Part shown: piece after piece, positions 1 through 64,000 of the stretch
Position numbering within the stretch: the stretch's first letter is position 1
How the letters are laid out: every line of letters starts with the position of its first letter
Assembly (NCBI RefSeq): GCF_030646155.1
Contig: NZ_JAUTDN010000016.1
Location: 1 to 64,000, forward strand
Reading direction: 5' to 3'
Source of the DNA: Conexibacter sp. CPCC 205762
Lineage (GTDB): Bacteria > Actinomycetota > Thermoleophilia > Solirubrobacterales > Solirubrobacteraceae
Length of the DNA: 64,000 nucleotides
The notes under the pieces: model-generated
Told to the model about the DNA's origin: nothing
What the model saw: only the letters and a program-made list of their open reading frames with translations
Databases searched by the model: none
Position numbers and translations under genes: made by a program

Positions 1-280
1 CGCCCGCACCGGCTCCCGCCCCGCCCGCGCCGGCCGCCGCCGCGGCGCCGGCCGGCAGCGCGGACGCGAACAGCGGCTCGCCGGCGCCCGACAACGGCCC
101 CGCGCCGGCGAGCCGCAGCCCGTCAGGCGCGACGACCGACCCGCTGCGCTGCGCGAAGTGGTCGGCCGGCCAGGCGCTGTAGGCGACGATCGCCGAGGCG
201 ATCGCGAAGATGCACGCCGCCGCCGCCAGCAGCGCTCCCGTCGTCCCGATTCCCGCGATATAGGCTCGTGTCGCCCGCAT
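1..280 (-). CDS. Membrane-anchored protein, 3' end outside window (partial)
   Basis: The reading frame runs leftward from an ATG at 280 and leaves the window without a stop, so only the first 93 codons are visible. They begin MRATRAYIAGIGTTGALLAA, followed by a hydrophobic helix at about residues 9-35 and then an Ala/Gly/Pro-rich stretch. This is typical of a single N-terminal membrane anchor with an exported tail. A GGGGGAG ribosome site sits about 5 bases before the ATG. The roughly 200 bases between this start and the end of lgt hold an A/T-richer patch near 320-360 that probably carries its promoter. Function cannot be assigned. Confidence 0.6.
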   Translation of the reverse strand, partial: MRATRAYIAGIGTTGALLAAAACIFAIASAIVAYSAWPADHFAQRSGSVVAPDGLRLAGAGPLSGAGEPLFASALPAGAAAAAGAGGAGAGAG

Positions 281-483
281 CCTGCTCCCCCGCCGCTCGA
301 ATCCCGTTTCGATACCCAGACGATCGACGGTAATGCGACAAACAGGATAAGAGTGCGTCAGGTTGCTGACAGCGCCCTCCTCCGATGAGCAGGATTGGGG
401 TGGTTCGCACGCAGTCGCGGCACGTCGCCGCTCCGTCTCCTCCTCCGCGCGTCCAAGCGGCGCTCGCGCGCGCCGCGGGCCCG

Positions 484-1305
484 TCAGGCGGTCGCCGGGC
501 GGCGGCCTCTGGCCGGCTTCGCCGGTCTTCTGGCCGGCGGCTCGTCAGCGACGAAGGAGCCGCCGTTGCGCGCGCGCATCACCAGCAGCCAGACGACGCC
601 GAGCACGAACATGATCAGGCTCTCGACCTGCGCCGCCGTCATGAAGCCGACGACGCTGTCGTTGCGACGCGCGAACTCGACCAGGAACCGCTCGACGCCG
701 GCGCCGATCAGGTAGATGCCGAACAGCGTGCCCGGCTTGAAGCGGTCGCGCAGGTTCCACAGCACGAACGCGAGCAGCCCCATCGTCAGCGTCTCGTAGA
801 TCGGCGTCGGCTGCACCTCGACACCCGGGTCGGTCGGCACCGAGCCGTGCGGATAGCCCATCGCCCACGGCAGGTCGGAGGCCTTGCCGTAGTCGCCGTC
901 GCCGGAGACCTGGCAGCCGATGCGGCCGATCGCGTAGCCGAGCGGCAGGCCTATCGCCGCCATATCGGTCAGCGCGAGCGAGAAGAAGTTGCGCCACTTG
1001 GCCCAGATCAGCACGGCGACGACGCCGCCGATCAGGCCGCCGTACCAGATCAGCCCGGCGCCGCTGAAGAGGTTGCCGAAGACGTCGTCCTTGACCTCGT
1101 CCCAGTTCTGCAGCAGGAAGTAGCCGCGCGCGCCGACGAGACCGCCGATCAGCGCGACGAAGAGGATCTCGTAGGCCCAGTCGACCGGCTTGCCCAACTC
1201 CTTCAGCCGGCGCGCTATGACCGCCGCCCAGCAGAGGAAGTTGAGTGCGAAGAAGATCCCGAAGGTCTGCAGCTGCAGCCCGAAGACGTCGACCGATTTC
1301 AGCAC
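484..1305 (-). CDS. lgt: Prolipoprotein diacylglyceryl transferase (divergent Lgt)
   Basis: 273-residue multi-pass membrane protein of the Lgt family, which transfers diacylglycerol from phosphatidylglycerol to the lipobox cysteine of prelipoproteins. Visible family features are LIWYGGLIGG (about 85-94), the signature region GRIGCQVSGDGDYG (127-140), QPTPIYE and ERFLVEFARR near the C-terminus. The signature departs from the canonical GRxGNFxNGExxG: the Asn and Glu positions are Cys and Asp/Gly, as in other Lgt-like branches. Start is GTG at 1305, with TAGCCT (1313-1318) seven bases upstream and no ribosome site, so the message is probably leaderless. Clear lipoboxes in the genes at 7414 and 9116 show that such an enzyme is needed. 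Confidence 0.9.
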   Translation of the reverse strand: MLKSVDVFGLQLQTFGIFFALNFLCWAAVIARRLKELGKPVDWAYEILFVALIGGLVGARGYFLLQNWDEVKDDVFGNLFSGAGLIWYGGLIGGVVAVLIWAKWRNFFSLALTDMAAIGLPLGYAIGRIGCQVSGDGDYGKASDLPWAMGYPHGSVPTDPGVEVQPTPIYETLTMGLLAFVLWNLRDRFKPGTLFGIYLIGAGVERFLVEFARRNDSVVGFMTAAQVESLIMFVLGVVWLLVMRARNGGSFVADEPPARRPAKPARGRRPATA

Positions 1306-1312
1306 TCGCCGA

Positions 1313-1318
1313 AGGCTA
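1313..1318 (-). promoter_or_regulatory. -10 box for leaderless lgt
   Basis: TAGCCT fits TANNNT and lies seven bases before the GTG start of lgt, leaving no room for a ribosome binding site. Confidence 0.5.
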
Positions 1319-1339
1319 CAGCGCCGCCGCCGCGGGCGG

Positions 1340-2548
1340 TCAGCCGAGGTAGTTCAGCGGCTGCGTGACGGCGCCGTTGATGCGCACTTCGAAGTGCAGG
1401 TGCGGGCCGAACGAGAAGCCGGTGTTGCCGGAGAGGCCGATGACCTGGCCCTGGTTGACGTGCTGGCCGACGCTGACCTGGATGACCGACTGGTGGGCAT
1501 AACAGGTCGAGACGCCGCCGCCGTGGTCGATGCAGGTGTAGTTGCCGTAGCCGCCGTTGTAGCCGGCCATGATCACGGTGCCGCTGCCGCCGGCGTGGAT
1601 CGGCGTGCCCTCGCCGACGCCGATGTCGATGCCGGGGTGGCAGTTCTCCCACGAGCGCGCCTCGCAGAAGGGCGAGGTGATCGGGCCGTTGACCGGCCAG
1701 ATGAAGCGCCCGTTGCCGGCGACCTGGCCGCCGCTGGTTGCCGTCGAGGAGGGGTTCTGCGCGGCCTGGATGCGCTTCTGGATCTTGTCCTGCTGCGCCT
1801 GCAGGCCTCTGATGTCCTCGTTCAGGTGGCCGGCGCGCTCGCGCACGGTGCCGAGCAGCGCGCGGCGGTCGCCGCGGACGCGGTCGATCGCGTCACGCTT
1901 TCTCTCGACCGCGATGCGGGCGCGGGCGACCTCGTTGCGGCGCTGGTAGATCTCGTCGGCGATCGACTGCTGTCTTCTCTCGAGCGTGTCGAGCCGTCTC
2001 GTCTCGGTCGCCGCCTCGGCCTTGGCGTCTCTGACGGCGGTGATGATCGTCTTGTCCTGCTCGCCGATCCGCTGCAGGTAGGCGCCGTTCTCCAGCAGCT
2101 CCGCGAAGCCGTCGGAGGAGAGCACGACGCTGACCATGTCGGGCTCGTCGGACTTGTAGAGCTCGACGAGGCGGGCGGCGAGCGTTCTGCGCGCCGAGTC
2201 GAGGCGGGTTCTCAGTCTCGCCAGGCGGGCGCGCACGTCGCGCAGGTCCTCCTGGGTGGTCGCCAGCTCGCGGCGCTTGTCGTCGAGCTGGCCCTGGATC
2301 TGGTCCTGTCTGGACTGCAGCACGTCGACGTTGCCCTGCAGGCTGTCGATTCTCTTCGTCAGCGCGGTGATGTCACTGGTGAGCACGCGCGCTCTGCCGC
2401 GCACCTGGTCGAGCTGACCCTGCTTCTGCTCGATGCGGCCCTGCAGCCGGTCGACGTCGTCCTGCGAGTCTGCGCCGGAGACGACCGGCAGCATGACCCA
2501 GACGACCAGGGGCAGCAGAAGAGTGACGAGCAGGAGGCGGAGGCGCAT
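1340..2548 (-). CDS. Secreted murein hydrolase activator / M23 endopeptidase with long coiled coil
   Basis: 402 residues. An N-terminal signal peptide or anchor (about 1-25) precedes a long coiled coil (about 28-260, rich in Q, R, E, L heptads) and a C-terminal peptidase M23 (LytM) domain (about 285-402). The zinc-binding motifs are visible: HPGIDIG (HxxxD), then YAHQS and HLHFEV near the end. The EnvC/NlpD-like architecture suggests cleavage of peptidoglycan cross-links, or activation of amidases, at the cell surface during division or growth. Start is ATG 2548, with a TAGACT -10 box ten bases upstream. It lies 34 bases before lgt on the same strand. Catalytic residues look intact, so direct hydrolase activity is likely. 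Confidence 0.88.
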   Translation of the reverse strand: MRLRLLLVTLLLPLVVWVMLPVVSGADSQDDVDRLQGRIEQKQGQLDQVRGRARVLTSDITALTKRIDSLQGNVDVLQSRQDQIQGQLDDKRRELATTQEDLRDVRARLARLRTRLDSARRTLAARLVELYKSDEPDMVSVVLSSDGFAELLENGAYLQRIGEQDKTIITAVRDAKAEAATETRRLDTLERRQQSIADEIYQRRNEVARARIAVERKRDAIDRVRGDRRALLGTVRERAGHLNEDIRGLQAQQDKIQKRIQAAQNPSSTATSGGQVAGNGRFIWPVNGPITSPFCEARSWENCHPGIDIGVGEGTPIHAGGSGTVIMAGYNGGYGNYTCIDHGGGVSTCYAHQSVIQVSVGQHVNQGQVIGLSGNTGFSFGPHLHFEVRINGAVTQPLNYLG

Positions 2549-2766
2549 GCAGCGGGCGAGTCTAGGTACGGCCGTCGCCGGACACCAAGCCCGGGGTCAC
2601 AGTTATGGAACTGCCTGGCGACCAGCCCTGCGGCGGTTTGCAGGGGTTTCGACGCAGCTCAGGGTAGCAACGGCGCGTGCGCGCTGCGACATTGGTCCAG
2701 AAGTTGCAGAAATTCCCATTTCACCCTTTTGGTTGCCGCACGCGCGTGTGTAACCTCGCCAGGTCG

Positions 2767-3687
2767 ATGGCACCTGACCGTGACTACCGTCGTTCGCACG
2801 GCTCGATCGGCGGCGATCTCAGCGCCCAGATCGAGTCGATCGTGCACGCGGCCGAGCGCGAGGCGCGCGCCGTCGAGCGGACGATCGAGCAGCGCCGCCG
2901 CACGGCCGAGGAGGAGATCGACCGCTACCTCGCCGCCGCGCGCCTGCGGGTCGATGCCGAGGCGGCCGCCCGCGCCGCGCGGCTGGAGTCGCTCTCCGGC
3001 GCCGCCCGCCGCCTCGCCGACCAGCTGTCCGACGCCGCCGCCGCGCTCAACGAGGAGCTGCAGCGCGACGAGCAGGAGCTGAGCGGCGCACTGCCGCGCA
3101 CGCCATGGCCCGCGCCCGAGCCCGCCGCGCCCCCGCGCCCCGCCGCCGCGCGCGAGCCGTTCGAGGACGACGCCTTCGCCGCCCCGTCCGCCCCACGCGA
3201 GCCGTTCGCGGACGACGCGCTCGGCGCGCCGCGCTCAGCGACCCCGCGCGAGCCGTTCGAGGACGACGCCTTCGCCGCGCCGCGCCCCGCGGCGCCGCGC
3301 GAGCCGCTCGAGGACGACGCCTTCGCCACGCGCGACCCGCGCGTCGCCGACCCCTTCCCCGCGCACGAGCCGGCCGCGCCGCCGGCGGCAGCGCCACGGC
3401 CGACCTGGTCGCGTGCCGCCGCGCCCCCGGAGCCGGCGCCGCTGCGCGTCGCCCAGCCGCCCGCCCCCGCCGCGCCCACGCCCACCGCCGCTCCCGCGCC
3501 GACCGGCGAGCTGACGAACGCCGCCCGCCTCGTCGCGATCGAGATGGCCGTCGGCGGCGCCTCCCGCGCCGATGTCGACGAGCACCTCCGCAGCCGCTTC
3601 GGCGTCGAGGACCCCTCGCCGCTGCTCGACGACGTCTTCGGCGCCGAGTCGCACCCCGCCAGCCGGCTGGCGTGGGGCGAGCCGTAG
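2767..3687 (+). CDS. Coiled-coil protein with acidic DDAF repeats (DivIVA-like N-terminus)
   Basis: 306 residues from ATG 2767. Residues about 15-110 are a charged coiled coil (Glu, Arg and Ala heptads), reminiscent of DivIVA or ATP synthase b-type scaffolds. Residues about 115-255 are Pro/Ala-rich low complexity with four degenerate copies of a REPFEDDAFAAP unit. Residues about 258-300 form a small helical domain containing NAARLVAIEMAVGGASRADV. A TAACCT box at 2751 lies ten bases upstream of the start. No enzyme motif is seen; a cytoskeletal or polar scaffold role is conceivable but unproven. The upstream in-frame extension to 2677 is poorer coding sequence and was not used. Confidence 0.7.
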   Translation: MAPDRDYRRSHGSIGGDLSAQIESIVHAAEREARAVERTIEQRRRTAEEEIDRYLAAARLRVDAEAAARAARLESLSGAARRLADQLSDAAAALNEELQRDEQELSGALPRTPWPAPEPAAPPRPAAAREPFEDDAFAAPSAPREPFADDALGAPRSATPREPFEDDAFAAPRPAAPREPLEDDAFATRDPRVADPFPAHEPAAPPAAAPRPTWSRAAAPPEPAPLRVAQPPAPAAPTPTAAPAPTGELTNAARLVAIEMAVGGASRADVDEHLRSRFGVEDPSPLLDDVFGAESHPASRLAWGEP

Positions 3688-3785
3688 GCCGCGCGCGGCC
3701 CCGTGTAGGCACCGCGGCGCTTAGGAGCGCCTGATGCGGACCTGCGATCATGAGCTGCGACCTGCACTTCAGGAGGATCGCCGCA

Positions 3786-4676
3786 ATGCCCCGCCCATCG
3801 AATTTCGGCAAGGACACCGGGCTCCAGGTCCGGATGACGATGACGTTGTTCCTGCTCGGCCTCGTCTACGCCGTGCTGATCGGCGTGATCGTCGCCGCCA
3901 ACGCGCTGCCGCTGCTGATCATCGTCGGCGGCCTGCTGGCGGTGCAGTTCTTCGCCTCCGACAAGCTCGCGCTGCACGCGATGGGCGCCCGCGAGGTGAC
4001 GCCGCAGGAGGCGCCGCAGCTGCACGCGATGGTCGAGCGCCTGTGCGTGCAGGCGAACCTGCCCAAGCCGCGCGTCGCCGTCGCCAACACGCCGATGCCG
4101 AACGCCTTCGCGATCGGCCGCTCGCCGAAGAAGGCGACCGTCTGCGCGACGACCGGGATCATGGAGCTGCTCTCGCCCGCCGAGCTGGAGGGCGTGATGG
4201 CGCACGAGCTGACGCACGTGCAGAACCGCGATGTGATGGTGATGACGATCGCCAGCTTCTTCGCCGCGATCGCCTCCTACATCGTCCAGTTCGGCTTCCT
4301 CTTCGGCGGTGGCGGCGACGACGATGACGACGGCCCCGGCTTCTTCGTCGTGATCCTCGTCTCGATCGGCGTCTACATCCTCTCGTTCCTGCTGCTGCAG
4401 GCGCTCTCGCGCTACCGCGAGTTCGCCGCCGACCGCGGCGCCGCGATCATCACCGGCCGCCCGAGCGCGCTCGCCTCGGCGCTGATGAGAATCTCCGGCA
4501 CGATGGACCGCATCCCCCAGCGCGACCTGCGCGCCTCGGAGGAGCTGGCGGCCTTCTACATCTTCCCGCCGCACGCGAAGAACTCGCTGATGAACCTGTT
4601 CTCGACCCACCCGCCGATGGAGAAGCGGATCGCCGCGCTGAGCCGCCTCGAGGCGCAGCTCCAGGGCGCCGCGTAG
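3786..4676 (+). CDS. htpX: Membrane-bound zinc metalloprotease HtpX (M48)
   Basis: 296 residues. Two N-terminal membrane helices (about 18-57) are followed by the M48 domain with HELTH at residues 140-144 and the third zinc ligand in REFAADR. A second pair of hydrophobic segments flanks an acidic Gly/Asp loop. HtpX degrades misfolded membrane proteins under envelope stress. AGGAGG at 3771-3776 sets the ATG at 3786. The next gene is PspAB, and PspAA and PspA lie convergently beyond it, a known actinobacterial and archaeal association of HtpX with the phage-shock system. Confidence 0.93.
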   Translation: MPRPSNFGKDTGLQVRMTMTLFLLGLVYAVLIGVIVAANALPLLIIVGGLLAVQFFASDKLALHAMGAREVTPQEAPQLHAMVERLCVQANLPKPRVAVANTPMPNAFAIGRSPKKATVCATTGIMELLSPAELEGVMAHELTHVQNRDVMVMTIASFFAAIASYIVQFGFLFGGGGDDDDDGPGFFVVILVSIGVYILSFLLLQALSRYREFAADRGAAIITGRPSALASALMRISGTMDRIPQRDLRASEELAAFYIFPPHAKNSLMNLFSTHPPMEKRIAALSRLEAQLQGAA

Positions 4677-4679
4677 GGT
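4674..4679 (+). promoter_or_regulatory. -10 box for pspAB
   Basis: TAGGGT lies eight bases before the ATG of pspAB and overlaps the htpX stop codon. It may give a separate leaderless message in addition to read-through from htpX. Confidence 0.4.
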
Positions 4680-4687
4680 TCGCCTCC

Positions 4688-5260
4688 ATGGGCCTCTTCG
4701 ACATCCTCACCGGCAAGCGCAGACTGGCGAGACCGGCGCCGGACCGCCTGTTCGCGATGACGACCGCGAACATCAAGTTCGAGATCGAGCTGGGGATCAG
4801 AACCCGCGGCCTCGCCGGGATCGTCTTCCAGCCGCTCGCGACCGCCGACTTCGACGGCATCGTGAGAGACATGATCGAGGTCGTCCAGGGCATCTCGGGC
4901 GACTCCGACACCGAGGTCGAGTCGCGCGACGACGAGTACCAGTACCGCTGGATCGTCCTCAAGGACAAGGACTTCGACGACCTCGTCGTCGGCATCAACG
5001 CCGTCAGCGGCGCGCTCGAGGCCGGCGGCTACGGCGACCGCATCCTCTGCGCCGTGTTCGCCTTCGAGGGCGCCGACGGCAGACCGCTCTACTGGATCTA
5101 CAACTACAAGCGCGGCGCCTTCTACCCCTTCGTCCCCGCCGGCGGCGCCCAGCAGCGCAACAGCGAGGCCGAGCTGCGGCTGAAGGCGCAGGTCGGCGCC
5201 GAGCTGCCGATCGAGGCCGAGCTGGAGCGTTGGTTCCCGCTCTGGGGCATCCCGATCTGA
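4688..5260 (+). CDS. pspAB: PspA-associated protein PspAB
   Basis: 190 residues beginning MGLFDILTGKRR and ending in PLWGIPI, with a central mixed alpha/beta domain. This is the soluble PspAB family, found next to PspA, PspAA and HtpX in Actinobacteria and Archaea. Its biochemical role is not established; a link to membrane-stress sensing is inferred from genomic context. It lies 11 bases after htpX. A strong inverted repeat separates it from the converging pspA-pspAA pair. Confidence 0.85.
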   Translation: MGLFDILTGKRRLARPAPDRLFAMTTANIKFEIELGIRTRGLAGIVFQPLATADFDGIVRDMIEVVQGISGDSDTEVESRDDEYQYRWIVLKDKDFDDLVVGINAVSGALEAGGYGDRILCAVFAFEGADGRPLYWIYNYKRGAFYPFVPAGGAQQRNSEAELRLKAQVGAELPIEAELERWFPLWGIPI

Positions 5261-5273
5261 GCCGCTGAAACGA

Positions 5274-5303
5274 CGAGCGCCGGCCCTCTCGGACCGGCGC
5301 TCG
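5274..5303. terminator. Bidirectional hairpin between pspAB and pspAA
   Basis: CGAGCGCCGG at 5274-5283 pairs perfectly with CCGGCGCTCG at 5294-5303 around a 10-base loop. It is placed between two converging genes, so it can end both transcripts. There is no U-run. Confidence 0.6.
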
Positions 5304-5326
5304 GCACATCTCAGGTGTTGCGGCTG

Positions 5327-5605
5327 TCAGCCGGGGATCAGGCCCTCGCCGGTGAACTCGTGGCGCGCCTCTTCGTAGGAGGTGTCGGCCGGCGGGATGA
5401 TCACGTCGGAGCCGTGCAGCTCGTCGGCCTCCAGCGGCGTGCCCTCGGCGCGGACGAACGCGACGATCTGGCTGAACAGCTCCGTGAAGCGGGCCTCGTC
5501 CTCGGCCTCCGCGGCCGCGACCGCGTCGTTGTCGAGCTGGTTGAGGCGATCCGCGGCGTCGTCGGCGAGCCTCCACTGGCCCTCGCCCGAGATGCGCACG
5601 ATCAT
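5327..5605 (-). CDS. pspAA: PspA-associated protein PspAA
   Basis: 92 residues beginning MIVRISGEGQWRL and ending EFTGEGLIPG. The first half is a small beta-rich fold and the second carries the conserved SYEEARHEFTGEGLIPG tail of PspAA. It overlaps the pspA stop by four bases (ATGA), so the two are translationally coupled. PspAA is thought to modulate PspA assembly at the membrane; that role is inferred from co-occurrence. Confidence 0.88.
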   Translation of the reverse strand: MIVRISGEGQWRLADDAADRLNQLDNDAVAAAEAEDEARFTELFSQIVAFVRAEGTPLEADELHGSDVIIPPADTSYEEARHEFTGEGLIPG

Positions 5606-6396
5606 GCCGGCTTCTCCGTGCTCGCGCCGGCGTCGCCGCCCGCGGCGGGCGCGTCGCCCGCGCTCAGCTCGGGAGCCGGGGCGCTGCCGCCCGACAGCTC
5701 CGCCTTCAGCTTCTCCAGCTCGTTGTCGACCGCGCCACCGGCGCCGAGCGCCGCCAGCTGACGGTCGATGTCGTCGGTGCCGGAGCCGAGCTCGGTCAGG
5801 TCCTCGAAGGCACCCGCTCTCTCCAGCTCGTCGACCGCCTGCGCGCGAGCGCGCATGTTCTCGGTCTTGTCGAGCGCGCGCTGCATCGCGAGGCCGACGT
5901 CGGCCATCTCCTCGCCGACGCCCGTCGCCGCCTCGGAGATCCGCACCTGCGCCTCGGCCGCCGAGTACTGCGCCTTGACGACTTCCTTCTTGGTGCGGAA
6001 GTTCTCGATCTTCGACTGCAGCTTGGCCTGGTTGTCGACCATCGACTGCTGCTGCTGCTCGAGCTCGGCGATCTGCGTGTCGAGGCCCTGCAGCTCACCC
6101 TGGATCGCGGCCTTGCGCTCCAGCGCGGTGCGCGCCAGCGGCTCGTTGCCCGCCGCCAGCGCCTGACGCGCCTGCGTGTCGAGCTTGACCACCTGCTGCT
6201 CCATCTTCTGCGACTGGAGCTGAAGGCGCTTCTTGGACGTGACGACGTCCGCGAGGCCCTTCTTCACGTTCTGCAGCAGCTCCATCTGCTTCTGGTAGCT
6301 GTACTCCAGCGTCTCCGACGGATCCTCGGCTTTGTCGAGCATCTTGGAGATCTTCGCCTTGACGACGGTGGAGAAGCGCCCGGACAAGCCGGCCAT
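5602..6396 (-). CDS. pspA: PspA/IM30 (Vipp1) family membrane-stress protein
   Basis: 264 residues, almost entirely a helical coiled coil starting MAGLSGRFSTVVKAKISKML, with the family hallmark EDPSETLEYSYQKQMELLQ at about residues 23-43. An acidic Ala/Gly-rich tail follows residue 235. PspA-family proteins assemble into ESCRT-III-like rods on the inner membrane and repair or stabilise it under stress. AGAGGAGGATCC supplies a strong ribosome site. pspAA follows with a four-base overlap. Confidence 0.93.
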   Translation of the reverse strand: MAGLSGRFSTVVKAKISKMLDKAEDPSETLEYSYQKQMELLQNVKKGLADVVTSKKRLQLQSQKMEQQVVKLDTQARQALAAGNEPLARTALERKAAIQGELQGLDTQIAELEQQQQSMVDNQAKLQSKIENFRTKKEVVKAQYSAAEAQVRISEAATGVGEEMADVGLAMQRALDKTENMRARAQAVDELERAGAFEDLTELGSGTDDIDRQLAALGAGGAVDNELEKLKAELSGGSAPAPELSAGDAPAAGGDAGASTEKPA

Positions 6397-6488
6397 CAGG
6401 ATCCTCCTCTGGCAGGGTCGGTAGTCACAGCGTCAAGCCTATCGAGCGCGGCCTTCCGCCGAAGGGCGGCAGACCGTGCGACCGACGC

Positions 6489-7166
6489 TCAGTAGTTCTC
6501 GGGGTGGCGCGCCTTGAAGCCGCGCGTCGACCATCTGCCGGGGCGCCAGCGCGGCCCCTCCTCGCCCGGGCCGCTCGTGTCGAGCCGCAGGCCGGCGATG
6601 ATCACGAAGGCGTGGCCGGGGTTGGTGTAGACCGTGATCCACGTGCCCTTGCCGGCATCGCCCCATGACATGAAGCTGGACGAGTCGAGCGGGCTGTCGA
6701 GCAGGTCGGCGCCGTGAAGCGCGTAGGAGACCGTGCCGGAGCAGTCGTAGCCGGCCGCTCTGAAGCTCTGGTGGCCGCCGCCGTAGATGTACGGCTTGTC
6801 GAGCAGTTCGTTCGCTGCCCAGACCGCCTCCTGGACCTCCGGCGGCGCGGCCGCCGGGGCGTAGGCGATGCCGCCTCTGAGGACGGCGCGGCTGCCGGGA
6901 ACCGTCGGGCGCGCGTCGGCGGGGGCGACGCTGTCGAGGCCGGCGCCACCTGCGGCGCTGCCCTGCTGCTGCTGAGACTCCTGCACCTGCGGGGCCTGGG
7001 CGGGCGACTTCTTCTTCGCCTTTCTCGCCTTCTTGGCCTTCGCGGCTCTCGTCGACGTCTGGGAGCTCGGGACGCCCGCACCCCCGGCCTCAGCGGCGTT
7101 CGCCGCGGGAGCCCAGGTGGCCGTGACCGTCATGAGACCCAACGCGACCAGGGTCCGTGCGCGCAA
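6489..7166 (-). CDS. Secreted NlpC/P60-type cell-wall hydrolase
   Basis: 225 residues starting at TTG 7166 (AGAGGA ribosome site seven bases upstream), which gives a clean signal peptide ending near ANAAEA (about 20-25). A Lys/Ala- and Gln-rich linker follows, then an NlpC/P60-like domain from about 108. Its catalytic cysteine is in AAGYDCSGTVSYALHG and the histidine in NPGHAFVIIAG. The expected role is cleavage of peptidoglycan peptide stems. The 5' leader carries a ydaO-type riboswitch, so expression should depend on cyclic di-AMP, as in other actinobacterial cell-wall hydrolases. Confidence 0.87.
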   Translation of the reverse strand: MRARTLVALGLMTVTATWAPAANAAEAGGAGVPSSQTSTRAAKAKKARKAKKKSPAQAPQVQESQQQQGSAAGGAGLDSVAPADARPTVPGSRAVLRGGIAYAPAAAPPEVQEAVWAANELLDKPYIYGGGHQSFRAAGYDCSGTVSYALHGADLLDSPLDSSSFMSWGDAGKGTWITVYTNPGHAFVIIAGLRLDTSGPGEEGPRWRPGRWSTRGFKARHPENY

Positions 7167-7183
7167 CAGAATTCCTCTTTCGT

Positions 7184-7310
7184 AGGCCTCCGGGGTTAGC
7201 TGTCGGGCTGGCGCGGAAAGAGCCGGCGCCTCCCACCGGACTGCGTGAGATTCGCCCCAACGACTTGGGTCCCCCGGTCCAGGGCTTCAGGCCCCGGATT
7301 CGGCGTTGGC
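7184..7310 (-). ncRNA. ydaO/yuaA (cyclic di-AMP) riboswitch
   Basis: On the minus strand the leader contains GCCGAATCCGG, GGGGGACCCAA, GGGGCGAATC and CCGACAGCTAACCCCGGAGGC in the order and spacing of the ydaO class. The 3' part ends just before the AGAGGA ribosome site of the NlpC/P60 gene. This class binds c-di-AMP and usually switches expression off when the ligand is abundant. It controls a cell-wall hydrolase here, the classic actinobacterial arrangement. Confidence 0.9.
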
Positions 7311-7413
7311 GGGCATCCTAGGGAGGCGAGCGGCGTTACGTCAACCCTCAGCGATTGTGAAAATTCCCGCGTATTGCGGTCTGGCGTCGCCGACGACGCC
7401 TAGGATGCCGAGC

Positions 7414-9024
7414 ATGGCTCTCTCTCATCTTTCCTTTAGGCGCCGGATGCGCCCGCTCGCCGTGGGCGTCGCGGTGGCGCTCAGCGCCACCTTCGCGGTC
7501 GCCTGCGGCAGCAGTGACGACGAGTCGGCGTCGTCGCCGACCGAAGGGCCCGCGAAGCTCGCTCCCAGCAGCGCGACCGCGTACGGCGAGGTGCTCGTGC
7601 GCCCCTCGGGCGACGTCGCCGAGGGCGTCGAGACGGCCGCGCGCCGGATGCTGCGCGTCACCGACGCCGGCGGCGAGCTGCGCAGACTGCTCGACGAGGG
7701 CTTCGCCGAAGATGGCGAGAGAGACGTCTTCAGCAAGCGGATCGACCCGTTCCTGGGCGACACGATCGGCGGCTTCCTGCTGATCGACACCGCGCAGCAG
7801 GTCGAGAACCCCGACGGCGCGGTGGTCATCTCCGTCAGAGACAGAGACGCCGCCGAGAGATTCCTCGACGAGCAGGAGTCCAGAGGCAGACTCGGCGAGA
7901 GAAGAACCTACGCGGGCGTCGACTACTGGGTCGAGGACGACGGCTCCAGCGGCGCGCTCGTCGACGACTTCCTCGTCGCCGGCACCGAGACCGGCCTCAG
8001 AGCGGCGATCGACACCTCCAGAGGCGGCTCGCTCGCCGACGAGAGCCGCTTCAAGGATGCCGTCGACGACCTCCCCTCCGACCGCCTCGCGTGGGCGTAC
8101 GCGGAGCCGCGCGCGATCGTCAACGCCGTCCAGGAGGGGCTCAGACAGCAGGCGCAGCTGAACCCGAGCCTGAGCGCTCAGCTCGAGCAGCAGCAGGAGC
8201 AGATCGAGAGAACGCTCGGCAACGAGCCGCTGACGGCCGCCGTGACCGCGCGCGCCGACCAGGTCGTCGTCGACTTCACCTCCGCCTCCGCCGAGATCCC
8301 GCAGGGCGGCGACGGCGCGGTCGACCTCGGCGGGCTGCCGGGCGCCGCCTGGGCCGCGCTGGCGATCCCGCCGCTCGGCGACGCCTTCCTCGACGAGCTG
8401 AGACAGTCGGGCGACTACGACGAGGTCGCGAGACAGCTGAGAGCGGCGACCGCGCTCGACCTCGAGCGCGACGTCTTCGGCTGGCTCGGCGGCATCGGCG
8501 CCTTCGTCGGCGGCACCTCGCCGCTCGACCTCAGCGCCGGCATCGTGATCGGCTCGACCGACGCGGCCGGCTCGGAGAGATTCGTGGCGAGACTGGAGCG
8601 GCTCGCCGGCGCGATCGGCCTGCAGACGACGCCGACGACCGGCGCCGGCAGAGGCTTCCAGGTGCGGATCCCGGACTTCCCGCAGCCGCTCGCCGTGATC
8701 GCGCGCGACGACAAGGTTGTGCTCGGCCTCGGCGTCTCCTCGACGCGCGACGCGGTCGATCCGAGCGAGACGCTCGGCGACACCGAGCCCGGCAAGTCGG
8801 CGATCGCCTCGCTCGGCGACGGCTACGACCCCGCCTTCGTGCTCGTGCCGCAGCCGCTGCTGACGCTCCTGAGCGCGGTCGGCGTCGACCAGGACCCCGA
8901 GTTCCAGCAGGCGCTGCCGTACCTCCAGGCCTACAGATCGATCGTCGCCGGCTCCCGCAGCGAGGACGGCAAGACGACCGGCCGGCTCGTGCTGAACCTG
9001 CAGGATCCGGACGAGAACCCCTGA
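7414..9024 (+). CDS. Lipoprotein of the DUF3352 type
   Basis: 536 residues from ATG 7414 (AGGA eight bases upstream). The signal peptide ends in the lipobox TFAVAC, so Cys is lipidated by Lgt and the protein sits on the outer face of the membrane. The mature part starts with an acidic linker, then a long alternating alpha/beta region with ATAYGEVLVRPSGD near the start, as in DUF3352 proteins. No catalytic motif is seen. AGA arginine codons are abundant. The upstream in-frame ATG at 7306 lies in non-coding sequence beside the riboswitch and was rejected as the start. Confidence 0.75.
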   Translation: MALSHLSFRRRMRPLAVGVAVALSATFAVACGSSDDESASSPTEGPAKLAPSSATAYGEVLVRPSGDVAEGVETAARRMLRVTDAGGELRRLLDEGFAEDGERDVFSKRIDPFLGDTIGGFLLIDTAQQVENPDGAVVISVRDRDAAERFLDEQESRGRLGERRTYAGVDYWVEDDGSSGALVDDFLVAGTETGLRAAIDTSRGGSLADESRFKDAVDDLPSDRLAWAYAEPRAIVNAVQEGLRQQAQLNPSLSAQLEQQQEQIERTLGNEPLTAAVTARADQVVVDFTSASAEIPQGGDGAVDLGGLPGAAWAALAIPPLGDAFLDELRQSGDYDEVARQLRAATALDLERDVFGWLGGIGAFVGGTSPLDLSAGIVIGSTDAAGSERFVARLERLAGAIGLQTTPTTGAGRGFQVRIPDFPQPLAVIARDDKVVLGLGVSSTRDAVDPSETLGDTEPGKSAIASLGDGYDPAFVLVPQPLLTLLSAVGVDQDPEFQQALPYLQAYRSIVAGSRSEDGKTTGRLVLNLQDPDENP

Positions 9025-9040
9025 TCGTCGGAAGGCGCAC

Positions 9041-9073
9041 GTTCACGGCGCCTTCACCGAACGTTCACCGCCC
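9041..9073 (+). promoter_or_regulatory. Three 11-base direct repeats resembling an actinobacterial PHO box
   Basis: GTTCACGGCGC, CTTCACCGAAC and GTTCACCGCCC lie end to end with exactly 11-base periodicity, 28 bases upstream of a TATCGT -10 box. The unit matches the GTTCACC direct-repeat unit bound by PhoP in Streptomyces. Phosphate control of the downstream lipoprotein is inferred. Confidence 0.5.
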
Positions 9074-9100
9074 ACCGGCTCCGGCCGGTGGGCGGGGCTC

Positions 9101-9106
9101 TATCGT
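9101..9106 (+). promoter_or_regulatory. -10 box for the CWB2 lipoprotein gene
   Basis: TATCGT lies nine bases before the ATG at 9116, giving a leader of about two bases. Confidence 0.4.
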
Positions 9107-9115
9107 GCTGGGGGC

Positions 9116-10306
9116 ATGTTGCGCCGTAGCCTCGCCCTCGCCGGTCTGCTGCTGCTCCTGCTGACCGGGCTCGCCGGCTGCGGTGGTGGCGACGACGACG
9201 GCACCGCCCAGAAGACGCCGACGCCGGTGATCGGCTCCAGCGGCGACCAGCCGGAGGCGACCGAGCAGCTCGGCTTCCCGGCCTTCGCGACGAAGAACAC
9301 GACCCGCGTCGGCGGCGCCGACGCGGTCGCCAACGCCGCCGCCGCCGCGCGCGCCGTCTATCCCGGCAGCGCGCCCAACACGCAGCCGCCGGCGGTCGCG
9401 GTCGCCGACGCCGGCGACTGGCAGTCGGGCCTCGCCGCGGCCGTGCTGATGAGCAGCCCGCTGCGCGCGCCGCTGCTGCTGAGCGACGGCAGATCGCTGC
9501 CGCAGGCGAGCGACGAGGCGCTCAGAGCGCTGGCGCCGACCGGCGTCGAGTCGCTCGGCGGGATGCAGGTCGTGCGCGTCGGCTCGAACACGCCGGCGCC
9601 CGCGGGCATGCGCTCGACGACGATCGAGGGCGAGGAGCCGGCGGCGCTGGCCGCGGCGATCGACAGATTCCAGGCGAGCGCGAGCGGCAGACCGACGCGC
9701 AACGTGATGGTCGTCTCGATGGAGGATCCGGCCTTCGCGATGCCGGCTGCTGCCTACGCGGCCAAGAGCGGCACGCCGATCCTGTTCGTCAGACGCGACG
9801 AGGTCCCGGGCGCGACCTTCGCCGCGCTGCGCAGCCACGGCAGACCGCGGATCTACCTGCTGGGCCCGGTGCCGGTGATCAGCCAGAGAGTCGAGAGAGC
9901 GCTGAGAGGGCTCGGCACGGTGACGCGGATCGCCGGCGAGGACTCGGTCAGAAACGCGATCGCCTTCGCGCGCTACAGCGACGGCAGCTTCGGCTGGGGC
10001 GTCGTCGACCCCGGCCACGGGCTCGTCTTCGCCAACGACAGACGGCCCGCGGACGCGGCCGCCGCGGCGCCGCTGTCGGCGAGCGGCTCATACGGCCCGC
10101 TGCTGCTGCTCGACGACGCCGCGACGCTGCCGCTGCCGCTGGGCGAGTACCTGCTCGACGTCCAGCCCGGCTACGAGCGCGATCCCGTCCGCGGCGTTTA
10201 CAATCACGCCTGGCTGATCGGCGACGAGACGGCGATATCGCTTCCCGTCCAGTCGCGGATCGACAGCCTTCTGGAGATCTCCCCCGTCAGAGCGAGCGCG
10301 CCGTGA
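9116..10306 (+). CDS. Lipoprotein with cell-wall-binding repeat 2 (CWB2) domains
   Basis: 396 residues. The signal peptide ends in LTGLAGC (lipobox, Cys about residue 22). The mature protein carries CWB2-type units: TTRVGGADAVANAAAAA near 62-80 and a second TRIAGEDSVRNAIAFARYS near 282-300, each followed by an alternating alpha/beta segment. CWB2 modules anchor proteins to cell-wall polymers in other Gram-positives. The gene has PHO-box-like repeats upstream and a four-base GTGA overlap with the next gene. Confidence 0.82.
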   Translation: MLRRSLALAGLLLLLLTGLAGCGGGDDDGTAQKTPTPVIGSSGDQPEATEQLGFPAFATKNTTRVGGADAVANAAAAARAVYPGSAPNTQPPAVAVADAGDWQSGLAAAVLMSSPLRAPLLLSDGRSLPQASDEALRALAPTGVESLGGMQVVRVGSNTPAPAGMRSTTIEGEEPAALAAAIDRFQASASGRPTRNVMVVSMEDPAFAMPAAAYAAKSGTPILFVRRDEVPGATFAALRSHGRPRIYLLGPVPVISQRVERALRGLGTVTRIAGEDSVRNAIAFARYSDGSFGWGVVDPGHGLVFANDRRPADAAAAAPLSASGSYGPLLLLDDAATLPLPLGEYLLDVQPGYERDPVRGVYNHAWLIGDETAISLPVQSRIDSLLEISPVRASAP

Positions 10307-10581
10307 GCAGATACGAGCACCCCGACCGCCTGCGCCCCGGGCGCGAGGTCACCGTCGATGACGTCCGTCAGCTGATGGGCGCCTCCACCCCCCACTTCGC
10401 CGGGCAGCTGCGCGAGCGCATCGCGCGCCTGATCAGAGGCCTCCCGGCCGACCACCCCGCGCGCGTCGAGGGCGAGCGCGAGCTGGCCCGCCTCGAGACG
10501 ATCGCCTTCCACGGCGAGAACCGCGGCACCCCGGCCCAGCCGGGCATGCAGACGCTCGCCAGCGTCGACGACGCGGCGTAG
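10303..10581 (+). CDS. Small conserved hypothetical protein
   Basis: 92 residues from a GTG that overlaps the stop of the lipoprotein gene. It is mostly charged and helical (RPGREVTVDDVRQLMGAST; HFAGQLRERIARLIRGLP), with no signal peptide or membrane segment. Translational coupling suggests it works with, or is made alongside, the CWB2 lipoprotein. No family was recognised. A strong terminator follows. Confidence 0.6.
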   Translation: MSRYEHPDRLRPGREVTVDDVRQLMGASTPHFAGQLRERIARLIRGLPADHPARVEGERELARLETIAFHGENRGTPAQPGMQTLASVDDAA

Positions 10582-10602
10582 CGCCCGCGCTTCCGCACGA
10601 CT

Positions 10603-10636
10603 CTGCGCCGTCACTGCGACGGCGCAGCAAAATTTT
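10603..10636 (+). terminator. Rho-independent terminator
   Basis: CTGCGCCGTC (10603-10612) pairs with GACGGCGCAG (10618-10627) around ACTGC and is followed by CAAAATTTT. This ends the lipoprotein operon. Confidence 0.75.
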
Positions 10637-10684
10637 CGCCGACGGCACTCGTCGGCGCCCGTTCCTGCCCCATAGTCGGTCGCG

Positions 10685-11176
10685 ATGCCGTCCGCGCCCG
10701 ACCACCCGCTGCTCGCCGTCAGCCAGCTCGCCTACGAGCAGGCCAACGCCGCGCTGGCGCGGCAGCAGGACACGCTGCACGCGCTCGCGGGGCGCGCAGT
10801 CATGCTCAGCTCGGCCAACGCCGTAGCGGCGTCCTTCTTGACCAGCTCGACCATTGCTGTCGGCTCGCTCGGCCCATTCACCTGGGCTGCCCTCGCCGCC
10901 TTTGCAGTCGCTCTGATCATCACGCTGTCTGCCGCGATTCCGCCCCGCCGAGTTGAGAATCCACTGCGCGCGACCGTCCTCTTGGAAGCTGCGGCACACG
11001 ATGCGCGTCTTCGTGACCCGGGTGCCGCGCACCGGGCAGTTGCACGCCATCTCGACGCCAGCCACCTGCGAAATCAGGCGTTGATCGCCCGAATTGCGAC
11101 GTCTCTGCAAATCGCCTTCGCTTTCATTGGCGTTGCAGTACTTTGCTGGGTAGCGGATCTCGCCGTGAGGGGATAG
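10685..11176 (+). CDS. Small membrane protein of unknown function
   Basis: 163 residues. A helical N-terminus (LAYEQANAALARQQDTLHAL) is followed by two membrane helices (about 40-85), a charged cytoplasmic stretch, and a C-terminal membrane helix (about 135-160). The overall layout resembles actinobacterial SLATT or Pycsar-effector-like membrane proteins, but the resemblance is architectural only. From about 10800 to 11170 the GC content is visibly lower than in its neighbours, which suggests relatively recent acquisition. It follows a terminator, and a CATAGT box lies eight bases before the ATG. Confidence 0.6.
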   Translation: MPSAPDHPLLAVSQLAYEQANAALARQQDTLHALAGRAVMLSSANAVAASFLTSSTIAVGSLGPFTWAALAAFAVALIITLSAAIPPRRVENPLRATVLLEAAAHDARLRDPGAAHRAVARHLDASHLRNQALIARIATSLQIAFAFIGVAVLCWVADLAVRG

Positions 11177-11185
11177 GTTCGAACG

Positions 11186-11380
11186 ATGCGACAGTTGCCG
11201 CCCAAGTACGACCACGATGTGATCGAGCGCGAGACCGGTCTTCCCAACCCAATGTGGACGGACGCCGATTTCGCATGGCCGAACGGCACGCCACGCGAGC
11301 GGATCGTGCGCGCTGCGAAGCGCGCCGCGCGCTGGCTGCGGCAGGTTCGAACAGCGGCCAGCGGCCGGGCGGTCGGATAG
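11186..11380 (+). CDS. Small hypothetical protein
   Basis: 64 residues starting MRQLPPKYDHDVIERETGLP, with a basic C-terminus. It has no signal peptide or recognised domain. TAGGTT lies six bases before the ATG, so it may be a leaderless message. It lies nine bases after the membrane protein gene and shares its somewhat lower GC at the start. Confidence 0.5.
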   Translation: MRQLPPKYDHDVIERETGLPNPMWTDADFAWPNGTPRERIVRAAKRAARWLRQVRTAASGRAVG

Positions 11381-11383
11381 GGT
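11378..11383 (+). promoter_or_regulatory. -10 box for leaderless LLM oxidoreductase mRNA
   Basis: TAGGGT seven bases before the ATG at 11391, with no ribosome site between. Confidence 0.45.
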
Positions 11384-11390
11384 CGGTCGC

Positions 11391-12455
11391 ATGCGGCTCG
11401 GACTCTTTCTCGCCTACTGGCCCTGGTTCACGCCCCAGGAGCAGGTCGACCTGGCGGTGCTTGGCGACGAGCTCGGGCTCGACTCGATCTGGATCTCGGA
11501 GGCGTGGGGGCAGGACGCCGTCTCGGTGCTCGGCCTGCTCGCCGGCAAGACGGAGCGGATCGGGCTCGGCTCGGGCCTGATGCAGATCCCCGCCCGCCAG
11601 CCGACGGCGACGGCGATGGCCGCCGCCTCGCTCGACGTCTTGAGCGACGGGCGCTTCCGGCTCGGGCTCGGGCTGTCCGGCCCGCAGGTCTCCGAGGGCT
11701 GGTACGGGACCGCCTTCAAGAGACCGCTCGGCCGCACGCGCGAGTACGTCGAGATCGTGCGCATGGTGCTCGCGCGCAGAACGGTCGCCTACGACGGCGC
11801 CGAGTGGACGCTGCCGCTGCCGGCCGAGGCGCCCGGCGCGACCGGCCTCGGCCGCCCGCTGAAGCTGCTCGCCAAGCCGGTCCAGCAGCGGATCCCGATC
11901 TACCTCGGCGCGATCGGGCCGAAGGCGGTCGAGCAGACCGGCGCGCTCGCCGACGGCTGGCTGCCGTTCCTGCTCAACCCGGACGACCCCGACGTACTGC
12001 TCGACCCGCTGCGCAGGGGCGCCGCCGGCGCCGGGCGCACGATCGACCAGATCGACGTCGCGCCGGTCGTGCCGACCGCGATCGCCGACACGGTCGAGGA
12101 GGCGCGCGCGCACGTCCGCCCCTGGCTCGCCTTCTACCTCGGCGCGATGGGCGCGAAGGGCAAGAACTTCTACGTCGACCTCGCCGCCTCCTACGGCCAT
12201 GGCGACGCCGCCCGCCGCTGCCAGGAGCTGTTCCTCGACGGCGACCGCGCCGGCGCCGCCGCCGCGCTCGACGACGAGCTGCTCGACATCTCGACGATCG
12301 CCGCGACGCCCGACACGCTCGCCGAGCGCGTCCGCCGCTACGAGGCGATCGGCGCCGACACGCTCGTCGTCGTCCCCGGCGGCCCCGACAAGGCCGCGAC
12401 CGTGCGGGCGCTGGCCGAGGTCGTCGGCGCGTCCGCGGCGCCGGCGGCGTCGTGA
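11391..12455 (+). CDS. LLM-class (F420- or flavin-dependent) oxidoreductase
   Basis: 354-residue luciferase-like TIM barrel beginning MRLGLFLAYWPWF, with GLDSIWISEAWGQDAVSVLG, ERIGLGSGLMQIPARQPTATAMAAASLDVLSDGR and RFRLGLGLSGPQVSEGW. These are the conserved strands of coenzyme F420-dependent LLM enzymes. It probably catalyses hydride transfer between reduced F420 (or FMN) and an unknown substrate; F420 is favoured by the actinobacterial background. It overlaps xseA by four bases (GTGA) and so starts an operon with xseA, xseB and an enolase-family enzyme. That grouping does not suggest a shared pathway. Confidence 0.87.
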   Translation: MRLGLFLAYWPWFTPQEQVDLAVLGDELGLDSIWISEAWGQDAVSVLGLLAGKTERIGLGSGLMQIPARQPTATAMAAASLDVLSDGRFRLGLGLSGPQVSEGWYGTAFKRPLGRTREYVEIVRMVLARRTVAYDGAEWTLPLPAEAPGATGLGRPLKLLAKPVQQRIPIYLGAIGPKAVEQTGALADGWLPFLLNPDDPDVLLDPLRRGAAGAGRTIDQIDVAPVVPTAIADTVEEARAHVRPWLAFYLGAMGAKGKNFYVDLAASYGHGDAARRCQELFLDGDRAGAAAALDDELLDISTIAATPDTLAERVRRYEAIGADTLVVVPGGPDKAATVRALAEVVGASAAPAAS

Positions 12456-13846
12456 ACGCCGACGGCGACGTACGCGGGGCCGCGAGCGGCCCGCCCGCGG
12501 GCATCCCCGGCAGCTCGCTCCCCGGCCCCTTCGCCGTCGGCGTCTACGCCGACAAGCTCAGACAGCAGCTGCGCGGCTTCGCGCGCGTGCAGGTCTTCGG
12601 CGAGCTGTGGAACTTCCGCACCAGCCGCACGACGGTCTACTTCGAGCTGCGCGACCCGCGTGGCGCGCTGCCGTGCGCGATGTGGCGCAGCGACTTCGAC
12701 GAGCTCGGCGTCGAGCCCAGCGACGGCGCCCAGGTCGTGCTCGCCGGCGGCTGCGACTACTACCCCGGCAGCGCAACCTCCTCGCCCTCCTTCTCGTTCC
12801 GCGCGACCGACCTGCGGATCGCTGGCGAGGGCGATCTGCTGGCGCAGGTCGAGCGGCTGCGGCGGATGCTCGCCGCCGAAGGCCTGCTGGAGCCGCAGAA
12901 GCACCTCCCCCGCCCGCTGCTGCCGCGCACGATCGGCGTCGTCACGGGCGAGACCGGCAAGGCGCGCGACGACGTCGTCGCGGCGCTGAAGCGGCGCGGC
13001 TGGGCCGGCCGGCTGGTGTGGGCGTTCGCGCCGGTGCAGGATCGTCACGCCGCGCCGAGAATCGCCCAGGCGCTGCGGGACCTCGCCGCGATCGAGCAGG
13101 TCGAGGTGGTGATCGTCGCGCGCGGCGGCGGCTCGCTCGCCGACCTGTTCGCCTTCTGCGACGAGACGCTCTGCCGCACCGTCGCGCTCCTGCGCGTGCC
13201 GGTGATCGCCTCTGTCGGCCACCACACCGACCGCACGCTGATCGACGACGTCGCCGCCGTCTGCTGCTCGACGCCGACGCACGCCGCCGAGGCGGCCGTG
13301 CAGCTCGACGTCGCGCAGGCGCGCGCGGCGCTGCTGCGCGAGACGCGCCGGCTCGACGCCCACGGCCGCCGCGCCGTGCTGGAGCGGGCGCGCACGCTCG
13401 CCGGCCTCGCGCGCGCTCCCGCCGAGCACATAGCGCGCCACCGTCGCCGCCTCCACCAGCAGCTGCGCGAGCTGCGCGCCGCAGCCCGCCGCCGCAACGC
13501 GCGCGAGGCAGACCTGACCGCGACCCGCCTGCTGGTGCTGCGGCGCAAGCGCGACGTCACCGCCGCGGAGCGCACGCGCGCCGAGACGCTGCTGCGCAGC
13601 GACGGCGAACGGCTGCGCCACAGCTCCGACGCCGCCATCAGCCGCCGTGCGCGCGACCTCGAGCGGCTGCGGCTGGCGCTCGCCGCGCACGACCCGGCAC
13701 GCGCGCTCGAACGCGGCTACGCGCTCGTCGAGGACCGTGACGGCGCGCTCGTCACCTCCGCCGAGCAGGCGCGCGCCAGCGGCGCGCTGGAGCTGCGCTT
13801 CCACGACGGTCGCGTCCGGGCCGACGTGGAGGATGCGGCAAGATGA
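12452..13846 (+). CDS. xseA: Exodeoxyribonuclease VII large subunit
   Basis: 464 residues from the GTG at 12452. The N-terminal OB-fold (about 25-125: FARVQVFGELWNFRTSRTTVYFELRD) binds single-stranded DNA. The catalytic region follows (IVARGGGSLADLFAFCDE; PVIASVGHHTDRTLIDDVA), then a long Arg/Ala-rich helical tail that contacts XseB. The enzyme degrades single-stranded DNA to short oligonucleotides in both directions. The canonical AVGHETD is ASVGHHTD here, with the catalytic His retained. It is coupled by four-base overlaps to the genes on both sides. Confidence 0.93.
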   Translation: MNADGDVRGAASGPPAGIPGSSLPGPFAVGVYADKLRQQLRGFARVQVFGELWNFRTSRTTVYFELRDPRGALPCAMWRSDFDELGVEPSDGAQVVLAGGCDYYPGSATSSPSFSFRATDLRIAGEGDLLAQVERLRRMLAAEGLLEPQKHLPRPLLPRTIGVVTGETGKARDDVVAALKRRGWAGRLVWAFAPVQDRHAAPRIAQALRDLAAIEQVEVVIVARGGGSLADLFAFCDETLCRTVALLRVPVIASVGHHTDRTLIDDVAAVCCSTPTHAAEAAVQLDVAQARAALLRETRRLDAHGRRAVLERARTLAGLARAPAEHIARHRRRLHQQLRELRAAARRRNAREADLTATRLLVLRRKRDVTAAERTRAETLLRSDGERLRHSSDAAISRRARDLERLRLALAAHDPARALERGYALVEDRDGALVTSAEQARASGALELRFHDGRVRADVEDAAR

Positions 13847-14127
13847 GCAGCGTGCAGATGGGCATCGAAGGAAGCGGCGACGAGCCCGGCGCCGCCGAGC
13901 AGCAGACGTACGAGCGCGCGAGCGCGCGGATCGAGGAGATCATCCGCCGGCTCGACTCCGGCGAGGCCGGCCTGCGCGAGACGCTGGAGCTGGTCGCCGA
14001 GGGCAGACGGCTGGTCGAGTTCTGTGCCGGCGAGCTGGAGGCGGTCGGCCGCGGGCTGGAGGAGCTGAAGCTGGACGAGCTGGTCGCGCGCCTCGAGCGC
14101 GGCCCCGAGGGAGGATCCGCCGCATGA
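13843..14127 (+). CDS. xseB: Exodeoxyribonuclease VII small subunit
   Basis: 94 residues with the family core YERASARIEEIIRRLDSGE followed by GLRETLELVAEGRRLVEFC, a helical hairpin that binds the XseA tail in several copies. The start overlaps the xseA stop (ATGA). Confidence 0.92.
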   Translation: MSSVQMGIEGSGDEPGAAEQQTYERASARIEEIIRRLDSGEAGLRETLELVAEGRRLVEFCAGELEAVGRGLEELKLDELVARLERGPEGGSAA

Positions 14128-15182
14128 GCACCTACGCGAAGCTCGCGCCGCTGCCGCTGCGCGTCGACGGCTACGAGCTGGAGGGGCTGCAGCTCGACGT
14201 CTCCTCCGGCTTCACGCGCAAGTCGACGGTGATCCACCTCCACGGCGGCGGCCATGAGGGCCTCGGCGAGGACGTCGTCTACGACGCCGAGGACCAGGAG
14301 AAGCTGCAGGCCGCGGGGCCGGTCCAGCCGCTGGAGGGCGACTGGACGCTGGGCGGCTTCTGCGCCCACGTCGACGCGCTCGACCTCTTCCCCGAGGAGC
14401 CCGTCCACGGCGAGGTCTCGCGTCTCTACCGTCGCTGGGCGTTCCACTCGGCGGCGCTCGACCTGGCGCTGCGCCAGGCCGGCAGAGCACTGCACGAGCT
14501 GCTGGAGCGGGAGCCGCGGCCGCTGACGTTCGTGATGTCGCTGTCGCTCGGCGAGGACCCCAGACCGGAGCGCGTCACGCAGCTGCTGGAGCGCTACCCG
14601 TCGCTGCGCTTCAAGCTCGACGCCTCGCCCGGCTGGGACGACGCCGTGATCGCGACGTTGAGAGCGACCGGCGCGATCGACTCGCTCGACTACAAGGGCA
14701 TGTACAGAGGGACCGTCGTCGACACGCCGGCCGAGCCGGGCTGGTACAGACGCGTCGCCGACGCCTTCCCGGGCGCCTGGCTGGAGGATCCCGACCTGAG
14801 CGCGCCCGGCATCGTCGAGACGCTCGCCGGCGAGCGCGACCGCATCACCTGGGACGCGCCGATCCACTCGATCGCCGACGTCGAGTCGCTCGCCTTCCCG
14901 CCGAAGATGGTGAACATCAAGCCGTCGCGCTTCGGCGGGCTGGAGCGGCTCTGCGCCGGCTACGACTACTGCGCCGAGCACGACATCGGCGCCTACGGCG
15001 GCGGGCAGTTCGAGCTCGGCGTCGGGCGCGGGCAGGCGCAGCTGCTGGCGGCGATCTTCCACCCCCACGGGCCGAACGACCTCGCCCCGAGCGCCTACAA
15101 CGTCTGGCCGCCGGCCGACGGGCTGCCGGCGAGCCCGCTGCAGCCGCGCCCGAGCGCGACCGGCTTCCGCTGGGAGTCGTAG
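14124..15182 (+). CDS. Enolase-superfamily (mandelate racemase-like) enzyme
   Basis: 352 residues from ATG 14124, overlapping the xseB stop. The barrel part shows enolase-superfamily landmarks: RFKLDASPGWD, WLEDPDL (Glu metal ligand), ITWDAPIHS (Asp), NIKPSRFGG (Lys) and a C-terminal GGGQFELGVGRGQ. The family abstracts a proton alpha to a carboxylate with Mg2+ bound by Asp/Glu/Asp. The N-terminal capping domain contains a histidine/glycine-rich STVIHLHGGGHEGLGEDVVY, which is unusual. Substrate unknown; o-succinylbenzoate synthase-like or sugar-acid dehydratase activity are possibilities. Confidence 0.78.
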   Translation: MSTYAKLAPLPLRVDGYELEGLQLDVSSGFTRKSTVIHLHGGGHEGLGEDVVYDAEDQEKLQAAGPVQPLEGDWTLGGFCAHVDALDLFPEEPVHGEVSRLYRRWAFHSAALDLALRQAGRALHELLEREPRPLTFVMSLSLGEDPRPERVTQLLERYPSLRFKLDASPGWDDAVIATLRATGAIDSLDYKGMYRGTVVDTPAEPGWYRRVADAFPGAWLEDPDLSAPGIVETLAGERDRITWDAPIHSIADVESLAFPPKMVNIKPSRFGGLERLCAGYDYCAEHDIGAYGGGQFELGVGRGQAQLLAAIFHPHGPNDLAPSAYNVWPPADGLPASPLQPRPSATGFRWES

Positions 15183-15198
15183 GCCGTCGCCGCCGCGT

Positions 15199-15222
15199 GC
15201 CGCGCGCTGTGGTGCGCGCGGC
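15199..15222 (+). terminator. Hairpin after the xseA-xseB operon
   Basis: GCCGCGCGC and GCGCGCGGC pair perfectly around TGTGGT just after the stop at 15182. There is no U-run, so termination is inferred. Confidence 0.5.
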
Positions 15223-15270
15223 GATGTGGCTGAGGGGGCGAACTTTCGCGTGAATGCCCTCTAACTGCTC

Positions 15271-15612
15271 ATGCACGCACGCCTCAGCAGTCTCCCGCCG
15301 CTGCAACTGCGGCCGCCGCTGGACACTGTCCACGGCCGCCGCGCGGTCACCCCGCTCGCGCGCCTGCGCGGGCTCGCCGGCCTCCCTGCCCCACACGGCG
15401 CCGCGCTGCTGCTGCCGGGCACGCGCTCGGTCCACACCGTCGGGATGCGCTTCGCGCTCGACCTGATCTGGCTCGACCGCGACGGCCGCGCGCTGCGGAT
15501 CGACCGCGCGGTGCCGCCGCGCCGGCTGCGCGCCTGTCGTCGCGCGCACGCCGTGCTGGAGGCGCCGCCGGGGGCGGCCTCCGCGCTCACGCCTGGATCG
15601 CGGGTGCTCTGA
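15271..15612 (+). CDS. DUF192 family protein
   Basis: 113 residues with the DUF192 core GTRSVHTVGMRFALDLIWLDRDGRAL and VLEAPPGAA near the end. The family is a small beta-barrel of unknown role, often secreted in other bacteria; no signal peptide is seen here. The 3' end overlaps the converging GGDEF/EAL gene by 26 bases. Confidence 0.82.
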   Translation: MHARLSSLPPLQLRPPLDTVHGRRAVTPLARLRGLAGLPAPHGAALLLPGTRSVHTVGMRFALDLIWLDRDGRALRIDRAVPPRRLRACRRAHAVLEAPPGAASALTPGSRVL

Positions 15613-17890
15613 GGCCGTGCGCTCTGAGGTCGTGCGCGAACAGCTCGGTCAGCGGCGCCGGTCTGCCGATGTGGAAGCCCTGCGCGTCGTCGACGCCCAG
15701 CTCGCGCAGCAGCGCCATCGTCTCGACGTCGCCGACGAACTCGGCGACGGTGCGCTTGCCGAGACCTCTCGCGATCTCGACGATCGCGCGCACGACCAGC
15801 TGGTCCTCGTGGCTGCTCGTCAGCTGGCGGATGAAGTCGCCGTCGATCTTGAGGTAGTCGAACGGCAGCCGCTTGAGGTAGTAGAAGGAGCCGAAGCCGG
15901 CGCCGAAGTCGTCGAGCGCCAGCTCGCAGCCCAGCTCGGCGAGCGTCGCGGCGAAGGCGCGGGCGCGGTCGACGTTGACGATCGCCGCCGTCTCGGTCAC
16001 CTCGAAGATGAGGCTGCCGCGCGGCGGCGCCATCGCCTCCAGGTCTCGCTCGATCATCTCCAGCAGCTCCGGGTCGGAGACCGAGGCGCCGGAGAGGTTG
16101 ACGGCCAGCTTCAGCGAGCGGCCGGCGAGCCGCTGCTCGGCGATCGTCGTGATCGCCTGGTGGGTCACCCAGCGGTCGATCTCGGTGATCAGGCCGGAGC
16201 GCTCGGCGATCGGCAGGAAGGCGGCCGGCGGGATCAGGTCGCCGGCGTCGCTGCGCATCCGCAGCAGCAGCTCATGGCTCTTGGGCAGACCGGTCTGGAG
16301 GTCGACGACGGGCTGCTGGAAGAGCACGAACGAGTCGTGCTCGAGCGCGTCGCGCATCCGCTGCGACCAGGCCATCCGGTCAGTCATCGCCTGCTGGCGC
16401 TGCTCGGTCTCGACCGAGATCGCGTGACGGTCGCGGCCGGCCTCCTTCGCGTCGTACATCGCGATGTCGGCGCTGACGAGCAGCTCCTCCGCGCTCAGCG
16501 GCGTGTCGCCGTCGAACAGCGCGATGCCGGCGCTCGCGGTGAGGCCGATCGGGTGGCCGTTGTCGGAGACGACCGACTGCTCGCGCACGACTCTCAGCAG
16601 CTCGTGTATGACGCGCTCGGCCTCCTGCCGCGAGACGCCCGCGAGCAGCATCGCGAACTCGTCGCCGCCGAGGCGGCCGAGCACGTCGGTCTTGCGCAGC
16701 CGCTTCGCCAGCAGCCGCGCGACGCGCACGATCACCTCGTCGCCGGCGGCGTGGCCGAGCGTGTCGTTGATGTCCTTGAAGTGGTCGAGGTCGAGCACGA
16801 CGACCGCGCCGCCGTCGCCGCCCGCGGCGCTGCGCTGCTCCAGCTCGCGCTGGAAGGCACGGCGGTTGTAGAGGCCGGTCAGCGCGTCGTGGTCGGCGAG
16901 GTAGGCGAGCTGGCCCTCGAAGCGCTTGCGGTCGGAGATGTCCTCCAACTGCTTGATGCAGTAGCGCGGCACGCCGGAGCTGTCGCGCACGAGCGAGACC
17001 GAGAGGCTGACCCAGACCGAGCGGCCGGTCGCGTGGATGATCCGCCGCTCGAGCCGGTAGGACCGCAGCTCGCCGCGCATCAGCTGGTCGAACTGCTCCT
17101 CCTCGGCGTCGGCGGCGTCGGAGTGGCCGAGCAGGTCGACGTTGGCCGCCAGCAGCTCGGCCTCGGTGTAGCCGGTGATCTCGCAGAGCGCGTCGTTGAC
17201 GCGCAGGAAGCGGCCGTCGAGGTCGGCGAGCGCGATCCCGATCGGCGCGCCCTCGAAGGCGAGACGGAAGCGCTCCTCCGCCTCGGCCAGCGCCTCGGCC
17301 GCGCGGCGGCGGGCGCTGACGTCCTCGACCTGGGCGATGAAGTGGAGCGGCTCGCCGGCGGCGTCGCGCACGAGCGAGGCGCGCAGCTGGCACCAGATCT
17401 CCCTGCCGTCGGCGCGCCGCAGCCGCGACTCGGTGTGGAACGTCTGGCGGGCGCCGACCATCAGCTCGCGGAAGGCGGCGAGCGACTCGGGGCGGTCGGC
17501 CGGGGCGACGTGGTCGAGCACCCCGAGGCCGACGAGCCGCTCGCGGTCGCTGCCGACCATCTCGCAGAGCGCGCGGTTGACCTCGGTGAAGCGGCCGTCG
17601 ACGTCGAACAGCGCTATGCCGATCGGCGCGTCCTCGAAGGCGGTGCGGAACTGCTGCTGGGCGTGGGCGAGCGCGTGCTGGCCGGCGCGCAGGTAGTTGA
17701 CGAGCCAGCGGACGGCGGCGCCGATCGCGCAGGCGGCGGCGAGGAAGACGATCGTCCGCAGCCAGCGCGGCAGGTCCTGGCCGACCGACGACATCGGCAC
17801 GAGTGCGAACGCCAGCACGACCCCGGTCACGAAAGGAGCCAGCTCGCGCAGTATTGCGCCCGCGCGCGTGGGGGCAGACGTCGTCGTCAC
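15587..17890 (-). CDS. Membrane PAS-PAS-GGDEF-EAL protein (c-di-GMP turnover)
   Basis: 767 residues from the GTG at 17890. There are two membrane helices (about 15-65), two PAS domains (about 85-325, each with the repeated motif FEDAPIGIALFD / FEGAPIGIALAD), a GGDEF domain and an EAL domain. The active site RLGGDEF is intact, with RKTD five residues upstream as a product-inhibition I-site. In the EAL domain the first motif reads ELL, but the Asn, Glu and DDFG metal ligands (VNLSGAS, FEVTET, ALDDFGAG) are present. It may be a regulated bifunctional diguanylate cyclase/phosphodiesterase. The start is uncertain because GGGGA abuts the GTG. Confidence 0.9.
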   Translation of the reverse strand: MTTTSAPTRAGAILRELAPFVTGVVLAFALVPMSSVGQDLPRWLRTIVFLAAACAIGAAVRWLVNYLRAGQHALAHAQQQFRTAFEDAPIGIALFDVDGRFTEVNRALCEMVGSDRERLVGLGVLDHVAPADRPESLAAFRELMVGARQTFHTESRLRRADGREIWCQLRASLVRDAAGEPLHFIAQVEDVSARRRAAEALAEAEERFRLAFEGAPIGIALADLDGRFLRVNDALCEITGYTEAELLAANVDLLGHSDAADAEEEQFDQLMRGELRSYRLERRIIHATGRSVWVSLSVSLVRDSSGVPRYCIKQLEDISDRKRFEGQLAYLADHDALTGLYNRRAFQRELEQRSAAGGDGGAVVVLDLDHFKDINDTLGHAAGDEVIVRVARLLAKRLRKTDVLGRLGGDEFAMLLAGVSRQEAERVIHELLRVVREQSVVSDNGHPIGLTASAGIALFDGDTPLSAEELLVSADIAMYDAKEAGRDRHAISVETEQRQQAMTDRMAWSQRMRDALEHDSFVLFQQPVVDLQTGLPKSHELLLRMRSDAGDLIPPAAFLPIAERSGLITEIDRWVTHQAITTIAEQRLAGRSLKLAVNLSGASVSDPELLEMIERDLEAMAPPRGSLIFEVTETAAIVNVDRARAFAATLAELGCELALDDFGAGFGSFYYLKRLPFDYLKIDGDFIRQLTSSHEDQLVVRAIVEIARGLGKRTVAEFVGDVETMALLRELGVDDAQGFHIGRPAPLTELFAHDLRAHGLRAPAIQA

Positions 17891-18117
17891 TCCCCGAACA
17901 TCGGCCGCGCGCGGCCGCTTTTGACACCCGGACGGTCGTTTTGGGAGCGCAAACGCGCCAGGGATCGGTGCAGGTCGGCCGGGCGCGCGGGGTCTAGCAC
18001 GATTGGGAACGCGCGCTCCGCATGGTGGAACCGGCGCTGTTTGATCCTCCTCCTCCCTACTGTTCTCGCCGTCCAATAGGACGTTCAACGGAGTTCGATC
18101 GAAGAGGGAGCAAGGGC

Positions 18118-18918
18118 GTGGAGGAACGTCTCGGCATCGCAGGATCCGGCGCGATCGCGTGCGGCTTGGCGGCGACGGCGGCACAGCATGGCGAGGTACT
18201 CCTGTGGGCCCGCTCGGACGCCTCCGCCGACCGCGCCCGCAAGGCGGTCGCGAAGTGGTGCTCGAAGCTGAGCGAGGAGCCCACGGCCGACCGCGTCACG
18301 ATCGTCTCGTCGCTGGAGGAGCTGGCCGGCGCGACCTACCTCGTCGAGGCCGTCGCGGAGGACCACGCGACGAAGGCCAGCGTGCTCAGCGAGCTGGGCC
18401 GCCACAGCAACGGCAGCTCGGTGCTGGCGACGACGACCTCGTCGCTGTCGGTCACCGCGCTCGCGCAGGAGACCGGCAAGTCGGAGCGGTTCGTCGGCCT
18501 GCACGTCTTCAATCCGGTCCCGAAGATGGACCTGATCGAGCTGGTCTACTCGCCGGACGCGACCGACGAGGTCAAGCAGCGCTCGCGCGAGCTGTGCGCG
18601 AAGCTCGGCAAGACCGCCGTCGAGGTGCCGGACATCGCCGGCTTCGTCGTCAACCGGCTGCTGTTCCCCTACCTCTTCAGCGCCGTCGACCTGCTTGAGG
18701 AGACCGGCCTCGAGCCGGCCGCGATCGACAAGTGCATGCAGCTCGGCGCCGGCCACCCGATGGGCCCGCTGGCGCTGCTCGACTACGTCGGCCTCGATGT
18801 CTCGAAGGCGATCGGCGAGGCGATCGGCGTGCAGGTGCCGTCGCGCGTCCAGCAGCTGGTCGCCGCCGGCGACCTCGGCAAGAAGACCGGCAAGGGCTTC
18901 ATCGACTGGACGAAGTAG
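18118..18918 (+). CDS. 3-hydroxyacyl-CoA dehydrogenase (3-hydroxybutyryl-CoA type)
   Basis: 266 residues from GTG 18118, preceded by AGGGAG. The N-terminal Rossmann fold begins GIAGSGAIACGLA; LATTTSSLSVTALA and VGLHVFNPVPKMDLIELV carry the catalytic Ser and His region; the C-terminal domain has VVNRLLFPYLFSAVDLLE and KKTGKGFIDW. It oxidises L-3-hydroxyacyl-CoA with NAD+ in beta-oxidation or butyrate metabolism, or works in reverse. The stand-alone short form fits the Hbd/FadB2 type. The in-frame region 18022-18117 upstream is not needed. Confidence 0.9.
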   Translation: MEERLGIAGSGAIACGLAATAAQHGEVLLWARSDASADRARKAVAKWCSKLSEEPTADRVTIVSSLEELAGATYLVEAVAEDHATKASVLSELGRHSNGSSVLATTTSSLSVTALAQETGKSERFVGLHVFNPVPKMDLIELVYSPDATDEVKQRSRELCAKLGKTAVEVPDIAGFVVNRLLFPYLFSAVDLLEETGLEPAAIDKCMQLGAGHPMGPLALLDYVGLDVSKAIGEAIGVQVPSRVQQLVAAGDLGKKTGKGFIDWTK

Positions 18919-19049
18919 CCGCTGCTCCGCGCGCGTCCAGTTGGGCGCGCGCGACGCGGAGGCGCGCGGCGGCGGACAGCGCCTGCAGCGTGGAAGCGCG
19001 CGGCAGCAGAAGGACACGCGCGATGGGAAAAGTGCTGCAAACGAAACGT

Positions 19050-19177
19050 GAGAGTGTTCTCAGTCGCAGCTTAAGACTGGTTCAGGTGGTCGCCCAATAC
19101 TCCTGAGTGCGACGTACCTCACAGCAGCACCTCCTCCCAGAAGCACAAAAGCGGCCCGCGCAAGCGGGCCGCTTTTG
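19050..19177 (+). ncRNA. Candidate small RNA ending in a strong terminator
   Basis: The interval 18919-19323 has no protein gene on either strand. About 18990-19150 is A/T-richer than its surroundings. GTCGCA near 19070 can pair with TGCGAC near 19107, enclosing TTCAGG/CCTGAG. A C/U-rich single-stranded stretch (CACCTCCTCCC) follows, then a perfect terminator. CACCTCC mimics the 16S anti-Shine-Dalgarno tail, a feature of small RNAs that block ribosome sites. The 5' end is not defined. Confidence 0.45.
19146..19177. terminator. Strong bidirectional terminator
   Basis: CAAAAGCGGCCCGC at 19146-19159 pairs perfectly over 14 bases with GCGGGCCGCTTTTG at 19164-19177 around GCAA. T-runs are present on both strands. 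Confidence 0.9.
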
Positions 19178-19323
19178 CGTTGTCGAGGCGGACCCACCTA
19201 GCCCACCACGCTCCTCCTCCACCCAACCGCCGGCTCCTCTCAGGCCGATAGTGCGGTTGCGCGCAAGGAAACGTAGCGGACTCTCAGGTTTCGTGCACTC
19301 TCAGGAGGGTTGACGCGGAACGC

Positions 19324-19611
19324 TCAGACACCCGCGATCGCGGCGTCGAGCTGCGCCGCGAGCGCGAAGTCAGCCTCCGTCAAACCGCCCTCGCTGTGGG
19401 TCGAAAGCGTCAGCCGAACCTTGTTCCAGCCGTGCACGAGGATGTCCGGATGGTGGTTCGCCGCCTCCGCGAGCGCGGCGACGCGGTTGACGAGCGCGAT
19501 CGCGGCGGCGAAGTCCGCGACCTCCGTCTCACGCACGATCGCGTCGCCGTCGCGCGTCCAGTCGCTGCCGGAGAGCCGCTGCGCGACCTCCTCGTCGTTC
19601 AGTCGTGGCAT
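19324..19611 (-). CDS. phhB: Pterin-4a-carbinolamine dehydratase
   Basis: 95 residues, the usual length of the PCD/DCoH family, with the active-site motif EAANHHPDILVHGWNKVRLTLSTH. It recycles 4a-hydroxytetrahydrobiopterin after aromatic hydroxylation, or serves pterin salvage. GGGAG eight bases upstream is a good ribosome site. Its ATG lies only 12 bases from the divergent ATG at 19624, so its promoter must sit inside that neighbour's coding region. Confidence 0.92.
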   Translation of the reverse strand: MPRLNDEEVAQRLSGSDWTRDGDAIVRETEVADFAAAIALVNRVAALAEAANHHPDILVHGWNKVRLTLSTHSEGGLTEADFALAAQLDAAIAGV

Positions 19612-19616
19612 ATCGT
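19611..19616 (+). promoter_or_regulatory. -10 box for leaderless BtuF-like gene
   Basis: TATCGT seven bases before ATG 19624. It overlaps the start codon of the divergent phhB gene, and no ribosome site is present. Confidence 0.5.
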
Positions 19617-19623
19617 TTCTCCC

Positions 19624-20514
19624 ATGCGCATCGTGAGTCTCGTCCCGGCCGCCACCGAGCTGCTGTTCGCGCTCGGCAGAGGCGGCGACGTCGTCGGCGT
19701 CACCCACGAGTGCGACTACCCGGATGCGGCGCGGAGCGTGCCGAAGATCACGCGCGACACGCTGCCCGAAGGCCTCACGCCCGGTCAGGTCGACGCCGCC
19801 GTGCGCGCCCGCACGCAGCACGGCGAGGCGATCTACGAGCTCGACGAGGCCGCGCTGGTCGCGCTCAGACCTGACCTGATCGTGACGCAGGCGCTGTGCG
19901 CGGTCTGCGCCGTCTCCTACGACGACGTGCGCGCGATCGCCGCGCGGCTCGATCCCAGCCCGAACGTGATCTCGCTCGACCCGCACACCTTCGGCGAGGT
20001 GCTCGGCGACGTCCGCACGCTCGCGGAGGCGACCGACAGCAGAGACGCGGGCGTCGACCTGATCGCCGATGCCTCGGCGCGGGTCGACCGCGTACGGCTG
20101 GCGGTCCGCGGCCGGCCGCCGTTGAAGGTCGCCGCGCTCGAATGGCTCGACCCGCTCTACATCGCCGGCCATTGGACCCCGCAGCTGATCGAGTACGCCG
20201 GCGGCTTCGACGTGCTCGGCCTCGCCGGCGAGCGGTCGGAGCGGCGCGACTGGGACGAGATCGCGGCCGCGGAGCCCGACGTCGTGCTCGTGATGCAGTG
20301 CGGCTACGACGTTGCCAGAGCGCATGCGGAGGCGCTCAGATACGCCGACCGGCTGGCCGCGCTCGGTGCCGGCGAGGTCGTCGCCGTCGACGCCAACGCC
20401 TACTTCTCGCGGCCCGGCCCGCGGCTCGTCGACGGGCTCGAGCTGCTCGCCCATGTGCTCCACCCGGAGGCGGTGCCGAACGCCCCCTCCGAGCCGCTGA
20501 CGGTCGAGCTGTAG
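19624..20514 (+). CDS. BtuF-like cobalamin/siderophore-binding fold protein without signal peptide
   Basis: 296 residues with the periplasmic-binding-protein type III fold: MRIVSLVPAATELLFALGRG, VVGVTHECDYPDA, LRPDLIVTQALCAVCAVSYD and a C-terminal PDVVLVMQCGYDV. These match the cobalamin-binding BtuF-like family that often lacks an export signal. Ligand is probably a corrinoid or metal chelate. No ABC permease or ATPase lies nearby, so it may be an orphan or cytoplasmic binder. Presence of a B12 riboswitch on metE shows the organism senses cobalamin. Confidence 0.8.
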   Translation: MRIVSLVPAATELLFALGRGGDVVGVTHECDYPDAARSVPKITRDTLPEGLTPGQVDAAVRARTQHGEAIYELDEAALVALRPDLIVTQALCAVCAVSYDDVRAIAARLDPSPNVISLDPHTFGEVLGDVRTLAEATDSRDAGVDLIADASARVDRVRLAVRGRPPLKVAALEWLDPLYIAGHWTPQLIEYAGGFDVLGLAGERSERRDWDEIAAAEPDVVLVMQCGYDVARAHAEALRYADRLAALGAGEVVAVDANAYFSRPGPRLVDGLELLAHVLHPEAVPNAPSEPLTVEL

Positions 20515-20588
20515 CGACCGCTCGCCCGCCCGCTTCGCAGGCGCAACGGCGCTACCGGAAAGCGGTGTCAGAAATGCGCGGTTCCCGC

Positions 20589-20618
20589 TGGACACACTGG
20601 AACGCTCCTGTTTATAGT
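20589..20618 (+). promoter_or_regulatory. Promoter of secreted paralogue A
   Basis: TGGACA (20589-20594), an 18-base spacer and TATAGT (20613-20618), six bases before ATG 20625. The same arrangement precedes the paralogue at 21531. Confidence 0.6.
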
Positions 20619-20624
20619 CGGGGG

Positions 20625-21362
20625 ATGCTCCCCATCCGCAACAACCGCGCGCTCGTCGCTGCGGCCGCCACGGCGCTGCTGCTGGCCGCCGCACCGTCGG
20701 CGATGGCCGCGAGAGGCTCGCTCTCCGGCTCGATCAACCCGAACAAGGGCCCGATCGGCTCGCCGATCAACCTCAAGATCGGCGCCAAGCTCGACGCCGA
20801 CAGCTCCGACAAGGAGCGCGGCACGCTCACCAAGATAGAGCTCTTCTTCCCGCCCAACGCGAGAACGAACGGCGCGAAGTTCCCGTCCTGCTCGCCGGAC
20901 CAGATCAACGCCACGAGAAGCTTCAGCAGCTGCCCGAAGGGCTCCAAGATCGGCGGCGGCACGCTGCGCGCCGACGTGCCGGCCGTCCCGGTCTTCAACG
21001 TCCCGGGCGACATCACGATCTTCAACGGCAAGGGCGGCAAGAGCGTCACGATCAACATCGAGGCGCACAACCCGGTCGAGATCTTCGAGGCGTTCCCGGC
21101 GACGCTGGTGAAGACCAAGGGCAGATACGGCTACCACCTGACCGGCAACATCCCCTCCTCGCTGCAGGAGATCAACGACGGCTGGTTCGCCGAGGTCAGC
21201 AGATTCGACACGAGCATCTCCGCGAAGTGGAGAGGAACGCCGTACATCGAGTCGACGACGCTCTGCCCGAAGAGCCTCAAGGTGCCGATCGGCGGCAGAT
21301 TCTCGTTCCTCAGAGACAACGCGCCGCTGAGCGTCACGTCGACGATCGCCTGCCGCCGCTGA
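20625..21362 (+). CDS. Secreted protein, tandem paralogue A
   Basis: 245 residues with a signal peptide ending near PSAMAARG. The mature beta-rich domain contains SGSINPNKGPIGSP, FPSCSPDQINATRSFSSCPKGSKIGGG, VPAVPVFNVPGDITIFNGKGGKS and QEINDGWFAEVSRF. Four cysteines are conserved with paralogue B and could form disulfides. No family was recognised; an extracellular Ig-like or jelly-roll domain is plausible. It is followed by its own terminator, so the two copies are separate transcription units. Confidence 0.75.
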   Translation: MLPIRNNRALVAAAATALLLAAAPSAMAARGSLSGSINPNKGPIGSPINLKIGAKLDADSSDKERGTLTKIELFFPPNARTNGAKFPSCSPDQINATRSFSSCPKGSKIGGGTLRADVPAVPVFNVPGDITIFNGKGGKSVTINIEAHNPVEIFEAFPATLVKTKGRYGYHLTGNIPSSLQEINDGWFAEVSRFDTSISAKWRGTPYIESTTLCPKSLKVPIGGRFSFLRDNAPLSVTSTIACRR

Positions 21363-21381
21363 GCTAGCGTCAGCGCAGGCC

Positions 21382-21416
21382 GAAAGGGCCGGTTCCACAA
21401 GGGAATCGGCCCTTTC
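21382..21416 (+). terminator. Terminator between the two paralogues
   Basis: GAAAGGGCCGGTTCC pairs with GGAATCGGCCCTTTC (one G-U pair) around a five-base loop, 20 bases after the stop of paralogue A. Confidence 0.75.
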
Positions 21417-21494
21417 TGAAACGCACAGCATCGTCCAAAGTTCCGGTCCCCAAACAGACCGTGTTCCGGCCCCGACCAGGCGGTCGGTTCGGGC

Positions 21495-21524
21495 TGGACG
21501 GGCTGGTACACGCTCGTTTACTGT
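21495..21524 (+). promoter_or_regulatory. Promoter of secreted paralogue B
   Basis: TGGACG (21495-21500), an 18-base spacer and TACTGT (21519-21524), six bases before ATG 21531. It mirrors the promoter of paralogue A. Confidence 0.6.
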
Positions 21525-21530
21525 GGCTGG

Positions 21531-22271
21531 ATGGTTCGTACACGAGCAGGTCGCACTCTCGCCGTCGCAGCAGCCTCGACGCTGCTCCTCGCCACCGCCC
21601 CCGCGGCGATGGCGACCCAGTCGACGATCAGAGGAAGCATCAGCCCGAACAAGGGCAAGCCGGGCACCGCTCTGGCGCTCTCGGTCGGCTTCACGATCAA
21701 GAGAGAGAACAACGAGAACAACACGCTGAGCAAGGTCGTCCTCAGCTTCCCCAGAAACGCAACCGTCAACGGCGCGAAGTTCCCCTCCTGCAAGCCGGAG
21801 CAGATCAACGCGACGAGAAGCTTCAGCAGCTGCCCGAAGGGCTCCAAGATCGGCAGCGGCAGCCTCCGCGCCGACGTGCCGGCCGTCCCGGTCAGCAACG
21901 TCCCGGGCATAGTCACGCTCTTCAACGGCCCCGGCGGCAAGTCGATCACCGTCAACATCGTCGCCCACAACCCCGTCGAGATCTTCGAGGCGTTCAAGGC
22001 GCCGCTGAAGAAGGTCGGCGGCAGATACGGCTACGTCCTGACGGCGCCGATCCCGACGACCCTGCAGGAGATCAACGACGGCTGGTTCGCCCAGGTCACG
22101 TCGTTCCAGACGAAGGTCAAGGCGACCTGGAGAAACCTCCCCTACATCGCCGCGAAGAAGTGCCCGGCCGGCGGCAGAGCGCCGATCGCCGGCGCCTTCA
22201 CGTTCAGCCCCGGCGGCGAGATCCCGGCCTCCGCGTCGACGACCGCGACGAGCTTCATCACCTGCAAGTAG
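21531..22271 (+). CDS. Secreted protein, tandem paralogue B
   Basis: 246 residues, signal peptide ending near PAAMATQS. It is closely similar to paralogue A along its length: GSISPNKGKPGT, FPSCKPEQINATRSFSSCPKGSKIGSG, VPAVPVSNVPGIVTLFNGPGGKS and QEINDGWFAQVTSF. It differs mainly in the C-terminal third. The pair arose by tandem duplication that included the promoter. Function unknown. Confidence 0.75.
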   Translation: MVRTRAGRTLAVAAASTLLLATAPAAMATQSTIRGSISPNKGKPGTALALSVGFTIKRENNENNTLSKVVLSFPRNATVNGAKFPSCKPEQINATRSFSSCPKGSKIGSGSLRADVPAVPVSNVPGIVTLFNGPGGKSITVNIVAHNPVEIFEAFKAPLKKVGGRYGYVLTAPIPTTLQEINDGWFAQVTSFQTKVKATWRNLPYIAAKKCPAGGRAPIAGAFTFSPGGEIPASASTTATSFITCK

Positions 22272-22306
22272 CAGCTCGCAGCTGAACGACGGCAGTCCGC
22301 TTCACC

Positions 22307-22335
22307 GCAGCGCCCGCGCCCCGCGCGGGCGCTGC
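22307..22335. terminator. Hairpin between converging genes
   Basis: GCAGCGCCCGCG (22307-22318) pairs with CGCGGGCGCTGC (22324-22335) between paralogue B and the rhomboid gene. Confidence 0.6.
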
Positions 22336-22348
22336 GTCGTTCCGGGGC

Positions 22349-23170
22349 CTACCCCGCGAGGGCGACGCCGCCGGCGAAGGCGGCCAGCCCGACGATCCCC
22401 GCGCCGACCGCGCCGAGCGCGTACGGCAGCCGCGCGCGATCGACCTGCTGGAAGACGAAGCCGATCAGCAGGCCGCCGAGGAAGCCGCCGACGTGGCCGC
22501 CGACCGAGATCCCCGGGAACAGGAAGGTGAAGAGGAAGTTGATGACCGCGACCGGGGCCAGGCCGGAGGCCCAGATGTCGATACCGCGGGCGCGCGCCTC
22601 GACGATCGCCGCGCCGAGCAGGCCGAAGGCCGCGCCGGAGGCGCCGACCGTCGCCGCGTTCGGCTCCATCACGAGCGCGCCGAAGGCGCCGGTCAGCAGC
22701 GTCGCGAAGTAGAGGACGGCGAAGCGCAGCTTTCCGAGCGCCGGCTCGAGCATGTTGCCGAGCACCCAGATGAACCAGCCGTTGAAGAGGATGTGCAGGA
22801 ACCCCGAGTGGAGGAACCCGTACGTGATCATCCGGTAGTACTCGTTGTTGAACTCCAGCGCCGGTCTCCACAGCGCGAAGTTCTGGTAGAGCGTGCCGCC
22901 GGCCTGGCCGATCTGGCCGCCTGAGGCCATCTCGCCGACGAAGACGAGCACGCAGGCGGCGAGCAGGATCACCGTGACGCTCAGCCCGGAGCTGGCGAGG
23001 CTGGCGCCTCCGCCGACGGGCCCGCGCTGGACGCGCGTCTTCTCCTTCGCGCACTCGGGACAGCGCATGCCAACCGGCGTCGGCGTCATGCAGTCGGTGC
23101 AGATCGGGCGCCCGCAGTTGGAGCAGGCGACGCCCGTCTCACGGGTCGGATGGCGGTAACAGGTCGGCAT
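22349..23170 (-). CDS. Rhomboid-family intramembrane serine protease with N-terminal zinc finger
   Basis: 273 residues. An N-terminal B-box-like zinc finger supplies Cys/His ligands (C4, H7, C16, C19, C24, C27, C37, C40). Six or seven membrane helices follow. The rhomboid active site is complete: NGWFIWVLG, catalytic serine in GASGAAFG (S179) and catalytic histidine in GGHVGGFLGG (H226). It cleaves membrane proteins within the bilayer; substrate unknown. A TAGCGT box ten bases upstream of the ATG suggests a very short leader. Confidence 0.92.
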   Translation of the reverse strand: MPTCYRHPTRETGVACSNCGRPICTDCMTPTPVGMRCPECAKEKTRVQRGPVGGGASLASSGLSVTVILLAACVLVFVGEMASGGQIGQAGGTLYQNFALWRPALEFNNEYYRMITYGFLHSGFLHILFNGWFIWVLGNMLEPALGKLRFAVLYFATLLTGAFGALVMEPNAATVGASGAAFGLLGAAIVEARARGIDIWASGLAPVAVINFLFTFLFPGISVGGHVGGFLGGLLIGFVFQQVDRARLPYALGAVGAGIVGLAAFAGGVALAG

Positions 23171-23285
23171 GGAGGCGCTGACGCTAGCAGGGCGACCTTC
23201 AGGAAAGCTCAGCCCAGCGAGGCGCGAGTTCCCGCCGTCGTGGCGGGCGTCGCGCAGCCGGAGTGGAACTCGCTTGGCGGAGCCC

Positions 23286-23633
23286 TCAGTCCCGCTGCGG
23301 GAGCAGCTTGCGCGCCTCGTCGGCGACGTCGCGCACGGTCCGCTCGGCGAGGTCGAGCAGGTCGACCGACTGGTCCTTGCGCCGGCGGCGGCCGTTGCGG
23401 ACGCGCAGCGCCACGAGCGCGGTGCCGGCGCCGGCGCCGATCACCGTCGCGACGACCGGGCGGACCCAGTTGCGCGGGTCGCGCATCGACGACAGCTCCC
23501 ACGCCTCCAGCTCGTCGGCGGCCAGCTCGGTCAAGCTGACGAGCGTCCGCTCCAGCCGCAGCGCGAGCGCCTCCGGCGGCTCGACCGGCTTCAGCGCGGC
23601 CTTCAGCCGCTCCTCGAACTCGGTCGTGCTCAT
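23286..23633 (-). CDS. Small single-pass membrane protein coupled to an ECF sigma factor
   Basis: 115 residues starting MSTTEFEERLKAALKPVEPP. A membrane helix (about 58-77) is followed by a basic GRRRRKDQ and an acidic C-terminal helix. The start overlaps the sigma-factor stop (ATGA). Position and topology suggest a regulator of the sigma factor, such as an anti-sigma, but the zinc-binding HxxxCxxC motif of classical ZAS anti-sigmas is absent. Confidence 0.65.
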   Translation of the reverse strand: MSTTEFEERLKAALKPVEPPEALALRLERTLVSLTELAADELEAWELSSMRDPRNWVRPVVATVIGAGAGTALVALRVRNGRRRRKDQSVDLLDLAERTVRDVADEARKLLPQRD

Positions 23634-24178
23634 CTCGCCGTCGCCTCCGGCTGCGAGACGATCCCTTCCAGCTGCTTGATCGCGCGGTGGAGCAGCACCT
23701 TCGTGGCGCCGTCGCTGCGACCGAGGGCGCGCGCGATCTCGCGGTTGTCCATCCCCAGCGCGAAGCGCATGATCAGCGCCTCGCGGCGATCGTCGGGCAG
23801 CTGCTGGACGCCTGCGAGGATCTCCTCCAGCTCCTCGCGCCCCTCGACCAGCGTCTCGGTCGTGTGCGGGGAGGAGATCACGGCCGCGTCCTCGATCGCG
23901 GCCTGCGGCTTGCGCGCGCGGTCGCGGTAGAAGTTCGCCGCCAGGTTGTGGGCGATGCGGATGAGCCACGGCCGCAGCGGGCGGCCGTCGGACTCGCGCA
24001 GCGCGCGCTCGTAGTGGCGGTAGGCCTGCAGGAAGGTCTGCTCGGTGAGGTCTTCGGCGTCGTGATGGTTGCCGACGCGGTAGTACGAGTACGAGTACAC
24101 GTCCCGCAGATGCGTCCGATAGAGGTCGGAGAACTCGCGGTCGAGCTCCGCCTTGGATCTGCTCGGGGGGTCGGGCAC
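23630..24178 (-). CDS. ECF-type RNA polymerase sigma factor
   Basis: 182 residues from GTG 24178. Region 2 contains RDVYSYSYYRVGNHHDAEDLTEQTFLQAYRHY, and region 4 contains LPDDRREALIMRFALGMDNREIARALGRSDGATKVLLHRAIKQL. It directs RNA polymerase to a dedicated promoter set, presumably in response to an envelope signal relayed by the coupled membrane protein downstream. The target genes cannot be read from the window with confidence. Confidence 0.92.
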   Translation of the reverse strand: MPDPPSRSKAELDREFSDLYRTHLRDVYSYSYYRVGNHHDAEDLTEQTFLQAYRHYERALRESDGRPLRPWLIRIAHNLAANFYRDRARKPQAAIEDAAVISSPHTTETLVEGREELEEILAGVQQLPDDRREALIMRFALGMDNREIARALGRSDGATKVLLHRAIKQLEGIVSQPEATAR

Positions 24179-24212
24179 TGCATCGCAGTATCTCGCGCCA
24201 GCAGCGGCGGCG

Positions 24213-25877
24213 CTAGGCGGCCTTCGCCTTGCGCGGACGAACGGACGGCTTCGTCATCGACGCGGTCCACTGCTCGGGGTCGATTCTGCCCTCCACGAGA
24301 GCGGCGAGACCGCTCGTCGCGGGCGCGTCGACGCCCGCTCTGCCGAGCATCTCGGCGAGTAGCGCGACCGAGTCGACCGACTCGGCCGTCTGGCCGAGCG
24401 CACGGGCGATCTCGTCTGCCGTGAGGCCCTGCGCGAGCAGCTCCCCGGCACGGCGGTTGCGGCTGCCGTCGGCGACGACGGTCGCGACCAGGTCGCCCGC
24501 GCCGGCGAGGCCCGCGAAGGTCGCCGGATCGGCGCCGCCGTCACGGGCGAGCTGAGCGACCTCGGAGAAGACCTTGCCGGCGGCGGCGCCGGCGACGTTG
24601 GGGCCGGCGGTCGCGGCCGCGGCGGAGGCGGCGAGCACGGCGGCGTTCTTGGCGCAGCCGGCCAGCTCCACCCCGCGCACGTCGGCGGTCGTGTGGACGT
24701 CGATGCCGGCGGCGATCAGCACCCTCGCCAGCTCGTGCGCGAAGGCGTCGTCATGCGAGGCGAGCACGATCGAGGCGCCGTTGACGAGCGCGTCGGCGGC
24801 GTGCGACGGGCCGCCGAGGGCGGCGACCGAGCGCGCCTGCACGCGCTCGGCGGCGAACGCCGACGGCAGCGTGCCGAGCGGCGGCACAAGGCCCTTGGAG
24901 ACGACCAGCACGCCGGCGCGCGCAGGGACGCGCGCGCCGTGGGCGGCGAGCGCCGCCGGCAGCGCCCGCGCCGGCACGGCGAAGCAGACGAGGTCGTGGG
25001 CGCTCAGCTCCAGCTCTGAGGCGGGCGCGACACGGACGTTCTTCGGCAGCTCGACGCCCGGCAGGTAGCGGCCGTTGGCGTGCTCGCGGCCGATCGCCTC
25101 GGCCTGCTCGCGGGTGCGCGTGCCGAGATCGACCTCGAGGCCGGCTCTGGCGAGCAGGACGGCGAGCGTCGTGCCCCACGGGCCGGCGCCGATGACGGCG
25201 GCGCGGCGCAGCGGCGTCTGGCCGCCGAGCCACTCCCACTGCAGCATCACGTTCGGCCAGATCCGATCCGTGACGGCGGCGGCCAGCTCGCGCGAAGGAT
25301 CCTCGACGTGCGGGAAGCGCAGCGGCTGCCCGGCGCGGACGCGGACCTTGCGCGGGCGTATGCGCCAGCCCTTGCGGACGTCGGTCGTGCCGATCAGCGC
25401 CAGCGGCACGACCGGGACGCCGGCCTCCAGCGCGAGGCGGCCGACGCCGCGCTTCGCTCTCGCGGGTGGGCCCGGGCGCACGCGCGTGCCCTCGGGGAAG
25501 ATCAGGACCGAGTCGCCGCGCGCGAGGATCGCCTTCGCGGTCTCGATCGTGTCCTTGTCGCCGTTGCCGCGCGAGACGGGGAAGGCACCGAGCGAGTTGA
25601 GGAACCACGCCTGCAGCCGCTTGGCGAACAGCTCCTCCTTCGCGACGTAGTACAGCGGCCGCCGCGACATCGTCCCGATGATGAACGGGTCGAGGAAGCT
25701 GCGGTGGTTGGCCGCGAAGATCACAGGCCCGTCCGGGATGTGCTCGCGGCCGATCCGCGACAGCCGGAAGTACAGATGGAAGAACGGCTGGAAGAACGCA
25801 CGGACGACCCAGTAGACGATCGGGTTGACGCCGCGTTCGCGAGCACGTCGGTGCAGGGCGCTGTTTCTCTCGCTCAT
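24213..25877 (-). CDS. Fusion of 1-acylglycerol-3-phosphate acyltransferase (PlsC) and glycerol-3-phosphate dehydrogenase (GpsA)
   Basis: 554 residues from ATG 25877 (an in-frame GTG lies at 25892). Residues about 25-225 are a PlsC acyltransferase with NHRSFLDP (HX4D catalytic dyad) and FPEGTR. From about 232 the frame continues into a full GpsA: AAVIGAGPWGTTLAVLLARAG (NAD(P)-binding), GGPSHA, ELAGCAKNAAVLAAS and AGAGDLVATVVADGSRNRRAGELLAQG. GpsA makes sn-glycerol-3-phosphate and PlsC acylates lysophosphatidic acid, so one chain would combine two steps of phosphatidic-acid synthesis. No frameshift or stop occurs at the junction. Confidence 0.9.
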   Translation of the reverse strand: MSERNSALHRRARERGVNPIVYWVVRAFFQPFFHLYFRLSRIGREHIPDGPVIFAANHRSFLDPFIIGTMSRRPLYYVAKEELFAKRLQAWFLNSLGAFPVSRGNGDKDTIETAKAILARGDSVLIFPEGTRVRPGPPARAKRGVGRLALEAGVPVVPLALIGTTDVRKGWRIRPRKVRVRAGQPLRFPHVEDPSRELAAAVTDRIWPNVMLQWEWLGGQTPLRRAAVIGAGPWGTTLAVLLARAGLEVDLGTRTREQAEAIGREHANGRYLPGVELPKNVRVAPASELELSAHDLVCFAVPARALPAALAAHGARVPARAGVLVVSKGLVPPLGTLPSAFAAERVQARSVAALGGPSHAADALVNGASIVLASHDDAFAHELARVLIAAGIDVHTTADVRGVELAGCAKNAAVLAASAAAATAGPNVAGAAAGKVFSEVAQLARDGGADPATFAGLAGAGDLVATVVADGSRNRRAGELLAQGLTADEIARALGQTAESVDSVALLAEMLGRAGVDAPATSGLAALVEGRIDPEQWTASMTKPSVRPRKAKAA

Positions 25878-25907
25878 CGGTCTTACGTACACCGCTTCAC
25901 CGCTCGG

Positions 25908-25935
25908 TTACAGCTCCGTTGGAGCGCGCTAAGGT
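25908..25935 (+). promoter_or_regulatory. Promoter for gene at 25943
   Basis: TTACAG (25908-25913), a 16-base spacer and TAAGGT (25930-25935), seven bases before ATG 25943. Leaderless layout. Confidence 0.55.
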
Positions 25936-25942
25936 GCTGCGG

Positions 25943-26515
25943 ATGGCGATCGACCCCAGACGAACGTTGCGTGGAGCCCTCGCCGGAGGCGTCGCCGCCG
26001 GCCTCTGGGCGCTGCAGCAGCCGCTCGACAAGCGCCTCTTCCGCTCCCGCTACGACGACGTCGAGCTGCTCGGCCGCTTCGTCACCGGCGAGCGCGACGG
26101 CTGGCGTGCGCCAGGCGCCGCGATGCACGTCGCCAACGGCGCGTTGTTCGGCGCCGTCTACGCCCAGGTCGCGCCGCTGCTGCCCGGCCCGCCGGCCGCG
26201 CGCGGCGCGCAGACGGCGCTGTTCGAGCACCTCGCGCTGTGGCCGGCCGGCCGCCTCAGCGACCGCTTCCACCCCGGCCGCGCGGCGCTGCCGAGACTGA
26301 CCGGCGACCGCCGCGCCTTCTGGCTGGCGGTCTGGCGCCACGCGCTCTTCGGCGTCGTGCTGGGAGAGCTGGAGGCGCGCCTCAACCGCCCGCCGGCCGA
26401 TCCGGCCGCCGCGGACGACGCCGCCCCGGAGTCGAGCGTGCCCGGCTTCGACGGCGATGCCGCGCGCAACGGCCACGGCAACATCGAGCGCGCGATCATC
26501 AGCGGCGACGACTGA
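25943..26515 (+). CDS. Conserved hypothetical membrane-associated protein
   Basis: 190 residues starting MAIDPRRTLRGALAGGVAAGLWALQQPLDKRLF, with short hydrophobic segments near 10-25, 60-80 and 125-145 and an acidic tail. No catalytic motif was recognised. It is the last host gene before the integrated element; the left attachment site begins 38 bases after its stop. Confidence 0.6.
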   Translation: MAIDPRRTLRGALAGGVAAGLWALQQPLDKRLFRSRYDDVELLGRFVTGERDGWRAPGAAMHVANGALFGAVYAQVAPLLPGPPAARGAQTALFEHLALWPAGRLSDRFHPGRAALPRLTGDRRAFWLAVWRHALFGVVLGELEARLNRPPADPAAADDAAPESSVPGFDGDAARNGHGNIERAIISGDD

Positions 26516-26553
26516 CGCGGCCCGTCCGCGGCCGCCGCTCGAACCGCTCGCAG

Positions 26554-26565
26554 CCTGTTTACAAG
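26554..26565 (+). repeat. Left attachment core (att)
   Basis: CCTGTTTACAAG, identical to 48503-48514 inside tRNA-Thr. The similarity extends in tRNA geometry: TCGAACC lies at the same distance to the left as the T-loop does in the intact tRNA. This stretch is therefore probably the decayed 3' half of the original chromosomal tRNA gene, displaced by integration. Confidence 0.75.
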
Positions 26566-26663
26566 GCGGTCTCGCAACCGGGCGGACGTGCCGGATCCGC
26601 CGTGACGACGGGTGATCGCGGGCTCCAGGGGCGCTCTCGCCGGAGCTTGGACCGGGGCTCGAT

Positions 26664-26683
26664 CCGGTCCCGATCGGGACCGG
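26664..26683. repeat. 20-base perfect palindrome near left end
   Basis: CCGGTCCCGATCGGGACCGG is a perfect inverted repeat just downstream (in minus sense) of the HTH gene. It could terminate that gene or bind a protein, and it overlaps the putative integrase arm site. Confidence 0.6.
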
Positions 26684-26695
26684 GAACGGGACCAG
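26675..26695 (+). repeat. Putative integrase arm-type site (left)
   Basis: A 21-base sequence (starts CGGGACC, ends ACGGGACCAG) that recurs with one mismatch at 48368-48388 in the same orientation. Each copy lies about 110-115 bases inside the attachment core, the geometry expected of lambda-type arm sites. Confidence 0.6.
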
Positions 26696-26699
26696 GCGC

Positions 26700-26903
26700 T
26701 CAGGCCGCGCGCGCGGCCGGCGCCGGCCAGTCGATCTGATCGCGCGGGACGCCGACGGCGACCGCCAGCACGGCGCGCGTCGCGTTGCGGGGGGAGCAGC
26801 GGGCGTGCTCGATGTCGTAGATCTGGCGTGAGCTGACGCCGGAGCGACGCGCGAGATCCTCGCGCGAGAGACAGGCTCGTTGGCGGGCGTCTCGCAGCAG
26901 CAC
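26700..26903 (-). CDS. Small XRE-type HTH regulator at the left end of the element
   Basis: 67 residues from GTG 26903. The HTH spans CLSREDLARRSGVSSRQIYDIEHARCSPRNATRAVLAVAVGV, typical of the Cro/C1 (XRE) family in minimal form. TACGCT (26911-26916) sits seven bases before the GTG, so the message is probably leaderless. It is divergent from the lysis and tail operon, and a tandem repeat in the gap (26955-26981) is a likely operator. It may control that operon, separately from the repressor at 44213. Confidence 0.65.
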   Translation of the reverse strand: MLLRDARQRACLSREDLARRSGVSSRQIYDIEHARCSPRNATRAVLAVAVGVPRDQIDWPAPAARAA

Positions 26904-26910
26904 GGTCGCA

Positions 26911-26916
26911 AGCGTA
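26911..26916 (-). promoter_or_regulatory. -10 box for left-end HTH gene
   Basis: TACGCT on the minus strand, seven bases before the GTG start at 26903. Confidence 0.45.
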
Positions 26917-26954
26917 CCTGCTGCGACGGCCAAGATCCTGTTGAAGCGGCCGAT

Positions 26955-26981
26955 CCGGAGGAACCTCCGGAGGAACCTCCG
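26955..26981. promoter_or_regulatory. Tandem 12-base repeat, candidate operator of the tail operon
   Basis: CCGGAGGAACCT occurs twice end to end and is followed by CCG. Each unit forms an inverted repeat GGAGG-AA-CCTCC. It lies between the divergent HTH gene and the endolysin gene that begins the late operon. Confidence 0.55.
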
Positions 26982-27026
26982 AAACGCTAGGCCGACGGCG
27001 CCGTCCACGGTGATGCTGCTGCCGCG

Positions 27027-28199
27027 ATGACGCCCTCCTTCGACGGCCACCACGTCAGCGACGACTGGTTCAAGGTCCTTACGGCAGCCCGCCGTGCCGG
27101 TGTCTCGTTCCGTCTCAACAGCGGTCGCCGGACGCTCGCCGAGCAGCAGCGTCTGTACGACCTCTACCGGGCCGGCGTCGGCAACCTCGCCGCCGTCCCC
27201 TCCCCCACCGCGCCGCACATCCGCGTCGGCCGGCAGGATCACGCGCTCGACGTCGACGTCGCGTTCGGCGGCGGCGTCGCCGTGCTGCGCAGCTGGCTGC
27301 GCGGCCACGGCCTCGCGACCTCGCTGACGGTCGCCGGCGAGCCGTGGCACGTCGAGGCCGACAGCGCCGGCGAGCTGCGCGCAGCCGCCAAGCGGCTCGG
27401 CCGCAAGCCGACGGTGCTCGACCGCCTGCGCGCGCGCCCGCTCACGCGCGGGACCCGCGCGCCCGAGGTGAGAGCGGTGCTGACCTACCTGCGCCGCGCC
27501 AGGCTGATCAGCGGCAGCGTCGACAGCGCGGTCTACGGCGCGACGCTCGAGCGCGCCGTGCGCACCTTTCAGAGACGCGTCGGGCTGGTCGCCGACGGCG
27601 TCGTCGGACCGAAGACCTTCGCGGCGCTGCGGCGCCGCTACGGCTGGCGCGTCTGGAGCAGACGCGCGGCGGCGAAGCCGGCGGCGGGCACAGAGGCGCC
27701 GCCGGCGACGCTGCGCATCTCCGCCACCGGCCTCGACCTGATCGAGCAGTTCGAGGGCTTCTTCGCGAGACCGTACGACGACCCCGCCGGACACGCGACC
27801 GTCGGTTACGGCCACCTCCTGCACCTCGGCCCGGTGACCGCCGCCGACCGCGCCGCCAGCTGGGTCGCGAGACAGCAGACGCCGGGCCAGCTGACCGACG
27901 CCGAGGCGCGTCAGCTGCTCCGGCAACAGCTCGCAGCCGACTACGAGCCCGCCGTCCAGGCGCTCGCCCTGCCGCTGACGCAGGGCCAGCACGACGCGCT
28001 CGTCTCGTTCGTCTACAACGTCGGCACCGGCGCGCTCGCCAGCTCGACCGGCATCGGCAGAGCGCTGCGCGAGCGGCGCTGGGTCGTCGCCGCCGACGAG
28101 CTGCTGCGGTGGGACAAGGCCGGCGTGCCGCCGCAGCCGCTGCCCGGCCTCACGCGCCGCCGCCGCGCCGAGCGCGCGCGCTTCCTGGGGATCGCGTGA
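27027..28199 (+). CDS. Three-domain endolysin (M15 peptidase, peptidoglycan-binding, GH24 lysozyme)
   Basis: 390 residues, no signal peptide. Residues about 1-112 form an M15 D,D-carboxypeptidase/endopeptidase with its zinc and catalytic residues in HIRVGRQDHALDVD and EPWHVE. Residues about 145-202 are a PG_binding_1 domain (AVRTFQRRVGLVADGVVGPKTF). Residues about 232-390 are a phage lysozyme with the E-8-D-5-T triad E243, D252, T258 in FEGFFARPYDDPAGHATVGYG. The protein can cut both peptide and glycan bonds. It heads the late operon and overlaps the holin gene by one base, so it supplies release of the tail particles. Confidence 0.9.
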   Translation: MTPSFDGHHVSDDWFKVLTAARRAGVSFRLNSGRRTLAEQQRLYDLYRAGVGNLAAVPSPTAPHIRVGRQDHALDVDVAFGGGVAVLRSWLRGHGLATSLTVAGEPWHVEADSAGELRAAAKRLGRKPTVLDRLRARPLTRGTRAPEVRAVLTYLRRARLISGSVDSAVYGATLERAVRTFQRRVGLVADGVVGPKTFAALRRRYGWRVWSRRAAAKPAAGTEAPPATLRISATGLDLIEQFEGFFARPYDDPAGHATVGYGHLLHLGPVTAADRAASWVARQQTPGQLTDAEARQLLRQQLAADYEPAVQALALPLTQGQHDALVSFVYNVGTGALASSTGIGRALRERRWVVAADELLRWDKAGVPPQPLPGLTRRRRAERARFLGIA

Positions 28200-28459
28200 T
28201 GCAGTTCGTGCGCGCCTTCCTCGACGACCTCGTGCGGCTCAAGCTGCCGGTCACCGCAGGGGCGGTGGTGACGACCGTGCTCGCGCTTGCGCAGCCGTTC
28301 GGGCTGACGCTCGGCGGTGACGCGACGGCGAAGGTCACCGGCGCGCTCGTCGCCGTCGGCGTCATCTCGCAGTACGTGCAGGACCGCCTGCTGGGCGGCG
28401 TCGTCGTCAAGACCAATCCGGCGACCCAGAGCGCGCCGCCGGCGGAGGTGAGCGAGTAG
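28199..28459 (+). CDS. Holin-like membrane protein
   Basis: 86 residues with two hydrophobic helices (about 15-33 and 43-60: LPVTAGAVVTTVLALAQPF; VTGALVAVGVISQYVQD) and a short polar tail. Small size, two helices and coupling to the endolysin gene (TGATG junction) make a holin the best reading. An in-frame GTG lies one codon upstream. Confidence 0.7.
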   Translation: MQFVRAFLDDLVRLKLPVTAGAVVTTVLALAQPFGLTLGGDATAKVTGALVAVGVISQYVQDRLLGGVVVKTNPATQSAPPAEVSE

Positions 28460-28866
28460 TGGCCGCAACCGACTGGGCGCCGTCGCCCGACTATGTCGCC
28501 GCGCTGATGCACACGCGCACGCGCGGGCGCGACTCGATCGCGGCGACCGCCGCCAGAGAGCTGGGCAGATTCACCGCCAACACGCGCCCGACGCTGACGC
28601 AGGTGCAGAGACTGATCGAGCTGGCGGCCGGCGAGGTCGCGTCCCACTTCCCCGGCCGCTCGCCTTGCACGCCCGACCTCGAGATCGCCGCCGGCGCCGC
28701 CGTCGCCTACCGTGCGGCGCAGCTGGTCGAAGCGTCGCTGGCGCCCGAGCGCACCAACTACCTCGGGAGTGCCCACGAGGCGTACCGCACGCTCGCCGAC
28801 GACGCGATCAGAGCGCTCTCGGCGGCGGTCATCGCAGGCTGCCCGCTCGACGCCGGAGGCAGCTGA
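28459..28866 (+). CDS. Probable tail-completion / connector-type protein
   Basis: 135 helical residues from GTG 28459, which overlaps the previous stop. The core GRFTANTRPTLTQVQRLIELAAGEVASHF, then DLEIAAGAAVAYRAAQLVEASL, resembles the gp6/gp36-like adaptor proteins encoded upstream of sheath genes in myophages (Mu gp36-type). In a headless particle it could cap the tube. The family assignment is tentative. Confidence 0.55.
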   Translation: MAATDWAPSPDYVAALMHTRTRGRDSIAATAARELGRFTANTRPTLTQVQRLIELAAGEVASHFPGRSPCTPDLEIAAGAAVAYRAAQLVEASLAPERTNYLGSAHEAYRTLADDAIRALSAAVIAGCPLDAGGS

Positions 28867-29570
28867 TGGCCGGCAGCCCGCTCGGTCCGTTCGTCACGCC
28901 GTGGGCGCTCAGAAGAGCGGCCCGCGAGCTCTTGCTGGGTTACCACCTCGGCATCTACCTCGACGAGATCGTGCGGCAGCAGACGCCGACCGGCAGCCCC
29001 GTGCTGCGGATCGAGCGGCCCAACGACGTGCTCCTGCGCGAGACCCCGCGCGTGCGCGCCGACGAGCGGCTGCCGGCGCTGGTCGTCGGCTGCCACGGCA
29101 CGCTCGACGACGTCCGCTACCGCGCCGGCGACGGCTGCTATCAGGGCACGTTGAAGCTCGACGTGCACGCGATCACGAGCGCGGCCGACGAGCTCGTCGG
29201 CGGCGAGACCGCCAGCATCCTCGCGCTCGGCGCCGCGACGCTGCTGCTGCATGAGCTGCCGCAGCTGACCGGCTTCCAGGCGCGCTGGCTCGGCGCCGTC
29301 GCGGGTGACCCGACCGGCGACCGCGGCCAGACCGAGGCGCCGCAGCAGAGCATGGGCGTCAACGTCAACGTGCGCGACGAAGCAGAGCGCACGCTGCACG
29401 CCGAGGGCCACGTGCTGGCCGTCTCCGGCGTCCTGCTGTCGGACCTCGGCGGCCCGCTCCCTGCGGCCGTGAGAGATCCGCCGATCGAGGATCCGGCGCT
29501 CGACCTGGAGGACGGGCCGAGCGTCGAGGAGATCGCCCTGACCACCACTCCGTTCGAGGAGATCCCATGA
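28866..29570 (+). CDS. Probable tail terminator-like protein
   Basis: 234 residues from ATG 28866, coupled to the previous gene. The central part is alpha/beta (ALVVGCHGTLDDVRYRAGDGCYQGTLKLDVHAITSA; AATLLLHELPQLTGF). The place directly before the sheath gene is where Mu-like phages encode the tail terminator (gp37/gpU-like), which stops tube growth. The C-terminal acidic extension is unassigned. Sequence evidence alone is weak. Confidence 0.5.
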   Translation: MAGSPLGPFVTPWALRRAARELLLGYHLGIYLDEIVRQQTPTGSPVLRIERPNDVLLRETPRVRADERLPALVVGCHGTLDDVRYRAGDGCYQGTLKLDVHAITSAADELVGGETASILALGAATLLLHELPQLTGFQARWLGAVAGDPTGDRGQTEAPQQSMGVNVNVRDEAERTLHAEGHVLAVSGVLLSDLGGPLPAAVRDPPIEDPALDLEDGPSVEEIALTTTPFEEIP

Positions 29571-29632
29571 GCGAGGCCATGCAGGTGACGCACCTCGAGC
29601 TGTCCGCAACCAACGCAGGAGACGCAATCTGA
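29567..29632 (+). CDS. Tiny ORF coupling terminator and sheath genes
   Basis: ATG at 29567 overlaps the preceding stop (ATGA), and its own TGA overlaps the sheath ATG. It would encode 21 residues, MSEAMQVTHLELSATNAGDA plus Ile. It contains the GGAGA ribosome site of the sheath gene. It is probably a translational relay; whether the peptide matters is unknown. Confidence 0.4.
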   Translation: MSEAMQVTHLELSATNAGDAI

Positions 29633-31056
29633 TGCCGCTGCCCGAAGTGATCGTGCGCCGCGGGGACCGCGGCGCCGCGCCCATCCCGGCCGACGACGTC
29701 TCGACCCGTTTCGAGGTCGTCGTCTGCGACCACGGCCCGATCGACGAGCCGATCGAGTGCCGCTCGTTCACGCAGGTCCGCCAAACCGTCGGTGACCACA
29801 CCGCGACCTCGACGCTGCGCGCGGTCGAGTCCTTCTTCGCCGAGGGCGGCAGCCGCGTCGTGCTCTCGCGCGCTGTGGGTGCGGACGCCAGACCCGCCAG
29901 ACTCGCGCTCAAGAACGGCACCGTCGACGTGCTGACCGTCGAGGCCGCCGGACCCGGCACCTTCTACCACGGCGTCAGAGTCGCGGTCGGCACGGCCGAC
30001 AGCAACAGAGCTCAGAGCATCACGCTGACGCTGAACGGCTCTCCGCTCGTTAGCGGCACGGTCGCCGACGCCGCCGAGGCGGCCGAGCTGATCAACCTCT
30101 CCGGCCACGCGAAGGCGGTCGTCCTCAGAACCGACAGCTGGCCGCTCTCGCCGGTCACCAGCGGCGGCGAGCTCGCCGGCGGCGTCGACGACGCCGGCGT
30201 CGAGCCCGACGACGTCAGAAGAGCGCTCAGAGCGTTCGACGAGGATCTCGGCCCCGGCTCCGTCTGCGCCTCCGGCTGGGACGACTCGGCGGTCTTCGGC
30301 CACCTCGCCGACCATGCCGCGGCCACCAACCGCTTCGCGCGCGGCGATTTCGGTCTCACCACCCCGGTCGAGACGATGACGTCGACCGCGGCGCTGCTCC
30401 GCAGACACCAGAACGCGAGATACCTGCAGCTGTTCGCCGGCTGGCTCAACATCTCGATCGCCGGCGTCACCCTGTCGGTGCCGCCCTCGGGCGTCCACAC
30501 CGGCCGCGAGGCGCTCGCAGACCGCGAGAACAGCGCCGGCCCCGGCCAGCCGGCCTCGTGGACGTTCGGCGAGTACCGCACGCCGACCGGCGTCGCGAAC
30601 CTGTTCACCCGCGGCGAGCGCGAGCAGCTCAACAACGCGGGCGTCACCGTCGTGGTGCAGGACTCGCAGGGCGCGATCTACGCGGAGGACGCGATCACGC
30701 TCGTCGACCCGACGAGATACCCGCAGTACGCCGAGGTCTCGGCGATGCGCGTGACGATGGCGATCCACGCAGCGGCGAAGCAGGCCCTGCGCAAGCGAGT
30801 GATGCAGACGATCGACGGCAAGGGCCACCTGGCCGCGATCACCACCGGCGACATCGTCTCGGTCTGCGCCAACTGGTACACGCGCGGCGCGCTCTTTGGC
30901 GAAACGCCCGACGACGCCTACAGCGCCAGCGTCACGGCCGAGACCGAGCCGGGCAGACGGCCGCGTCTCGTCGGCTACCTCGCGCTGCGCCCGTCGCCGT
31001 CCGCGCACACGGTGGAGCTGACCATCACGCAGGTCGCTCCGAGCGACACGATCTAG
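29632..31056 (+). CDS. Contractile tail sheath protein
   Basis: 474 residues. The N-terminal part (MPLPEVIVRRGDRGAAPIP, then SFTQVRQTVGDHTATSTLRAVESFFAEGGSRVVLSRAVG) and the conserved C-terminal domain (GVANLFTRGEREQLNNAGVTVVV; VSAMRVTMAIHAAAKQALRKRVMQ) match phage_sheath_1-type proteins. The sheath surrounds the tube and contracts to drive it through the target envelope. Length is typical. This gene establishes that the element encodes a contractile (myovirus-type) tail. Confidence 0.87.
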   Translation: MPLPEVIVRRGDRGAAPIPADDVSTRFEVVVCDHGPIDEPIECRSFTQVRQTVGDHTATSTLRAVESFFAEGGSRVVLSRAVGADARPARLALKNGTVDVLTVEAAGPGTFYHGVRVAVGTADSNRAQSITLTLNGSPLVSGTVADAAEAAELINLSGHAKAVVLRTDSWPLSPVTSGGELAGGVDDAGVEPDDVRRALRAFDEDLGPGSVCASGWDDSAVFGHLADHAAATNRFARGDFGLTTPVETMTSTAALLRRHQNARYLQLFAGWLNISIAGVTLSVPPSGVHTGREALADRENSAGPGQPASWTFGEYRTPTGVANLFTRGEREQLNNAGVTVVVQDSQGAIYAEDAITLVDPTRYPQYAEVSAMRVTMAIHAAAKQALRKRVMQTIDGKGHLAAITTGDIVSVCANWYTRGALFGETPDDAYSASVTAETEPGRRPRLVGYLALRPSPSAHTVELTITQVAPSDTI

Positions 31057-31068
31057 GAGATCTGGACA

Positions 31069-31503
31069 ATGCCGACCCCCAACATGACCGGCGACTGGCA
31101 GTTCATCGCCACGCTGACCGTCGACGGAGTCAAGCTCGAAGACAACTGGGATGCGATCGAGGGCGGGGACACGACCTCGGCGACGCGCACCTTCCGCGCC
31201 GGCGGCCAGCTCTACGCGGAGTCGATGCCCGGTCCGCCGACGACGGCCGACATCGTCCTCGAGCGCGCCTATCGCGGCTCGATCGACGGCGCGCTCCGCA
31301 CCCAGCTGGCGAACGCGATCGGCAGAGAGGCGAGAGTCACGATCGTCACGCTCGGCGCCGACCACCGGCCGATCAGCGGTACCAGCGAGACGATCACGGG
31401 CGTCCTCAAGGAGGTCACGCGCCCGGACTTCAGATCCGAGAGCGCCGGCGTCGCCCTCTACAAGGTCGTCGTCGCGCCGCACGGCGTCTGGAAGGGCACG
31501 TGA
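31069..31503 (+). CDS. Tail tube protein
   Basis: 144 residues, beta-rich, starting MPTPNMTGDWQFIATLTVDGVKLEDNWDAIEGGDTTS, with TFRAGGQLYAESMPGPPTTADIVLERAYRGSID. It has the size, position (directly after the sheath) and compact beta-barrel look of gp19/XkdM-type tube subunits that stack into the rigid inner tube. AGGAGA lies before the ATG. The GTG of the next gene overlaps its stop. Confidence 0.8.
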   Translation: MPTPNMTGDWQFIATLTVDGVKLEDNWDAIEGGDTTSATRTFRAGGQLYAESMPGPPTTADIVLERAYRGSIDGALRTQLANAIGREARVTIVTLGADHRPISGTSETITGVLKEVTRPDFRSESAGVALYKVVVAPHGVWKGT

Positions 31504-32078
31504 GCACCTCCGACCCGTTCATGACGGACGGCGACGACGCCGTTGACGCGGTCGAGATCGACGAGGCAGCCGCGGCGGGCAGTGATGCCGTCGCGGCCGA
31601 CTCGCCGCTCGAGCGGCTGCGCCGCACCTACGCGGCACGGCGCCGGCAGGCGGAGCTGTTCCTGCCGGTCCCGGGCTGGGGTGATGCGCTCGTCGCGCGG
31701 GTGACGGTCCCCGACCACGACTTCACGCGCAGAATCACCGGCACGCCGGGGACGGTCGACTGGATGGCCGACTTCGTCGCCGAGACCGTCGACGGGCTGT
31801 TCGAGATCGACGGCGTCGACGACGACGGCAGCCCACGGCTGACGGCGATCGAGAGCGAGTCCGGTCCGCTGCGCTTCAACGTCCACTACGCCGACACGGT
31901 CGGGCTGCCGGAGGCACTGTCGGCGCGCGAGGCGGTCCAGTCGGCGTTCACGATCGGCGGCGAGGATTCGCTGCCGGTCATCAACGTGGTCGCGCTCGCC
32001 GAGTTCGCCAACACGATCGAGCGCTGGCTCGGTGACACGTCCCGCGACATCGCCGAGGCGATCGTCCCGGGGCGCTGA
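31500..32078 (+). CDS. Tail assembly chaperone, short form (upstream of -1 frameshift)
   Basis: 192 residues from GTG 31500. It lies between the tube and tape-measure genes, the fixed place of tail assembly chaperones (gpG, gpE-E' or XkdN type). The body contains LERLRRTYAARRRQAELFLPVPGWGDALVARVTVPDHDF and LPVINVVALAEFANTIERWLG. CCCGGGG is followed three bases later by the TGA stop, and the -1 frame continues openly for 64 more codons. Chaperones of this type coat the tape measure during tail assembly. Confidence 0.8.
   Translation: MSTSDPFMTDGDDAVDAVEIDEAAAAGSDAVAADSPLERLRRTYAARRRQAELFLPVPGWGDALVARVTVPDHDFTRRITGTPGTVDWMADFVAETVDGLFEIDGVDDDGSPRLTAIESESGPLRFNVHYADTVGLPEALSAREAVQSAFTIGGEDSLPVINVVALAEFANTIERWLGDTSRDIAEAIVPGR
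32066..32072 (+). promoter_or_regulatory. Programmed -1 frameshift slippery heptamer
   Basis: C CCG GGG in the zero frame fits X XXY YYZ. Both tRNAs can re-pair after a one-base slip back (CCC, GGG). The zero-frame stop TGA follows after one CGC codon. Confidence 0.72.
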
Positions 32079-32266
32079 GCCTCGGCGAGCAGAGTCATGT
32101 GGAGCTTGCGCTGGCACTCGGGCTGGACCGGATCGCCGAGCGACTGGTCGCCGGCGACGCCGTCGAGCGCGTGTTCTGGCGCGAGCGACTCGCCGGGGCT
32201 GATCGCTACGCCGCCAAGCGCGACGAGCGCCTCGCCCACTTCATCGCCCAGCTCATGTGGAGGTAA
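32072..32266 (+). CDS. -1 frame extension of the tail assembly chaperone
   Basis: The -1 frame runs from the slippery site to TAA at 32264-32266 and encodes ALSLGEQSHVELALALGLDR and then IAERLVAGDAVERVFWRERL with a basic, Trp-containing end. This adds 64 residues to give a fusion of about 255. It has no good independent start. It ends seven bases before the tape-measure ATG. In phages the fused form binds the tape measure through this extra domain. Confidence 0.72.
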   Translation, partial: ALSLGEQSHVELALALGLDRIAERLVAGDAVERVFWRERLAGADRYAAKRDERLAHFIAQLMWR

Positions 32267-32272
32267 CGGCTG

Positions 32273-34237
32273 ATGGCGTATCGCAGAGCCCTCGACTACG
32301 AGCCTCTCTTCCCGAGACCCAAGGCGAGACCGCAGCCGCTGATGATGACGGTGCCGACGAACTCGGGGACCGTCGGTGCGAGAGTCGGCGGCAGACAGGT
32401 CGACGTCAACGCCGGCTACACCGGCTCGACGTACACCGGCGCCGGCAACACCGGCACCACCGGAGCGACCAACACGGGCTACGTGCCGGGAGTCTCGGCG
32501 CGCGGATCGGCGGGCACGTCCCTGGGACTCATCATCCCCAGCGCGCAGCCGCGGCGACGCCGCAGCGGGCTCGCGGCCGGCACGCCGCTGCAGGATCTGA
32601 TCTGGCAGCGGCCGGCGGCGTGGGTTCCGCACTACACCGACCCGCTGCCCGCGGCAGCTCCCGCACCGCAGAAGAAGAGCGGCAGCAGCTGGTTCACGCG
32701 CGCGGTCGGAGACACCGTCGGCGGGATCGCCAAGACGGGTGGCGGCATCGCGGACGCCACCACCAGCGCCGCCCGTGGCGGCATCGCCCTCGCCGACGAC
32801 GTCGGCAACACCGCCGCGCACGTCGTCAGCCGCGGCGTCAGCACCGCCTGGAACGCGTCGGGCGTCGTCCGCAACCCGTTTCTGGACGCGGCCGGCTTCG
32901 CCGGCGGCGCGGCGTTCGACGTGGGCGCCTTCACGCTGCGGCCGACCGTGCGAACGCTCTTGGCCGGTCGCGACGTCGCCAGCGACGTCGCGGGCATAGG
33001 CATCCGGGCGCTCGACGACAGCACCCGCGTGGCGCGCACCGTCGCGGGCGTCGGCGTACGCGGCGCGCGCGTCGTCGCCCGCGGCGTCGACGCCCACGTG
33101 AGCGACGTCGCGGACGGCGTCAGCACCGCCCTGCACGGCATCGGCGACGGCATCCAGTACACCGCCAACGCCGCCCAGCACGTGGGGACCGGCGTCGTCA
33201 AGGGTGGTCTGGCGGCCGCCGCCTTCAAGTTCAACACCGCCGCGAGCGTCGTGACGCCGGTGGCACGCACGGCGTGGGGCTTGGCGTCGGCGGGAGCCGA
33301 CGCCGGTTGGGCCGCGACGCAGTGGAGCGCCAACGCCGCACTGAACACCGGACGCGTCGGGATGAGAGCCGTCACCGGGACCGACAAGTTCAGCGAGCTG
33401 CCCGGTGCGCTGTGGGACCAGGCCAAGATCAACTTCGTCTCGGGCGCGATGTTCAACCCCGGAATCGCGGCGCTGAACATGTACCACAACCTCGGCGACC
33501 CGCTGGGGCTCAGAGGGACGATGGAGTCGATCTCCGAACGTGGAGCTTTCGCCGGCCTGCTCAAGAACACGATCGGCGTCGAGCCGACGGGGTTCATGAA
33601 GGAGGCGTTCAAGGTGCTCGACGCCTCGGCGCTCGCCGGCTCGGTCTTCCTCGCGACGGAGTCGACGAACGACTGGGCGAAGGGCGAAGGAAGCTTCGGC
33701 AACATGGTCCGGAACAACGCCATGACCACAGCCGCGGCAGCGAGCTTCGCGATCCCGGAGCTGCGCGCCGGCGGCGTGCTTGCGCGGGTCGCCGGCAGAG
33801 CCGTCCTGAGAGAGACCGAGCTGCTGACCACCGAGGCGGTGCTCCAGACGCTGAGCAACCTCGACGCCGCGGAGAGCCTCGGCAGCAGATACCTGTGGGG
33901 TCCGGAGGACCAACGGGAGCCGATTCCGTGGAATGACATGGCGCTGCGCGCCGCCGGCCTCGGCTACATGGTCCGCGCCCGCGGCGGCCGCGTGCAGAGT
34001 GGTGAGACGACGCTCGTCGGCGAGCGCGGGCCCGAGATCGTGCGGCTGCCAGGCGGCTCGCAGGTGATGCCGGCGCATCGCTCGCGCGAGCTGATGGAGC
34101 GCATGGGGATGGGCGCGGGCGGATTCGGCCCGCAGGCCGACCGCGAGCTGCACATCCACCAGCACCTCGACGGGCGAGAGATCGCGCGCTCGACCCTGCG
34201 CAACTTCGACGACGACGAGCAGTGGGGACGCCTGTGA
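32273..34237 (+). CDS. Tail tape measure protein
   Basis: 654 residues, the longest gene of the tail operon after the chaperone. A Gly/Thr-rich N-terminus is followed by a long Ala/Val/Gly-rich helical region (about 140-370) with quasi-repeats. The C-terminal tail carries the common TMP motif GRVQSGETTLVGERGPEIVRLPGGSQVMPA and HIHQHLDGREIARSTLRNF. By the usual rule of about 1.5 angstrom per residue, the tube would be roughly 100 nm. The next gene starts at a GTG overlapping its stop. Confidence 0.85.
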   Translation: MAYRRALDYEPLFPRPKARPQPLMMTVPTNSGTVGARVGGRQVDVNAGYTGSTYTGAGNTGTTGATNTGYVPGVSARGSAGTSLGLIIPSAQPRRRRSGLAAGTPLQDLIWQRPAAWVPHYTDPLPAAAPAPQKKSGSSWFTRAVGDTVGGIAKTGGGIADATTSAARGGIALADDVGNTAAHVVSRGVSTAWNASGVVRNPFLDAAGFAGGAAFDVGAFTLRPTVRTLLAGRDVASDVAGIGIRALDDSTRVARTVAGVGVRGARVVARGVDAHVSDVADGVSTALHGIGDGIQYTANAAQHVGTGVVKGGLAAAAFKFNTAASVVTPVARTAWGLASAGADAGWAATQWSANAALNTGRVGMRAVTGTDKFSELPGALWDQAKINFVSGAMFNPGIAALNMYHNLGDPLGLRGTMESISERGAFAGLLKNTIGVEPTGFMKEAFKVLDASALAGSVFLATESTNDWAKGEGSFGNMVRNNAMTTAAAASFAIPELRAGGVLARVAGRAVLRETELLTTEAVLQTLSNLDAAESLGSRYLWGPEDQREPIPWNDMALRAAGLGYMVRARGGRVQSGETTLVGERGPEIVRLPGGSQVMPAHRSRELMERMGMGAGGFGPQADRELHIHQHLDGREIARSTLRNFDDDEQWGRL

Positions 34238-35085
34238 GCGACAAGATGAACTGGTCGGTCAGTCCCGGCGCCGGCACCGTGATCACGCGCGAGCGAGCCC
34301 GCGCCGAGCAACGCCGGGCCGAGCAGGCGGCGAGACGTGCGCGACGCGAAGCGCAGCGCAAGAACGCCGCCGCCTGGAACCGCAAGAAGCGGCGGGTCAA
34401 CCTCGCCGGCGACGAGGTGCTGCTCGTCAGCAACGAGCAGAGAACGTTCGTGCGCGCGCGTCTCGACGACGGCTACCCGCCCTTCTTCGGAGGCTACGGC
34501 GGCTGGGAGGACGAGCCGCGGCCGGGACAGGTCTCGGCGACCGTCTACCGGGGCACCAGAGCACCGCAGCTGAGGCTCTCGCTGATCCTCGGCGGCTGGC
34601 CGTACCCGGCGCCGTGGGGAGCGGACTGCGACCGTGACATCCGCATGCTCGACCACTACGCCCGGCTTCCGCTCGAGACCGACGGCGAGGAGCGGCCGAC
34701 GCTGCTGCGCGTCATGGGCAAGGTCCCGCATCACCATCGCCGCTGGTTCATCCAGAACCTGCAGTGGGGCGAGGTCGACGTCTACAGAGGGCAGCGCGTG
34801 CGCGCGCTCGTGACCGTCACGCTGAGAATGTACGTGCCGGTCGAGCTGCTGAAGCGCAAGGACAGAGCCGCCAGACCCACCAGAGTCCACGTCTTCAGAA
34901 GAGGCGAGAGATTCGACCGGCTGATCCACGAGGCGCTCGCGGTCAGAGGCGCCGGAGAGCTCAGCTGGGCGCGCAAGGTCGTGCTCGACCTCAACGACAT
35001 GAGACTGGGCGCCAAGCCGCGAGTCGGGCAGCGACTCAAGCTGCCCGTCGGCGGCTGGTGGCGGAAAGGGATGAACAGAAGATGA
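34234..35085 (+). CDS. LysM-containing tail/baseplate protein (XkdP-like)
   Basis: 283 residues from GTG 34234. The N-terminus is a basic helical segment (RERARAEQRRAEQAARRARREAQ). The middle is beta-rich with RAPQLRLSLILGGWP. A C-terminal LysM-like module (about 225-278) reads HVFRRGERFDRLIHEALAVRG, then LNDMRLGAKPRVGQRLKLP. PBSX XkdP and T4 gp53-type proteins combine these features and join the tube end to the baseplate. The gene order (tape measure, LysM, hub, spike, gp25, gpJ) is that of PBSX. Confidence 0.8.
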   Translation: MSDKMNWSVSPGAGTVITRERARAEQRRAEQAARRARREAQRKNAAAWNRKKRRVNLAGDEVLLVSNEQRTFVRARLDDGYPPFFGGYGGWEDEPRPGQVSATVYRGTRAPQLRLSLILGGWPYPAPWGADCDRDIRMLDHYARLPLETDGEERPTLLRVMGKVPHHHRRWFIQNLQWGEVDVYRGQRVRALVTVTLRMYVPVELLKRKDRAARPTRVHVFRRGERFDRLIHEALAVRGAGELSWARKVVLDLNDMRLGAKPRVGQRLKLPVGGWWRKGMNRR

Positions 35086-36518
35086 GCGCGATCGCCTGGA
35101 AGCGCGACGCGCGCACGCTCGACGGCGACATCTGGCTCGACGGCCGCGGCGTCGACGTCGCGATCGGCGACGGGATCGTCAGCTTCGACGAGGAGTTGAG
35201 CCTGGTCGGCTCCTCGGTCGTGCGGATCGCCGTGTTCGATCCCGACCGGGTCCTGGTCGAGTCCGACCTCTTCAAGCGCGACAAGGACGACGAGGACAGA
35301 CTCGAGAACAACGTCGAGCTCGAGCTCGACGGCATCTCCTACTGGCTGCGCTCCGTCGCCAAGGTCGGCGACCAGTTCCGGCTGACGTTCGAGGACCGCA
35401 CCGTCAGCAGACTGCGGGCCAGAGGCAAGGCGTCGCTCGCGAACCCGACCTGGACCGACCACGTCGCGTTCGTCCAGAGACTGTGCAGACTCGCCGACGT
35501 CAGCGCGCCGGTGCTGGAGGCGCCGAGCGAGCAGGAGCGCAGAGCGAGCGACACGCTGAAGGGCACCTCGAGAGGCAAGCGCGCAAGCGCGTTGGCTGAC
35601 GCCGACGACCGCCGTGCCGCCGGCATCGACGACGACGAGCGGCTGAGAATCAAGTCGCACTGGGCGAGACCGGCGCAGCTGGACGTCGCGACGCGGCTGC
35701 TGGCGACGGCGAAGCAGCTCGGCGCCTCGCCGAAGGCGATGCGCGCGCTGATCGCAGCTGCGATCGAATCGAGCGAGCTGCGCAACGAGACGAGAGCCGA
35801 CGACCGCGGCGGCATCGGCGTCTTGCGGGCCGTCCCCGCCGTGACGCGCAGTCACGCCGGCAGATTCACGCGCTCGCGCGCGAACGACGTCGAGTTCAGC
35901 GCCGAAGCGTTCCTGCGCGACTCCGGGTTCACCGGCAAGGGCGGCGCGCTGAGAGCCGAGCGCGAGAACGGCACGTGGTCGATCGGCCGGATCGTCAAAG
36001 AGGCGCGCGGCGGCGTCCGTCCCGAGACGTTCGACCGCTGGAACGACCAGGCGCGCGCGATCGTCGACGCCTTCAAGGCCGACGACGCCGCCGGCGAGGA
36101 CGAGAGCGATCGCAAGGACCAGTCGCTGTTCGTCTACCGCGGCGAGACCTACTGGGATGCCTGCGTCCGCATCGGCGAACTCAACGACTACGTCTTCTTC
36201 GTCGCCGCCAACAAGGTCTATTACCTGCCGGAGAGAACGCTGCGCACGAGCCGTCCGCGTCTGCGGATCGGCGAGCAGACGCCCGGGATCCACACGATCG
36301 ACTGGGAGTGGGCGCCGCACAAGCGACTGAAGCGGGTCGAGGTGACCTGCGACGTCCTGAGAGGGACCGTGCCCGGTGCGGTCGTGGTGCTCGACGACGA
36401 CTGCGGGCCGGCGAGAGGTCGCTGGATCGTCGGCGAGTACCGCCGCTCGCGCTACTCCCAGACGACCGTCGTGACGCTCGTCAGAACGCGCCGCAGAAAG
36501 AGAGGCGGAGACAGATGA
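35082..36518 (+). CDS. Baseplate hub protein (gpD/XkdQ-like) with inserted lytic transglycosylase-like domain
   Basis: 478 residues from ATG 35082. Residues about 1-130 and 345-475 look like the two halves of a gpD/XkdQ hub (DGRGVDVAIGDGIVSFDEELSLVGSSV; DQSLFVYRGETYWDACVRIGELNDY; IHTIDWEWAPHKRLKRVEVT). Between them, about 195-330, lies a helical domain with MRALIAAAIESSELRNETRADDRGGIGVLRAV, close to the goose-type/transglycosylase-like domains of phage tail proteins. E229 is the likely catalytic acid. It could open peptidoglycan locally as the tube enters a Gram-positive target. Confidence 0.78.
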   Translation: MSAIAWKRDARTLDGDIWLDGRGVDVAIGDGIVSFDEELSLVGSSVVRIAVFDPDRVLVESDLFKRDKDDEDRLENNVELELDGISYWLRSVAKVGDQFRLTFEDRTVSRLRARGKASLANPTWTDHVAFVQRLCRLADVSAPVLEAPSEQERRASDTLKGTSRGKRASALADADDRRAAGIDDDERLRIKSHWARPAQLDVATRLLATAKQLGASPKAMRALIAAAIESSELRNETRADDRGGIGVLRAVPAVTRSHAGRFTRSRANDVEFSAEAFLRDSGFTGKGGALRAERENGTWSIGRIVKEARGGVRPETFDRWNDQARAIVDAFKADDAAGEDESDRKDQSLFVYRGETYWDACVRIGELNDYVFFVAANKVYYLPERTLRTSRPRLRIGEQTPGIHTIDWEWAPHKRLKRVEVTCDVLRGTVPGAVVVLDDDCGPARGRWIVGEYRRSRYSQTTVVTLVRTRRRKRGGDR

Positions 36519-37111
36519 GCGCACTTCGCCGCACGCTGCCGACCGGCAGGTCGGTCGCCACGCCGCTGGCGTTGGAGGCGCGCGTCTCCAACCCCGACCC
36601 GGACGAGCTGACGGTCACGATCGACGACTTCGACGGCAGCCAGCTCGCCCGCCACGGGTGGCCGGTCGTCTCCTGGCCCGCCGCTGCGAATGCGCTGCCG
36701 GCGCGCGGGGACCGCTGTCTGGTGGTGAAGTCGGAGATCGGCCGCGTCTGGGTCGTCGCCGGTGACTGGAGCGGAGCCGCCCTGAAATGGAGAGCGTTGA
36801 CGCTCGGCAGCAGCTGGTCGGCGGAGGCGTCCAGCCCCACCCCGGCCTTCGCGAAGTCACCGACCGGCTGGGTGATGCTGCGCGGCCTGCTGACGAGCAG
36901 CAATCCGAGAGGCGGTCAGCAGCTGGCCAACGCGCTGCCCGACGGCTTCCAGCCGCCGACGCGGCGCAGCTTCCTGGCCTTCGCGGGCGGCAGCGTCACC
37001 GCACGCGTCGACGTGCTCGCCGACGGCAGCGTCATGACGGGCCCGATCTCGTCGCCGCCGGCCAACGCGATCGTGACGCTCGACGGCATCGGCTACTGGG
37101 CGGAGGACTGA
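36515..37111 (+). CDS. Baseplate spike / OB-fold protein (gpV/XkdR-like)
   Basis: 198 residues from ATG 36515. The first 95 residues form an OB-like barrel (SNPDPDELTVTIDDFDGSQL; RGDRCLVVKSEIGRVWVVAGDW), and the rest is a beta-rich tail with ANALPDGFQPPTRRSFLAF. Position between the hub and the gp25 gene supports a spike or hub-adaptor role at the tip of the tube. Confidence 0.7.
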   Translation: MSALRRTLPTGRSVATPLALEARVSNPDPDELTVTIDDFDGSQLARHGWPVVSWPAAANALPARGDRCLVVKSEIGRVWVVAGDWSGAALKWRALTLGSSWSAEASSPTPAFAKSPTGWVMLRGLLTSSNPRGGQQLANALPDGFQPPTRRSFLAFAGGSVTARVDVLADGSVMTGPISSPPANAIVTLDGIGYWAED

Positions 37112-37115
37112 AGAG

Positions 37116-37430
37116 ATGAGCGACACCCCACACCTGTCACTGCCGCTGCGGCTTGACCGCTCCGCCTTCGCGCGGGTCGAGCAAGATTCCGCGCAGCACG
37201 TCGCCGAGTGCGTCGAGGCAGCCGCGCGCACCGAGCTCGGCTGGCGGTTGGAGGTGCCCGACTTCGGCGTGCCGTCCTACCTGATGGCCGTGGGCGGCGT
37301 CGACGTCGACGAGCTGCGCGAGGCGCTCCTCACGTCGGAGCCGCGCGCCGCGACGGTAGTGGAGCTGGTCGACTCGCTCGAGGACCTGCGTGCCGAGAGC
37401 ATTCGCATCCTGATCGAAGAGGAGTCCTGA
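37116..37430 (+). CDS. Baseplate wedge protein, gp25/gpW-like
   Basis: 104 residues with FARVEQDSAQHVAECVEAAARTELGWRLEVPDFGVPSY, the region that in gp25/gpW proteins reads as a conserved Arg/Gly-Glu-rich helix and loop. It links the sheath to the baseplate. It is followed directly by the gpJ gene, its constant partner. Confidence 0.78.
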   Translation: MSDTPHLSLPLRLDRSAFARVEQDSAQHVAECVEAAARTELGWRLEVPDFGVPSYLMAVGGVDVDELREALLTSEPRAATVVELVDSLEDLRAESIRILIEEES

Positions 37431-37432
37431 CC

Positions 37433-38917
37433 GTGGCCGTGATCCGACCCGAGATCTCAACCGATCCAGCCGAGCTGGAGCAGATCGCGATCAGATACCT
37501 GCAGGACGGCTTCCCCGAGTGGCAGCCGGCCGACGGAGACCTGATGACGTGGCTGATCGGAGCGCACGCGCGGATGATCGCCGAGGAGCGCGACATCGCT
37601 GCCGACGTGCCGATCGAGCAGATCCTGCGGCCGCTCGGCGAGGAGGTCCATCAGATCCTCCCGCGCGTCGCGACCGGCGCGACGGTCAACGCGGTCGTCA
37701 CGCTGATCGACGACAGCGGGTACACGGTCCCGGAAGGGACCGAGGTGCTCGTGCGCACCGCCGGCGACGACGGAGTGACGATGGCCGTCACCGACGACGT
37801 CACCGTCAGACCGGGCGAGGGCGTCGCGGGAGAGTTCGTCCGGACGACGGTCAGACTGCGGGCGATCAGCGGCAGAGAAGGCATCGCCGGCAACGGGCTG
37901 AGAGCCGGCAGAAACAGCGCCGTGCTGATCCGCCCGCTCGAGTTCGTCACCGAGGTCGCGCTGTTGGACGAGTCGACCGGCGGCACCGACGCCGAGACCG
38001 ACGAGCAGTACCTGCAGCGGCTCGTCGACACGCTGGCGCTGACCTCTCCCGTCCCGATCCTGCCGGAGGACTTCGCCGCGCTCGCGCGGCAGCAGCCGGG
38101 AGTCAGCCGCGCGCTGGCGTTCAACGACACGGTGCTGCGCGAGGAGATCCTCAGAATCACGACCCAAGCATCCACGAGAGCGGAGATCGAGGACCTGACG
38201 AACGGCGTCAGAGCCTCGATCACGTCAGGCCTGACGGCCGCGCAGCTGACCACGGCGCTCAGCGCCCTCAACCCGGTTGTCGAAGGCGGCCCGGCCGGCA
38301 CTGCGCCGTTCACGGTGCGTCTGCGCAACTACAGAAGATTTGGTCCCTGGCAGTTCACCATCTACGGCTCCTCGGTCACCGACGCAAGAACGCTCGGCAG
38401 CCTTGTCGTCGAGCAGAGAGCAGGCGTCGAGGCCGTCAAGGAGCGGGCGATCACCGTTGCCGTCGTCGGTCCGGACGGCGCGGAGGTCTCGGCGAACACG
38501 CTCAGAGGCGTCAAGGATGCGATCGAGGCCGTCCGCGAGCTCAACTGGGACGTCAGCGTCATCGGCCCGAGCTCGAACGTGATCAATGTCGACTTCGCCG
38601 CAGTCACCTGGCCGACCTATGCCGCGAGCACGGTTCAGCAAACCGCGGAAGCAGCGCTCGAGGCATACCTCTCACCGGCGAGATGGGGCATGGGAGATGC
38701 GCTCGGCGACGCCGACAGCAGCGTCTGGGTCGAGGAGCGGGTCGTCCGCTACCTCGAGATCGCCCAGGTGCTGAACGAGGTCCCGGGGCTGCGTTACGTG
38801 ACGAGCCTGACCGTCACGGGCCCGACTGCTGCCGATGCGAGCGGCAACATCACGATGACGGGCCTCGCGCCGATGCCGAAGGCCGGCGAGATCAACGGCA
38901 GAGTGACGGAGGGCTGA
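37433..38917 (+). CDS. Baseplate protein J
   Basis: 494 residues from GTG 37433 (GAGGAG upstream). The N-terminus contains LEQIAIRYLQDGFPEWQPADGDLMTWLIGAHARMIAEERD. The middle carries the baseplate J core (ATGATVNAVVTLIDDSGYTVPEGTEVLVR; GISGREGIAGNGL-like; LLDESTGGTDAETDEQYLQRLVDTL). The C-terminal half has VVGPDGAEVSANTLRGVKDAI. gpJ forms the wedge ring that triggers contraction. Length is normal and no break is seen. Confidence 0.87.
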   Translation: MAVIRPEISTDPAELEQIAIRYLQDGFPEWQPADGDLMTWLIGAHARMIAEERDIAADVPIEQILRPLGEEVHQILPRVATGATVNAVVTLIDDSGYTVPEGTEVLVRTAGDDGVTMAVTDDVTVRPGEGVAGEFVRTTVRLRAISGREGIAGNGLRAGRNSAVLIRPLEFVTEVALLDESTGGTDAETDEQYLQRLVDTLALTSPVPILPEDFAALARQQPGVSRALAFNDTVLREEILRITTQASTRAEIEDLTNGVRASITSGLTAAQLTTALSALNPVVEGGPAGTAPFTVRLRNYRRFGPWQFTIYGSSVTDARTLGSLVVEQRAGVEAVKERAITVAVVGPDGAEVSANTLRGVKDAIEAVRELNWDVSVIGPSSNVINVDFAAVTWPTYAASTVQQTAEAALEAYLSPARWGMGDALGDADSSVWVEERVVRYLEIAQVLNEVPGLRYVTSLTVTGPTAADASGNITMTGLAPMPKAGEINGRVTEG

Positions 38918-38920
38918 TCG

Positions 38921-39310
38921 ATGGCGCTCTACACGAGAGGCGTGCCGGTCAGCGTCATCACCGACGGGCTCGAGACGGCGCTCACGGCCGAGATGGTCGC
39001 CGCCGACGTGCTCCGCCAGGTCGGCGGCGCGACGGCCGTGCGCGGCCCGCAGGGCGAGAGAGGCCCTCAGGGGCCGAGCGGCGTCGGCGTGCCCGACGGC
39101 GGCAGAACCGGCCAGCTGCTGGCGAAGACGGCCAACAGCGACTACGCGACCACGTGGGTGGCGGCGCCGGTGCCCGCGGCCGCCGTCGGCTTCGTCAGCC
39201 ACGGCACGAGCGAGACCGAGCAGCGCCCGATCGGCTACGGGATCGTGATCTGGGTCGGCAGCGGCAGACCGCAGCTCGCCCAGGCCGGCGACCTCTGGAT
39301 CGGAGGCTGA
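38921..39310 (+). CDS. Tail tip/fibre protein with short collagen-like repeat
   Basis: 129 residues. A helical N-terminus (TDGLETALTAEMVAADVLRQVGG) is followed by four Gly-X-Y triplets (GPQGERGPQGPSG) and a beta-rich C-terminus. Collagen-like stems trimerise many phage fibres. Likely a fibre or tip component; the exact homologue is not recognised. Confidence 0.6.
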   Translation: MALYTRGVPVSVITDGLETALTAEMVAADVLRQVGGATAVRGPQGERGPQGPSGVGVPDGGRTGQLLAKTANSDYATTWVAAPVPAAAVGFVSHGTSETEQRPIGYGIVIWVGSGRPQLAQAGDLWIGG

Positions 39311-39312
39311 CG

Positions 39313-39528
39313 ATGGCCAAGCTGCGCCTGCAGGCCGAGCTGATCTTCGCCGACGACGATCCCGCCGCCGGTGAGACCTACGACGCACTCGTCGCGCTCG
39401 CGCCCAGACTCGGAACGATCGACGAGGGCAGAGGGACGACGCCCAGCCAGATCGCGCTGCACCGCTGCCACCATGACGAACCCGGCGGCCCGGCCTGCGA
39501 GCCGCTGCAGTCGTGGGAGGCCGAGTAG
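39313..39528 (+). CDS. Small hypothetical tail-operon protein
   Basis: 71 residues starting MAKLRLQAELIFADDDPAAG, with two His and two Cys near the end (HRCHHDEPGGPAC) that could bind metal. It is separated by two bases or fewer from both neighbours, so it is translated with them. No family recognised. Confidence 0.5.
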   Translation: MAKLRLQAELIFADDDPAAGETYDALVALAPRLGTIDEGRGTTPSQIALHRCHHDEPGGPACEPLQSWEAE

Positions 39529-40317
39529 ATGGCGCTGCTGCCCGTGCGCACCTTCGACGGCGACGACCAGATCCGCTGCCTGCCGGGCTCGGCCGACATC
39601 ACCGGCGCGTGGTCGATCGCCGCGCTGATGCGCGTGCCGGTGTCCGGCTTCTACTCGGTCGTCCAGGGCCACGTCAGCTCGACGTCCGCGCGCGGCTACG
39701 GGCTCGAGACGAACAGCGGCCGCAGCCTGGGCGTCTACAGCACGAGCGGCGGCGAGCCGTTCACGGGCAGCAACTTCCTGCCCGCCAGCGGCTGGGCGCT
39801 GATCGCTGTGACGAAGGCCTCAGGCGCGGAGTACCCGACCTTCCACTGCTACGACTTCGACGAGAGAACGTGGCGCCCGCCCGCGAGAGGAGGCGCGAGA
39901 GTGAACAATCCGGCAGCGTTCGGCCCGAGCGGCGGCTTTCTCTACTTCGGCACCTATCAGACGAGCTACCGGTTCCGCGGTCAGCTGGCGGCGATCGCGA
40001 TGTGGAACGCGGTCCTGACGACCGAGACCGTCAGACAGCTGAAGAGCGTGGCGGGGCTCGAGCGCTGGGCCGACGTCGCAGCGCCGAAAGCGTTGTGGCT
40101 GTTCGACCAGGCGAGTGCCGAGATCAGCGTGAGAGATCGCGTCGGCGGCGCGCACGAATACGACCACGTCGGCACCGTCGCCGAGCTGGTCGACGACCTG
40201 CCGATCCCCTACCGCCCCTCGATCGCCGTCTACGACGACACCGGCTGGAACCCGCAGTCGCTGCAGACGTACGACGGCGCGAACTGGACCAACGCGACCT
40301 TCGTGGGAGTGCTCTGA
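39529..40317 (+). CDS. LamG/concanavalin-like tail protein, putative receptor binder
   Basis: 262 residues. The sequence ITGAWSIAALMRVPVSGFYSVVQGHVSSTS, then RGQLAAIAMWNAVLTTETVRQLKSVAGLERWADVAAPKALWLFD, follows the LamG/pentraxin pattern used by phage proteins to bind surface glycans. The C-terminal end (SIAVYDDTGWNPQSLQTYDGANWTN) looks like a fibre-attachment motif. It lies between gpJ and gpI, where adhesion genes are expected. Confidence 0.68.
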   Translation: MALLPVRTFDGDDQIRCLPGSADITGAWSIAALMRVPVSGFYSVVQGHVSSTSARGYGLETNSGRSLGVYSTSGGEPFTGSNFLPASGWALIAVTKASGAEYPTFHCYDFDERTWRPPARGGARVNNPAAFGPSGGFLYFGTYQTSYRFRGQLAAIAMWNAVLTTETVRQLKSVAGLERWADVAAPKALWLFDQASAEISVRDRVGGAHEYDHVGTVAELVDDLPIPYRPSIAVYDDTGWNPQSLQTYDGANWTNATFVGVL

Positions 40318-41675
40318 TGGCTGACGGCGACGTGATCCTGCCGCTTGACTTCGGCGAGGGCCCGGACTTCGCGATGGGCTCGTGCGGTCGCGAGCTGTAC
40401 GAGGCGCTGGCACCGCTCGCCTACGACGACGAGCTGTACGGCTGGCCGCTGGCGACGCTGTGCGAGGCGCTGGGTCGCATGCGCCAGCCGATCTCAGACC
40501 TCGTGCGCGCATGGAACGAGCCCGACGTCGAGGCCTACGCAGGCAACACCGACACCAGAGTCACGCTCACGATGCCGCGCTCAGGCTGGTCGAGAGCTGC
40601 CCATCCGAGCGAGGCCCCGGGCGCGCCGGCGGCCCCGGGCAGCGTCGACCTGCTGCCGTTCGTCGGCCAGCTCGTCGGCGTGCGCGGGATCGAGCAGCTC
40701 AGCAACGACGACCGCCGAGAAGCGATCAAGCGCCGCGACGGCTACTCGCGCGGTCAGCTCAGATCGATCCTCTCGTACGCGCGCAGCTTCACCGACGGCG
40801 ACGGCGTGACGCTGCGCGAGCGCTACAACCCCGATGCAGCCTCAGGCGTCGATGCGCCGTACCGCGGGCGCGTCGTCATCAAGCGCTCGCGCGTGAGAGG
40901 GCTCGCTCGCGTCAACATGATCGCGAACCCGCGCGCGGAGGGGCCCTTCACGACCGTCAGACTGCTCTCCAGCAGCACGATGACGGCAACCTTCCTCTCG
41001 AGAGTCGCGTGGACGTGGTCGGAGATCGACCACGCCTTCGCCGTCGAGGGGACGCTGCCCGATGACCAGTCCTCCGGCTGGGTCGGCATCGCCTTCAGCG
41101 ACGCCGGCAGAGCTGCTCATCCAGTGGTGCCCGGCCTCCCCTACACGGCCTCGGTGCTGCTCGCCGTGACGGACGCATCGTTTCTCGTCGACGGGGTGCG
41201 CTGGGTCGCCCGTTGGTTCGACTCGAACGGCGCGCCGCTCGCAACCGTGGAGGGAACGAGATGGGCGACGCTCAACATCTGGGGCTTCCCGTTCGCGTCG
41301 ACGTGGGTCGCGCCGCCGGGTGCCGCCTACGGCCAGTTCTCCGTCGAGCAGAAGACGGACTTCCCGAACGGGGACCGGGTCGCGTTCGAGGTGACGGCCG
41401 CGATGCTGGAGCAGACGGCGAGAGCTGGTGAGTTCGGCGACGCCCTGACGCCCGGGTGGCGGCCGCTCGGCGCGCTCAACGCGTCGCCCGCGCAAGGCCC
41501 CGGGCTCTCGGCCGACGAGTTCGCCGCACGCATCCTGAAGCGCATCCCAGCCGGTCTCAGATACGACGTCTGGATCTCCGACGAGCTCGACTTCGACGAC
41601 GTGAAGGGGACGTTCACCAGCTACGCCGACTTGCTGGACAGAACGACCGGATACAACGACCTCCTGGAGGACTGA
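40317..41675 (+). CDS. gpI-like baseplate protein fused to a C-terminal beta-sandwich
   Basis: 452 residues from ATG 40317. Residues about 20-180 follow the phage tail protein I plan: LYEALAPLAYDDELYGWPLATLCEALGRM, then SVDLLPFVGQLVGVRGIEQLSNDDRREAIKRRDGYSRGQLRSIL. From about 195 a beta-rich module begins (RVNMIANPRAEGPFTTVRLL) and ends in FEVTAAMLEQTARAGEFGDALTPGW, typical of carbohydrate-binding jelly-roll domains that start with NxIxNPxxE. A wedge component fused directly to a binding module would place adhesion on the baseplate. Confidence 0.68.
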   Translation: MADGDVILPLDFGEGPDFAMGSCGRELYEALAPLAYDDELYGWPLATLCEALGRMRQPISDLVRAWNEPDVEAYAGNTDTRVTLTMPRSGWSRAAHPSEAPGAPAAPGSVDLLPFVGQLVGVRGIEQLSNDDRREAIKRRDGYSRGQLRSILSYARSFTDGDGVTLRERYNPDAASGVDAPYRGRVVIKRSRVRGLARVNMIANPRAEGPFTTVRLLSSSTMTATFLSRVAWTWSEIDHAFAVEGTLPDDQSSGWVGIAFSDAGRAAHPVVPGLPYTASVLLAVTDASFLVDGVRWVARWFDSNGAPLATVEGTRWATLNIWGFPFASTWVAPPGAAYGQFSVEQKTDFPNGDRVAFEVTAAMLEQTARAGEFGDALTPGWRPLGALNASPAQGPGLSADEFAARILKRIPAGLRYDVWISDELDFDDVKGTFTSYADLLDRTTGYNDLLED

Positions 41676-41677
41676 CG

Positions 41678-41932
41678 ATGCCTGCCAGTCCATCGAGACG
41701 CATGCTGCTGTCCGCACCCACGGGCGGCGACCGCGCCGACGTTCCGACCCAGCTGCAGAAGCTGCGCGACCGCGTCGACGAGATCGCGCTCACCTTTGCG
41801 CAGGGGACGCTCGCCAATCGTCCCCCGGCGAGAACAGCGGGACGAATCTACGTCGTCACGAGCACGGGGCAGCTGTTCTACGACACGGGCAGTGCGTGGA
41901 GATCACCGGTCACGGAGCCACAACCGAGATGA
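41678..41932 (+). CDS. Fibre module paralogue 1
   Basis: 84 residues. It contains LLSAPTGGDRADVPTQLQKLRDRVDEIALTFAQG and GRIYVVTSTGQLFYDTGSAW, shared with the genes at 41978 and 42243. The first half is a short coiled stalk and the second the small beta-motif GRxYxxTxTGxLxYDTGxxW common at fibre bases. It is the shortest form and lacks a binding tip. Confidence 0.6.
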   Translation: MPASPSRRMLLSAPTGGDRADVPTQLQKLRDRVDEIALTFAQGTLANRPPARTAGRIYVVTSTGQLFYDTGSAWRSPVTEPQPR

Positions 41933-41973
41933 ACGACGCGATGACGAACCTCGACGACTTCTCAAAGGATTGA
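41929..41973 (+). CDS. Tiny coupling ORF
   Basis: ATG overlaps the previous stop (ATGA) and the ORF ends five bases before the next fibre gene. It would encode MNDAMTNLDDFSKD. It probably serves translational coupling only. Confidence 0.25.
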   Translation: MNDAMTNLDDFSKD

Positions 41974-41977
41974 ACGG

Positions 41978-42223
41978 ATGCCGGTGAGACCTTCAACCCG
42001 CCTGCAGCTGCACGCACCAGCTTCCACCGACAGAGTCGACGTGCCCAGCGACCTGCTCAGACTCCGCGACCAGCTCGACGTCGCGGTGGCAGTCTTCGCG
42101 CAAGGCGGTGCGAGCGTCCGCCCGGCGGCAGGCGTCGTCGGGCGCTTTCACTTCGCGACCGACACCGGTCGACTCTCCTACGACACCGGCGTGACGTGGA
42201 TTCCGCTTGTCCTGGTGGTCTGA
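41978..42223 (+). CDS. Fibre module paralogue 2
   Basis: 81 residues, same plan as paralogue 1: LQLHAPASTDRVDVPSDLLRLRDQLDVAVAVFAQGG and GRFHFATDTGRLSYDTGVTW. The hydrophobic end PLVLVV replaces a tip domain. Confidence 0.6.
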   Translation: MPVRPSTRLQLHAPASTDRVDVPSDLLRLRDQLDVAVAVFAQGGASVRPAAGVVGRFHFATDTGRLSYDTGVTWIPLVLVV

Positions 42224-42242
42224 TGACGGAAGGACTGAACCG

Positions 42243-42818
42243 ATGCCCGTGACACCCTCGAGCCGCCTCGGCCTCCATGCCCCCGCGGCCGACGACAGAG
42301 CAGACGTGCCCGGCGACATGCTGAGACTTCGCGATCAGATCGATCTCGTCGCCGCCACGTGCGGACAGGGCGTTCTGGCCGGACGGCCAGCCCCGAGCGT
42401 CGCCGGCCGGCTCTTCGTCGCGCTCGACAGCGGCGAGCTGTTCTACGACGTCGGCACGGAGTGGCGCCTGGTCGCGGTGCAGACGGAGTCTCCGCACATC
42501 GTTGGCGCCCCCGGAGAGCCGCCGTTCTACTCTCGCTATGTCGAATCCGACACGAGCAACATCGTTCGGTTCTGGAAGTCTGGACGACGGGTGTATCTCG
42601 CGGGGCTGGTGCGCGCCAGCGCGCGGCCGTTCGTCTCGGACTATTTCGTCCTGCCCGTCGGCTACCGACCCGCGGCAACGATCACGCGCACGATCAGCAC
42701 CGCCGACGGCGATGGATTCACCCTCACGATCAGCAGCTCAGGGTGGGTGTCCGTGCCCGACACCCTGCCTCACTACCTGACCGCCCTGCTCGACGGCGTC
42801 TGGTTCGACGTCGCCTGA
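42243..42818 (+). CDS. Fibre module paralogue 3 with tip domain
   Basis: 191 residues. The first 85 repeat the module (LGLHAPAADDRADVPGDMLRLRDQIDLVAATCGQG; GRLFVALDSGELFYDVGTEW). About 100 further residues form a beta-rich tip (PPFYSRYVESDTSNIVRFWKSGRRVYLAGLVRAS; FTLTISSSGWVSVPDT). This is the only copy with an apparent receptor-binding end, so the shorter copies may be remnants or stalk-only partners. Confidence 0.62.
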   Translation: MPVTPSSRLGLHAPAADDRADVPGDMLRLRDQIDLVAATCGQGVLAGRPAPSVAGRLFVALDSGELFYDVGTEWRLVAVQTESPHIVGAPGEPPFYSRYVESDTSNIVRFWKSGRRVYLAGLVRASARPFVSDYFVLPVGYRPAATITRTISTADGDGFTLTISSSGWVSVPDTLPHYLTALLDGVWFDVA

Positions 42819-42839
42819 CCGAAGCGACCGACCGGACGT

Positions 42840-43139
42840 GTGGCGATGGCACCACCCGAGGACTATGCGGCGGCGCGCTACGAGGCGCTCAGCGAGCGCA
42901 TCACGCACGTGAAGGCCGGCGCCGACCGGCGGGCCGAGCAGCTCGGCGAGCGGATCGACCGGCTCGCCGATCGGCTCGACGCGAGAGTCGAGCAGCTCGA
43001 CCTGCAGAAGGCCGACCAGGACGATCTCGACAAGGCCTCCAGCCTGCTCGACCGGATCCTGCTGGGCGTGCTCGGCGCGAGCCTCGCGTTCGGCGGCGGG
43101 GCCGTCTGGTTCGTCGTGCAGATCGGAGGAGGACGCTGA
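42840..43139 (+). CDS. XhlA-like coiled-coil protein with C-terminal membrane helix
   Basis: 99 residues from GTG 42840 (ATG at 42846 is an alternative). A coiled coil (KAGADRRAEQLGERIDRLADRLDARVEQLDLQKADQDDLDK) is followed by one membrane helix (RILLGVLGASLAFGGGAVWFVVQ). XhlA of PBSX has this plan and assists the holin. Here it sits at the far end of the operon from the endolysin and holin. Confidence 0.62.
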   Translation: MAMAPPEDYAAARYEALSERITHVKAGADRRAEQLGERIDRLADRLDARVEQLDLQKADQDDLDKASSLLDRILLGVLGASLAFGGGAVWFVVQIGGGR

Positions 43140-43498
43140 TGACGGAGCGACGGATCCGCCGAAGGCTGCGTGCCGCGCGCGCGGCCGCCGACGCGCTCTA
43201 CGCCGACAAGGCGCGCTTCGCGATCGTCTCGCTCGCCGTCTCCGGGCTCGCGCTCGGCGTCGGCGGCGGGGCGCTCGCCTACACCGCCGCGACGAAGGCC
43301 GACCAGGCCGAGCAGATCCAGCGCTCGCGCTACGAGGCGTCGCTGAGATCGTGCGAGTCGCGCAACGCCGACCGCCGCAACATCGCGACAAGAGTGCAGC
43401 CGCGGGCGCCATACACGGTCGCGGACCTGCAGCGCGACTTCGAGCCGATCGCGAGCGACTGCAGGGCCTACGCGCGCGAGCAGGTGCGGGCGCCGTAG
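43139..43498 (+). CDS. Small membrane protein at end of tail operon
   Basis: 119 residues from ATG 43139, overlapping the XhlA-like stop. A basic N-terminus and one membrane helix (about 26-52: FAIVSLAVSGLALGVGGGALAYTAA) precede a polar C-terminal half with two Cys. It is possibly a spanin-like or second lysis protein; function not established. Confidence 0.5.
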   Translation: MTERRIRRRLRAARAAADALYADKARFAIVSLAVSGLALGVGGGALAYTAATKADQAEQIQRSRYEASLRSCESRNADRRNIATRVQPRAPYTVADLQRDFEPIASDCRAYAREQVRAP

Positions 43499-43513
43499 CG
43501 GCGCCGGCGCCGC

Positions 43514-43786
43514 TCAGAAGGGGTCGCTCGGTGTCGGTCGGGTCGGCGTCCGCGGGGGCGGCACCGGCGGCGGCCCGCCGAGGCGCCGTTCGAGCCGCTC
43601 CAATCGCCGCTGCTGCTCGGCGACGACCGTCCGCAGCTGCTCCAGCTCACGCGCCCCTTCGCTCACCCCCAGATAGTGGATCGCCGCCTCGCGCAAGAGG
43701 CGCGCGCGGGTGATCCTGCGCTGACGCGCCTCGGCGCGGAGGCGCCGCTCGAGGTCCTCGTCGACAGTCGTGGCGATGCGCGGCAT
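43514..43786 (-). CDS. Ribbon-helix-helix (CopG/Arc-like) regulator
   Basis: 90 residues from ATG 43786. MPRIATTVDEDLERRLRAEARQRRITRARLLREAAIHYLGV is a classical RHH DNA-binding domain; a leucine/arginine coiled coil and a Pro-rich tail follow. It runs against the flow of the tail operon and lies beside the regulatory block. Antitoxin-like RHH proteins look similar, but no toxin gene is adjacent. Confidence 0.7.
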   Translation of the reverse strand: MPRIATTVDEDLERRLRAEARQRRITRARLLREAAIHYLGVSEGARELEQLRTVVAEQQRRLERLERRLGGPPPVPPPRTPTRPTPSDPF

Positions 43787-43945
43787 TGCAGCACCGTACG
43801 TGGGAGAGCGCGCAAGGTTCCGCAGGAAGCGCTGGCGCGGCGGCGTTCCAACCGCCTCCAGGAGGAGCGTCTGCACGCCAGCGTGCAACGTCATGCGCCG
43901 GTGTCGTCTCCGGGGGCCGTTCGCGGCACCTCTGAAACAGCCCCG

Positions 43946-43974
43946 TTGACACCTTCCCTCACTACTCATTTACT
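43946..43974 (+). promoter_or_regulatory. Promoter in the 43787-44094 intergenic stretch
   Basis: Perfect -35 TTGACA (43946-43951), 17-base spacer, TTTACT (43969-43974). The local sequence is A/T-richer. It reads toward the small gene at 44095. Nothing else was seen in this 308-base interval except the presumed upstream region of the RHH gene. Confidence 0.5.
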
Positions 43975-44094
43975 CCTGAGCATGCAGCGCTGAACGGGCG
44001 TGGCCGGGGAGCCGCGACCTGCGAGACCGTCCCGATCGCGCGTCGTCATCGCCGCGCGGCCGGGCCAGCGCTGCCCATCCACCAAGGAGCGAGC

Positions 44095-44310
44095 ATGAGG
44101 CACGGGGGACTGAGCGACGCCGAGATCGCCGCGTTGACCGCGGCGGTGGCGGTGCTGAGACGTGAGGCAGCGGGGCTGGAGGACGGCTCGCCGACGCGCC
44201 GCGCGCTACTCGCTATCGGATCGAACCTCTTGCGCGCTGCCGGCGAAGCCCGGCAGCGGCAGAGACCGCCTCGTCGAGTGCATCGATCGCGGCTGACCTG
44301 CCGCGGATGA
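44095..44310 (+). CDS. Small hypothetical protein overlapping the repressor gene
   Basis: 71 residues with AAGGAG seven bases upstream and a TTGACA promoter further up. It starts MRHGGLSDAEIAALTAAVAVLRREAAG. Its 3' end overlaps the 3' end of the convergent repressor gene by about 98 bases, so the two transcripts are antisense to each other. The basic C-terminus may be a by-product of the overlap. Confidence 0.45.
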   Translation: MRHGGLSDAEIAALTAAVAVLRREAAGLEDGSPTRRALLAIGSNLLRAAGEARQRQRPPRRVHRSRLTCRG

Positions 44311-44590
44311 AGAGCGCGGGGGCTCTGTCGTCGGGAGCGATCGCGCCGAGCCGGTCGAGGTCGGCCCAGAACCATTCGAACGGCAGCCCGCAGCGCTCGG
44401 CGATCGCGCGCAGCTCCTCCCACGAGGCGCCGCGCAGGCGCGCGCGCTTGCCGGTGATCTCGTCGATCACGGAGCCGCTCTTGCCGATCGCGGCGCCGAG
44501 CTCGTCGCGTGAGAGCTTGGCGTAGGCCTGAGCGGCGCGCACGCGCCGGGCGACCTCCTCGGGCTCAGGGCGGTCGTCGACGGGGGGCAT
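44213..44590 (-). CDS. XRE-family repressor (CI-like)
   Basis: 125 residues. An N-terminal XRE HTH reads VRAAQAYAKLSRDELGAAIGKSGSVIDEITGKRARLRGAS, and a second helical part has ELRAIAERCGLPFEWFWADLDRLG. It is transcribed away from the Cro-like gene at 44669. The tandem palindromes in the gap are its probable operators. It is the likely master repressor of lysogeny. Confidence 0.8.
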   Translation of the reverse strand: MPPVDDRPEPEEVARRVRAAQAYAKLSRDELGAAIGKSGSVIDEITGKRARLRGASWEELRAIAERCGLPFEWFWADLDRLGAIAPDDRAPALFIRGRSAAIDALDEAVSAAAGLRRQRARGSIR

Positions 44591-44622
44591 CGGTCCAGCT
44601 TTGGCGGCGGCCGATGCGATTG

Positions 44623-44645
44623 CAAGATCTTGTTGCAAGATCTTG
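44623..44645. promoter_or_regulatory. Tandem palindromic operators of the lysogeny switch
   Basis: CAAGATCTTG occurs at 44623-44632 and 44636-44645, embedded in a 13-base tandem repeat TTGCAAGATCTTG. The second site overlaps the -35 element (TTGCAA) of the rightward promoter. Confidence 0.8.
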
Positions 44646-44661
44646 TTGCAGTCCCTAATAT
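44633..44661 (+). promoter_or_regulatory. Rightward early promoter
   Basis: TTGCAA (44633-44638), 17-base spacer, TAATAT (44656-44661), seven bases before ATG 44669, so the Cro-like message is leaderless. Repressor binding to the overlapping palindrome would block it. Confidence 0.75.
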
Positions 44662-44668
44662 CTTGGCC

Positions 44669-44890
44669 ATGATCATCGTGACGCCACTGAAGCTCGCGAT
44701 CGTCGCCTCGGGCAGGAGCCAGCGCGAGGTCGCGACCGCGGTCGGGATCAGCGAGTTCAAGCTCTCGCGGATCGTCAACCGCCACGTCAGTCCGGACGCC
44801 GCCACGCGCGCGGCGCTCGCGCGCGAACTCGGCAGCAGCGTCGAGGCGCTCTTCGGCGACGCGCGGCGGCGGCTCCCCGCCGCCGCCTGA
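44669..44890 (+). CDS. Cro-like HTH regulator
   Basis: 73 residues from ATG 44669. KLAIVASGRSQREVATAVGISEFKLSRIVNRHVSPDAATRAALARELGSSVEALF is a complete XRE HTH. It is divergent from the repressor and first in the early operon, the arrangement of cro. The longer frame from 44630 would run through the operators and was rejected. Confidence 0.78.
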   Translation: MIIVTPLKLAIVASGRSQREVATAVGISEFKLSRIVNRHVSPDAATRAALARELGSSVEALFGDARRRLPAAA

Positions 44891-44966
44891 CGCCGCACGC
44901 ACCCGCACGAACACGAGCGCTCCCGCGACGGCAGGTCCGGGGGCGGCACCCGAAATGGAGGATCGG

Positions 44967-45194
44967 ATGCAGATCCGGCAACGCACGTCCCTGCGTGCGG
45001 CGCTGCACGGCGCCCTGCGCCTGCTCGCCGGCGACGACGGCCTCGACGCGCTGCGCGAGGCGCACTACGCGTCGGTCCGCGAATGGGCCGTGCGACCGCT
45101 CGTCGACCCCGACGAGATCGCCTTCGACGCCTGGCCGCACCCCGACGCCGCCGACGAGGCGCCGGTCGTCTTCCCGCGACGGAGAGCGGCATGA
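44967..45194 (+). CDS. Small hypothetical early protein
   Basis: 75 residues from ATG 44967 (GGAGGA just upstream; ATG 44955 in frame is a possible earlier start). It starts MQIRQRTSLRAALHGALRLL, with an acidic middle. It overlaps the next gene by four bases. No family recognised. Confidence 0.5.
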   Translation: MQIRQRTSLRAALHGALRLLAGDDGLDALREAHYASVREWAVRPLVDPDEIAFDAWPHPDAADEAPVVFPRRRAA

Positions 45195-46105
45195 GCGACG
45201 GACGCACGGTCTGGTGGCCGAAGGACTCCGCCTGGTGGCGGCGCGAGCACGTCGTCGAGCTGGGCGAGGAGTTCGGTCCCGCCGGCCCTGCCGTGCTCGA
45301 CTGGCTGACCTGCGAGGCGAAGGCGCAGAACGACGGCGGCAGGGTCAAGGCCGGGCTGCGCTCGTGCGCCCGCGGCGCCTTCGTCGAGGCCGACCTCGTC
45401 GATCGCGTGCTGCTGCGCGCTGCCGCACTCGGCGCGCTCGACGACTACGTCCGCGCCGACGGCCGCTTCACCGCCCGCATCTCCGGCTGGGAGCAGGACA
45501 ACGAGCGTGGCCGAGCCGCCTTCCGCAAGGCGCGCCAGCGCGAGCGCGACGGCGCCGTGACCGACCGTGACGTGTCACGTCCCGTCACGCCCGGTCACGC
45601 CGAGGCCCCCACAGGAGAGGACAGGACAGGACAGCAGGAGACCGCTGGCGCGGTCATAGCGGCGCCGGCCGGCGCCGGCGGCTTCGATGAGCACGTGATC
45701 CGCCTCTGCCGGCTGCAGTCCGAGCTCGCCCGCGCCCGCACCAACCAGGCCAGCAGCTCGCGCAGGCTGCTGCCGACGCGCAGATGGCACGTCGCGATGG
45801 ACCGCCTCATGCGGCTCGACGGCTGGACGCCGGAGCAGGTCGAGCACGTCATCCGCTGGGTCGACAGACACAGCTTCTGGGCCCCGAACGTGCTCACCGC
45901 CGAGGCGCTGCGACGCCACTTCGACCGCTTCGCGGCAGCGATCAACGCCGAGCGCAGAGGGCCTCCTCCCCCGGCCGGGCCTGCGGCGATCCACGATCGC
46001 GGCGCCGCCCGCCGCGCCCGCGCCGCCGCCGCCTTCGCCGAGCTTGTGCGCCCGGCCCCCGTCATCGAGCAGCTGGAAGGGAGCGAGAGCCGTGACGTCG
46101 CGTGA
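45191..46105 (+). CDS. Phage replication-initiation (replisome organiser-like) protein
   Basis: 304 residues. The N-terminal 110 residues (TVWWPKDSAWWRREHVVELGEEFGPAGPAVLDWLTCEAKAQ, then ADLVDRVLLRAAALGALDDYV) resemble the winged-helix N-terminus of phage replisome organisers (DUF4373/DnaD-like). The C-terminal part has LLPTRRWHVAMDRLMRLDGWTPEQVEHVIRWV. It is followed by a helicase-loader-like gene, the usual pair for starting replication of a temperate phage genome. Confidence 0.65.
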   Translation: MSDGRTVWWPKDSAWWRREHVVELGEEFGPAGPAVLDWLTCEAKAQNDGGRVKAGLRSCARGAFVEADLVDRVLLRAAALGALDDYVRADGRFTARISGWEQDNERGRAAFRKARQRERDGAVTDRDVSRPVTPGHAEAPTGEDRTGQQETAGAVIAAPAGAGGFDEHVIRLCRLQSELARARTNQASSSRRLLPTRRWHVAMDRLMRLDGWTPEQVEHVIRWVDRHSFWAPNVLTAEALRRHFDRFAAAINAERRGPPPPAGPAAIHDRGAARRARAAAAFAELVRPAPVIEQLEGSESRDVA

Positions 46106-46679
46106 GTGGCAGCTGATCGCGGTGGTGCTGGAGAACTGCTGGAAGGGCGAGTGGGACGAGGCCCGCGCCGCCGCCTACTTCGTGCTGCTGAAGCCGTTCG
46201 CGGCCGCCGACGTCGAACGGGCGCTGCACGTGCTCGTCCGCAACGGCTCGCCGTTCATCCCCGCCGTCGCCGAGATCGTCACGACGATCGAGGAGGCGGA
46301 GCGGGTCGGCGTGCCGACCTGGCCAGAGGCCTTCCGCCAGCTGCGCAGACTGCTGCCGCGGCACTCGCGCGACCACGAGGCCGGCTTCGCCGCGCTCGCG
46401 GCGGTCCACCCGCTGCTGGCGTCGTTCGTCGCCGCCTACGGCTGGCGGCGGCTGGCGCACGAGCCGGTCGAAGACCCCGACTACGGCGGCGCGGTGCTGC
46501 GGCGGCTCGAGCGCTCGTGGCAGGAGCACGTCGAGCGCCAGCAGACGCGCGCCAGCCACGAGCTGGCGTTCGCGACCGTCGAGCGACGGCGGCTCGCCGG
46601 CCCGCGCAAGCTCGACGCGGCGTCGCTGCTGCCGGCGCCGCCGGAGCGGCTGCCGCTGCCGCCGGAGCAAGCGGCATGA
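46092..46679 (+). CDS. Helicase-loader-like protein
   Basis: 195 residues from GTG 46092, overlapping the previous gene by 14 bases. The N-terminal half (EWQLIAVVLENCWKGEWDEARAAAYFVLLKPFAAADVERALHVLV, then FIPAVAEIV) matches the small helical pattern of G40P-type phage loaders and inhibitors. No Walker motif is present, as expected for that class. Its pairing with the upstream organiser supports a replication role. Confidence 0.6.
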   Translation: MTSREWQLIAVVLENCWKGEWDEARAAAYFVLLKPFAAADVERALHVLVRNGSPFIPAVAEIVTTIEEAERVGVPTWPEAFRQLRRLLPRHSRDHEAGFAALAAVHPLLASFVAAYGWRRLAHEPVEDPDYGGAVLRRLERSWQEHVERQQTRASHELAFATVERRRLAGPRKLDAASLLPAPPERLPLPPEQAA

Positions 46680-47044
46680 GCGCCGCCTCGCAGCCGACCG
46701 GCGCGCTCGACGGCGAGCTGGCGGAGGCGATCGCGCGGCGCGTCGCGGAACTGGTCGCCCCGCGCCCGCCGGCGCCGCTGCTGACGGCCGAACAGGTCGC
46801 CGCGATGCTGCAGGTGAGAGCCGAGTGGGTCTACGAGCATGCCGCCGAGCTGGGCGCGCTGCGACTCGGCGGCGGCGCCCGCGGCCGGCTGCGCTTCGAC
46901 GCCGAGCAGGTGCGCGAGCGACTGCGCGGACCGGCCGCCGCAGCCGATCGCCCCGCGCCCGCGGCCGGGCCGACCGCACGCCCGCGGCGCCGCAGACCAC
47001 GGACCGGCGAGACGCCGCTGCTGCGCGTCGGCCCCAAACGATGA
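46676..47044 (+). CDS. Excisionase-like HTH protein
   Basis: 122 residues. LLTAEQVAAMLQVRAEWVYEHAAELGALRLGGGARGRLRFDAEQVRERL (about 35-84) is the MerR-like winged HTH of the excisionase/helix_turn_helix_17 family; the tail is Pro/Arg-rich. It lies 12 bases before the integrase gene, so a role in excision is likely. Confidence 0.75.
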   Translation: MSAASQPTGALDGELAEAIARRVAELVAPRPPAPLLTAEQVAAMLQVRAEWVYEHAAELGALRLGGGARGRLRFDAEQVRERLRGPAAAADRPAPAAGPTARPRRRRPRTGETPLLRVGPKR

Positions 47045-47056
47045 GGAGGAGGGCAG

Positions 47057-48472
47057 ATGCCGCGCACACCGACAGGTGAGGCGCTCGCCTACGAGCGCGC
47101 CGACGGCGGGGTCACCTGGTACGCGCGCTTCCGCGCCGAGGGCAGACGCCGCAGAGTCCGGCTCGGAACCGACCACGAGGGCTGGAACGAGACGCGCGCG
47201 GAGAACGCGGTCGCCGAGCTGGTCGACCAGGTCCGCCGCGGCACCTGGCGGCCGCCACCGGCGCGCACCGCCACCGCCGCCGCCTCGGCCGACCCGACCT
47301 TCCACGAGTTCGCCTCCGGCTGGTTCGCCGGCAAGGCGCGCGGGCTGGCGGCGCGCACGGTCGAGGACTACCAGTGGCGGCTGTCCAACCACCTGCTGCC
47401 GCACTTCAAGGACCACTGCCTGTCGGAGATCGACGTGCGCGCCGTCGACGGCTACCGCGCGGCGAAGCTGGCCGAGCGCGAGGCAGCCCGCGCCGCCGGC
47501 CTGCGCGGGCTCTCCAACGACAGCGTCAACGCGACGATCGCGCTGCTGGCGCAGATCCTCGACGTCGCCGCCGAGCACAAGCTGGCGGTCGAGCGGCCGA
47601 ACCCGGCGAAGGGGCGCCGGCGGCGACTGAAGACGCAGCGCGGGCGCCGCAGCTTCCTCGAGCCCGACCAGGCGGCCGCGCTGCTCGACGCCGCCGGCCG
47701 GCTCGACGCCGCCGGCGCGCTCAGCTGGGAGCAGGTGCTGGAGATCCGCGCCGCGAGCGCGTCGAACGTCGCGCTGGCGACGCGCTTCGGCGTCAGCGAC
47801 TCGCTCGTCTCGCGGATCCGCCGCGGCCTCGTCTGGCGCACCCCGGCGAGCGCGCCGGCGCGCCGAGCGCTGATCGCGACGCTGCTGCTGGCGGGACCGC
47901 GCGTCGCCGAGCTGTGCGCGCTCGACGTGCGCGACGTCGACCTGCCCAACCGCCGCCTGCTGATCGCCGGCTCCAAGAGCGACGCGGCCCGCCGCCAGGT
48001 CGTCCTCAGCGACCTGCTGCTGGAGGAGCTGACCGTCCAGCTGGCCCGCTGCGGCCCCGACGGCCCACTCTTCCCCAACACGCGCGGCGCGCGCTACACC
48101 CCCTCCGGCGTCCGCACGGCGGTGCTGACGCCGGCGGCGGAGCTGGCCGCCCGCACGCTGCCGGGCCTGCCGGCGGTGACGCCGCACACGCTGCGACGGA
48201 CCTTTATCTCGCTGCTGCTGGCCGGCGGCGCCGACGTCCCGTGGGTGATGGCGCAGGTCGGCCACACCGACCCGAAGGTGACGCTGCAGATCTACGCACA
48301 GGTGATCCAGTCGCGTCAGCGCGATTACGGCGCGCGCGTCGACCGCATGATCGCGGGCCGCGGCGAGCGGGACCAGGAACGGGACCAGTCCGCCATCCCG
48401 TTCCTGCCACGGCTGGCACCGGACGACCCCGCAACGACCGCGATCACCCTCGTGGCGGGCGATCCGGCGTGA
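47057..48472 (+). CDS. Tyrosine recombinase / integrase with internal HTH insertion
   Basis: 471 residues. There is an N-terminal arm-binding-like segment (about 8-65) and a core-binding SAM-like domain (about 80-180). The catalytic domain shows R282 (GPRVAELCALD), the H377-R380 pair (HTLRRTF), H403 (VGHTD) and Y413 (IYAQ). Residues about 222-262 insert a resolvase-type HTH (LSWEQVLEIRAASASNVALATRFGVSDSLVSRIRRGLVW) just before the catalytic Arg region. The stop lies one base before the tRNA-Thr that serves as the integration site. Confidence 0.9.
   Translation: MPRTPTGEALAYERADGGVTWYARFRAEGRRRRVRLGTDHEGWNETRAENAVAELVDQVRRGTWRPPPARTATAAASADPTFHEFASGWFAGKARGLAARTVEDYQWRLSNHLLPHFKDHCLSEIDVRAVDGYRAAKLAEREAARAAGLRGLSNDSVNATIALLAQILDVAAEHKLAVERPNPAKGRRRRLKTQRGRRSFLEPDQAAALLDAAGRLDAAGALSWEQVLEIRAASASNVALATRFGVSDSLVSRIRRGLVWRTPASAPARRALIATLLLAGPRVAELCALDVRDVDLPNRRLLIAGSKSDAARRQVVLSDLLLEELTVQLARCGPDGPLFPNTRGARYTPSGVRTAVLTPAAELAARTLPGLPAVTPHTLRRTFISLLLAGGADVPWVMAQVGHTDPKVTLQIYAQVIQSRQRDYGARVDRMIAGRGERDQERDQSAIPFLPRLAPDDPATTAITLVAGDPA
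48368..48388 (+). repeat. Putative integrase arm-type site (right)
   Basis: 21-base copy of 26675-26695 with one mismatch, inside the 3' end of the integrase gene and 114 bases from the attachment core. Confidence 0.6.
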
Positions 48473-48473
48473 A

Positions 48474-48545
48474 GCCCGAAAGGGGACTCGAACCCCTGAC
48501 CCCCTGTTTACAAGACAGGTGCTCTACCAGCTGAGCTATTCGGGC
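48474..48545 (-). tRNA. tRNA-Thr (anticodon UGU)
   Basis: 72 bases forming a full cloverleaf on the minus strand. The acceptor stem is GCCCGAA paired with TTCGGGC, the D-arm AGCTCAGCTGGTAGAGC, the anticodon stem CCTGT/ACAGG with loop CTTGTAA (anticodon TGT), and the T-arm AGGGGTTCGAATCCCCT. No CCA is encoded. The element's integrase gene ends one base away, and the attachment core lies in the anticodon arm. Confidence 0.95.
48503..48514 (+). repeat. Right attachment core (att) within tRNA-Thr
   Basis: CCTGTTTACAAG, identical to 26554-26565. The element restores the 3' half of the tRNA, so the gene stays functional after integration. Confidence 0.75.
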
Positions 48546-48629
48546 GCTGAATCAGCAGTCTACGCGTCAGGGGCGGTACGGTGCCGGGGCCGCGACGCGC
48601 CAATCTCTTCCGTACAGGAGTGTGCAGGA

Positions 48630-50168
48630 ATGCCCCGGATGGTCCTTCGTCGTGCTGTGATCGTCGCTGCCGCCTGCGGGCTGGCGGCCCCTGCGGCAGC
48701 GGATGCCGCCGTGCGCCACGCCGCGCCCGGCGGCAGCGGGAGCGCCTGCAGCGAGGCGGCGCCGTGCGACCTCACGACCGCGATCGAGGCCGCAGCGAGC
48801 GGCGACGAGGTCGTGATCGGTGCCGGCGACTACGCGCCCGGCGCGGGTATCAGCGGCGGGGAGATCGACGTTCACGGCGCCGCCGGGCAGGCGCGGCCGC
48901 GGATCAGATTCAACAGAGCGTTCGGGCTCAGCCTCTACGACGGCTCGCGGCTCAGCGACGTGGAGGTCACGACAACGGACATGGCCGGCGGCGCGGCGAT
49001 CTACTTCTCCGGCGAGCAGATCGAGCGTGTCGTCGCGCGCCACGCCGGCCTCGGCGCGGCGATCCGCGTCGCCGACGGCAGCGTCCCGCTGATCCGCGAC
49101 ACGCTCGCGGTCAACAGCGGCAGCGGCGCCGCGATCCGTGTCACCGGGCCGGGCTCCAACGGCGAGGTGCAGGCGCGGCTGGAGCAGGTGACGGCGATCG
49201 CGACCGGCGCTGCCGGCACCGCGCTGGCGGTCGACAGCTCCGCGGGCCGCAGCGCGATCGTCTCCGTCGACCGCTCGATCCTGCGCAACACCGCCGGCGG
49301 CGACGACGTGGGCCTGGCGCAGTTGGGCGCGGCGCTGCAGGTGACGACGACGCGCTCGGCGTTCGCCAGAGTCTCGAGAGCCGGCAGCCCGCTGCTGACG
49401 AGCGTCGGCACGATCAGCGCGGCGCCGCTGCTCGGCGGCCCCGAGTTCCAGCAGCTGGCGGGCTCGCCGACGATCGACGCCGGCGGCAGCGAGACCTCCG
49501 GCGCCTTCGACCTCGACGGCGACCCGCGCTGGCTCGGCAGCGCGACCGACGTCGGCGCCGACGAGTTCCGGCCGCAGCCTGTGACGCCCGCGGCGACGGC
49601 GCGGCAGCTCGGTCCGACCGCGGTCGCGGTCGACGCGACGCTCGACACCGGCGGGCTCGCCGGCAGCTGGCGCGTCGACTACGGGCCGACCGCCGCCTAC
49701 GGCGCGAGCACGGGGGAGCTGCCGCTCGTCGCCGCCCGCGGCTCGCGCGCGCTGACCGCCGCGCTCGCCGGCCTTGCCGCCGACGGCGACGTCCATTACC
49801 GCGTCACGCTCACAACCGCCGGCGGCACATCCCAGTCGGCCGACGGGGTCGTGCGGACCGCTGCGCCGGTGACGCTGCCGCCGGTCGTGCGCGAGCTGAC
49901 GAGAACCGTCACGAGAACGGTCGTCGCCGCGCCGAAGGTGAGCGCGGTGTCGGTCACGAGAAGAGCCGTCACCTTCACACTCGACGGCAGAGCGCGTGTC
50001 ACGGTGACGGTCAAGCGCGGGCGCAGAGCGGTCCGCACGATCGTCAGAACGCTCGCGGCCGGCCGCCGCACGGTCAGGCTGCCGCGGCTGGGCAGCGGCA
50101 GATTCAGCGTCAGCGTCCAGGCCGACGCGACCGGCAAGCCGGTCGTCAAGCCGCTGCGGATCCGCTGA
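48630..50168 (+). CDS. Secreted parallel beta-helix surface protein
   Basis: 512 residues from ATG 48630 (AGGAG nine bases upstream). The signal peptide ends near AAADAAV. Residues about 30-330 follow a right-handed beta-helix (pectate-lyase-like) plan, with short repeating strands, starting GSGSACSEAAPCDLTTAIEAAASGDEVVIGAGDY and closing with DLDGDPRW...DVGADEF, a common end of actinobacterial beta-helix proteins. A fibronectin-like module (about 345-430) and a basic beta-rich tail follow. Probably an exported polysaccharide-binding or structural protein. Confidence 0.78.
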   Translation: MPRMVLRRAVIVAAACGLAAPAAADAAVRHAAPGGSGSACSEAAPCDLTTAIEAAASGDEVVIGAGDYAPGAGISGGEIDVHGAAGQARPRIRFNRAFGLSLYDGSRLSDVEVTTTDMAGGAAIYFSGEQIERVVARHAGLGAAIRVADGSVPLIRDTLAVNSGSGAAIRVTGPGSNGEVQARLEQVTAIATGAAGTALAVDSSAGRSAIVSVDRSILRNTAGGDDVGLAQLGAALQVTTTRSAFARVSRAGSPLLTSVGTISAAPLLGGPEFQQLAGSPTIDAGGSETSGAFDLDGDPRWLGSATDVGADEFRPQPVTPAATARQLGPTAVAVDATLDTGGLAGSWRVDYGPTAAYGASTGELPLVAARGSRALTAALAGLAADGDVHYRVTLTTAGGTSQSADGVVRTAAPVTLPPVVRELTRTVTRTVVAAPKVSAVSVTRRAVTFTLDGRARVTVTVKRGRRAVRTIVRTLAAGRRTVRLPRLGSGRFSVSVQADATGKPVVKPLRIR

Positions 50169-50171
50169 GGC

Positions 50172-50522
50172 TCAGCAGCCGTCGGCGGGCAGGTTGCGCT
50201 CGGCCCAGAGCGCGATCTGCCCGAGCGCGGGCATCAGCGAGCTGCCGAGATCGGTCAGCGCGTAGGTGACGGCGACCGGCGGCCCCTCCTCGACGGTGCG
50301 GCTGATCAGGCCGCCGGCGGCGAGGTCGGCGAGGCGGGCGGAGAGGACCGAGTCGCTGATGCCGTCGATCGCGCGCGACAGCTCGCGGAAGCCGGCCGGG
50401 CCGCCGCTGAGGTGGCCGAGCACGACCGCGTTCCAGCGCTTGCCGAGGAATCTGAACGCCCGCGCCAACGCGTCGGAGGCGGTGATGCAGGCATCGGCGC
50501 TGTGCTGGACGTTCGCGGCCAC
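50172..50522 (-). CDS. HxlR-family transcriptional regulator
   Basis: 116 residues with the HxlR winged helix: ALARAFRFLGKRWNAVVLGHLSGGPAGFRELSRAIDGISDSVLSARLADLAAGGLISRTV. The N-terminal Cys (DACITAS) common in redox-responsive members is present. It is divergent from the LLM-BBE fusion gene, and an inverted repeat in the gap is its likely operator. Confidence 0.9.
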   Translation of the reverse strand: MAANVQHSADACITASDALARAFRFLGKRWNAVVLGHLSGGPAGFRELSRAIDGISDSVLSARLADLAAGGLISRTVEEGPPVAVTYALTDLGSSLMPALGQIALWAERNLPADGC

Positions 50523-50544
50523 GGTCCCAGTCTAGCTTCGACAG

Positions 50545-50569
50545 AGTCGCTACTATTTTAGAAGCGACT
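50545..50569. promoter_or_regulatory. Inverted repeat, likely HxlR operator
   Basis: AGTCGCT and AGCGACT flank an A/T-rich 11-base centre containing TACTAT. It lies between the two divergent genes in an otherwise GC-rich region. Confidence 0.6.
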
Positions 50570-50645
50570 ATTGAGATCGGTGCGCTACTGGCGCGCGGCG
50601 GACAGGCACCGCACGGCGCGAGCGGAAGCGCGGAAGGGACCCACC

Positions 50646-52955
50646 ATGGCCGACTACGGCCACGAACTCGCCTTCGGCACGTTCATCACCCCGCAGAACC
50701 AGCGGCCCGAGGAGGTCGTCGCGCTCGCGCAGCTGACCGAGCGCGCCGGGCTCGACCTCGCGACCTTCCAGGACCACCCGTACCAGCCGGCCTACCTCGA
50801 CACCTGGACGCTGCTGACCTGGGTCGCCGCCAGAACCGAGCGGCTGCGGATCGCCCCCAACGTCCTCAACCTGCCGCTGCGGCCGCCGGCCCCGCTCGCG
50901 CGCGCCGCCGCCAGCCTCGACCTGCTGTCCGGCGGGCGGCTGGAGCTGGGCCTCGGCGCCGGCGCCTTCTGGGACGCGATCGAGGCGATGGGCGGCCGCC
51001 GGCTGACGCCCGGCCAGGCCGTCGACGCGCTGTCGGAGTCGATCGACGCGATCCGGCAGCTGTGGGACGTCTCCGAGCGCGGCGGCGTCCGCGTCGAAGG
51101 CGAGCACGTGCGGGTGCGCGGCGCCAAGCGCGGCCCCGCGCCGGCGCACGAGGTCGAGCTGTGGATCGGCGCCTACAAGCCGCGCATGCTCAGACTGACC
51201 GGCAGCAAGGGCGACGGCTGGCTGCCGTCGCTCGCCTACCTGCCGCCCGAGCAGTTCGGCGCCGCCAACGGCGCGATCGACGCCGCCGCCGAGGAGGCCG
51301 GCCGCGACCCGCGCGCGATCCGCCGCCTGCTCAACGTCCAGGGCAGCTTCGCCGGCAGCGACCGCGGCTTCCTGCAGGGACCGCCGCAGCAGTGGATCGA
51401 GCAGCTGCTGGAGCTGGTGCTCGAGCACGGCTTCAGCACGTTCATCCTCGCCGGCGACGAGCCGAGCGCGATCGAGCGCTTCGGCGCGGAGGTCGCGCCG
51501 GCGCTGCGCGAGGCGGTCGCGCGTGAGCGGCAGGCCGCCGGGACCGAGACCGGGGCGGTGATCCGCGACCCAAAAGCACGCGCCCTCCGGCGTGAGGGCA
51601 TCGACTACGAGGCCGTCCCGGCCACGCTGACGCACGCCGCCGTCGAGCCGGGCGACCGCGCCTACGGCTCGGTCCGCTCGACCTACGTCCGCACCGGCTC
51701 GCCCGGCCTCGTGCTGCGGCCGCGCGACGCCGAGCAGGTCCGCGAGGCGCTCCTGTACGCGAACGAGCAGGACGTGCCGCTGGCGATCCGCAGCGGCGGC
51801 CACGGCATCAGCGGCCGCTCGACCAACGACGGCGGGATCGTGATCGACCTCGGCGCGCTGAACGGCGTCGAGCTGCTAGACGGCGACAGCGGCCTCGTGC
51901 GGCTCGGCCCCGGCGCGCGCTGGGGCGAGGTTGCGGCCGCGCTGCAACCGCACGGGCTCGCGATCAGCTCCGGCGACTACGGCGACGTCGGCGTCGGCGG
52001 CCTCGCGACGACCGGCGGGCTCGGCTTCCTCGCACGCAAGCACGGCCTCACGATCGACCGCGTCCGCGCCGCCGAGCTGGTGCTCGCCGACGGCAGCCGC
52101 GTGCGCGCCGACGCGACGAGCGACCCGCAGCTGCTGTGGGCGGTGCGGGGCGCGGGCGCGAACTTCGGCATCGTGACGGCGCTGGAGCTGGAGGCCGCGC
52201 GCGTCGAGCAGGTGATCCACGCGACGATGGTGTTCGAGGCGAGCGCGGAGCTGCTGGAGCGCTGGGGCGCGCTCGTCGAGGCCGCCCCGCGCGAGCTGAC
52301 GAGCTTCCTGTCGCTGTGGGCGCAGCGCGGCCGTTCACCGCTCGTCCAGACCCACACCGTCTGGGCCGGCGACGACGCCGAGGCCGCGACCGACGCGCTG
52401 ACGCCGCTGCTGCGCGCCGGAACGCTGCTCGACCAGCAGGCCCAGCTCGTCCCCTACGCCGCCGTCGTGCCCGCGCACCGCAACCAGCACCACGGCGGGC
52501 TGCGTTCGCCCGCGATCCGCGCCGGGCTCGTCAACTCGATCACGCCGGAGCTGGCGGCGGCGATCATGGAGCTGGCCTCGAGCGGCGCGGCGCCGATGGC
52601 GCAGCTGCGCGCCGTCGGCGGCGCCGTCAACGACCTCGCGCCGGAGGCGACCGCCTACGCCCACCGCCACCAGCGCTTCTCGCTCAACGCGGTCGGCGCG
52701 CGGCTGGCGACGCTGAACCCGCTGTGGGACGAGCGGATCGCGCCGCACGTCGACGGCCTCTACCTCAGCTTCGACACCGACCCGCGGCCGCAGCGGCTGG
52801 CCGAGGCCTTCCCCGGCGCGACGCTGACGAGACTGCGGCGGCTGAAGGCGATCTACGACCCCGCCAACCGCTTCGACCAGAACTACGCGATCCCGCCGGC
52901 GGCGGGCGCAGACGCGGACGGCTCGGCCGCGGAGGCGGAGCCGGCGCTCGCCTAG
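50646..52955 (+). CDS. Fusion of LLM-class oxidoreductase and BBE-type FAD-linked oxidase
   Basis: 769 residues. Residues about 1-310 are a luciferase-like F420/flavin barrel (ELAFGTFITPQNQRPEEVVALAQLTERAGLDLATFQDHPYQ; LLSGGRLELGLGAGAFWDAI). Residues about 355-765 are an FAD-binding PCMH and berberine-bridge domain: LAIRSGGHGISG (His for covalent FAD), GVGGLATTGGLGFLARKHGLTID and a C-terminal YDPANRFDQNYAIPP. The second covalent Cys of many BBE enzymes is absent. Two redox modules in one chain suggest sequential oxidation of one substrate. HxlR is the probable regulator. Confidence 0.88.
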   Translation: MADYGHELAFGTFITPQNQRPEEVVALAQLTERAGLDLATFQDHPYQPAYLDTWTLLTWVAARTERLRIAPNVLNLPLRPPAPLARAAASLDLLSGGRLELGLGAGAFWDAIEAMGGRRLTPGQAVDALSESIDAIRQLWDVSERGGVRVEGEHVRVRGAKRGPAPAHEVELWIGAYKPRMLRLTGSKGDGWLPSLAYLPPEQFGAANGAIDAAAEEAGRDPRAIRRLLNVQGSFAGSDRGFLQGPPQQWIEQLLELVLEHGFSTFILAGDEPSAIERFGAEVAPALREAVARERQAAGTETGAVIRDPKARALRREGIDYEAVPATLTHAAVEPGDRAYGSVRSTYVRTGSPGLVLRPRDAEQVREALLYANEQDVPLAIRSGGHGISGRSTNDGGIVIDLGALNGVELLDGDSGLVRLGPGARWGEVAAALQPHGLAISSGDYGDVGVGGLATTGGLGFLARKHGLTIDRVRAAELVLADGSRVRADATSDPQLLWAVRGAGANFGIVTALELEAARVEQVIHATMVFEASAELLERWGALVEAAPRELTSFLSLWAQRGRSPLVQTHTVWAGDDAEAATDALTPLLRAGTLLDQQAQLVPYAAVVPAHRNQHHGGLRSPAIRAGLVNSITPELAAAIMELASSGAAPMAQLRAVGGAVNDLAPEATAYAHRHQRFSLNAVGARLATLNPLWDERIAPHVDGLYLSFDTDPRPQRLAEAFPGATLTRLRRLKAIYDPANRFDQNYAIPPAAGADADGSAAEAEPALA

Positions 52956-53173
52956 ATGATCCCGGCCTCTTCCAGCTCCGCTCGCCAGGCGGCCGGGCGG
53001 GCGGGGCCGTCGTGGACGATCACGACGGCGTCGGCTCTGTCGGTCGGCAGCACGTCGACGACCTCGGGGAAGAGGTACAGCTCCGAGCGCACCAGCGCCG
53101 CTGCCATCGAGCGCGGGGTCAGGTCGGTGCCGAGCGAGAGCTGCGTCGCCCAGACGAATTCACCGGTGCTCAT
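52952..53173 (-). CDS. Small hypothetical protein
   Basis: 73 residues starting MSTGEFVWATQLSLGTDLTP, with DAVVIVHDGPARPAAW near the end. The stop codon overlaps the stop of the converging fusion gene on a shared CTAG. No family recognised. Confidence 0.5.
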   Translation of the reverse strand: MSTGEFVWATQLSLGTDLTPRSMAAALVRSELYLFPEVVDVLPTDRADAVVIVHDGPARPAAWRAELEEAGII

Positions 53174-53190
53174 CGGCAGCGCTCCATCGG

Positions 53191-53427
53191 TCAGTAACGG
53201 GTCGGCGGGCCGGCCGGCGGCTGCGGGCCAGGCGGGGTGCCCGGGCCGGGGTCGCGGTCGCGGTTGGCGAGCGCCAGCATCGTCAGCGCGATCACGAGGG
53301 CGGCGCCGCCCGCGATCATCAGGATCAGCCCGACCGTTCTCAGGTCGACGCCCGCCACCTGCTTGGTGACGGCGAAGCGCAGGATCGCGCCGATCGCGAT
53401 GACGAAGATCGAGCCGCCTATCGACAT
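53191..53427 (-). CDS. DUF6458-like small membrane protein
   Basis: 78 residues with two membrane helices (SIFVIAIGAILRFAV and VGLILMIAGGAALVIALTMLAL) joined by VDLRTVG, the pattern of DUF6458 proteins of Actinobacteria, plus a Pro-rich tail. TAGGAT lies six bases before the ATG, so the message is probably leaderless. Role unknown. Confidence 0.75.
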   Translation of the reverse strand: MSIGGSIFVIAIGAILRFAVTKQVAGVDLRTVGLILMIAGGAALVIALTMLALANRDRDPGPGTPPGPQPPAGPPTRY

Positions 53428-53433
53428 GCGGCC

Positions 53434-53439
53434 ATCCTA
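53434..53439 (-). promoter_or_regulatory. -10 box for the DUF6458 gene
   Basis: TAGGAT, minus strand, six bases before the ATG. The TAG is also the stop codon of the upstream permease gene. Confidence 0.45.
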
Positions 53440-54534
53440 ACCCGTCTGCGACGACTCCACTCCGGTGACCGTCAGCTCGGCGGCCCGCTGCTCGGTCCGC
53501 CAGGTCCACCAGTCTCTCGCGGCGATCTGCAGCGAGGCGGCGACCGGGACGGCCAGCAGCGCGCCCGGGATCCCCAGCAGCGTGCCGCCGCAGAGGACGG
53601 CGAAGATCACCCCGAACGGGTGGATGCCGACGGCGCGGTTCTGGATCCGCGGCTGGATCAGGTTGTTCTCGACCTGCTGGTAGACGATCGCCCACACGAC
53701 CCAGATGATCGTGTCGAGCGGGAAGTCGGAGAAGACCGTGACGATGCCGACGATGACGGCGCCGAGCGTCGCGCCGACCATCGGGATCAGGTCGAACAAC
53801 GCCGTCAGGACCGCCAACGGCGCCGCGAACGGGATCCCCAGGATCGTCAGCACGATGAACGTCGTCACACCGGCGACGAACGCCTGGAACAGCGCGCCCG
53901 CGACGTAGGCGCCGACCGCCTGCCCCATTCTCTCCAGCGTGTTGCCCATCCGTCTGGCGCGCTCGGCTGGTTGCAACGCCAGCAGCGCGCGTGTCCAGCG
54001 TGGTCCGCTGCCGAGGATGAACGCGACCATGATGAAGATCGTCACCGCCGCGAAGATCGAGTTGACGATCCCGACGCCGACGTCGCCGAGCAGCTTCGCC
54101 GCGTCACCCGCTCTGGAGGGCAGGTCGTTCGCCCAGTCCTGCACCTTTCTGGTGATGTCGTACTGGTCGTTGATTCTCTGCAGGCGCTCGTTGTCGTTCA
54201 CCCATCTGGTGAACTCCTTCGCGTAGTCGGGCACCTTCTCGACCAGCTTCGTGCCCTCTCTGACGATCGGCGGCACGACGATCGCGACCGCCGCGACCGG
54301 CACCAGCAGCACGCCGAGCAGCGTCAGCGTGATCGCGAAGCCGCGCTTCATCCGCCGGCTCAGCCACGCGACCGGGCCCGACAGCGCGACCGCGATGAAG
54401 GTCGCGATCAGCAGCCAGCCGATCGGCTTGCGCAGCAGGTATACGAGGTACAGGCCGGCGACGACCGCCAGCACGGTGACCGTCGTCGTGAAGACGGTCC
54501 GCGCAAGCGATCCCTGCCGTGGGTCGGCGTTCAT
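53437..54534 (-). CDS. AI-2E family transporter (PerM-like permease)
   Basis: 365 residues with about eight membrane helices. The family features are the N-terminal pair (LAVVAGLYLVYLLRKPIGWLLIATFIAVALSGPVAWL), a long extracytoplasmic helical region (about 85-150) and the conserved C-terminal block ALFDLIPMVGATLGAVIVG, then YQQVENNLIQPRIQNRAVGIHPFGVI. Members export small molecules or act as Na+/H+ antiporters; the substrate here is unknown. Confidence 0.87.
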   Translation of the reverse strand: MNADPRQGSLARTVFTTTVTVLAVVAGLYLVYLLRKPIGWLLIATFIAVALSGPVAWLSRRMKRGFAITLTLLGVLLVPVAAVAIVVPPIVREGTKLVEKVPDYAKEFTRWVNDNERLQRINDQYDITRKVQDWANDLPSRAGDAAKLLGDVGVGIVNSIFAAVTIFIMVAFILGSGPRWTRALLALQPAERARRMGNTLERMGQAVGAYVAGALFQAFVAGVTTFIVLTILGIPFAAPLAVLTALFDLIPMVGATLGAVIVGIVTVFSDFPLDTIIWVVWAIVYQQVENNLIQPRIQNRAVGIHPFGVIFAVLCGGTLLGIPGALLAVPVAASLQIAARDWWTWRTEQRAAELTVTGVESSQTG

Positions 54535-54570
54535 CGGGTGCTGATTCGCGCCGCGCGGCGCGGCTCCTGC

Positions 54571-56961
54571 TCAGGACGCGGCGGCTTCTGCGCGCGCGTC
54601 GAGCACGCGCACGATCCGCAGCGAGACGGCCAGCAGCGCAAGCGTCACGACCGTCCCTATCCCCCACGCGGCGACCATCCCGCCGGTCGGGTCGGCGAGG
54701 TCGAAGAAGTCGCGTCCTGCCGGGATCGCGAAGACGATCAGGAAGCCGACCGCCATCAGCGCGCAGAGCGCGCCGACGATCAGCCGCCGCCTGCCGGGCT
54801 CGTCCTCCAGCACCATCACGATCGCCAGGCCCGAGGCGGTGACGGTCGCGACGGTGACGGTGCGCGCCTCCATCAGGTTCGCGTCGAAGCCGTGGCGGGC
54901 GAGCAGGTAGGCGACGACGATGCCGGCGCCGCTGGCGACGCCCGCAGGTATCGAGAAGCGCGCGATCGCTCTGAGGAACCCGTCGGGCCGCCATGGGCCG
55001 GTCGACGGCGCGAGCGCGAGGAAGAAGGCGGGGATGCCGATCGTCAGCGACGAGACGAGCGTGAACTGGCGCGGCAGCAGCGGGAAGACGCCGCTGGGGA
55101 TCGCGATCACGATCAGCAGGAACGCCGTGAAGACGGCCTTCGTCACGAACAGCCGCGCCACGCGCTGGATGTTGCGGAGGATCTGACGGCCCTCGTGGAC
55201 CATCTGCGGGACCTCGTTGAACTCGCCGCTGACGAGCACGATGTCGGAGACCGAGCGCGCCATCTGCGTGCCGCTGCCCTGCGCGATCGCGAGCCGCGCC
55301 TGCTTCAGCGCCGGCACGTCGTTGACGCCGTCGCCGAGCATGCCGACGTACTCGCCCTGCTCGGCCAGGACGCGCACGACGCGCGCCTTGTCCTCCGGCG
55401 AGATGCGGCCGATCGCGGGCGCCGCGAGGACGGCCTCCAGCAGCTCGCCGTCGCCCTCCGGCAGCGCGCCGCCGTCGAGCGCCGCTGACTTCGCCGGCAC
55501 GCCGGCGTCGCGCGCGATCGCGCCGACCGTCGCCGGGTTGTCGCCCGAGAGGACCTTCAGCGCGACCTCCTCTCTGGCGAAGAAGTCGACCGTCTTGTCG
55601 GCGTCGTTGCGCAGCCGCTCGGCCAGCACGACGGCGCCGAGCGGTCTGATCCCGTCCGGCAGCGGCGCGTCGGGCGCGGCCTCCGGCAGCGGGCCGTCGG
55701 CGGCGATCAGCGCCAGCACGCGGCGGCCGGTCGCGGCCTGCTCGGCCGCCTGCTCGCGCAGCTCGGGGGCCGCTCTCAGCAGCGCCTCCGGCGCGCCGAG
55801 CACGTAGCGGCCGCCGTCCAGCTCCAGCGCGCTCCAGCGGCGGCGGGAGGAGAACGGCACCTGCGCGGTCGGCTCGACGGCGGCGTCGTCGCCGGCCAGT
55901 CTCGCCTCGTGGACCGCGTCGAGCGTGCCGTTGCGCGACGGCGCGGAGGCGGCGAAGCGGCCGAGCGCCGCGCGCAGCTCCTCGTCGCTGACGCCCTCCG
56001 CCGGCAGCGTCTCGACGACGCGCAGCGACGCCTCCGTCAGCGTGCCGGTCTTGTCCGTGCACATGACCGAGACCGACGCGAGCGACTCGATCGCGTTGAG
56101 CTGCTGCGCCAGCACGCCGCGGCGGGCCATCTTCGCGGCCGAGACCGCCATCGTCAGCGAGACGAGCAGGATCAGGCCCTCGGGCACGATGTTGACGACC
56201 GCCGCCGTCAGCGTCTCGACCGCCTGCGCCTGCGACACGTCGCGGATCGCGAGCGAGACGCCGAGCGCGATCGCCAGCGGCAGCATCACCGCGACGAAGA
56301 CGATCAGCAGTCTGTCCATCGCCTTCTCCAACGGCGAGCGCGGGTGACGGAAGGCGCGCGCGGTGGCGGCCAGTCTCGAGGCGCGGCTGTCGGGGCCGAC
56401 CGCGGTCGCCTCGAACGTGCCGACGCCCTCGACCACGAAGGAGCCGGAGAAGACGTCGCGGCCGGGCTCGCCGCGGACCGCCTCGGACTCGCCGGTCAGG
56501 TTCGACTCGTCGAGCGCGAGCCCCTCGGCGGCGGTGAGGCGGCCGTCGGCGACGACCTGGTCGCCGGTCCCGAGCCGCACGAGGTCGCCGACGACGACGT
56601 CGCCGACCGGGAGTCTGCGCGGCTGGCCGTCGCGGACGACGACCGCGGCCGGGGCGACGAGCGCAGCGAGGCCGTCAAGCGCCCGCTTCGCGCGCACCTC
56701 CTGGAAGATGCCGATCGTCATGTTCGCGATCAGGATCCCGACGAACAGCGCGTCCTTCGGATCGCCGAAGAAGATCGTCAGCAGCCCGAAGACGAGCAGG
56801 ATCAGGTTGAAGACCGTGAAGGTGTTGGCGACGACGATCGAGCGGTAGGAGCGGCTCGTCGCCTGCTCGGGCAGTGGGCCGCGCGCCTCCAGCCGGCGCT
56901 TCGCCTCAGCCTCCGTGAGGCCGGTCGACGGGGTCTGGGACTCCAGCGTCGTGCTCGTCAC
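54571..56961 (-). CDS. Cation-transporting P-type ATPase (CtpE-like)
   Basis: 796 residues from GTG 56961. The actuator domain has NLTGESEAV (TGE, about 155-163), a VVNIVPEGLILLVSLTM helix carries the ion-site motif PEGL, phosphorylation is at D303 in CTDKTGTLT, and the hinge is MLGDGVNDVPALK. About ten membrane helices are present. The sequence is closest in pattern to actinobacterial CtpE, linked to Ca2+ uptake in mycobacteria. TACTGT at 56969-56974 lies seven bases before the GTG, so the message is probably leaderless. Confidence 0.9.
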   Translation of the reverse strand: MTSTTLESQTPSTGLTEAEAKRRLEARGPLPEQATSRSYRSIVVANTFTVFNLILLVFGLLTIFFGDPKDALFVGILIANMTIGIFQEVRAKRALDGLAALVAPAAVVVRDGQPRRLPVGDVVVGDLVRLGTGDQVVADGRLTAAEGLALDESNLTGESEAVRGEPGRDVFSGSFVVEGVGTFEATAVGPDSRASRLAATARAFRHPRSPLEKAMDRLLIVFVAVMLPLAIALGVSLAIRDVSQAQAVETLTAAVVNIVPEGLILLVSLTMAVSAAKMARRGVLAQQLNAIESLASVSVMCTDKTGTLTEASLRVVETLPAEGVSDEELRAALGRFAASAPSRNGTLDAVHEARLAGDDAAVEPTAQVPFSSRRRWSALELDGGRYVLGAPEALLRAAPELREQAAEQAATGRRVLALIAADGPLPEAAPDAPLPDGIRPLGAVVLAERLRNDADKTVDFFAREEVALKVLSGDNPATVGAIARDAGVPAKSAALDGGALPEGDGELLEAVLAAPAIGRISPEDKARVVRVLAEQGEYVGMLGDGVNDVPALKQARLAIAQGSGTQMARSVSDIVLVSGEFNEVPQMVHEGRQILRNIQRVARLFVTKAVFTAFLLIVIAIPSGVFPLLPRQFTLVSSLTIGIPAFFLALAPSTGPWRPDGFLRAIARFSIPAGVASGAGIVVAYLLARHGFDANLMEARTVTVATVTASGLAIVMVLEDEPGRRRLIVGALCALMAVGFLIVFAIPAGRDFFDLADPTGGMVAAWGIGTVVTLALLAVSLRIVRVLDARAEAAAS

Positions 56962-56968
56962 AGCGCGG

Positions 56969-56974
56969 ACAGTA
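56969..56974 (-). promoter_or_regulatory. -10 box for leaderless P-type ATPase gene
   Basis: TACTGT on the minus strand, seven bases before the GTG at 56961. It lies in the 27-base gap after the MetE-like gene. Confidence 0.45.
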
Positions 56975-56988
56975 GTAGACGCGCCGGC

Positions 56989-57966
56989 CTACGGCCGTAC
57001 GGCTGGCCCGAGATCGCGCTCGGCGCGCAGCGCGGCGGCGGTCGCCCGCAGCGTCTCGGCGGTTTGCCGCTCGTGCGCGGGCGTCGCGAGGCCCGTGCCG
57101 CAGGAGGCGCTCAGCAGCGAGCCGCGCGCGAGCTGGTCGAGATCGACCCCGAGTGCATGCAGGCCGGCGCGGGCGCCGTCGAGGACGGTGCGGGGCGGCG
57201 GCGCGGCCGGCGCCGGTCCGGAGCCGGCCGCGGGCATCGCGCCGGCAGCCGGCGCGACGCCCCACGCGACCCGGCCGCCGCGCGCGAGCAGCTCGCGCAG
57301 GGCCGGCAGGGCCGGGCCGGCGAGCGCGCCCGGCAGCAGCAGGTCGAGCGACAGCAGGTCCGGTCGCGCCGCCCGCACGACCTCCCACGGCACCGCGCAG
57401 CAGAGGTGCAGCCCCCAGACCGGGGCGACGATCCGCAGTGGATCCCAGACGGCCTCGTCGGTCGCGGCCGTCAGCGACGGCTCGTCGACGACCAGCAGCG
57501 CGTCGAGGCCGCGCTCGCGCAGGGCGCGCACCTGGCCGGCGACGTTGGCCGCGAGCCACGCGGCCAGCTCGCCCGCGAGCGCGGCGCGCGCGCCAGAGCC
57601 GGAGCCGGGCCCCGCGCCGCCGCCGCGGGCACCCTCCAGCGCCCGCGCCAGCGTCACCGGCCCGGTCACCTGCAGCTTCACGAGCCGGTGCGGCGGCGGG
57701 GCGGCGGCGAGCCGTGTCAGCAGCGCGTCCCACGCAGGCGGGCGCTCGCGGTCGCGCGCGGGCGACCAGCCGCAGCGGCCCGGGTCAGCCCCGAGCCACT
57801 CGCCGATCATGTCGCCCTCGACGCGCGGCAGCTGCGGGCAGAACGGCAGGTCGTAGGCCGCGACGGCATGCGCCGCGGCCTCCGCCGGGTCCTCATGCGG
57901 CAGGCTGCCGACGCCGGTCGTCGCCCACGCCGGCAGCCGCTCCAGGATCGCCACCGCCCTGCTCAC
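56989..57966 (-). CDS. Short MetE-like methyltransferase (C-terminal domain only)
   Basis: 325 residues from a GTG that overlaps the metE stop (GTGA). It corresponds to the catalytic C-terminal barrel of cobalamin-independent methionine synthase: [47 protein letters not shown] (H-x-C zinc ligands) and [16 protein letters not shown] (third Cys). It lacks the N-terminal MetE domain. It may be a folate-independent methionine synthase or a partner of metE. Coupling places it under the same B12 riboswitch. Confidence 0.78.
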
Positions 57967-60302
57967 GCCACCGCAGCCTCCGCGGGCGCCGCCGCTCGTC
58001 GCCGCCGGGTCGCCTCGACGAGCGCCGTCAGCGCCGGCTCGACCTCCTCCCAGCGGCGGGTCTTCAGCCCGCAGTCGGGGTTGACCCACAGCCGCTCGCG
58101 GCCGATCCGCGCCTCGGCCGCCGCCAGCAGCGCCTCGATCTCGTCGGCGTCCGGCACGCGCGGCGCGTGGATGTCGTAGACGCCGGGGCCGATCTCGTTC
58201 GGGTAGACGCCGCCGCCGAAGGAGTCGAGCACGTCCATCCCCGAGCGCGACGCCTCGATCGAGATCACGTCGGCGTCGAGCCGCACGATCTGGTCGACGA
58301 TCGACCCGAACTCGGAGTAGCACATGTGCGTGTGCACCTGCGTCTCCGAGCGGGCCGGCGCGACCGTCAGGCGGAAGGCGTCGATCGCCCACGCGACCCA
58401 CTCGGCGCGCGCCGCCGCCTGCAGCGGGAGTCCCTCGCGCAGCGCGGCCTCGTCGACCTGGATCGCGAACGCGCCCTCGGCCTCCAGCTCGCGCACCTCG
58501 TCCTGGATCGCGAGCGCGATCTGCGTGGCGGTCTCGCGGCGCGGCTGGTCGTCGCGCACGAACGACCACTGCAGGATCGTCACCGGGCCGGTCAGCATCC
58601 CCTTCACCGGCTTGCTCGTGCGCGACTGCGCCCAGCGCCACCAGCGGACCGTCATCGCCTGCGGGCGCGAGACGTCGCCGAACAGGATCGGCGGCTTGAC
58701 GCAGCGCGAGCCGTACGACTGCACCCAGCCGTTGGCCGAGAAGGCGAAGCCGCGCAGCTGCTCGCCGAAGTGCTCGACCATGTCGTTGCGCTCCGGCTCG
58801 CCGTGCACGAGCAGGTCGAGCCCGAGCCGCTCCTGGAAGCGGATCGCCTGCTCGATCTCGCGCTCCAGGAACGCCTCGTAGTCGGCCTCGCTCAGCTCGC
58901 CGTCGCGGCGGGCTCTGCGGGCGGCGCGGATCTCGGCAGTCTGCGGGAAGGAGCCGATCGTCGTCGTCGGCAGCTCAGGCAGCGTCACGCGCGCCCGCTG
59001 CGCCGCCTGACGCGCCGCGAACGGCTCGGCGCGGGCGTAGTCGGCCGGCGTCAGCGCCGCGACGCGCTCGCGCACCGCCTCGTCGTTGGTGTGCGCCGAG
59101 CCGCGGCGCGCGGCGCCGATCGCGCGCGACGGCGCCAGCAGCGCCTCGCGCTTGACGGTCCCGGCGGCGGTCCGCAGCGTCCGCAGCTCCTCCAGCTTCT
59201 GCGCCGCGAACGCCAGCCAGCCGCGCACCTCCGGGTCGATCGCGGTCTCGCGCGCGGCGTCGTAGGGGACGTGCAGCAGCGATCAGGAGGCGGCGACCGT
59301 GACGCGCTCGCCGCCGAGCGCCGTCGTCGCGCGGTCGACCAGCGCGAGCGCCGCGTCGAGGTCGGTCGCCCAGACGTTGCGGCCGTCGACGACGCCGAGG
59401 CTGAGGCGGGTGCGCGCCGGCCGCTCGCCCGAGGGCGCGTGGCCGGCCGGGTCGGCGTCGAGCGCCGCGAGCGCGGCCAGCGCCGGCTCCAGCTGCTCGG
59501 GCGCGCGCACGAGGTCGAGGTGCAGCTCGTCCGGCCGCAGCGCGATCGCCGGCTCGAGCGCGCCGACGGCATCGAGGCCGGCGAAGTAGGTCGCGAGCGT
59601 CAGCTCGACGCCGTGCTCGCGTGCCGCGTCCGCGAGCGTCCGCCAGGCGGCGGCGAAGGCGTCGAGGTCGCCGCGCGCGTGGTCGCGCACGAGCGCCGGC
59701 TCGTCGATCTGCAGCTCGCGCGCGCCCGCTCGCGCGAGCGCGCCGATCAGCTCGCCGTAGACCGGCGCCAGCCGCGGCAGCAGGTCGAGCGGGCGGTCGA
59801 TCCCCTTCGAGAGGCTGAGGAAGGTGAACGGGCCGATCGCGACCGGGCGCGTCCTGACGCCGAGCGCGAGCGCCTCCTCGAACTGGCCGACCCAGTGGCG
59901 CGGGTCGAGCGCGAACGCCTGGTCGGCGGTCAGCTCCGGCACGAGGTGGTGGTAGTTGGTGTCGAACCACTTCGTCAGCTCCAGCGGCCTGCGCGCGTCG
60001 TCGCCGCGCGCGAGCGCGAAGTACTGGCCGAGGTCGCCGCGGTCGGGGGCGCCGTAGCGGGGCGGGACGACGCCGAGCGCCCAGGCGGTGTCGAGCACCT
60101 GGTCGTAGAGGCTGAAGTCGCCGGAGGGGATCGTGTCGAGGCCGGCGGCCTGGGCGCTGCGCCAGCTCGCGCCGCGCAGGCCGCGCGCGGTCGCGTGCAG
60201 GGTGGCGGCGTCGGTGCGGCCGGCCCAATGGGACTCCAGCGCGAACTTCAGCTCGCGGTCGGGTCCGATGCGGGGAAGCCCGAGGACGGCAGATCGTGCC
60301 AT
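57963..60302 (-). pseudogene. metE: metE (cobalamin-independent methionine synthase) interrupted by one in-frame TGA
   Basis: The frame from ATG 60302 encodes a complete MetE of 779 codons except for TGA at 59283-59285 (codon 340). There the family has a Cys in SCSLLHxPxD; here it reads [22 protein letters not shown]. The N-terminal half shows LGLPRIGPDRELKFALE and DTNYHHLVPEL. The C-terminal half shows [36 protein letters not shown] (zinc H-x-C), [10 protein letters not shown] and NPDCGLKTR. The frame is the same on both sides, so this is a single-base TGC to TGA change, a read-through site or a sequencing error. The enzyme methylates homocysteine with methyltetrahydrofolate. Confidence 0.85.
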
Positions 60303-60384
60303 CGGTGTTGCTCCTGTTGTCCGTGCGGCCCGTGTCGCGGGGCCGCGGTTGTCGGTGCCCGCCGCCTGTGTGGGCGGTGGGCGG

Positions 60385-60535
60385 AGACGACAGGTCTTCG
60401 GGCTCGGATGCGGTCGGGACGACACGCCTTCCCAGGTCTTCTGCGACCCAGTGGCCTGCGTCGTCTCGCACATCCCTACCGCTGCGCGTCAGCTCCGGAT
60501 TTCGAACCGGATTCCCTGACCCGTGTGCTGCGTCG
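60385..60535 (-). ncRNA. Cobalamin riboswitch upstream of metE
   Basis: Minus-strand motifs in order are GGGTCAGGGAATCCGG, TTCGAAATCCGGAGCTGAC, GCGCAGCGGTAGGG, GGCCACTGGGTCGCAGAAGACCTGGGAAGGC and CCGAGCCCGAAGACCTG. The B12-box-like GCCACTG...GGGAAGGC and the closing GAAGACCTG are diagnostic. With B12 available it should shut down the B12-independent synthase and the coupled MetE-like gene. Confidence 0.92.
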
Positions 60536-60590
60536 GGTGCGATCGACTCCGCCGACGACGATAGCGGACGGGGGCGGCCGAAGCCGGCGC

Positions 60591-61064
60591 TCAGCGCATC
60601 TTCCGCAGCCCGGGATGGATCCCGGGCGCGAGGCCCTCGGCGTCGGCGAGGCGGCGCAGCATCGCGGCGAGCTGGTCGCGCTCGGCGCGGGACAGCGGCG
60701 CCAGGATCGCGGCCTCGTGCTCGGCGCCGAGCGCGCGCACGCGCGCGGTCATCTGCTCCCCCTCCGGCGTCAGCTGGAGGGCGAAGGCGCGGCGGTCGGC
60801 CGGCGTGCGCTCGCGGCGTATCAGCTCGCGCGCCTCCAGCTCGTCGATCAGCCCGACGAGCCGGTTGGCGGGGATCCCGAGCTTGCTCGAGAGCGCCTGC
60901 TGGCTCTGGCCCGGCTCGCGCGCGACGAGCTGGAGGATGCCGACGTGCGGCGGGATCAGCCCCAGCGGCGCGATCGCCTCGCCGAACCGCTGCGAGACGT
61001 GGAAGCCGAGCTGCGACAGCACGAACGTGACTCCTCGCATGGCGTCGGGCTCAGACGGGCACAT
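60591..61064 (-). CDS. MarR-family transcriptional regulator
   Basis: 157 residues with the MarR winged helix: GLIPPHVGILQLVAREPGQSQQALSSKLGIPANRLVGLIDELEARELIRRERTPADRRAFALQLTPEG. It is divergent from the MFS exporter; repeats between them are probable operators. It should repress the pump until a ligand binds. TACGCT nine bases before the ATG suggests a near-leaderless transcript. Confidence 0.9.
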   Translation of the reverse strand: MCPSEPDAMRGVTFVLSQLGFHVSQRFGEAIAPLGLIPPHVGILQLVAREPGQSQQALSSKLGIPANRLVGLIDELEARELIRRERTPADRRAFALQLTPEGEQMTARVRALGAEHEAAILAPLSRAERDQLAAMLRRLADAEGLAPGIHPGLRKMR

Positions 61065-61084
61065 GATGCTGTCAGCGTAGCAAT

Positions 61085-61168
61085 TCGTTCCACGCCTGAA
61101 ACATGACTTGCAGGAATCATTCAGAAGTGGAACGATTCCTCACGAGACCGATCCGGAGGAACGATTCC
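61085..61168. promoter_or_regulatory. MarR operator region
   Basis: TCGTTCCAC (61085-61093) and GTGGAACGA (61127-61135) form an inverted repeat. GGAACGATTCC occurs twice (61129-61139 and 61158-61168), the second copy overlapping the ribosome site of the exporter gene. Confidence 0.6.
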
Positions 61169-62722
61169 ATGTCAGGCCCCGACACGCCCGCATTCTCAGC
61201 CGACGAACCGCTGCCACGCCGCGTCTGGCTCGTCGCGGCCGTCGTCGTGCTCGGCGCGATCATGACGATCCTCGACACGACGATCGTCAACGTCGCGATC
61301 GACGCGCTCGCGAGAGACTTCGACGTCTCGCTGTCGACGATCCAATGGGTCTCGACCGCGTACCTGCTCGCGCTCGCGATCGTGATCCCGCTGACCGGCT
61401 GGGCAGCCGACCGCTTCGGCACCAAACGGCTGTGGATGACCTCCGTCACCCTGTTCGTGCTCGGATCCGCCCTCTGCGGCCTCGCCTGGAGCGCCGAGTC
61501 GCTCATAGCCTTCCGCGTCCTGCAGGGCCTCGGCGGCGGCATGGTGATGCCGGCCGGCATGACCGTGCTGGCGCAGACGGCCGGCCCGCAGCGGGTCGGG
61601 CGCGTGATGTCGATCGTCGGCGTGCCGATGCTGCTCGGCCCGATCCTCGGCCCGGTGCTCGGCGGCTGGCTGGTCGATGACGTCGACTGGCGCTGGATCT
61701 TCTACGTCAACGTCCCGATCGGCCTGGTCGCGCTGCCGCTCGCCTTCCGGATCCTCGAGCGCGACGTGCCGAGACCGCACCTGAAGCTCGACCTGCGCGG
61801 CTTCCTGCTCGTCTCCCCCGGCCTCGCGCTGTTCGTCTACGGCCTCGCCGAGACCTCGTCGCACGGCGGCATCGGCTCGGCCGGCGCGCTCGTGCCGATG
61901 GTCGCCGGGCTGATCCTCGTCGTGCTGTTCGTCGTGCACGCGCTCAGAACCGAGCAGGCGCTGCTCGACCTGCACCTCTTCAAGACGCGCGCCTTCGCCG
62001 CCGCGGCCGGCGTCACGACCCTGTTCGGCGCCGCGATGTTCGGCGCGATGCTGCTGTTCCCGCTCTACTACCAGGTCGTGCGCGGCCAGTCCGCGCTCGA
62101 CGCCGGCCTGCTGATGGCGCCGCAGGGGCTCGGCGCGGCGGTGATGATGCCGATCTCCGGCCGGATCGTCGACAGGGGCGCGGCCGGCAAGGTCGTGCTC
62201 TGCGGCCTGCCGCTGGTCGCGCTCGGCTACCTGACCTACACGCAGCTCGGCGCCGACACCAGCTACGCGCTGCTGGCCGGCTCGCTGTTCGTCGCCGGCC
62301 TCGGCACCGGCGCGACGATGATGCCGGCGATGTCGGCCGCCTACCAGACGCTCAACCACGCGCAGGTGCCGCGCGCGACGACGACGCTCAACATCCTCAT
62401 GCGCGTCGGCGGCTCGATCGGCACGGCGCTGTTCGCGGTCGTGCTGCAGCACCAGATCAGAAGCAACGTCGGCGCCGCGACCGGCGGCGGCGAGAGCGGC
62501 CTCGGGGCGGTCGGCGCGATCCCGGCCGCGGTCCGCGACAGAGTCGCCCCCGCGCTCGCCGACGCCTTCGCGCACACCTTCTGGTTCCCGGTCGCGCTGC
62601 TGCTGGTCGCGATCCTGCCGGCGCTGCTGCTGCCGCGCCGGCGCCCGGCCGCGCCGCCCGCCGCACCCGCCGCCGGCGGTCCGCCCGCGGAGGCGCCGCC
62701 GGAGCCGGTCGTGCAGGCGTAG
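61169..62722 (+). CDS. DHA2-family MFS drug exporter (EmrB-like)
   Basis: 517 residues, about 14 membrane helices. It shows the DHA2 motifs LDTTIVNVAIDALARDF (motif D1), GWAADRFGTKRLW (motif A) and VGVPMLLGPILGPVLGGWLVD (motif C). It exports hydrophobic compounds by proton antiport. GGAGGA precedes ATG 61169. Divergent MarR and its operators give the usual inducible pump arrangement. Confidence 0.92.
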   Translation: MSGPDTPAFSADEPLPRRVWLVAAVVVLGAIMTILDTTIVNVAIDALARDFDVSLSTIQWVSTAYLLALAIVIPLTGWAADRFGTKRLWMTSVTLFVLGSALCGLAWSAESLIAFRVLQGLGGGMVMPAGMTVLAQTAGPQRVGRVMSIVGVPMLLGPILGPVLGGWLVDDVDWRWIFYVNVPIGLVALPLAFRILERDVPRPHLKLDLRGFLLVSPGLALFVYGLAETSSHGGIGSAGALVPMVAGLILVVLFVVHALRTEQALLDLHLFKTRAFAAAAGVTTLFGAAMFGAMLLFPLYYQVVRGQSALDAGLLMAPQGLGAAVMMPISGRIVDRGAAGKVVLCGLPLVALGYLTYTQLGADTSYALLAGSLFVAGLGTGATMMPAMSAAYQTLNHAQVPRATTTLNILMRVGGSIGTALFAVVLQHQIRSNVGAATGGGESGLGAVGAIPAAVRDRVAPALADAFAHTFWFPVALLLVAILPALLLPRRRPAAPPAAPAAGGPPAEAPPEPVVQA

Positions 62723-62744
62723 CCCGCGCTCCCGCAGCCGCCGC

Positions 62745-63362
62745 TCAGTAGGGCGGCGGCTCGGGCAGGAAGTCGCCGACCTCGATCCGCGCCGCGCTGC
62801 CGTCGATCCCGGCCCGTCTGAGCGCGGCGGCGAGGCGCGGATCGGAGCCGCGCAGGGCGGCGCCGGCGGACCGTTCGTCGATGTCGAAGAGGACGTGGAT
62901 GCCGTCGTCCTCCAGCCGATCCGCGATCACCTCGCCGACGCCCCGCTCGCCGCGCAGCTCCTCGCGCAGCCGCGCGACGACCGCCTCGGTCACGCCCCGG
63001 CCCGGCACCTTCACGAGCGCGCGCAGGCGCCAGTCGCGCCGCTGGACGCTGCCGTCGAGCGGCGTGCCCGGCGGGCGCGGGTGCACGACCTGCCCCTCCG
63101 GCCACTGATCGATCCCCTGCTCGACGCGCGACTCGCTGCCGGCCGACCAGCGCTGCCCGCCGAGCTGCACGTAGACGACCGTCGCCCGCTCGCGCGCCCA
63201 CGCGAGCGCCTCCTCCAGCGGAACGTCGCGCGGCCCGTCGAAGCCGCCGTCGGCCTCGCCGCGGACCTGCACCGTGACGCTGAAGCGCGCCGCCAGCCGC
63301 TCCGTCTCGTCGTCCCAGTCCTCGACCACGAAGGCGACGTGACGCTCCGGCTCACCGCTCAT
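62745..63362 (-). CDS. Hypothetical protein
   Basis: 205 residues starting MSGEPERHVAFVVEDWDDETERLAARFSVTVQVRGEADG, with VIADRLEDDGIHVLFDIDERSAGAAL near the C-terminus; mixed alpha/beta and soluble. TACGAT (63370-63375) lies seven bases before the ATG. No family recognised. Its 3' end meets the exporter gene at a GC-rich hairpin. Confidence 0.55.
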   Translation of the reverse strand: MSGEPERHVAFVVEDWDDETERLAARFSVTVQVRGEADGGFDGPRDVPLEEALAWARERATVVYVQLGGQRWSAGSESRVEQGIDQWPEGQVVHPRPPGTPLDGSVQRRDWRLRALVKVPGRGVTEAVVARLREELRGERGVGEVIADRLEDDGIHVLFDIDERSAGAALRGSDPRLAAALRRAGIDGSAARIEVGDFLPEPPPY

Positions 63363-63369
63363 GCCAGCG

Positions 63370-63375
63370 ATCGTA
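63370..63375 (-). promoter_or_regulatory. -10 box for leaderless hypothetical gene
   Basis: TACGAT on the minus strand, seven bases before the ATG at 63362. Confidence 0.45.
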
Positions 63376-63404
63376 GCGTCCGCCCGCGCGGGTAGAACCG
63401 ACCA

Positions 63405-64000
63405 ATGAGATCGCTGTCGCGTTTCGCCCTCCTCGCCGGCGCCGCCCTGCTGCTGCCGGCGGCACCCGCTGCCGCCGACCCGCAGGGACGCTCCACCCTC
63501 GACGAGACGGTCCAGGTCGAGGGCGGCTACGGCCGCGGTCCCTACCACCCGCTCCAGCGCGGCGCCGGCGAGCCGTACGTGACGCGCACGACGCTCGCGC
63601 CGGCGAGCAGAAGACGGACGAGAACGCGCCGCTCGCTCGCCTTCTTCGGCCAGCTGACCGACCCGCAGATCGCCGACACGATGTCGCCCGCGCGGGTCGA
63701 GCTGCTCGACCCGGCCGGCGGCGCCGTCAGCGCCTCGTGGCGGCCGCAGGAGACGCTCGGCCCGCACGTCTTCGACGCGACGATCCGCAACCTCAACCGC
63801 AACCGCACCAGCGGCGTCCGCCAGGGCGACGGCAGACGCGCGCGGCTCGGCTTCGCGATCACGACCGGCGACCTGCCCGACAACTCGCAGCGCAACGAGA
63901 CGCAGTGGATGGTGCGCGTGCTCGACGGCGGCCGCGTCGACCCCTTCTCCGGCAAGCCGATCACCGCCGCGAACACGTGCGCCGGCGCGACGCCCGAGCA
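63405..64000 (+). CDS. Secreted metallophosphoesterase-like protein, N-terminal part
   Basis: 198 codons are visible before the window ends. The signal peptide ends near APAAADPQG. LAFFGQLTDPQIADTMSPARVE resembles the first metal-binding motif of calcineurin-like phosphoesterases (D-x-Q/H), and FAITTGDLPDNSQRNETQWMV the second (GDxxDN). The rest is outside the window. A secreted phosphatase or nuclease-like enzyme is likely. Confidence 0.72.
   Translation, partial: MRSLSRFALLAGAALLLPAAPAAADPQGRSTLDETVQVEGGYGRGPYHPLQRGAGEPYVTRTTLAPASRRRTRTRRSLAFFGQLTDPQIADTMSPARVELLDPAGGAVSASWRPQETLGPHVFDATIRNLNRNRTSGVRQGDGRRARLGFAITTGDLPDNSQRNETQWMVRVLDGGRVDPFSGKPITAANTCAGATPE

What the first reader, a model, noticed from the sequence alone, without database searches (positions are those of the whole stretch)
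26554..48514. A headless, integrative contractile-tail element (mobile tailocin) in an actinobacterium
The element has every gene needed for a contractile injection particle in PBSX-like order (sheath, tube, frameshifted chaperone, tape measure, LysM, hub, spike, gp25, gpJ, gpI, fibres) plus its own lysis genes, repressor switch, excisionase-like protein and integrase with att sites. No terminase, portal, protease or capsid gene appears in the roughly 22 kb. Most described tailocins are fixed chromosomal loci without integrases; one that can apparently still integrate and excise would be a distinct kind of system. The alternative is a myophage that lost its head module.
Basis: partly seen in the sequence, partly recalled or inferred. 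Interest (0 to 1): 0.92.

Follow-up and report, generated by a model that had tools for sequence, protein, structure and literature searches.

The report
Headless phage-tail weapon with integrase
A soil actinobacterium carries genes for a phage-like contractile tail without the virus head; the element sits in a tRNA gene, and the same headless element, including its integration genes, is found in two related species, so it looks like an inherited weapon rather than a broken virus.

Summary
Window 26554-48514 is a 22-kb element in tRNA-Thr(TGT) of a Conexibacter (Thermoleophilia). It encodes a contractile tail, lysis genes, a repressor pair, DnaD-like and P-like replication genes, an excisionase-like protein and an integrase, and no head gene was found. 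It is not a one-off deletion: two other Conexibacter species carry the same headless element at the same tRNA (32 of 32 and 28 of 32 protein queries match). All eight more distant relatives that I opened far enough (8 of 8) have head genes upstream of the shared neck gene. The slippery site of the tail chaperone, the integrase, the inner att block and arm-like repeats are conserved.

"Mobile" is only partly supported. The carriers group together and the element mostly follows the species order, which suggests one acquisition followed by inheritance. The displaced tRNA half has decayed, so excision should break the only tRNA-Thr(UGU) seen in G085 and G086, and perhaps here too.

Best reading: an R-type tailocin that kept its phage early region; Int/Xis/Rep may serve induction in a doomed cell rather than spread. 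Closest published case: rhizoviticin (F-type, truncated integrase). New variant of a known kind; no particles or excision were shown.

The parts
26538..26569 (.). Distal att block (minus strand CCGCCTTGTAAACAGG...GGTTCGAG); contains the 12-bp repeat 26554-26565
   Evidence: fully conserved columns 10/10, 6/10, 8/10 in the 30 nt from CTTGTAAACAG against 0-5 of 10 outside, 3 copies
26676..26696 (+). Arm-like repeat GGGACCGGGAACGGGACCAGG, far side
   Evidence: two units here; G085 and G086 have one exact unit plus a degenerate one at this end
26700..26933 (-). Small HTH regulator
   Evidence: PF13560 6.1e-10
27027..28199 (+). Endolysin (phage lysozyme with peptidoglycan-binding domain)
   Evidence: PF00959 3e-33, PF01471 4.6e-13
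28199..28459 (+). Putative holin
   Evidence: position and hydrophobic stretch by eye; no family hit
28459..28866 (+). p135: neck (head-side) protein retained
   Evidence: homologues lie between capsid and tail genes in headed relatives; fold search inconclusive
28866..29570 (+). p235: probable tail terminator / collar
   Evidence: low-confidence model (pLDDT 58.9); five best PDB hits are neck, tail or cap structures incl. monocin cap, pyocin R2 collar further down; none at E<=0.001
29632..31056 (+). Tail sheath
   Evidence: phrog_23 1.1e-17; solved sheaths to 1.6e-10
31069..31503 (+). Tail tube
   Evidence: phrog_5102 7.9e-8
31500..32266 (+). Tail assembly chaperone with -1 frameshift extension (slippery 32066-32072)
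   Evidence: same heptamer in 3 of 3 copies
32273..34237 (+). Tape measure
   Evidence: phrog_1538 0.0024, position
34234..35085 (+). LysM-like baseplate protein
   Evidence: homologues at the same place in G177, G181 and L019; LysM label by eye
35082..36518 (+). Hub
   Evidence: tblastn to G177 1.3e-25 and G172 5e-23
36515..37111 (+). Spike-like protein
   Evidence: position; matches in G085 and G086 only
37116..37430 (+). gp25-like baseplate wedge
   Evidence: phrog_5026 2.7e-4
37433..38917 (+). Baseplate J
   Evidence: PF04865 5.2e-16
38921..42818 (+). Collagen-like fibre, 71-aa protein, LamG-like protein, gpI-like protein (40317-41675), three related small fibre proteins
   Evidence: LamG-like is the most diverged gene compared
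42840..43498 (+). Two small membrane-like proteins
   Evidence: homologues in G085, not in G086; no family hit
44213..44590 (-). Repressor-like HTH
   Evidence: phrog_2328 5.8e-7
44669..44890 (+). Divergent Cro-like HTH
   Evidence: PF01381 3.2e-5
45191..46105 (+). DnaD-like replication initiator / helicase loader
   Evidence: phrog_2514 2.9e-11
46092..46679 (+). P-like helicase loader
   Evidence: phrog_109 3.2e-4, weak
46676..47044 (+). Excisionase-like HTH
   Evidence: phrog_66 3.8e-4; PF12728 3e-4, below its cut-off
47057..48472 (+). Tyrosine integrase
   Evidence: phrog_1 3.7e-60; PF00589 3.7e-20; 84% and 76% identical in G085 and G086
48369..48388 (+). Arm-like repeat GGGACCAGGAACGGGACCAG, near side, inside the end of int
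   Evidence: two units in 3 of 3 copies
48473..48545 (-). tRNA-Thr(TGT), near att site
   Evidence: ARAGORN, Rfam

Best explanation
This is an R-type (contractile) tailocin of a Conexibacter clade. It probably arose once from a headed temperate myophage that had integrated in tRNA-Thr(TGT) and then lost its head module and Neck1 gene; the lysis genes now stand upstream of the neck gene, where relatives have the head. It kept the phage early region. Shown here: gene content, no head gene found, the same form in three species, conserved frameshift site and att architecture. Inferred mechanism: a divergent HTH pair holds it silent. On induction Xis/Int excise it. Circularisation puts the early operon (rep, loader, xis, int) about 0.5 kb upstream of the lysin-holin-tail operon, and the DnaD/P-like proteins may amplify the circle. 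Tails assemble with the frameshifted chaperone, are capped by p235 and are released by lysis to kill relatives chosen by the variable fibres. Since the producer dies, the broken tRNA left by excision costs nothing there, while in uninduced cells it keeps the element fixed.
For: Same headless gene set and order in three species. 8 of 8 opened relatives (G172, G177, G178, G181, G237, G267, L019, L097) have portal, terminase and/or capsid genes upstream of the neck gene. Slippery heptamer in 3 of 3. Third-position excess of differences in int (47/41/108) and rep (41/36/85); NG86 dN/dS for int 0.29-0.42 and rep 0.31-0.34 against 0.06-0.43 for four flanking host genes. Inner att block and arm-like repeats conserved. 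Carriers group together. tRNA-Thr(TGT) found once per genome; five of six virtual excision joins give no tRNA. In rhizoviticin five early-region genes are needed for tail-gene expression (PMC10811719; passages and section 22).
Against: No expression, particle, killing or excision data. Many structural genes have NG86 dN/dS of 0.5-0.99 (the method is biased at this GC), and p135 shows hardly any third-position excess (38/30/40). The no-stop test is weak for most genes: neutral runs stay open in 33-38 of 300 for int, 34-48 for rep, 56-73 for p135, 142-172 for xis and 126-143 for gp25. Element genes are mostly more diverged than their host neighbours at synonymous sites too (W-G085 dS 0.25-0.70 against 0.26-0.33), which could mean transfer. 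In the window copy, excision at the anticodon still leaves a weak 76-nt tRNA-Thr by ARAGORN. Only three copies from seven genus genomes. The excise-amplify step is inference.
Confidence: 0.62

Rival explanations
1. An actively mobile tailocin: the element still excises, circularises and transfers between Conexibacter strains (by transformation or in another phage's head) and reintegrates at tRNA-Thr.
For: Constrained integrase, conserved att block and arm-like repeats; empty intact tRNA-Thr beside the same left-hand neighbours in G081, G082 and G083; higher synonymous divergence than host neighbours; the element's orientation relative to the flanks differs between W and G085.
Against: Carriers group together; 13 of 19 element genes have W-G085 closest, none W-G086; far tRNA half decayed; the orientation flip includes the tRNA itself, and a tRNA-only flip occurs in G081.
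Confidence: 0.15
2. A tail-carrying satellite: it replicates as a circle and attaches its own tail to heads of another phage, using the retained neck protein p135.
For: Retained neck gene p135, replication genes, int/xis.
Against: No Phage_capsid, Phage_portal or phrog_38 match in 7 genus genomes and only 19-20 bits for phrog_2 in 5 of 7, though these families miss many heads; Neck1 not found; no packaging gene found.
Confidence: 0.05
3. A defective prophage that merely lost its head and has no function.
For: Some tail genes evolve fast; head loss is the simplest origin; p135 shows little codon bias in its differences.
Against: Open frames and an identical frameshift site across three species; a neutrally drifting sheath would stay open in only 9 of 300 (G085) and 1 of 300 (G086) simulations; conserved synteny.
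Confidence: 0.12
4. An extracellular contractile injection system (eCIS) carrying effectors.
For: The sheath matches solved contractile sheaths of several depositions.
Against: No AAA+ ATPase among the Pfam hits of 30 proteins; phage-type endolysin, repressor, replication and integrase genes; relatives are headed prophages.
Confidence: 0.03

Closest known systems
Rhizoviticin locus of A. vitis VAR03-1 (PMC10811719; passages and section 22 read)
   Same: 22.7-kb headless prophage-like locus beside a tRNA gene, early region with replication genes retained, lysis genes; the authors see a transition from prophage to tailocin.
   Different: F-type (flexible) tail, integrase truncated, no att duplication detected, alphaproteobacterial. 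Here contractile, integrase intact and constrained, att sites conserved across three species, Thermoleophilia.
R-type tailocins such as R-pyocins and diffocins (recalled)
   Same: Headless contractile tail with lysis genes and variable fibres.
   Different: As recalled, fixed loci without integrase or replication genes.
Pf-5 prophage 01 (PMC2647930) and Marinomonas MEDPRO2 (PMC10870725), passages only
   Same: Headless tail loci; Pf-5 prophage 01 with lysis genes, MEDPRO2 with holin-like genes.
   Different: Pf-5 prophage 01 lacks integrase and is likened to F-pyocins; MEDPRO2 has no replication or capsid homologues.
PBSX of Bacillus subtilis (recalled)
   Same: Tail gene order; DnaD/DnaC-like early genes.
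   Different: PBSX makes heads that package host DNA; no integrase.
'Grounded' prophages (PMC6379469, abstract and passages)
   Same: Prophage fixed by change in att or recombinase.
   Different: Here recombinase and inner att are conserved; what decayed is the host tRNA half.
Headed myo-prophages G172, G177, G178, G181, G237, G267 and IMG/VR contigs L019, L097
   Same: Homologous sheath and p135 neck gene; other tail genes match in part.
   Different: They carry head genes.

Membership tests
R-type tailocin | Contractile tail gene set | tested here: met
   several members named by synteny only
R-type tailocin | No head, portal or terminase genes in the locus | tested here: met
R-type tailocin | Own lysis genes | tested here: met
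   endolysin; holin by position only
R-type tailocin | Headless state shared by lineages, not a one-off deletion | tested here: met
   3 of 7 genus genomes
R-type tailocin | Particles that kill related strains | not testable with these tools
   needs bench work
R-type tailocin | Locus without integrase (usual state, recalled, not strictly defining) | tested here: not met
   intact integrase
Rhizoviticin-like transitional tailocin | Early region with replication genes plus headless tail region | tested here: met
   PMC10811719
Rhizoviticin-like transitional tailocin | Flexible non-contractile tail | tested here: not met
   sheath present
Complete temperate myophage | Terminase, portal, capsid | tested here: not met
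   locus; genus genomes:
Phage satellite (PICI-like) | Dependence on a helper phage and packaging in its heads | not testable with these tools
   no helper head genes seen with four families in 7 genus genomes
Mobile element | Current excision and transfer | tested here: inconclusive
   int/att conserved but mostly vertical pattern and decayed tRNA half
eCIS | AAA+ ATPase, no phage lysis or integration genes (recalled) | tested here: not met

The most novel reading that the evidence does not exclude
Integration genes repurposed as a suicide switch: the headless element keeps Int/Xis, att and replication genes not to spread but because excision joins the early to the late operon and amplifies it; and because excision destroys the cell's only tRNA-Thr(UGU), the weapon can be fired only by a dying cell and is otherwise locked in the lineage.
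Probability: 0.22. Interest if true: 0.82.

Novelty: new variant of a known kind. Interest (0 to 1): 0.6.

Why it matters
It looks like an intermediate between prophage and tailocin that has been kept through the divergence of three species rather than caught mid-decay. It gives a direct way to ask why a headless killer would keep recombination and replication genes. At least one carrier is a named isolate (Conexibacter sp. CPCC 206217), so induction, excision and killing can be tested. Searches of the open-licence paper library for Conexibacter with prophage (57) and for tailocin with Actinobacteria (58) or Solirubrobacterales (116) listed no report of it.

Tried and rejected
Fold searches of p135 against the PDB and BFVD gave nothing firm, so its neck role rests on its place in headed relatives. 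I first took the short C-terminus of p135 in the three headless copies as a mark of head loss: L019, L097 and G178 share an extension ending in RW or W, but headed G177 and G172 lack it and G181 ends differently, so that is 3 of 6 and not a marker. Profile searches of p135 and p235 against solved-structure sequences gave nothing useful. NCBIfam gave one weak HTH hit. PADLOC found nothing among 10 proteins. Promoter/terminator scan of 43400-48600 found none. IMG/VR scans with the two replication proteins found no relatives and the phage records no match for the DnaD-like one, so the origin of the early region is unknown. The att crossover could lie in the anticodon or in the T-loop (the far block is conserved up to GGTTCGAG); I could not decide. 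That G081 lost the element was dropped: RpoB/RpoC plus one short protein put it outside the carriers, although the local flank tree leaves its place unresolved (53). Family searches for heads in the genus are narrow: phrog_38 found G178 but missed headed G177, G181 and G267, whose terminases match phrog_9 or phrog_19179. Not opened: the weak sheath hits G104, G251, G254, G345, G392, G440 and the second G172 hit; G179's contig ends at the sheath.
Full report
Setting. The window lies on a 101.9-kb contig of a 6.1-Mb draft genome of 116 contigs, 91% complete. G086 is closed at 6,359,369 bases; I recall this as C. woesei DSM 14684 but did not check it.

Anatomy. Between a 12-bp repeat at 26554 and its copy in tRNA-Thr(TGT) lie about 32 predicted genes. 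From the left: a small HTH gene on the minus strand, endolysin, putative holin, p135, p235, sheath, tube, chaperone with frameshift, tape measure, LysM-like, hub, spike, gp25, gpJ, fibre proteins with a gpI-like member; then a divergent HTH pair, a DnaD-like and a P-like replication protein, an excisionase-like HTH and a tyrosine integrase ending next to the tRNA. The chaperone has an X XXY YYZ heptamer (C CCG GGG) in frame at 32066-32072 and the -1 frame is open from 32036 to 32266; the heptamer is the same in all three copies. p235 has a low-confidence model (mean pLDDT 58.9); its five best structural matches are neck, tail or cap structures, none at E<=0.001.

No head. PHROG scans of 33 open frames and Pfam scans of 30 give no head gene; two lysozyme-type families filed under 'head and packaging' match the endolysin. 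As a control the same profiles find head genes in relatives: terminase 1.1e-95, portal, maturation protease and major head protein in G178; terminase and/or portal and/or major head protein in G177, G181, G267, G237; portal and major head protein in G172; major head protein and Neck1 in IMG/VR contigs L019 and L097, plus portal and protease in L097. Eighteen such head or neck proteins searched by tblastn give nothing below E 0.2 in the three Conexibacter elements. In the seven genus genomes held, PF05065 and PF04860 match none, phrog_38 none, phrog_2 only 19-20 bits in five. These families do not cover all heads: phrog_38 missed three headed relatives in the same search.

Relatives. A sheath search of 232 genomes of the order matched 9, three of them among the seven of the genus: this one, G085 (71%) and G086 (63%). 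Of 32 protein queries from the element, 32 match in G085 and 28 in G086, in the same order apart from repeated fibre matches. The three small fibre paralogues match one place, the tape measure only over its last 90 or so residues, and the two membrane-like proteins, the collagen-like and the 71-aa protein are missing in G086. Gene calls show no head-like genes there. A class-wide draw of 399 genomes matched 14; two new loci were opened and are headed. The nearest headed relatives are L019 (48% sheath identity) and L097 (43%). There p135 follows the capsid gene and a short gene, and is followed by Neck1 and p235. In the three Conexibacter copies the lysis genes stand upstream of p135 and Neck1 was not found.

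Selection. Frames are open in all three copies for the genes compared. Integrase differences against G085 fall 47/41/108 by codon position and the DnaD-like gene 41/36/85, as expected under protein-level constraint; p135 shows little bias (38/30/40). A neutral simulation would leave sheath open in only 9 and 1 of 300 runs, but is uninformative or weak for the other six genes tested. The LamG-like gene is the most diverged of those compared (39% identity).

Attachment. In all three copies the tRNA is intact and the far side carries a conserved block around CTTGTAAACAGG and GGTTCGAG, while sequence outside is not conserved. GGGACC-type repeats occur at both ends: two units on the integrase side in 3 of 3; on the far side two in the window copy and one exact plus a degenerate one in the others; a few strays lie elsewhere. 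G081, G082 and G083 have an intact tRNA-Thr beside the same left-hand neighbours and no element; only in G081 was the right-hand neighbour on the same piece, 1.4 kb from the left one. The host half displaced by integration has decayed: joining the flanks in silico gives no tRNA by ARAGORN in five of six cases; the anticodon join in the window copy still gives a weak 76-nt tRNA-Thr. A pattern for this tRNA finds one perfect match in each of six genomes and none in G084; the other matches differ in the anticodon.

History. RpoB, RpoC and a short neighbouring protein separate the three carriers from G081, G083 and G084 (UFBoot 96) and put this genome beside G085 (81) (G082 had no RpoB match and G084 is partial). 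Seven flank proteins also join this genome to G085 (100) but leave G081 unresolved. Among 19 element genes with three copies, 13 have the window and G085 closest, five G085 and G086, one is a tie, none the window and G086; synonymous divergence of the element is mostly somewhat above that of its neighbours. One acquisition and descent explains this best, with some exchange possible. One oddity remains: the tRNA with its element is inverted between the same flanking genes in the window compared with G085 and G086, and the tRNA alone in G081 compared with G082 and G083.

Mechanism. That it is a tailocin is inferred from content and conservation. Why keep integrase, excisionase and replication genes? 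Circularisation would bring the early operon to within about 0.5 kb of the lysin-holin-tail operon (with the small HTH gene between, on the other strand), and replication would raise copy number. In rhizoviticin, deletion of five early-region genes lowers tail and lysis transcripts (section 22 of PMC10811719). This is a hypothesis; occasional mobility is the main rival.

Novelty. Rhizoviticin already shows a headless prophage-derived tailocin with replication genes and an integrase remnant. New here are the contractile type, an intact and constrained recombination system, the same element in three species, and the bacterial class. Searches for Conexibacter with prophage (57), tailocin with Actinobacteria (58) or Solirubrobacterales (116), tailocin with integrase and mobile (56), and headless with integrase and att terms (117) showed no such report in their listings; of the papers listed in my searches I looked inside PMC10870725, PMC10811719, PMC6379469, PMC12090994 and PMC2647930 only, in passages, plus one section of PMC10811719.

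Changes after checking. I opened G172 further, withdrew the p135 tail as a marker of head loss, corrected coordinates of the att block and repeats, and stated the limits of the neutral and family tests.

Noticed in passing
window 26500-48600; G085:C1:534.1-557.7k; G081:C2:469.7k: tRNA-Thr(TGT) together with the element is inverted between the same flanking genes in the window versus G085 and G086; in G081 the tRNA alone is inverted versus G082 and G083.
   Followed up: partly
window 48473-48545 and homologues: The acceptor stem differs between carriers (GCCCGAR) and empty genomes (GCCGGAR), as if the host half had adjusted to a 3' end brought by the element.
   Followed up: no
G086:C1:1840098-1843960: Two tandem hub-like genes in G086.
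   Followed up: no
G086:C1:1846357-1850253; G085:C1:540834-543094: The fibre region is rebuilt: one 1298-aa protein in G086, an extra collagen-like and a 527-aa protein in G085.
   Followed up: no
window 20809-22008: Two 300-nt copies, 81% identical, 900 bases apart, in neighbouring related genes.
   Followed up: no
window 7170-7315 (-) and 60372-60562 (-): c-di-AMP and cobalamin riboswitches.
   Followed up: no
L029, L032, L034, L104, L121: Headed relatives with homologous tails have different major head families (phrog_267, 1650, 283, 212, 10), so head modules seem to be exchanged on this tail lineage.
   Followed up: partly
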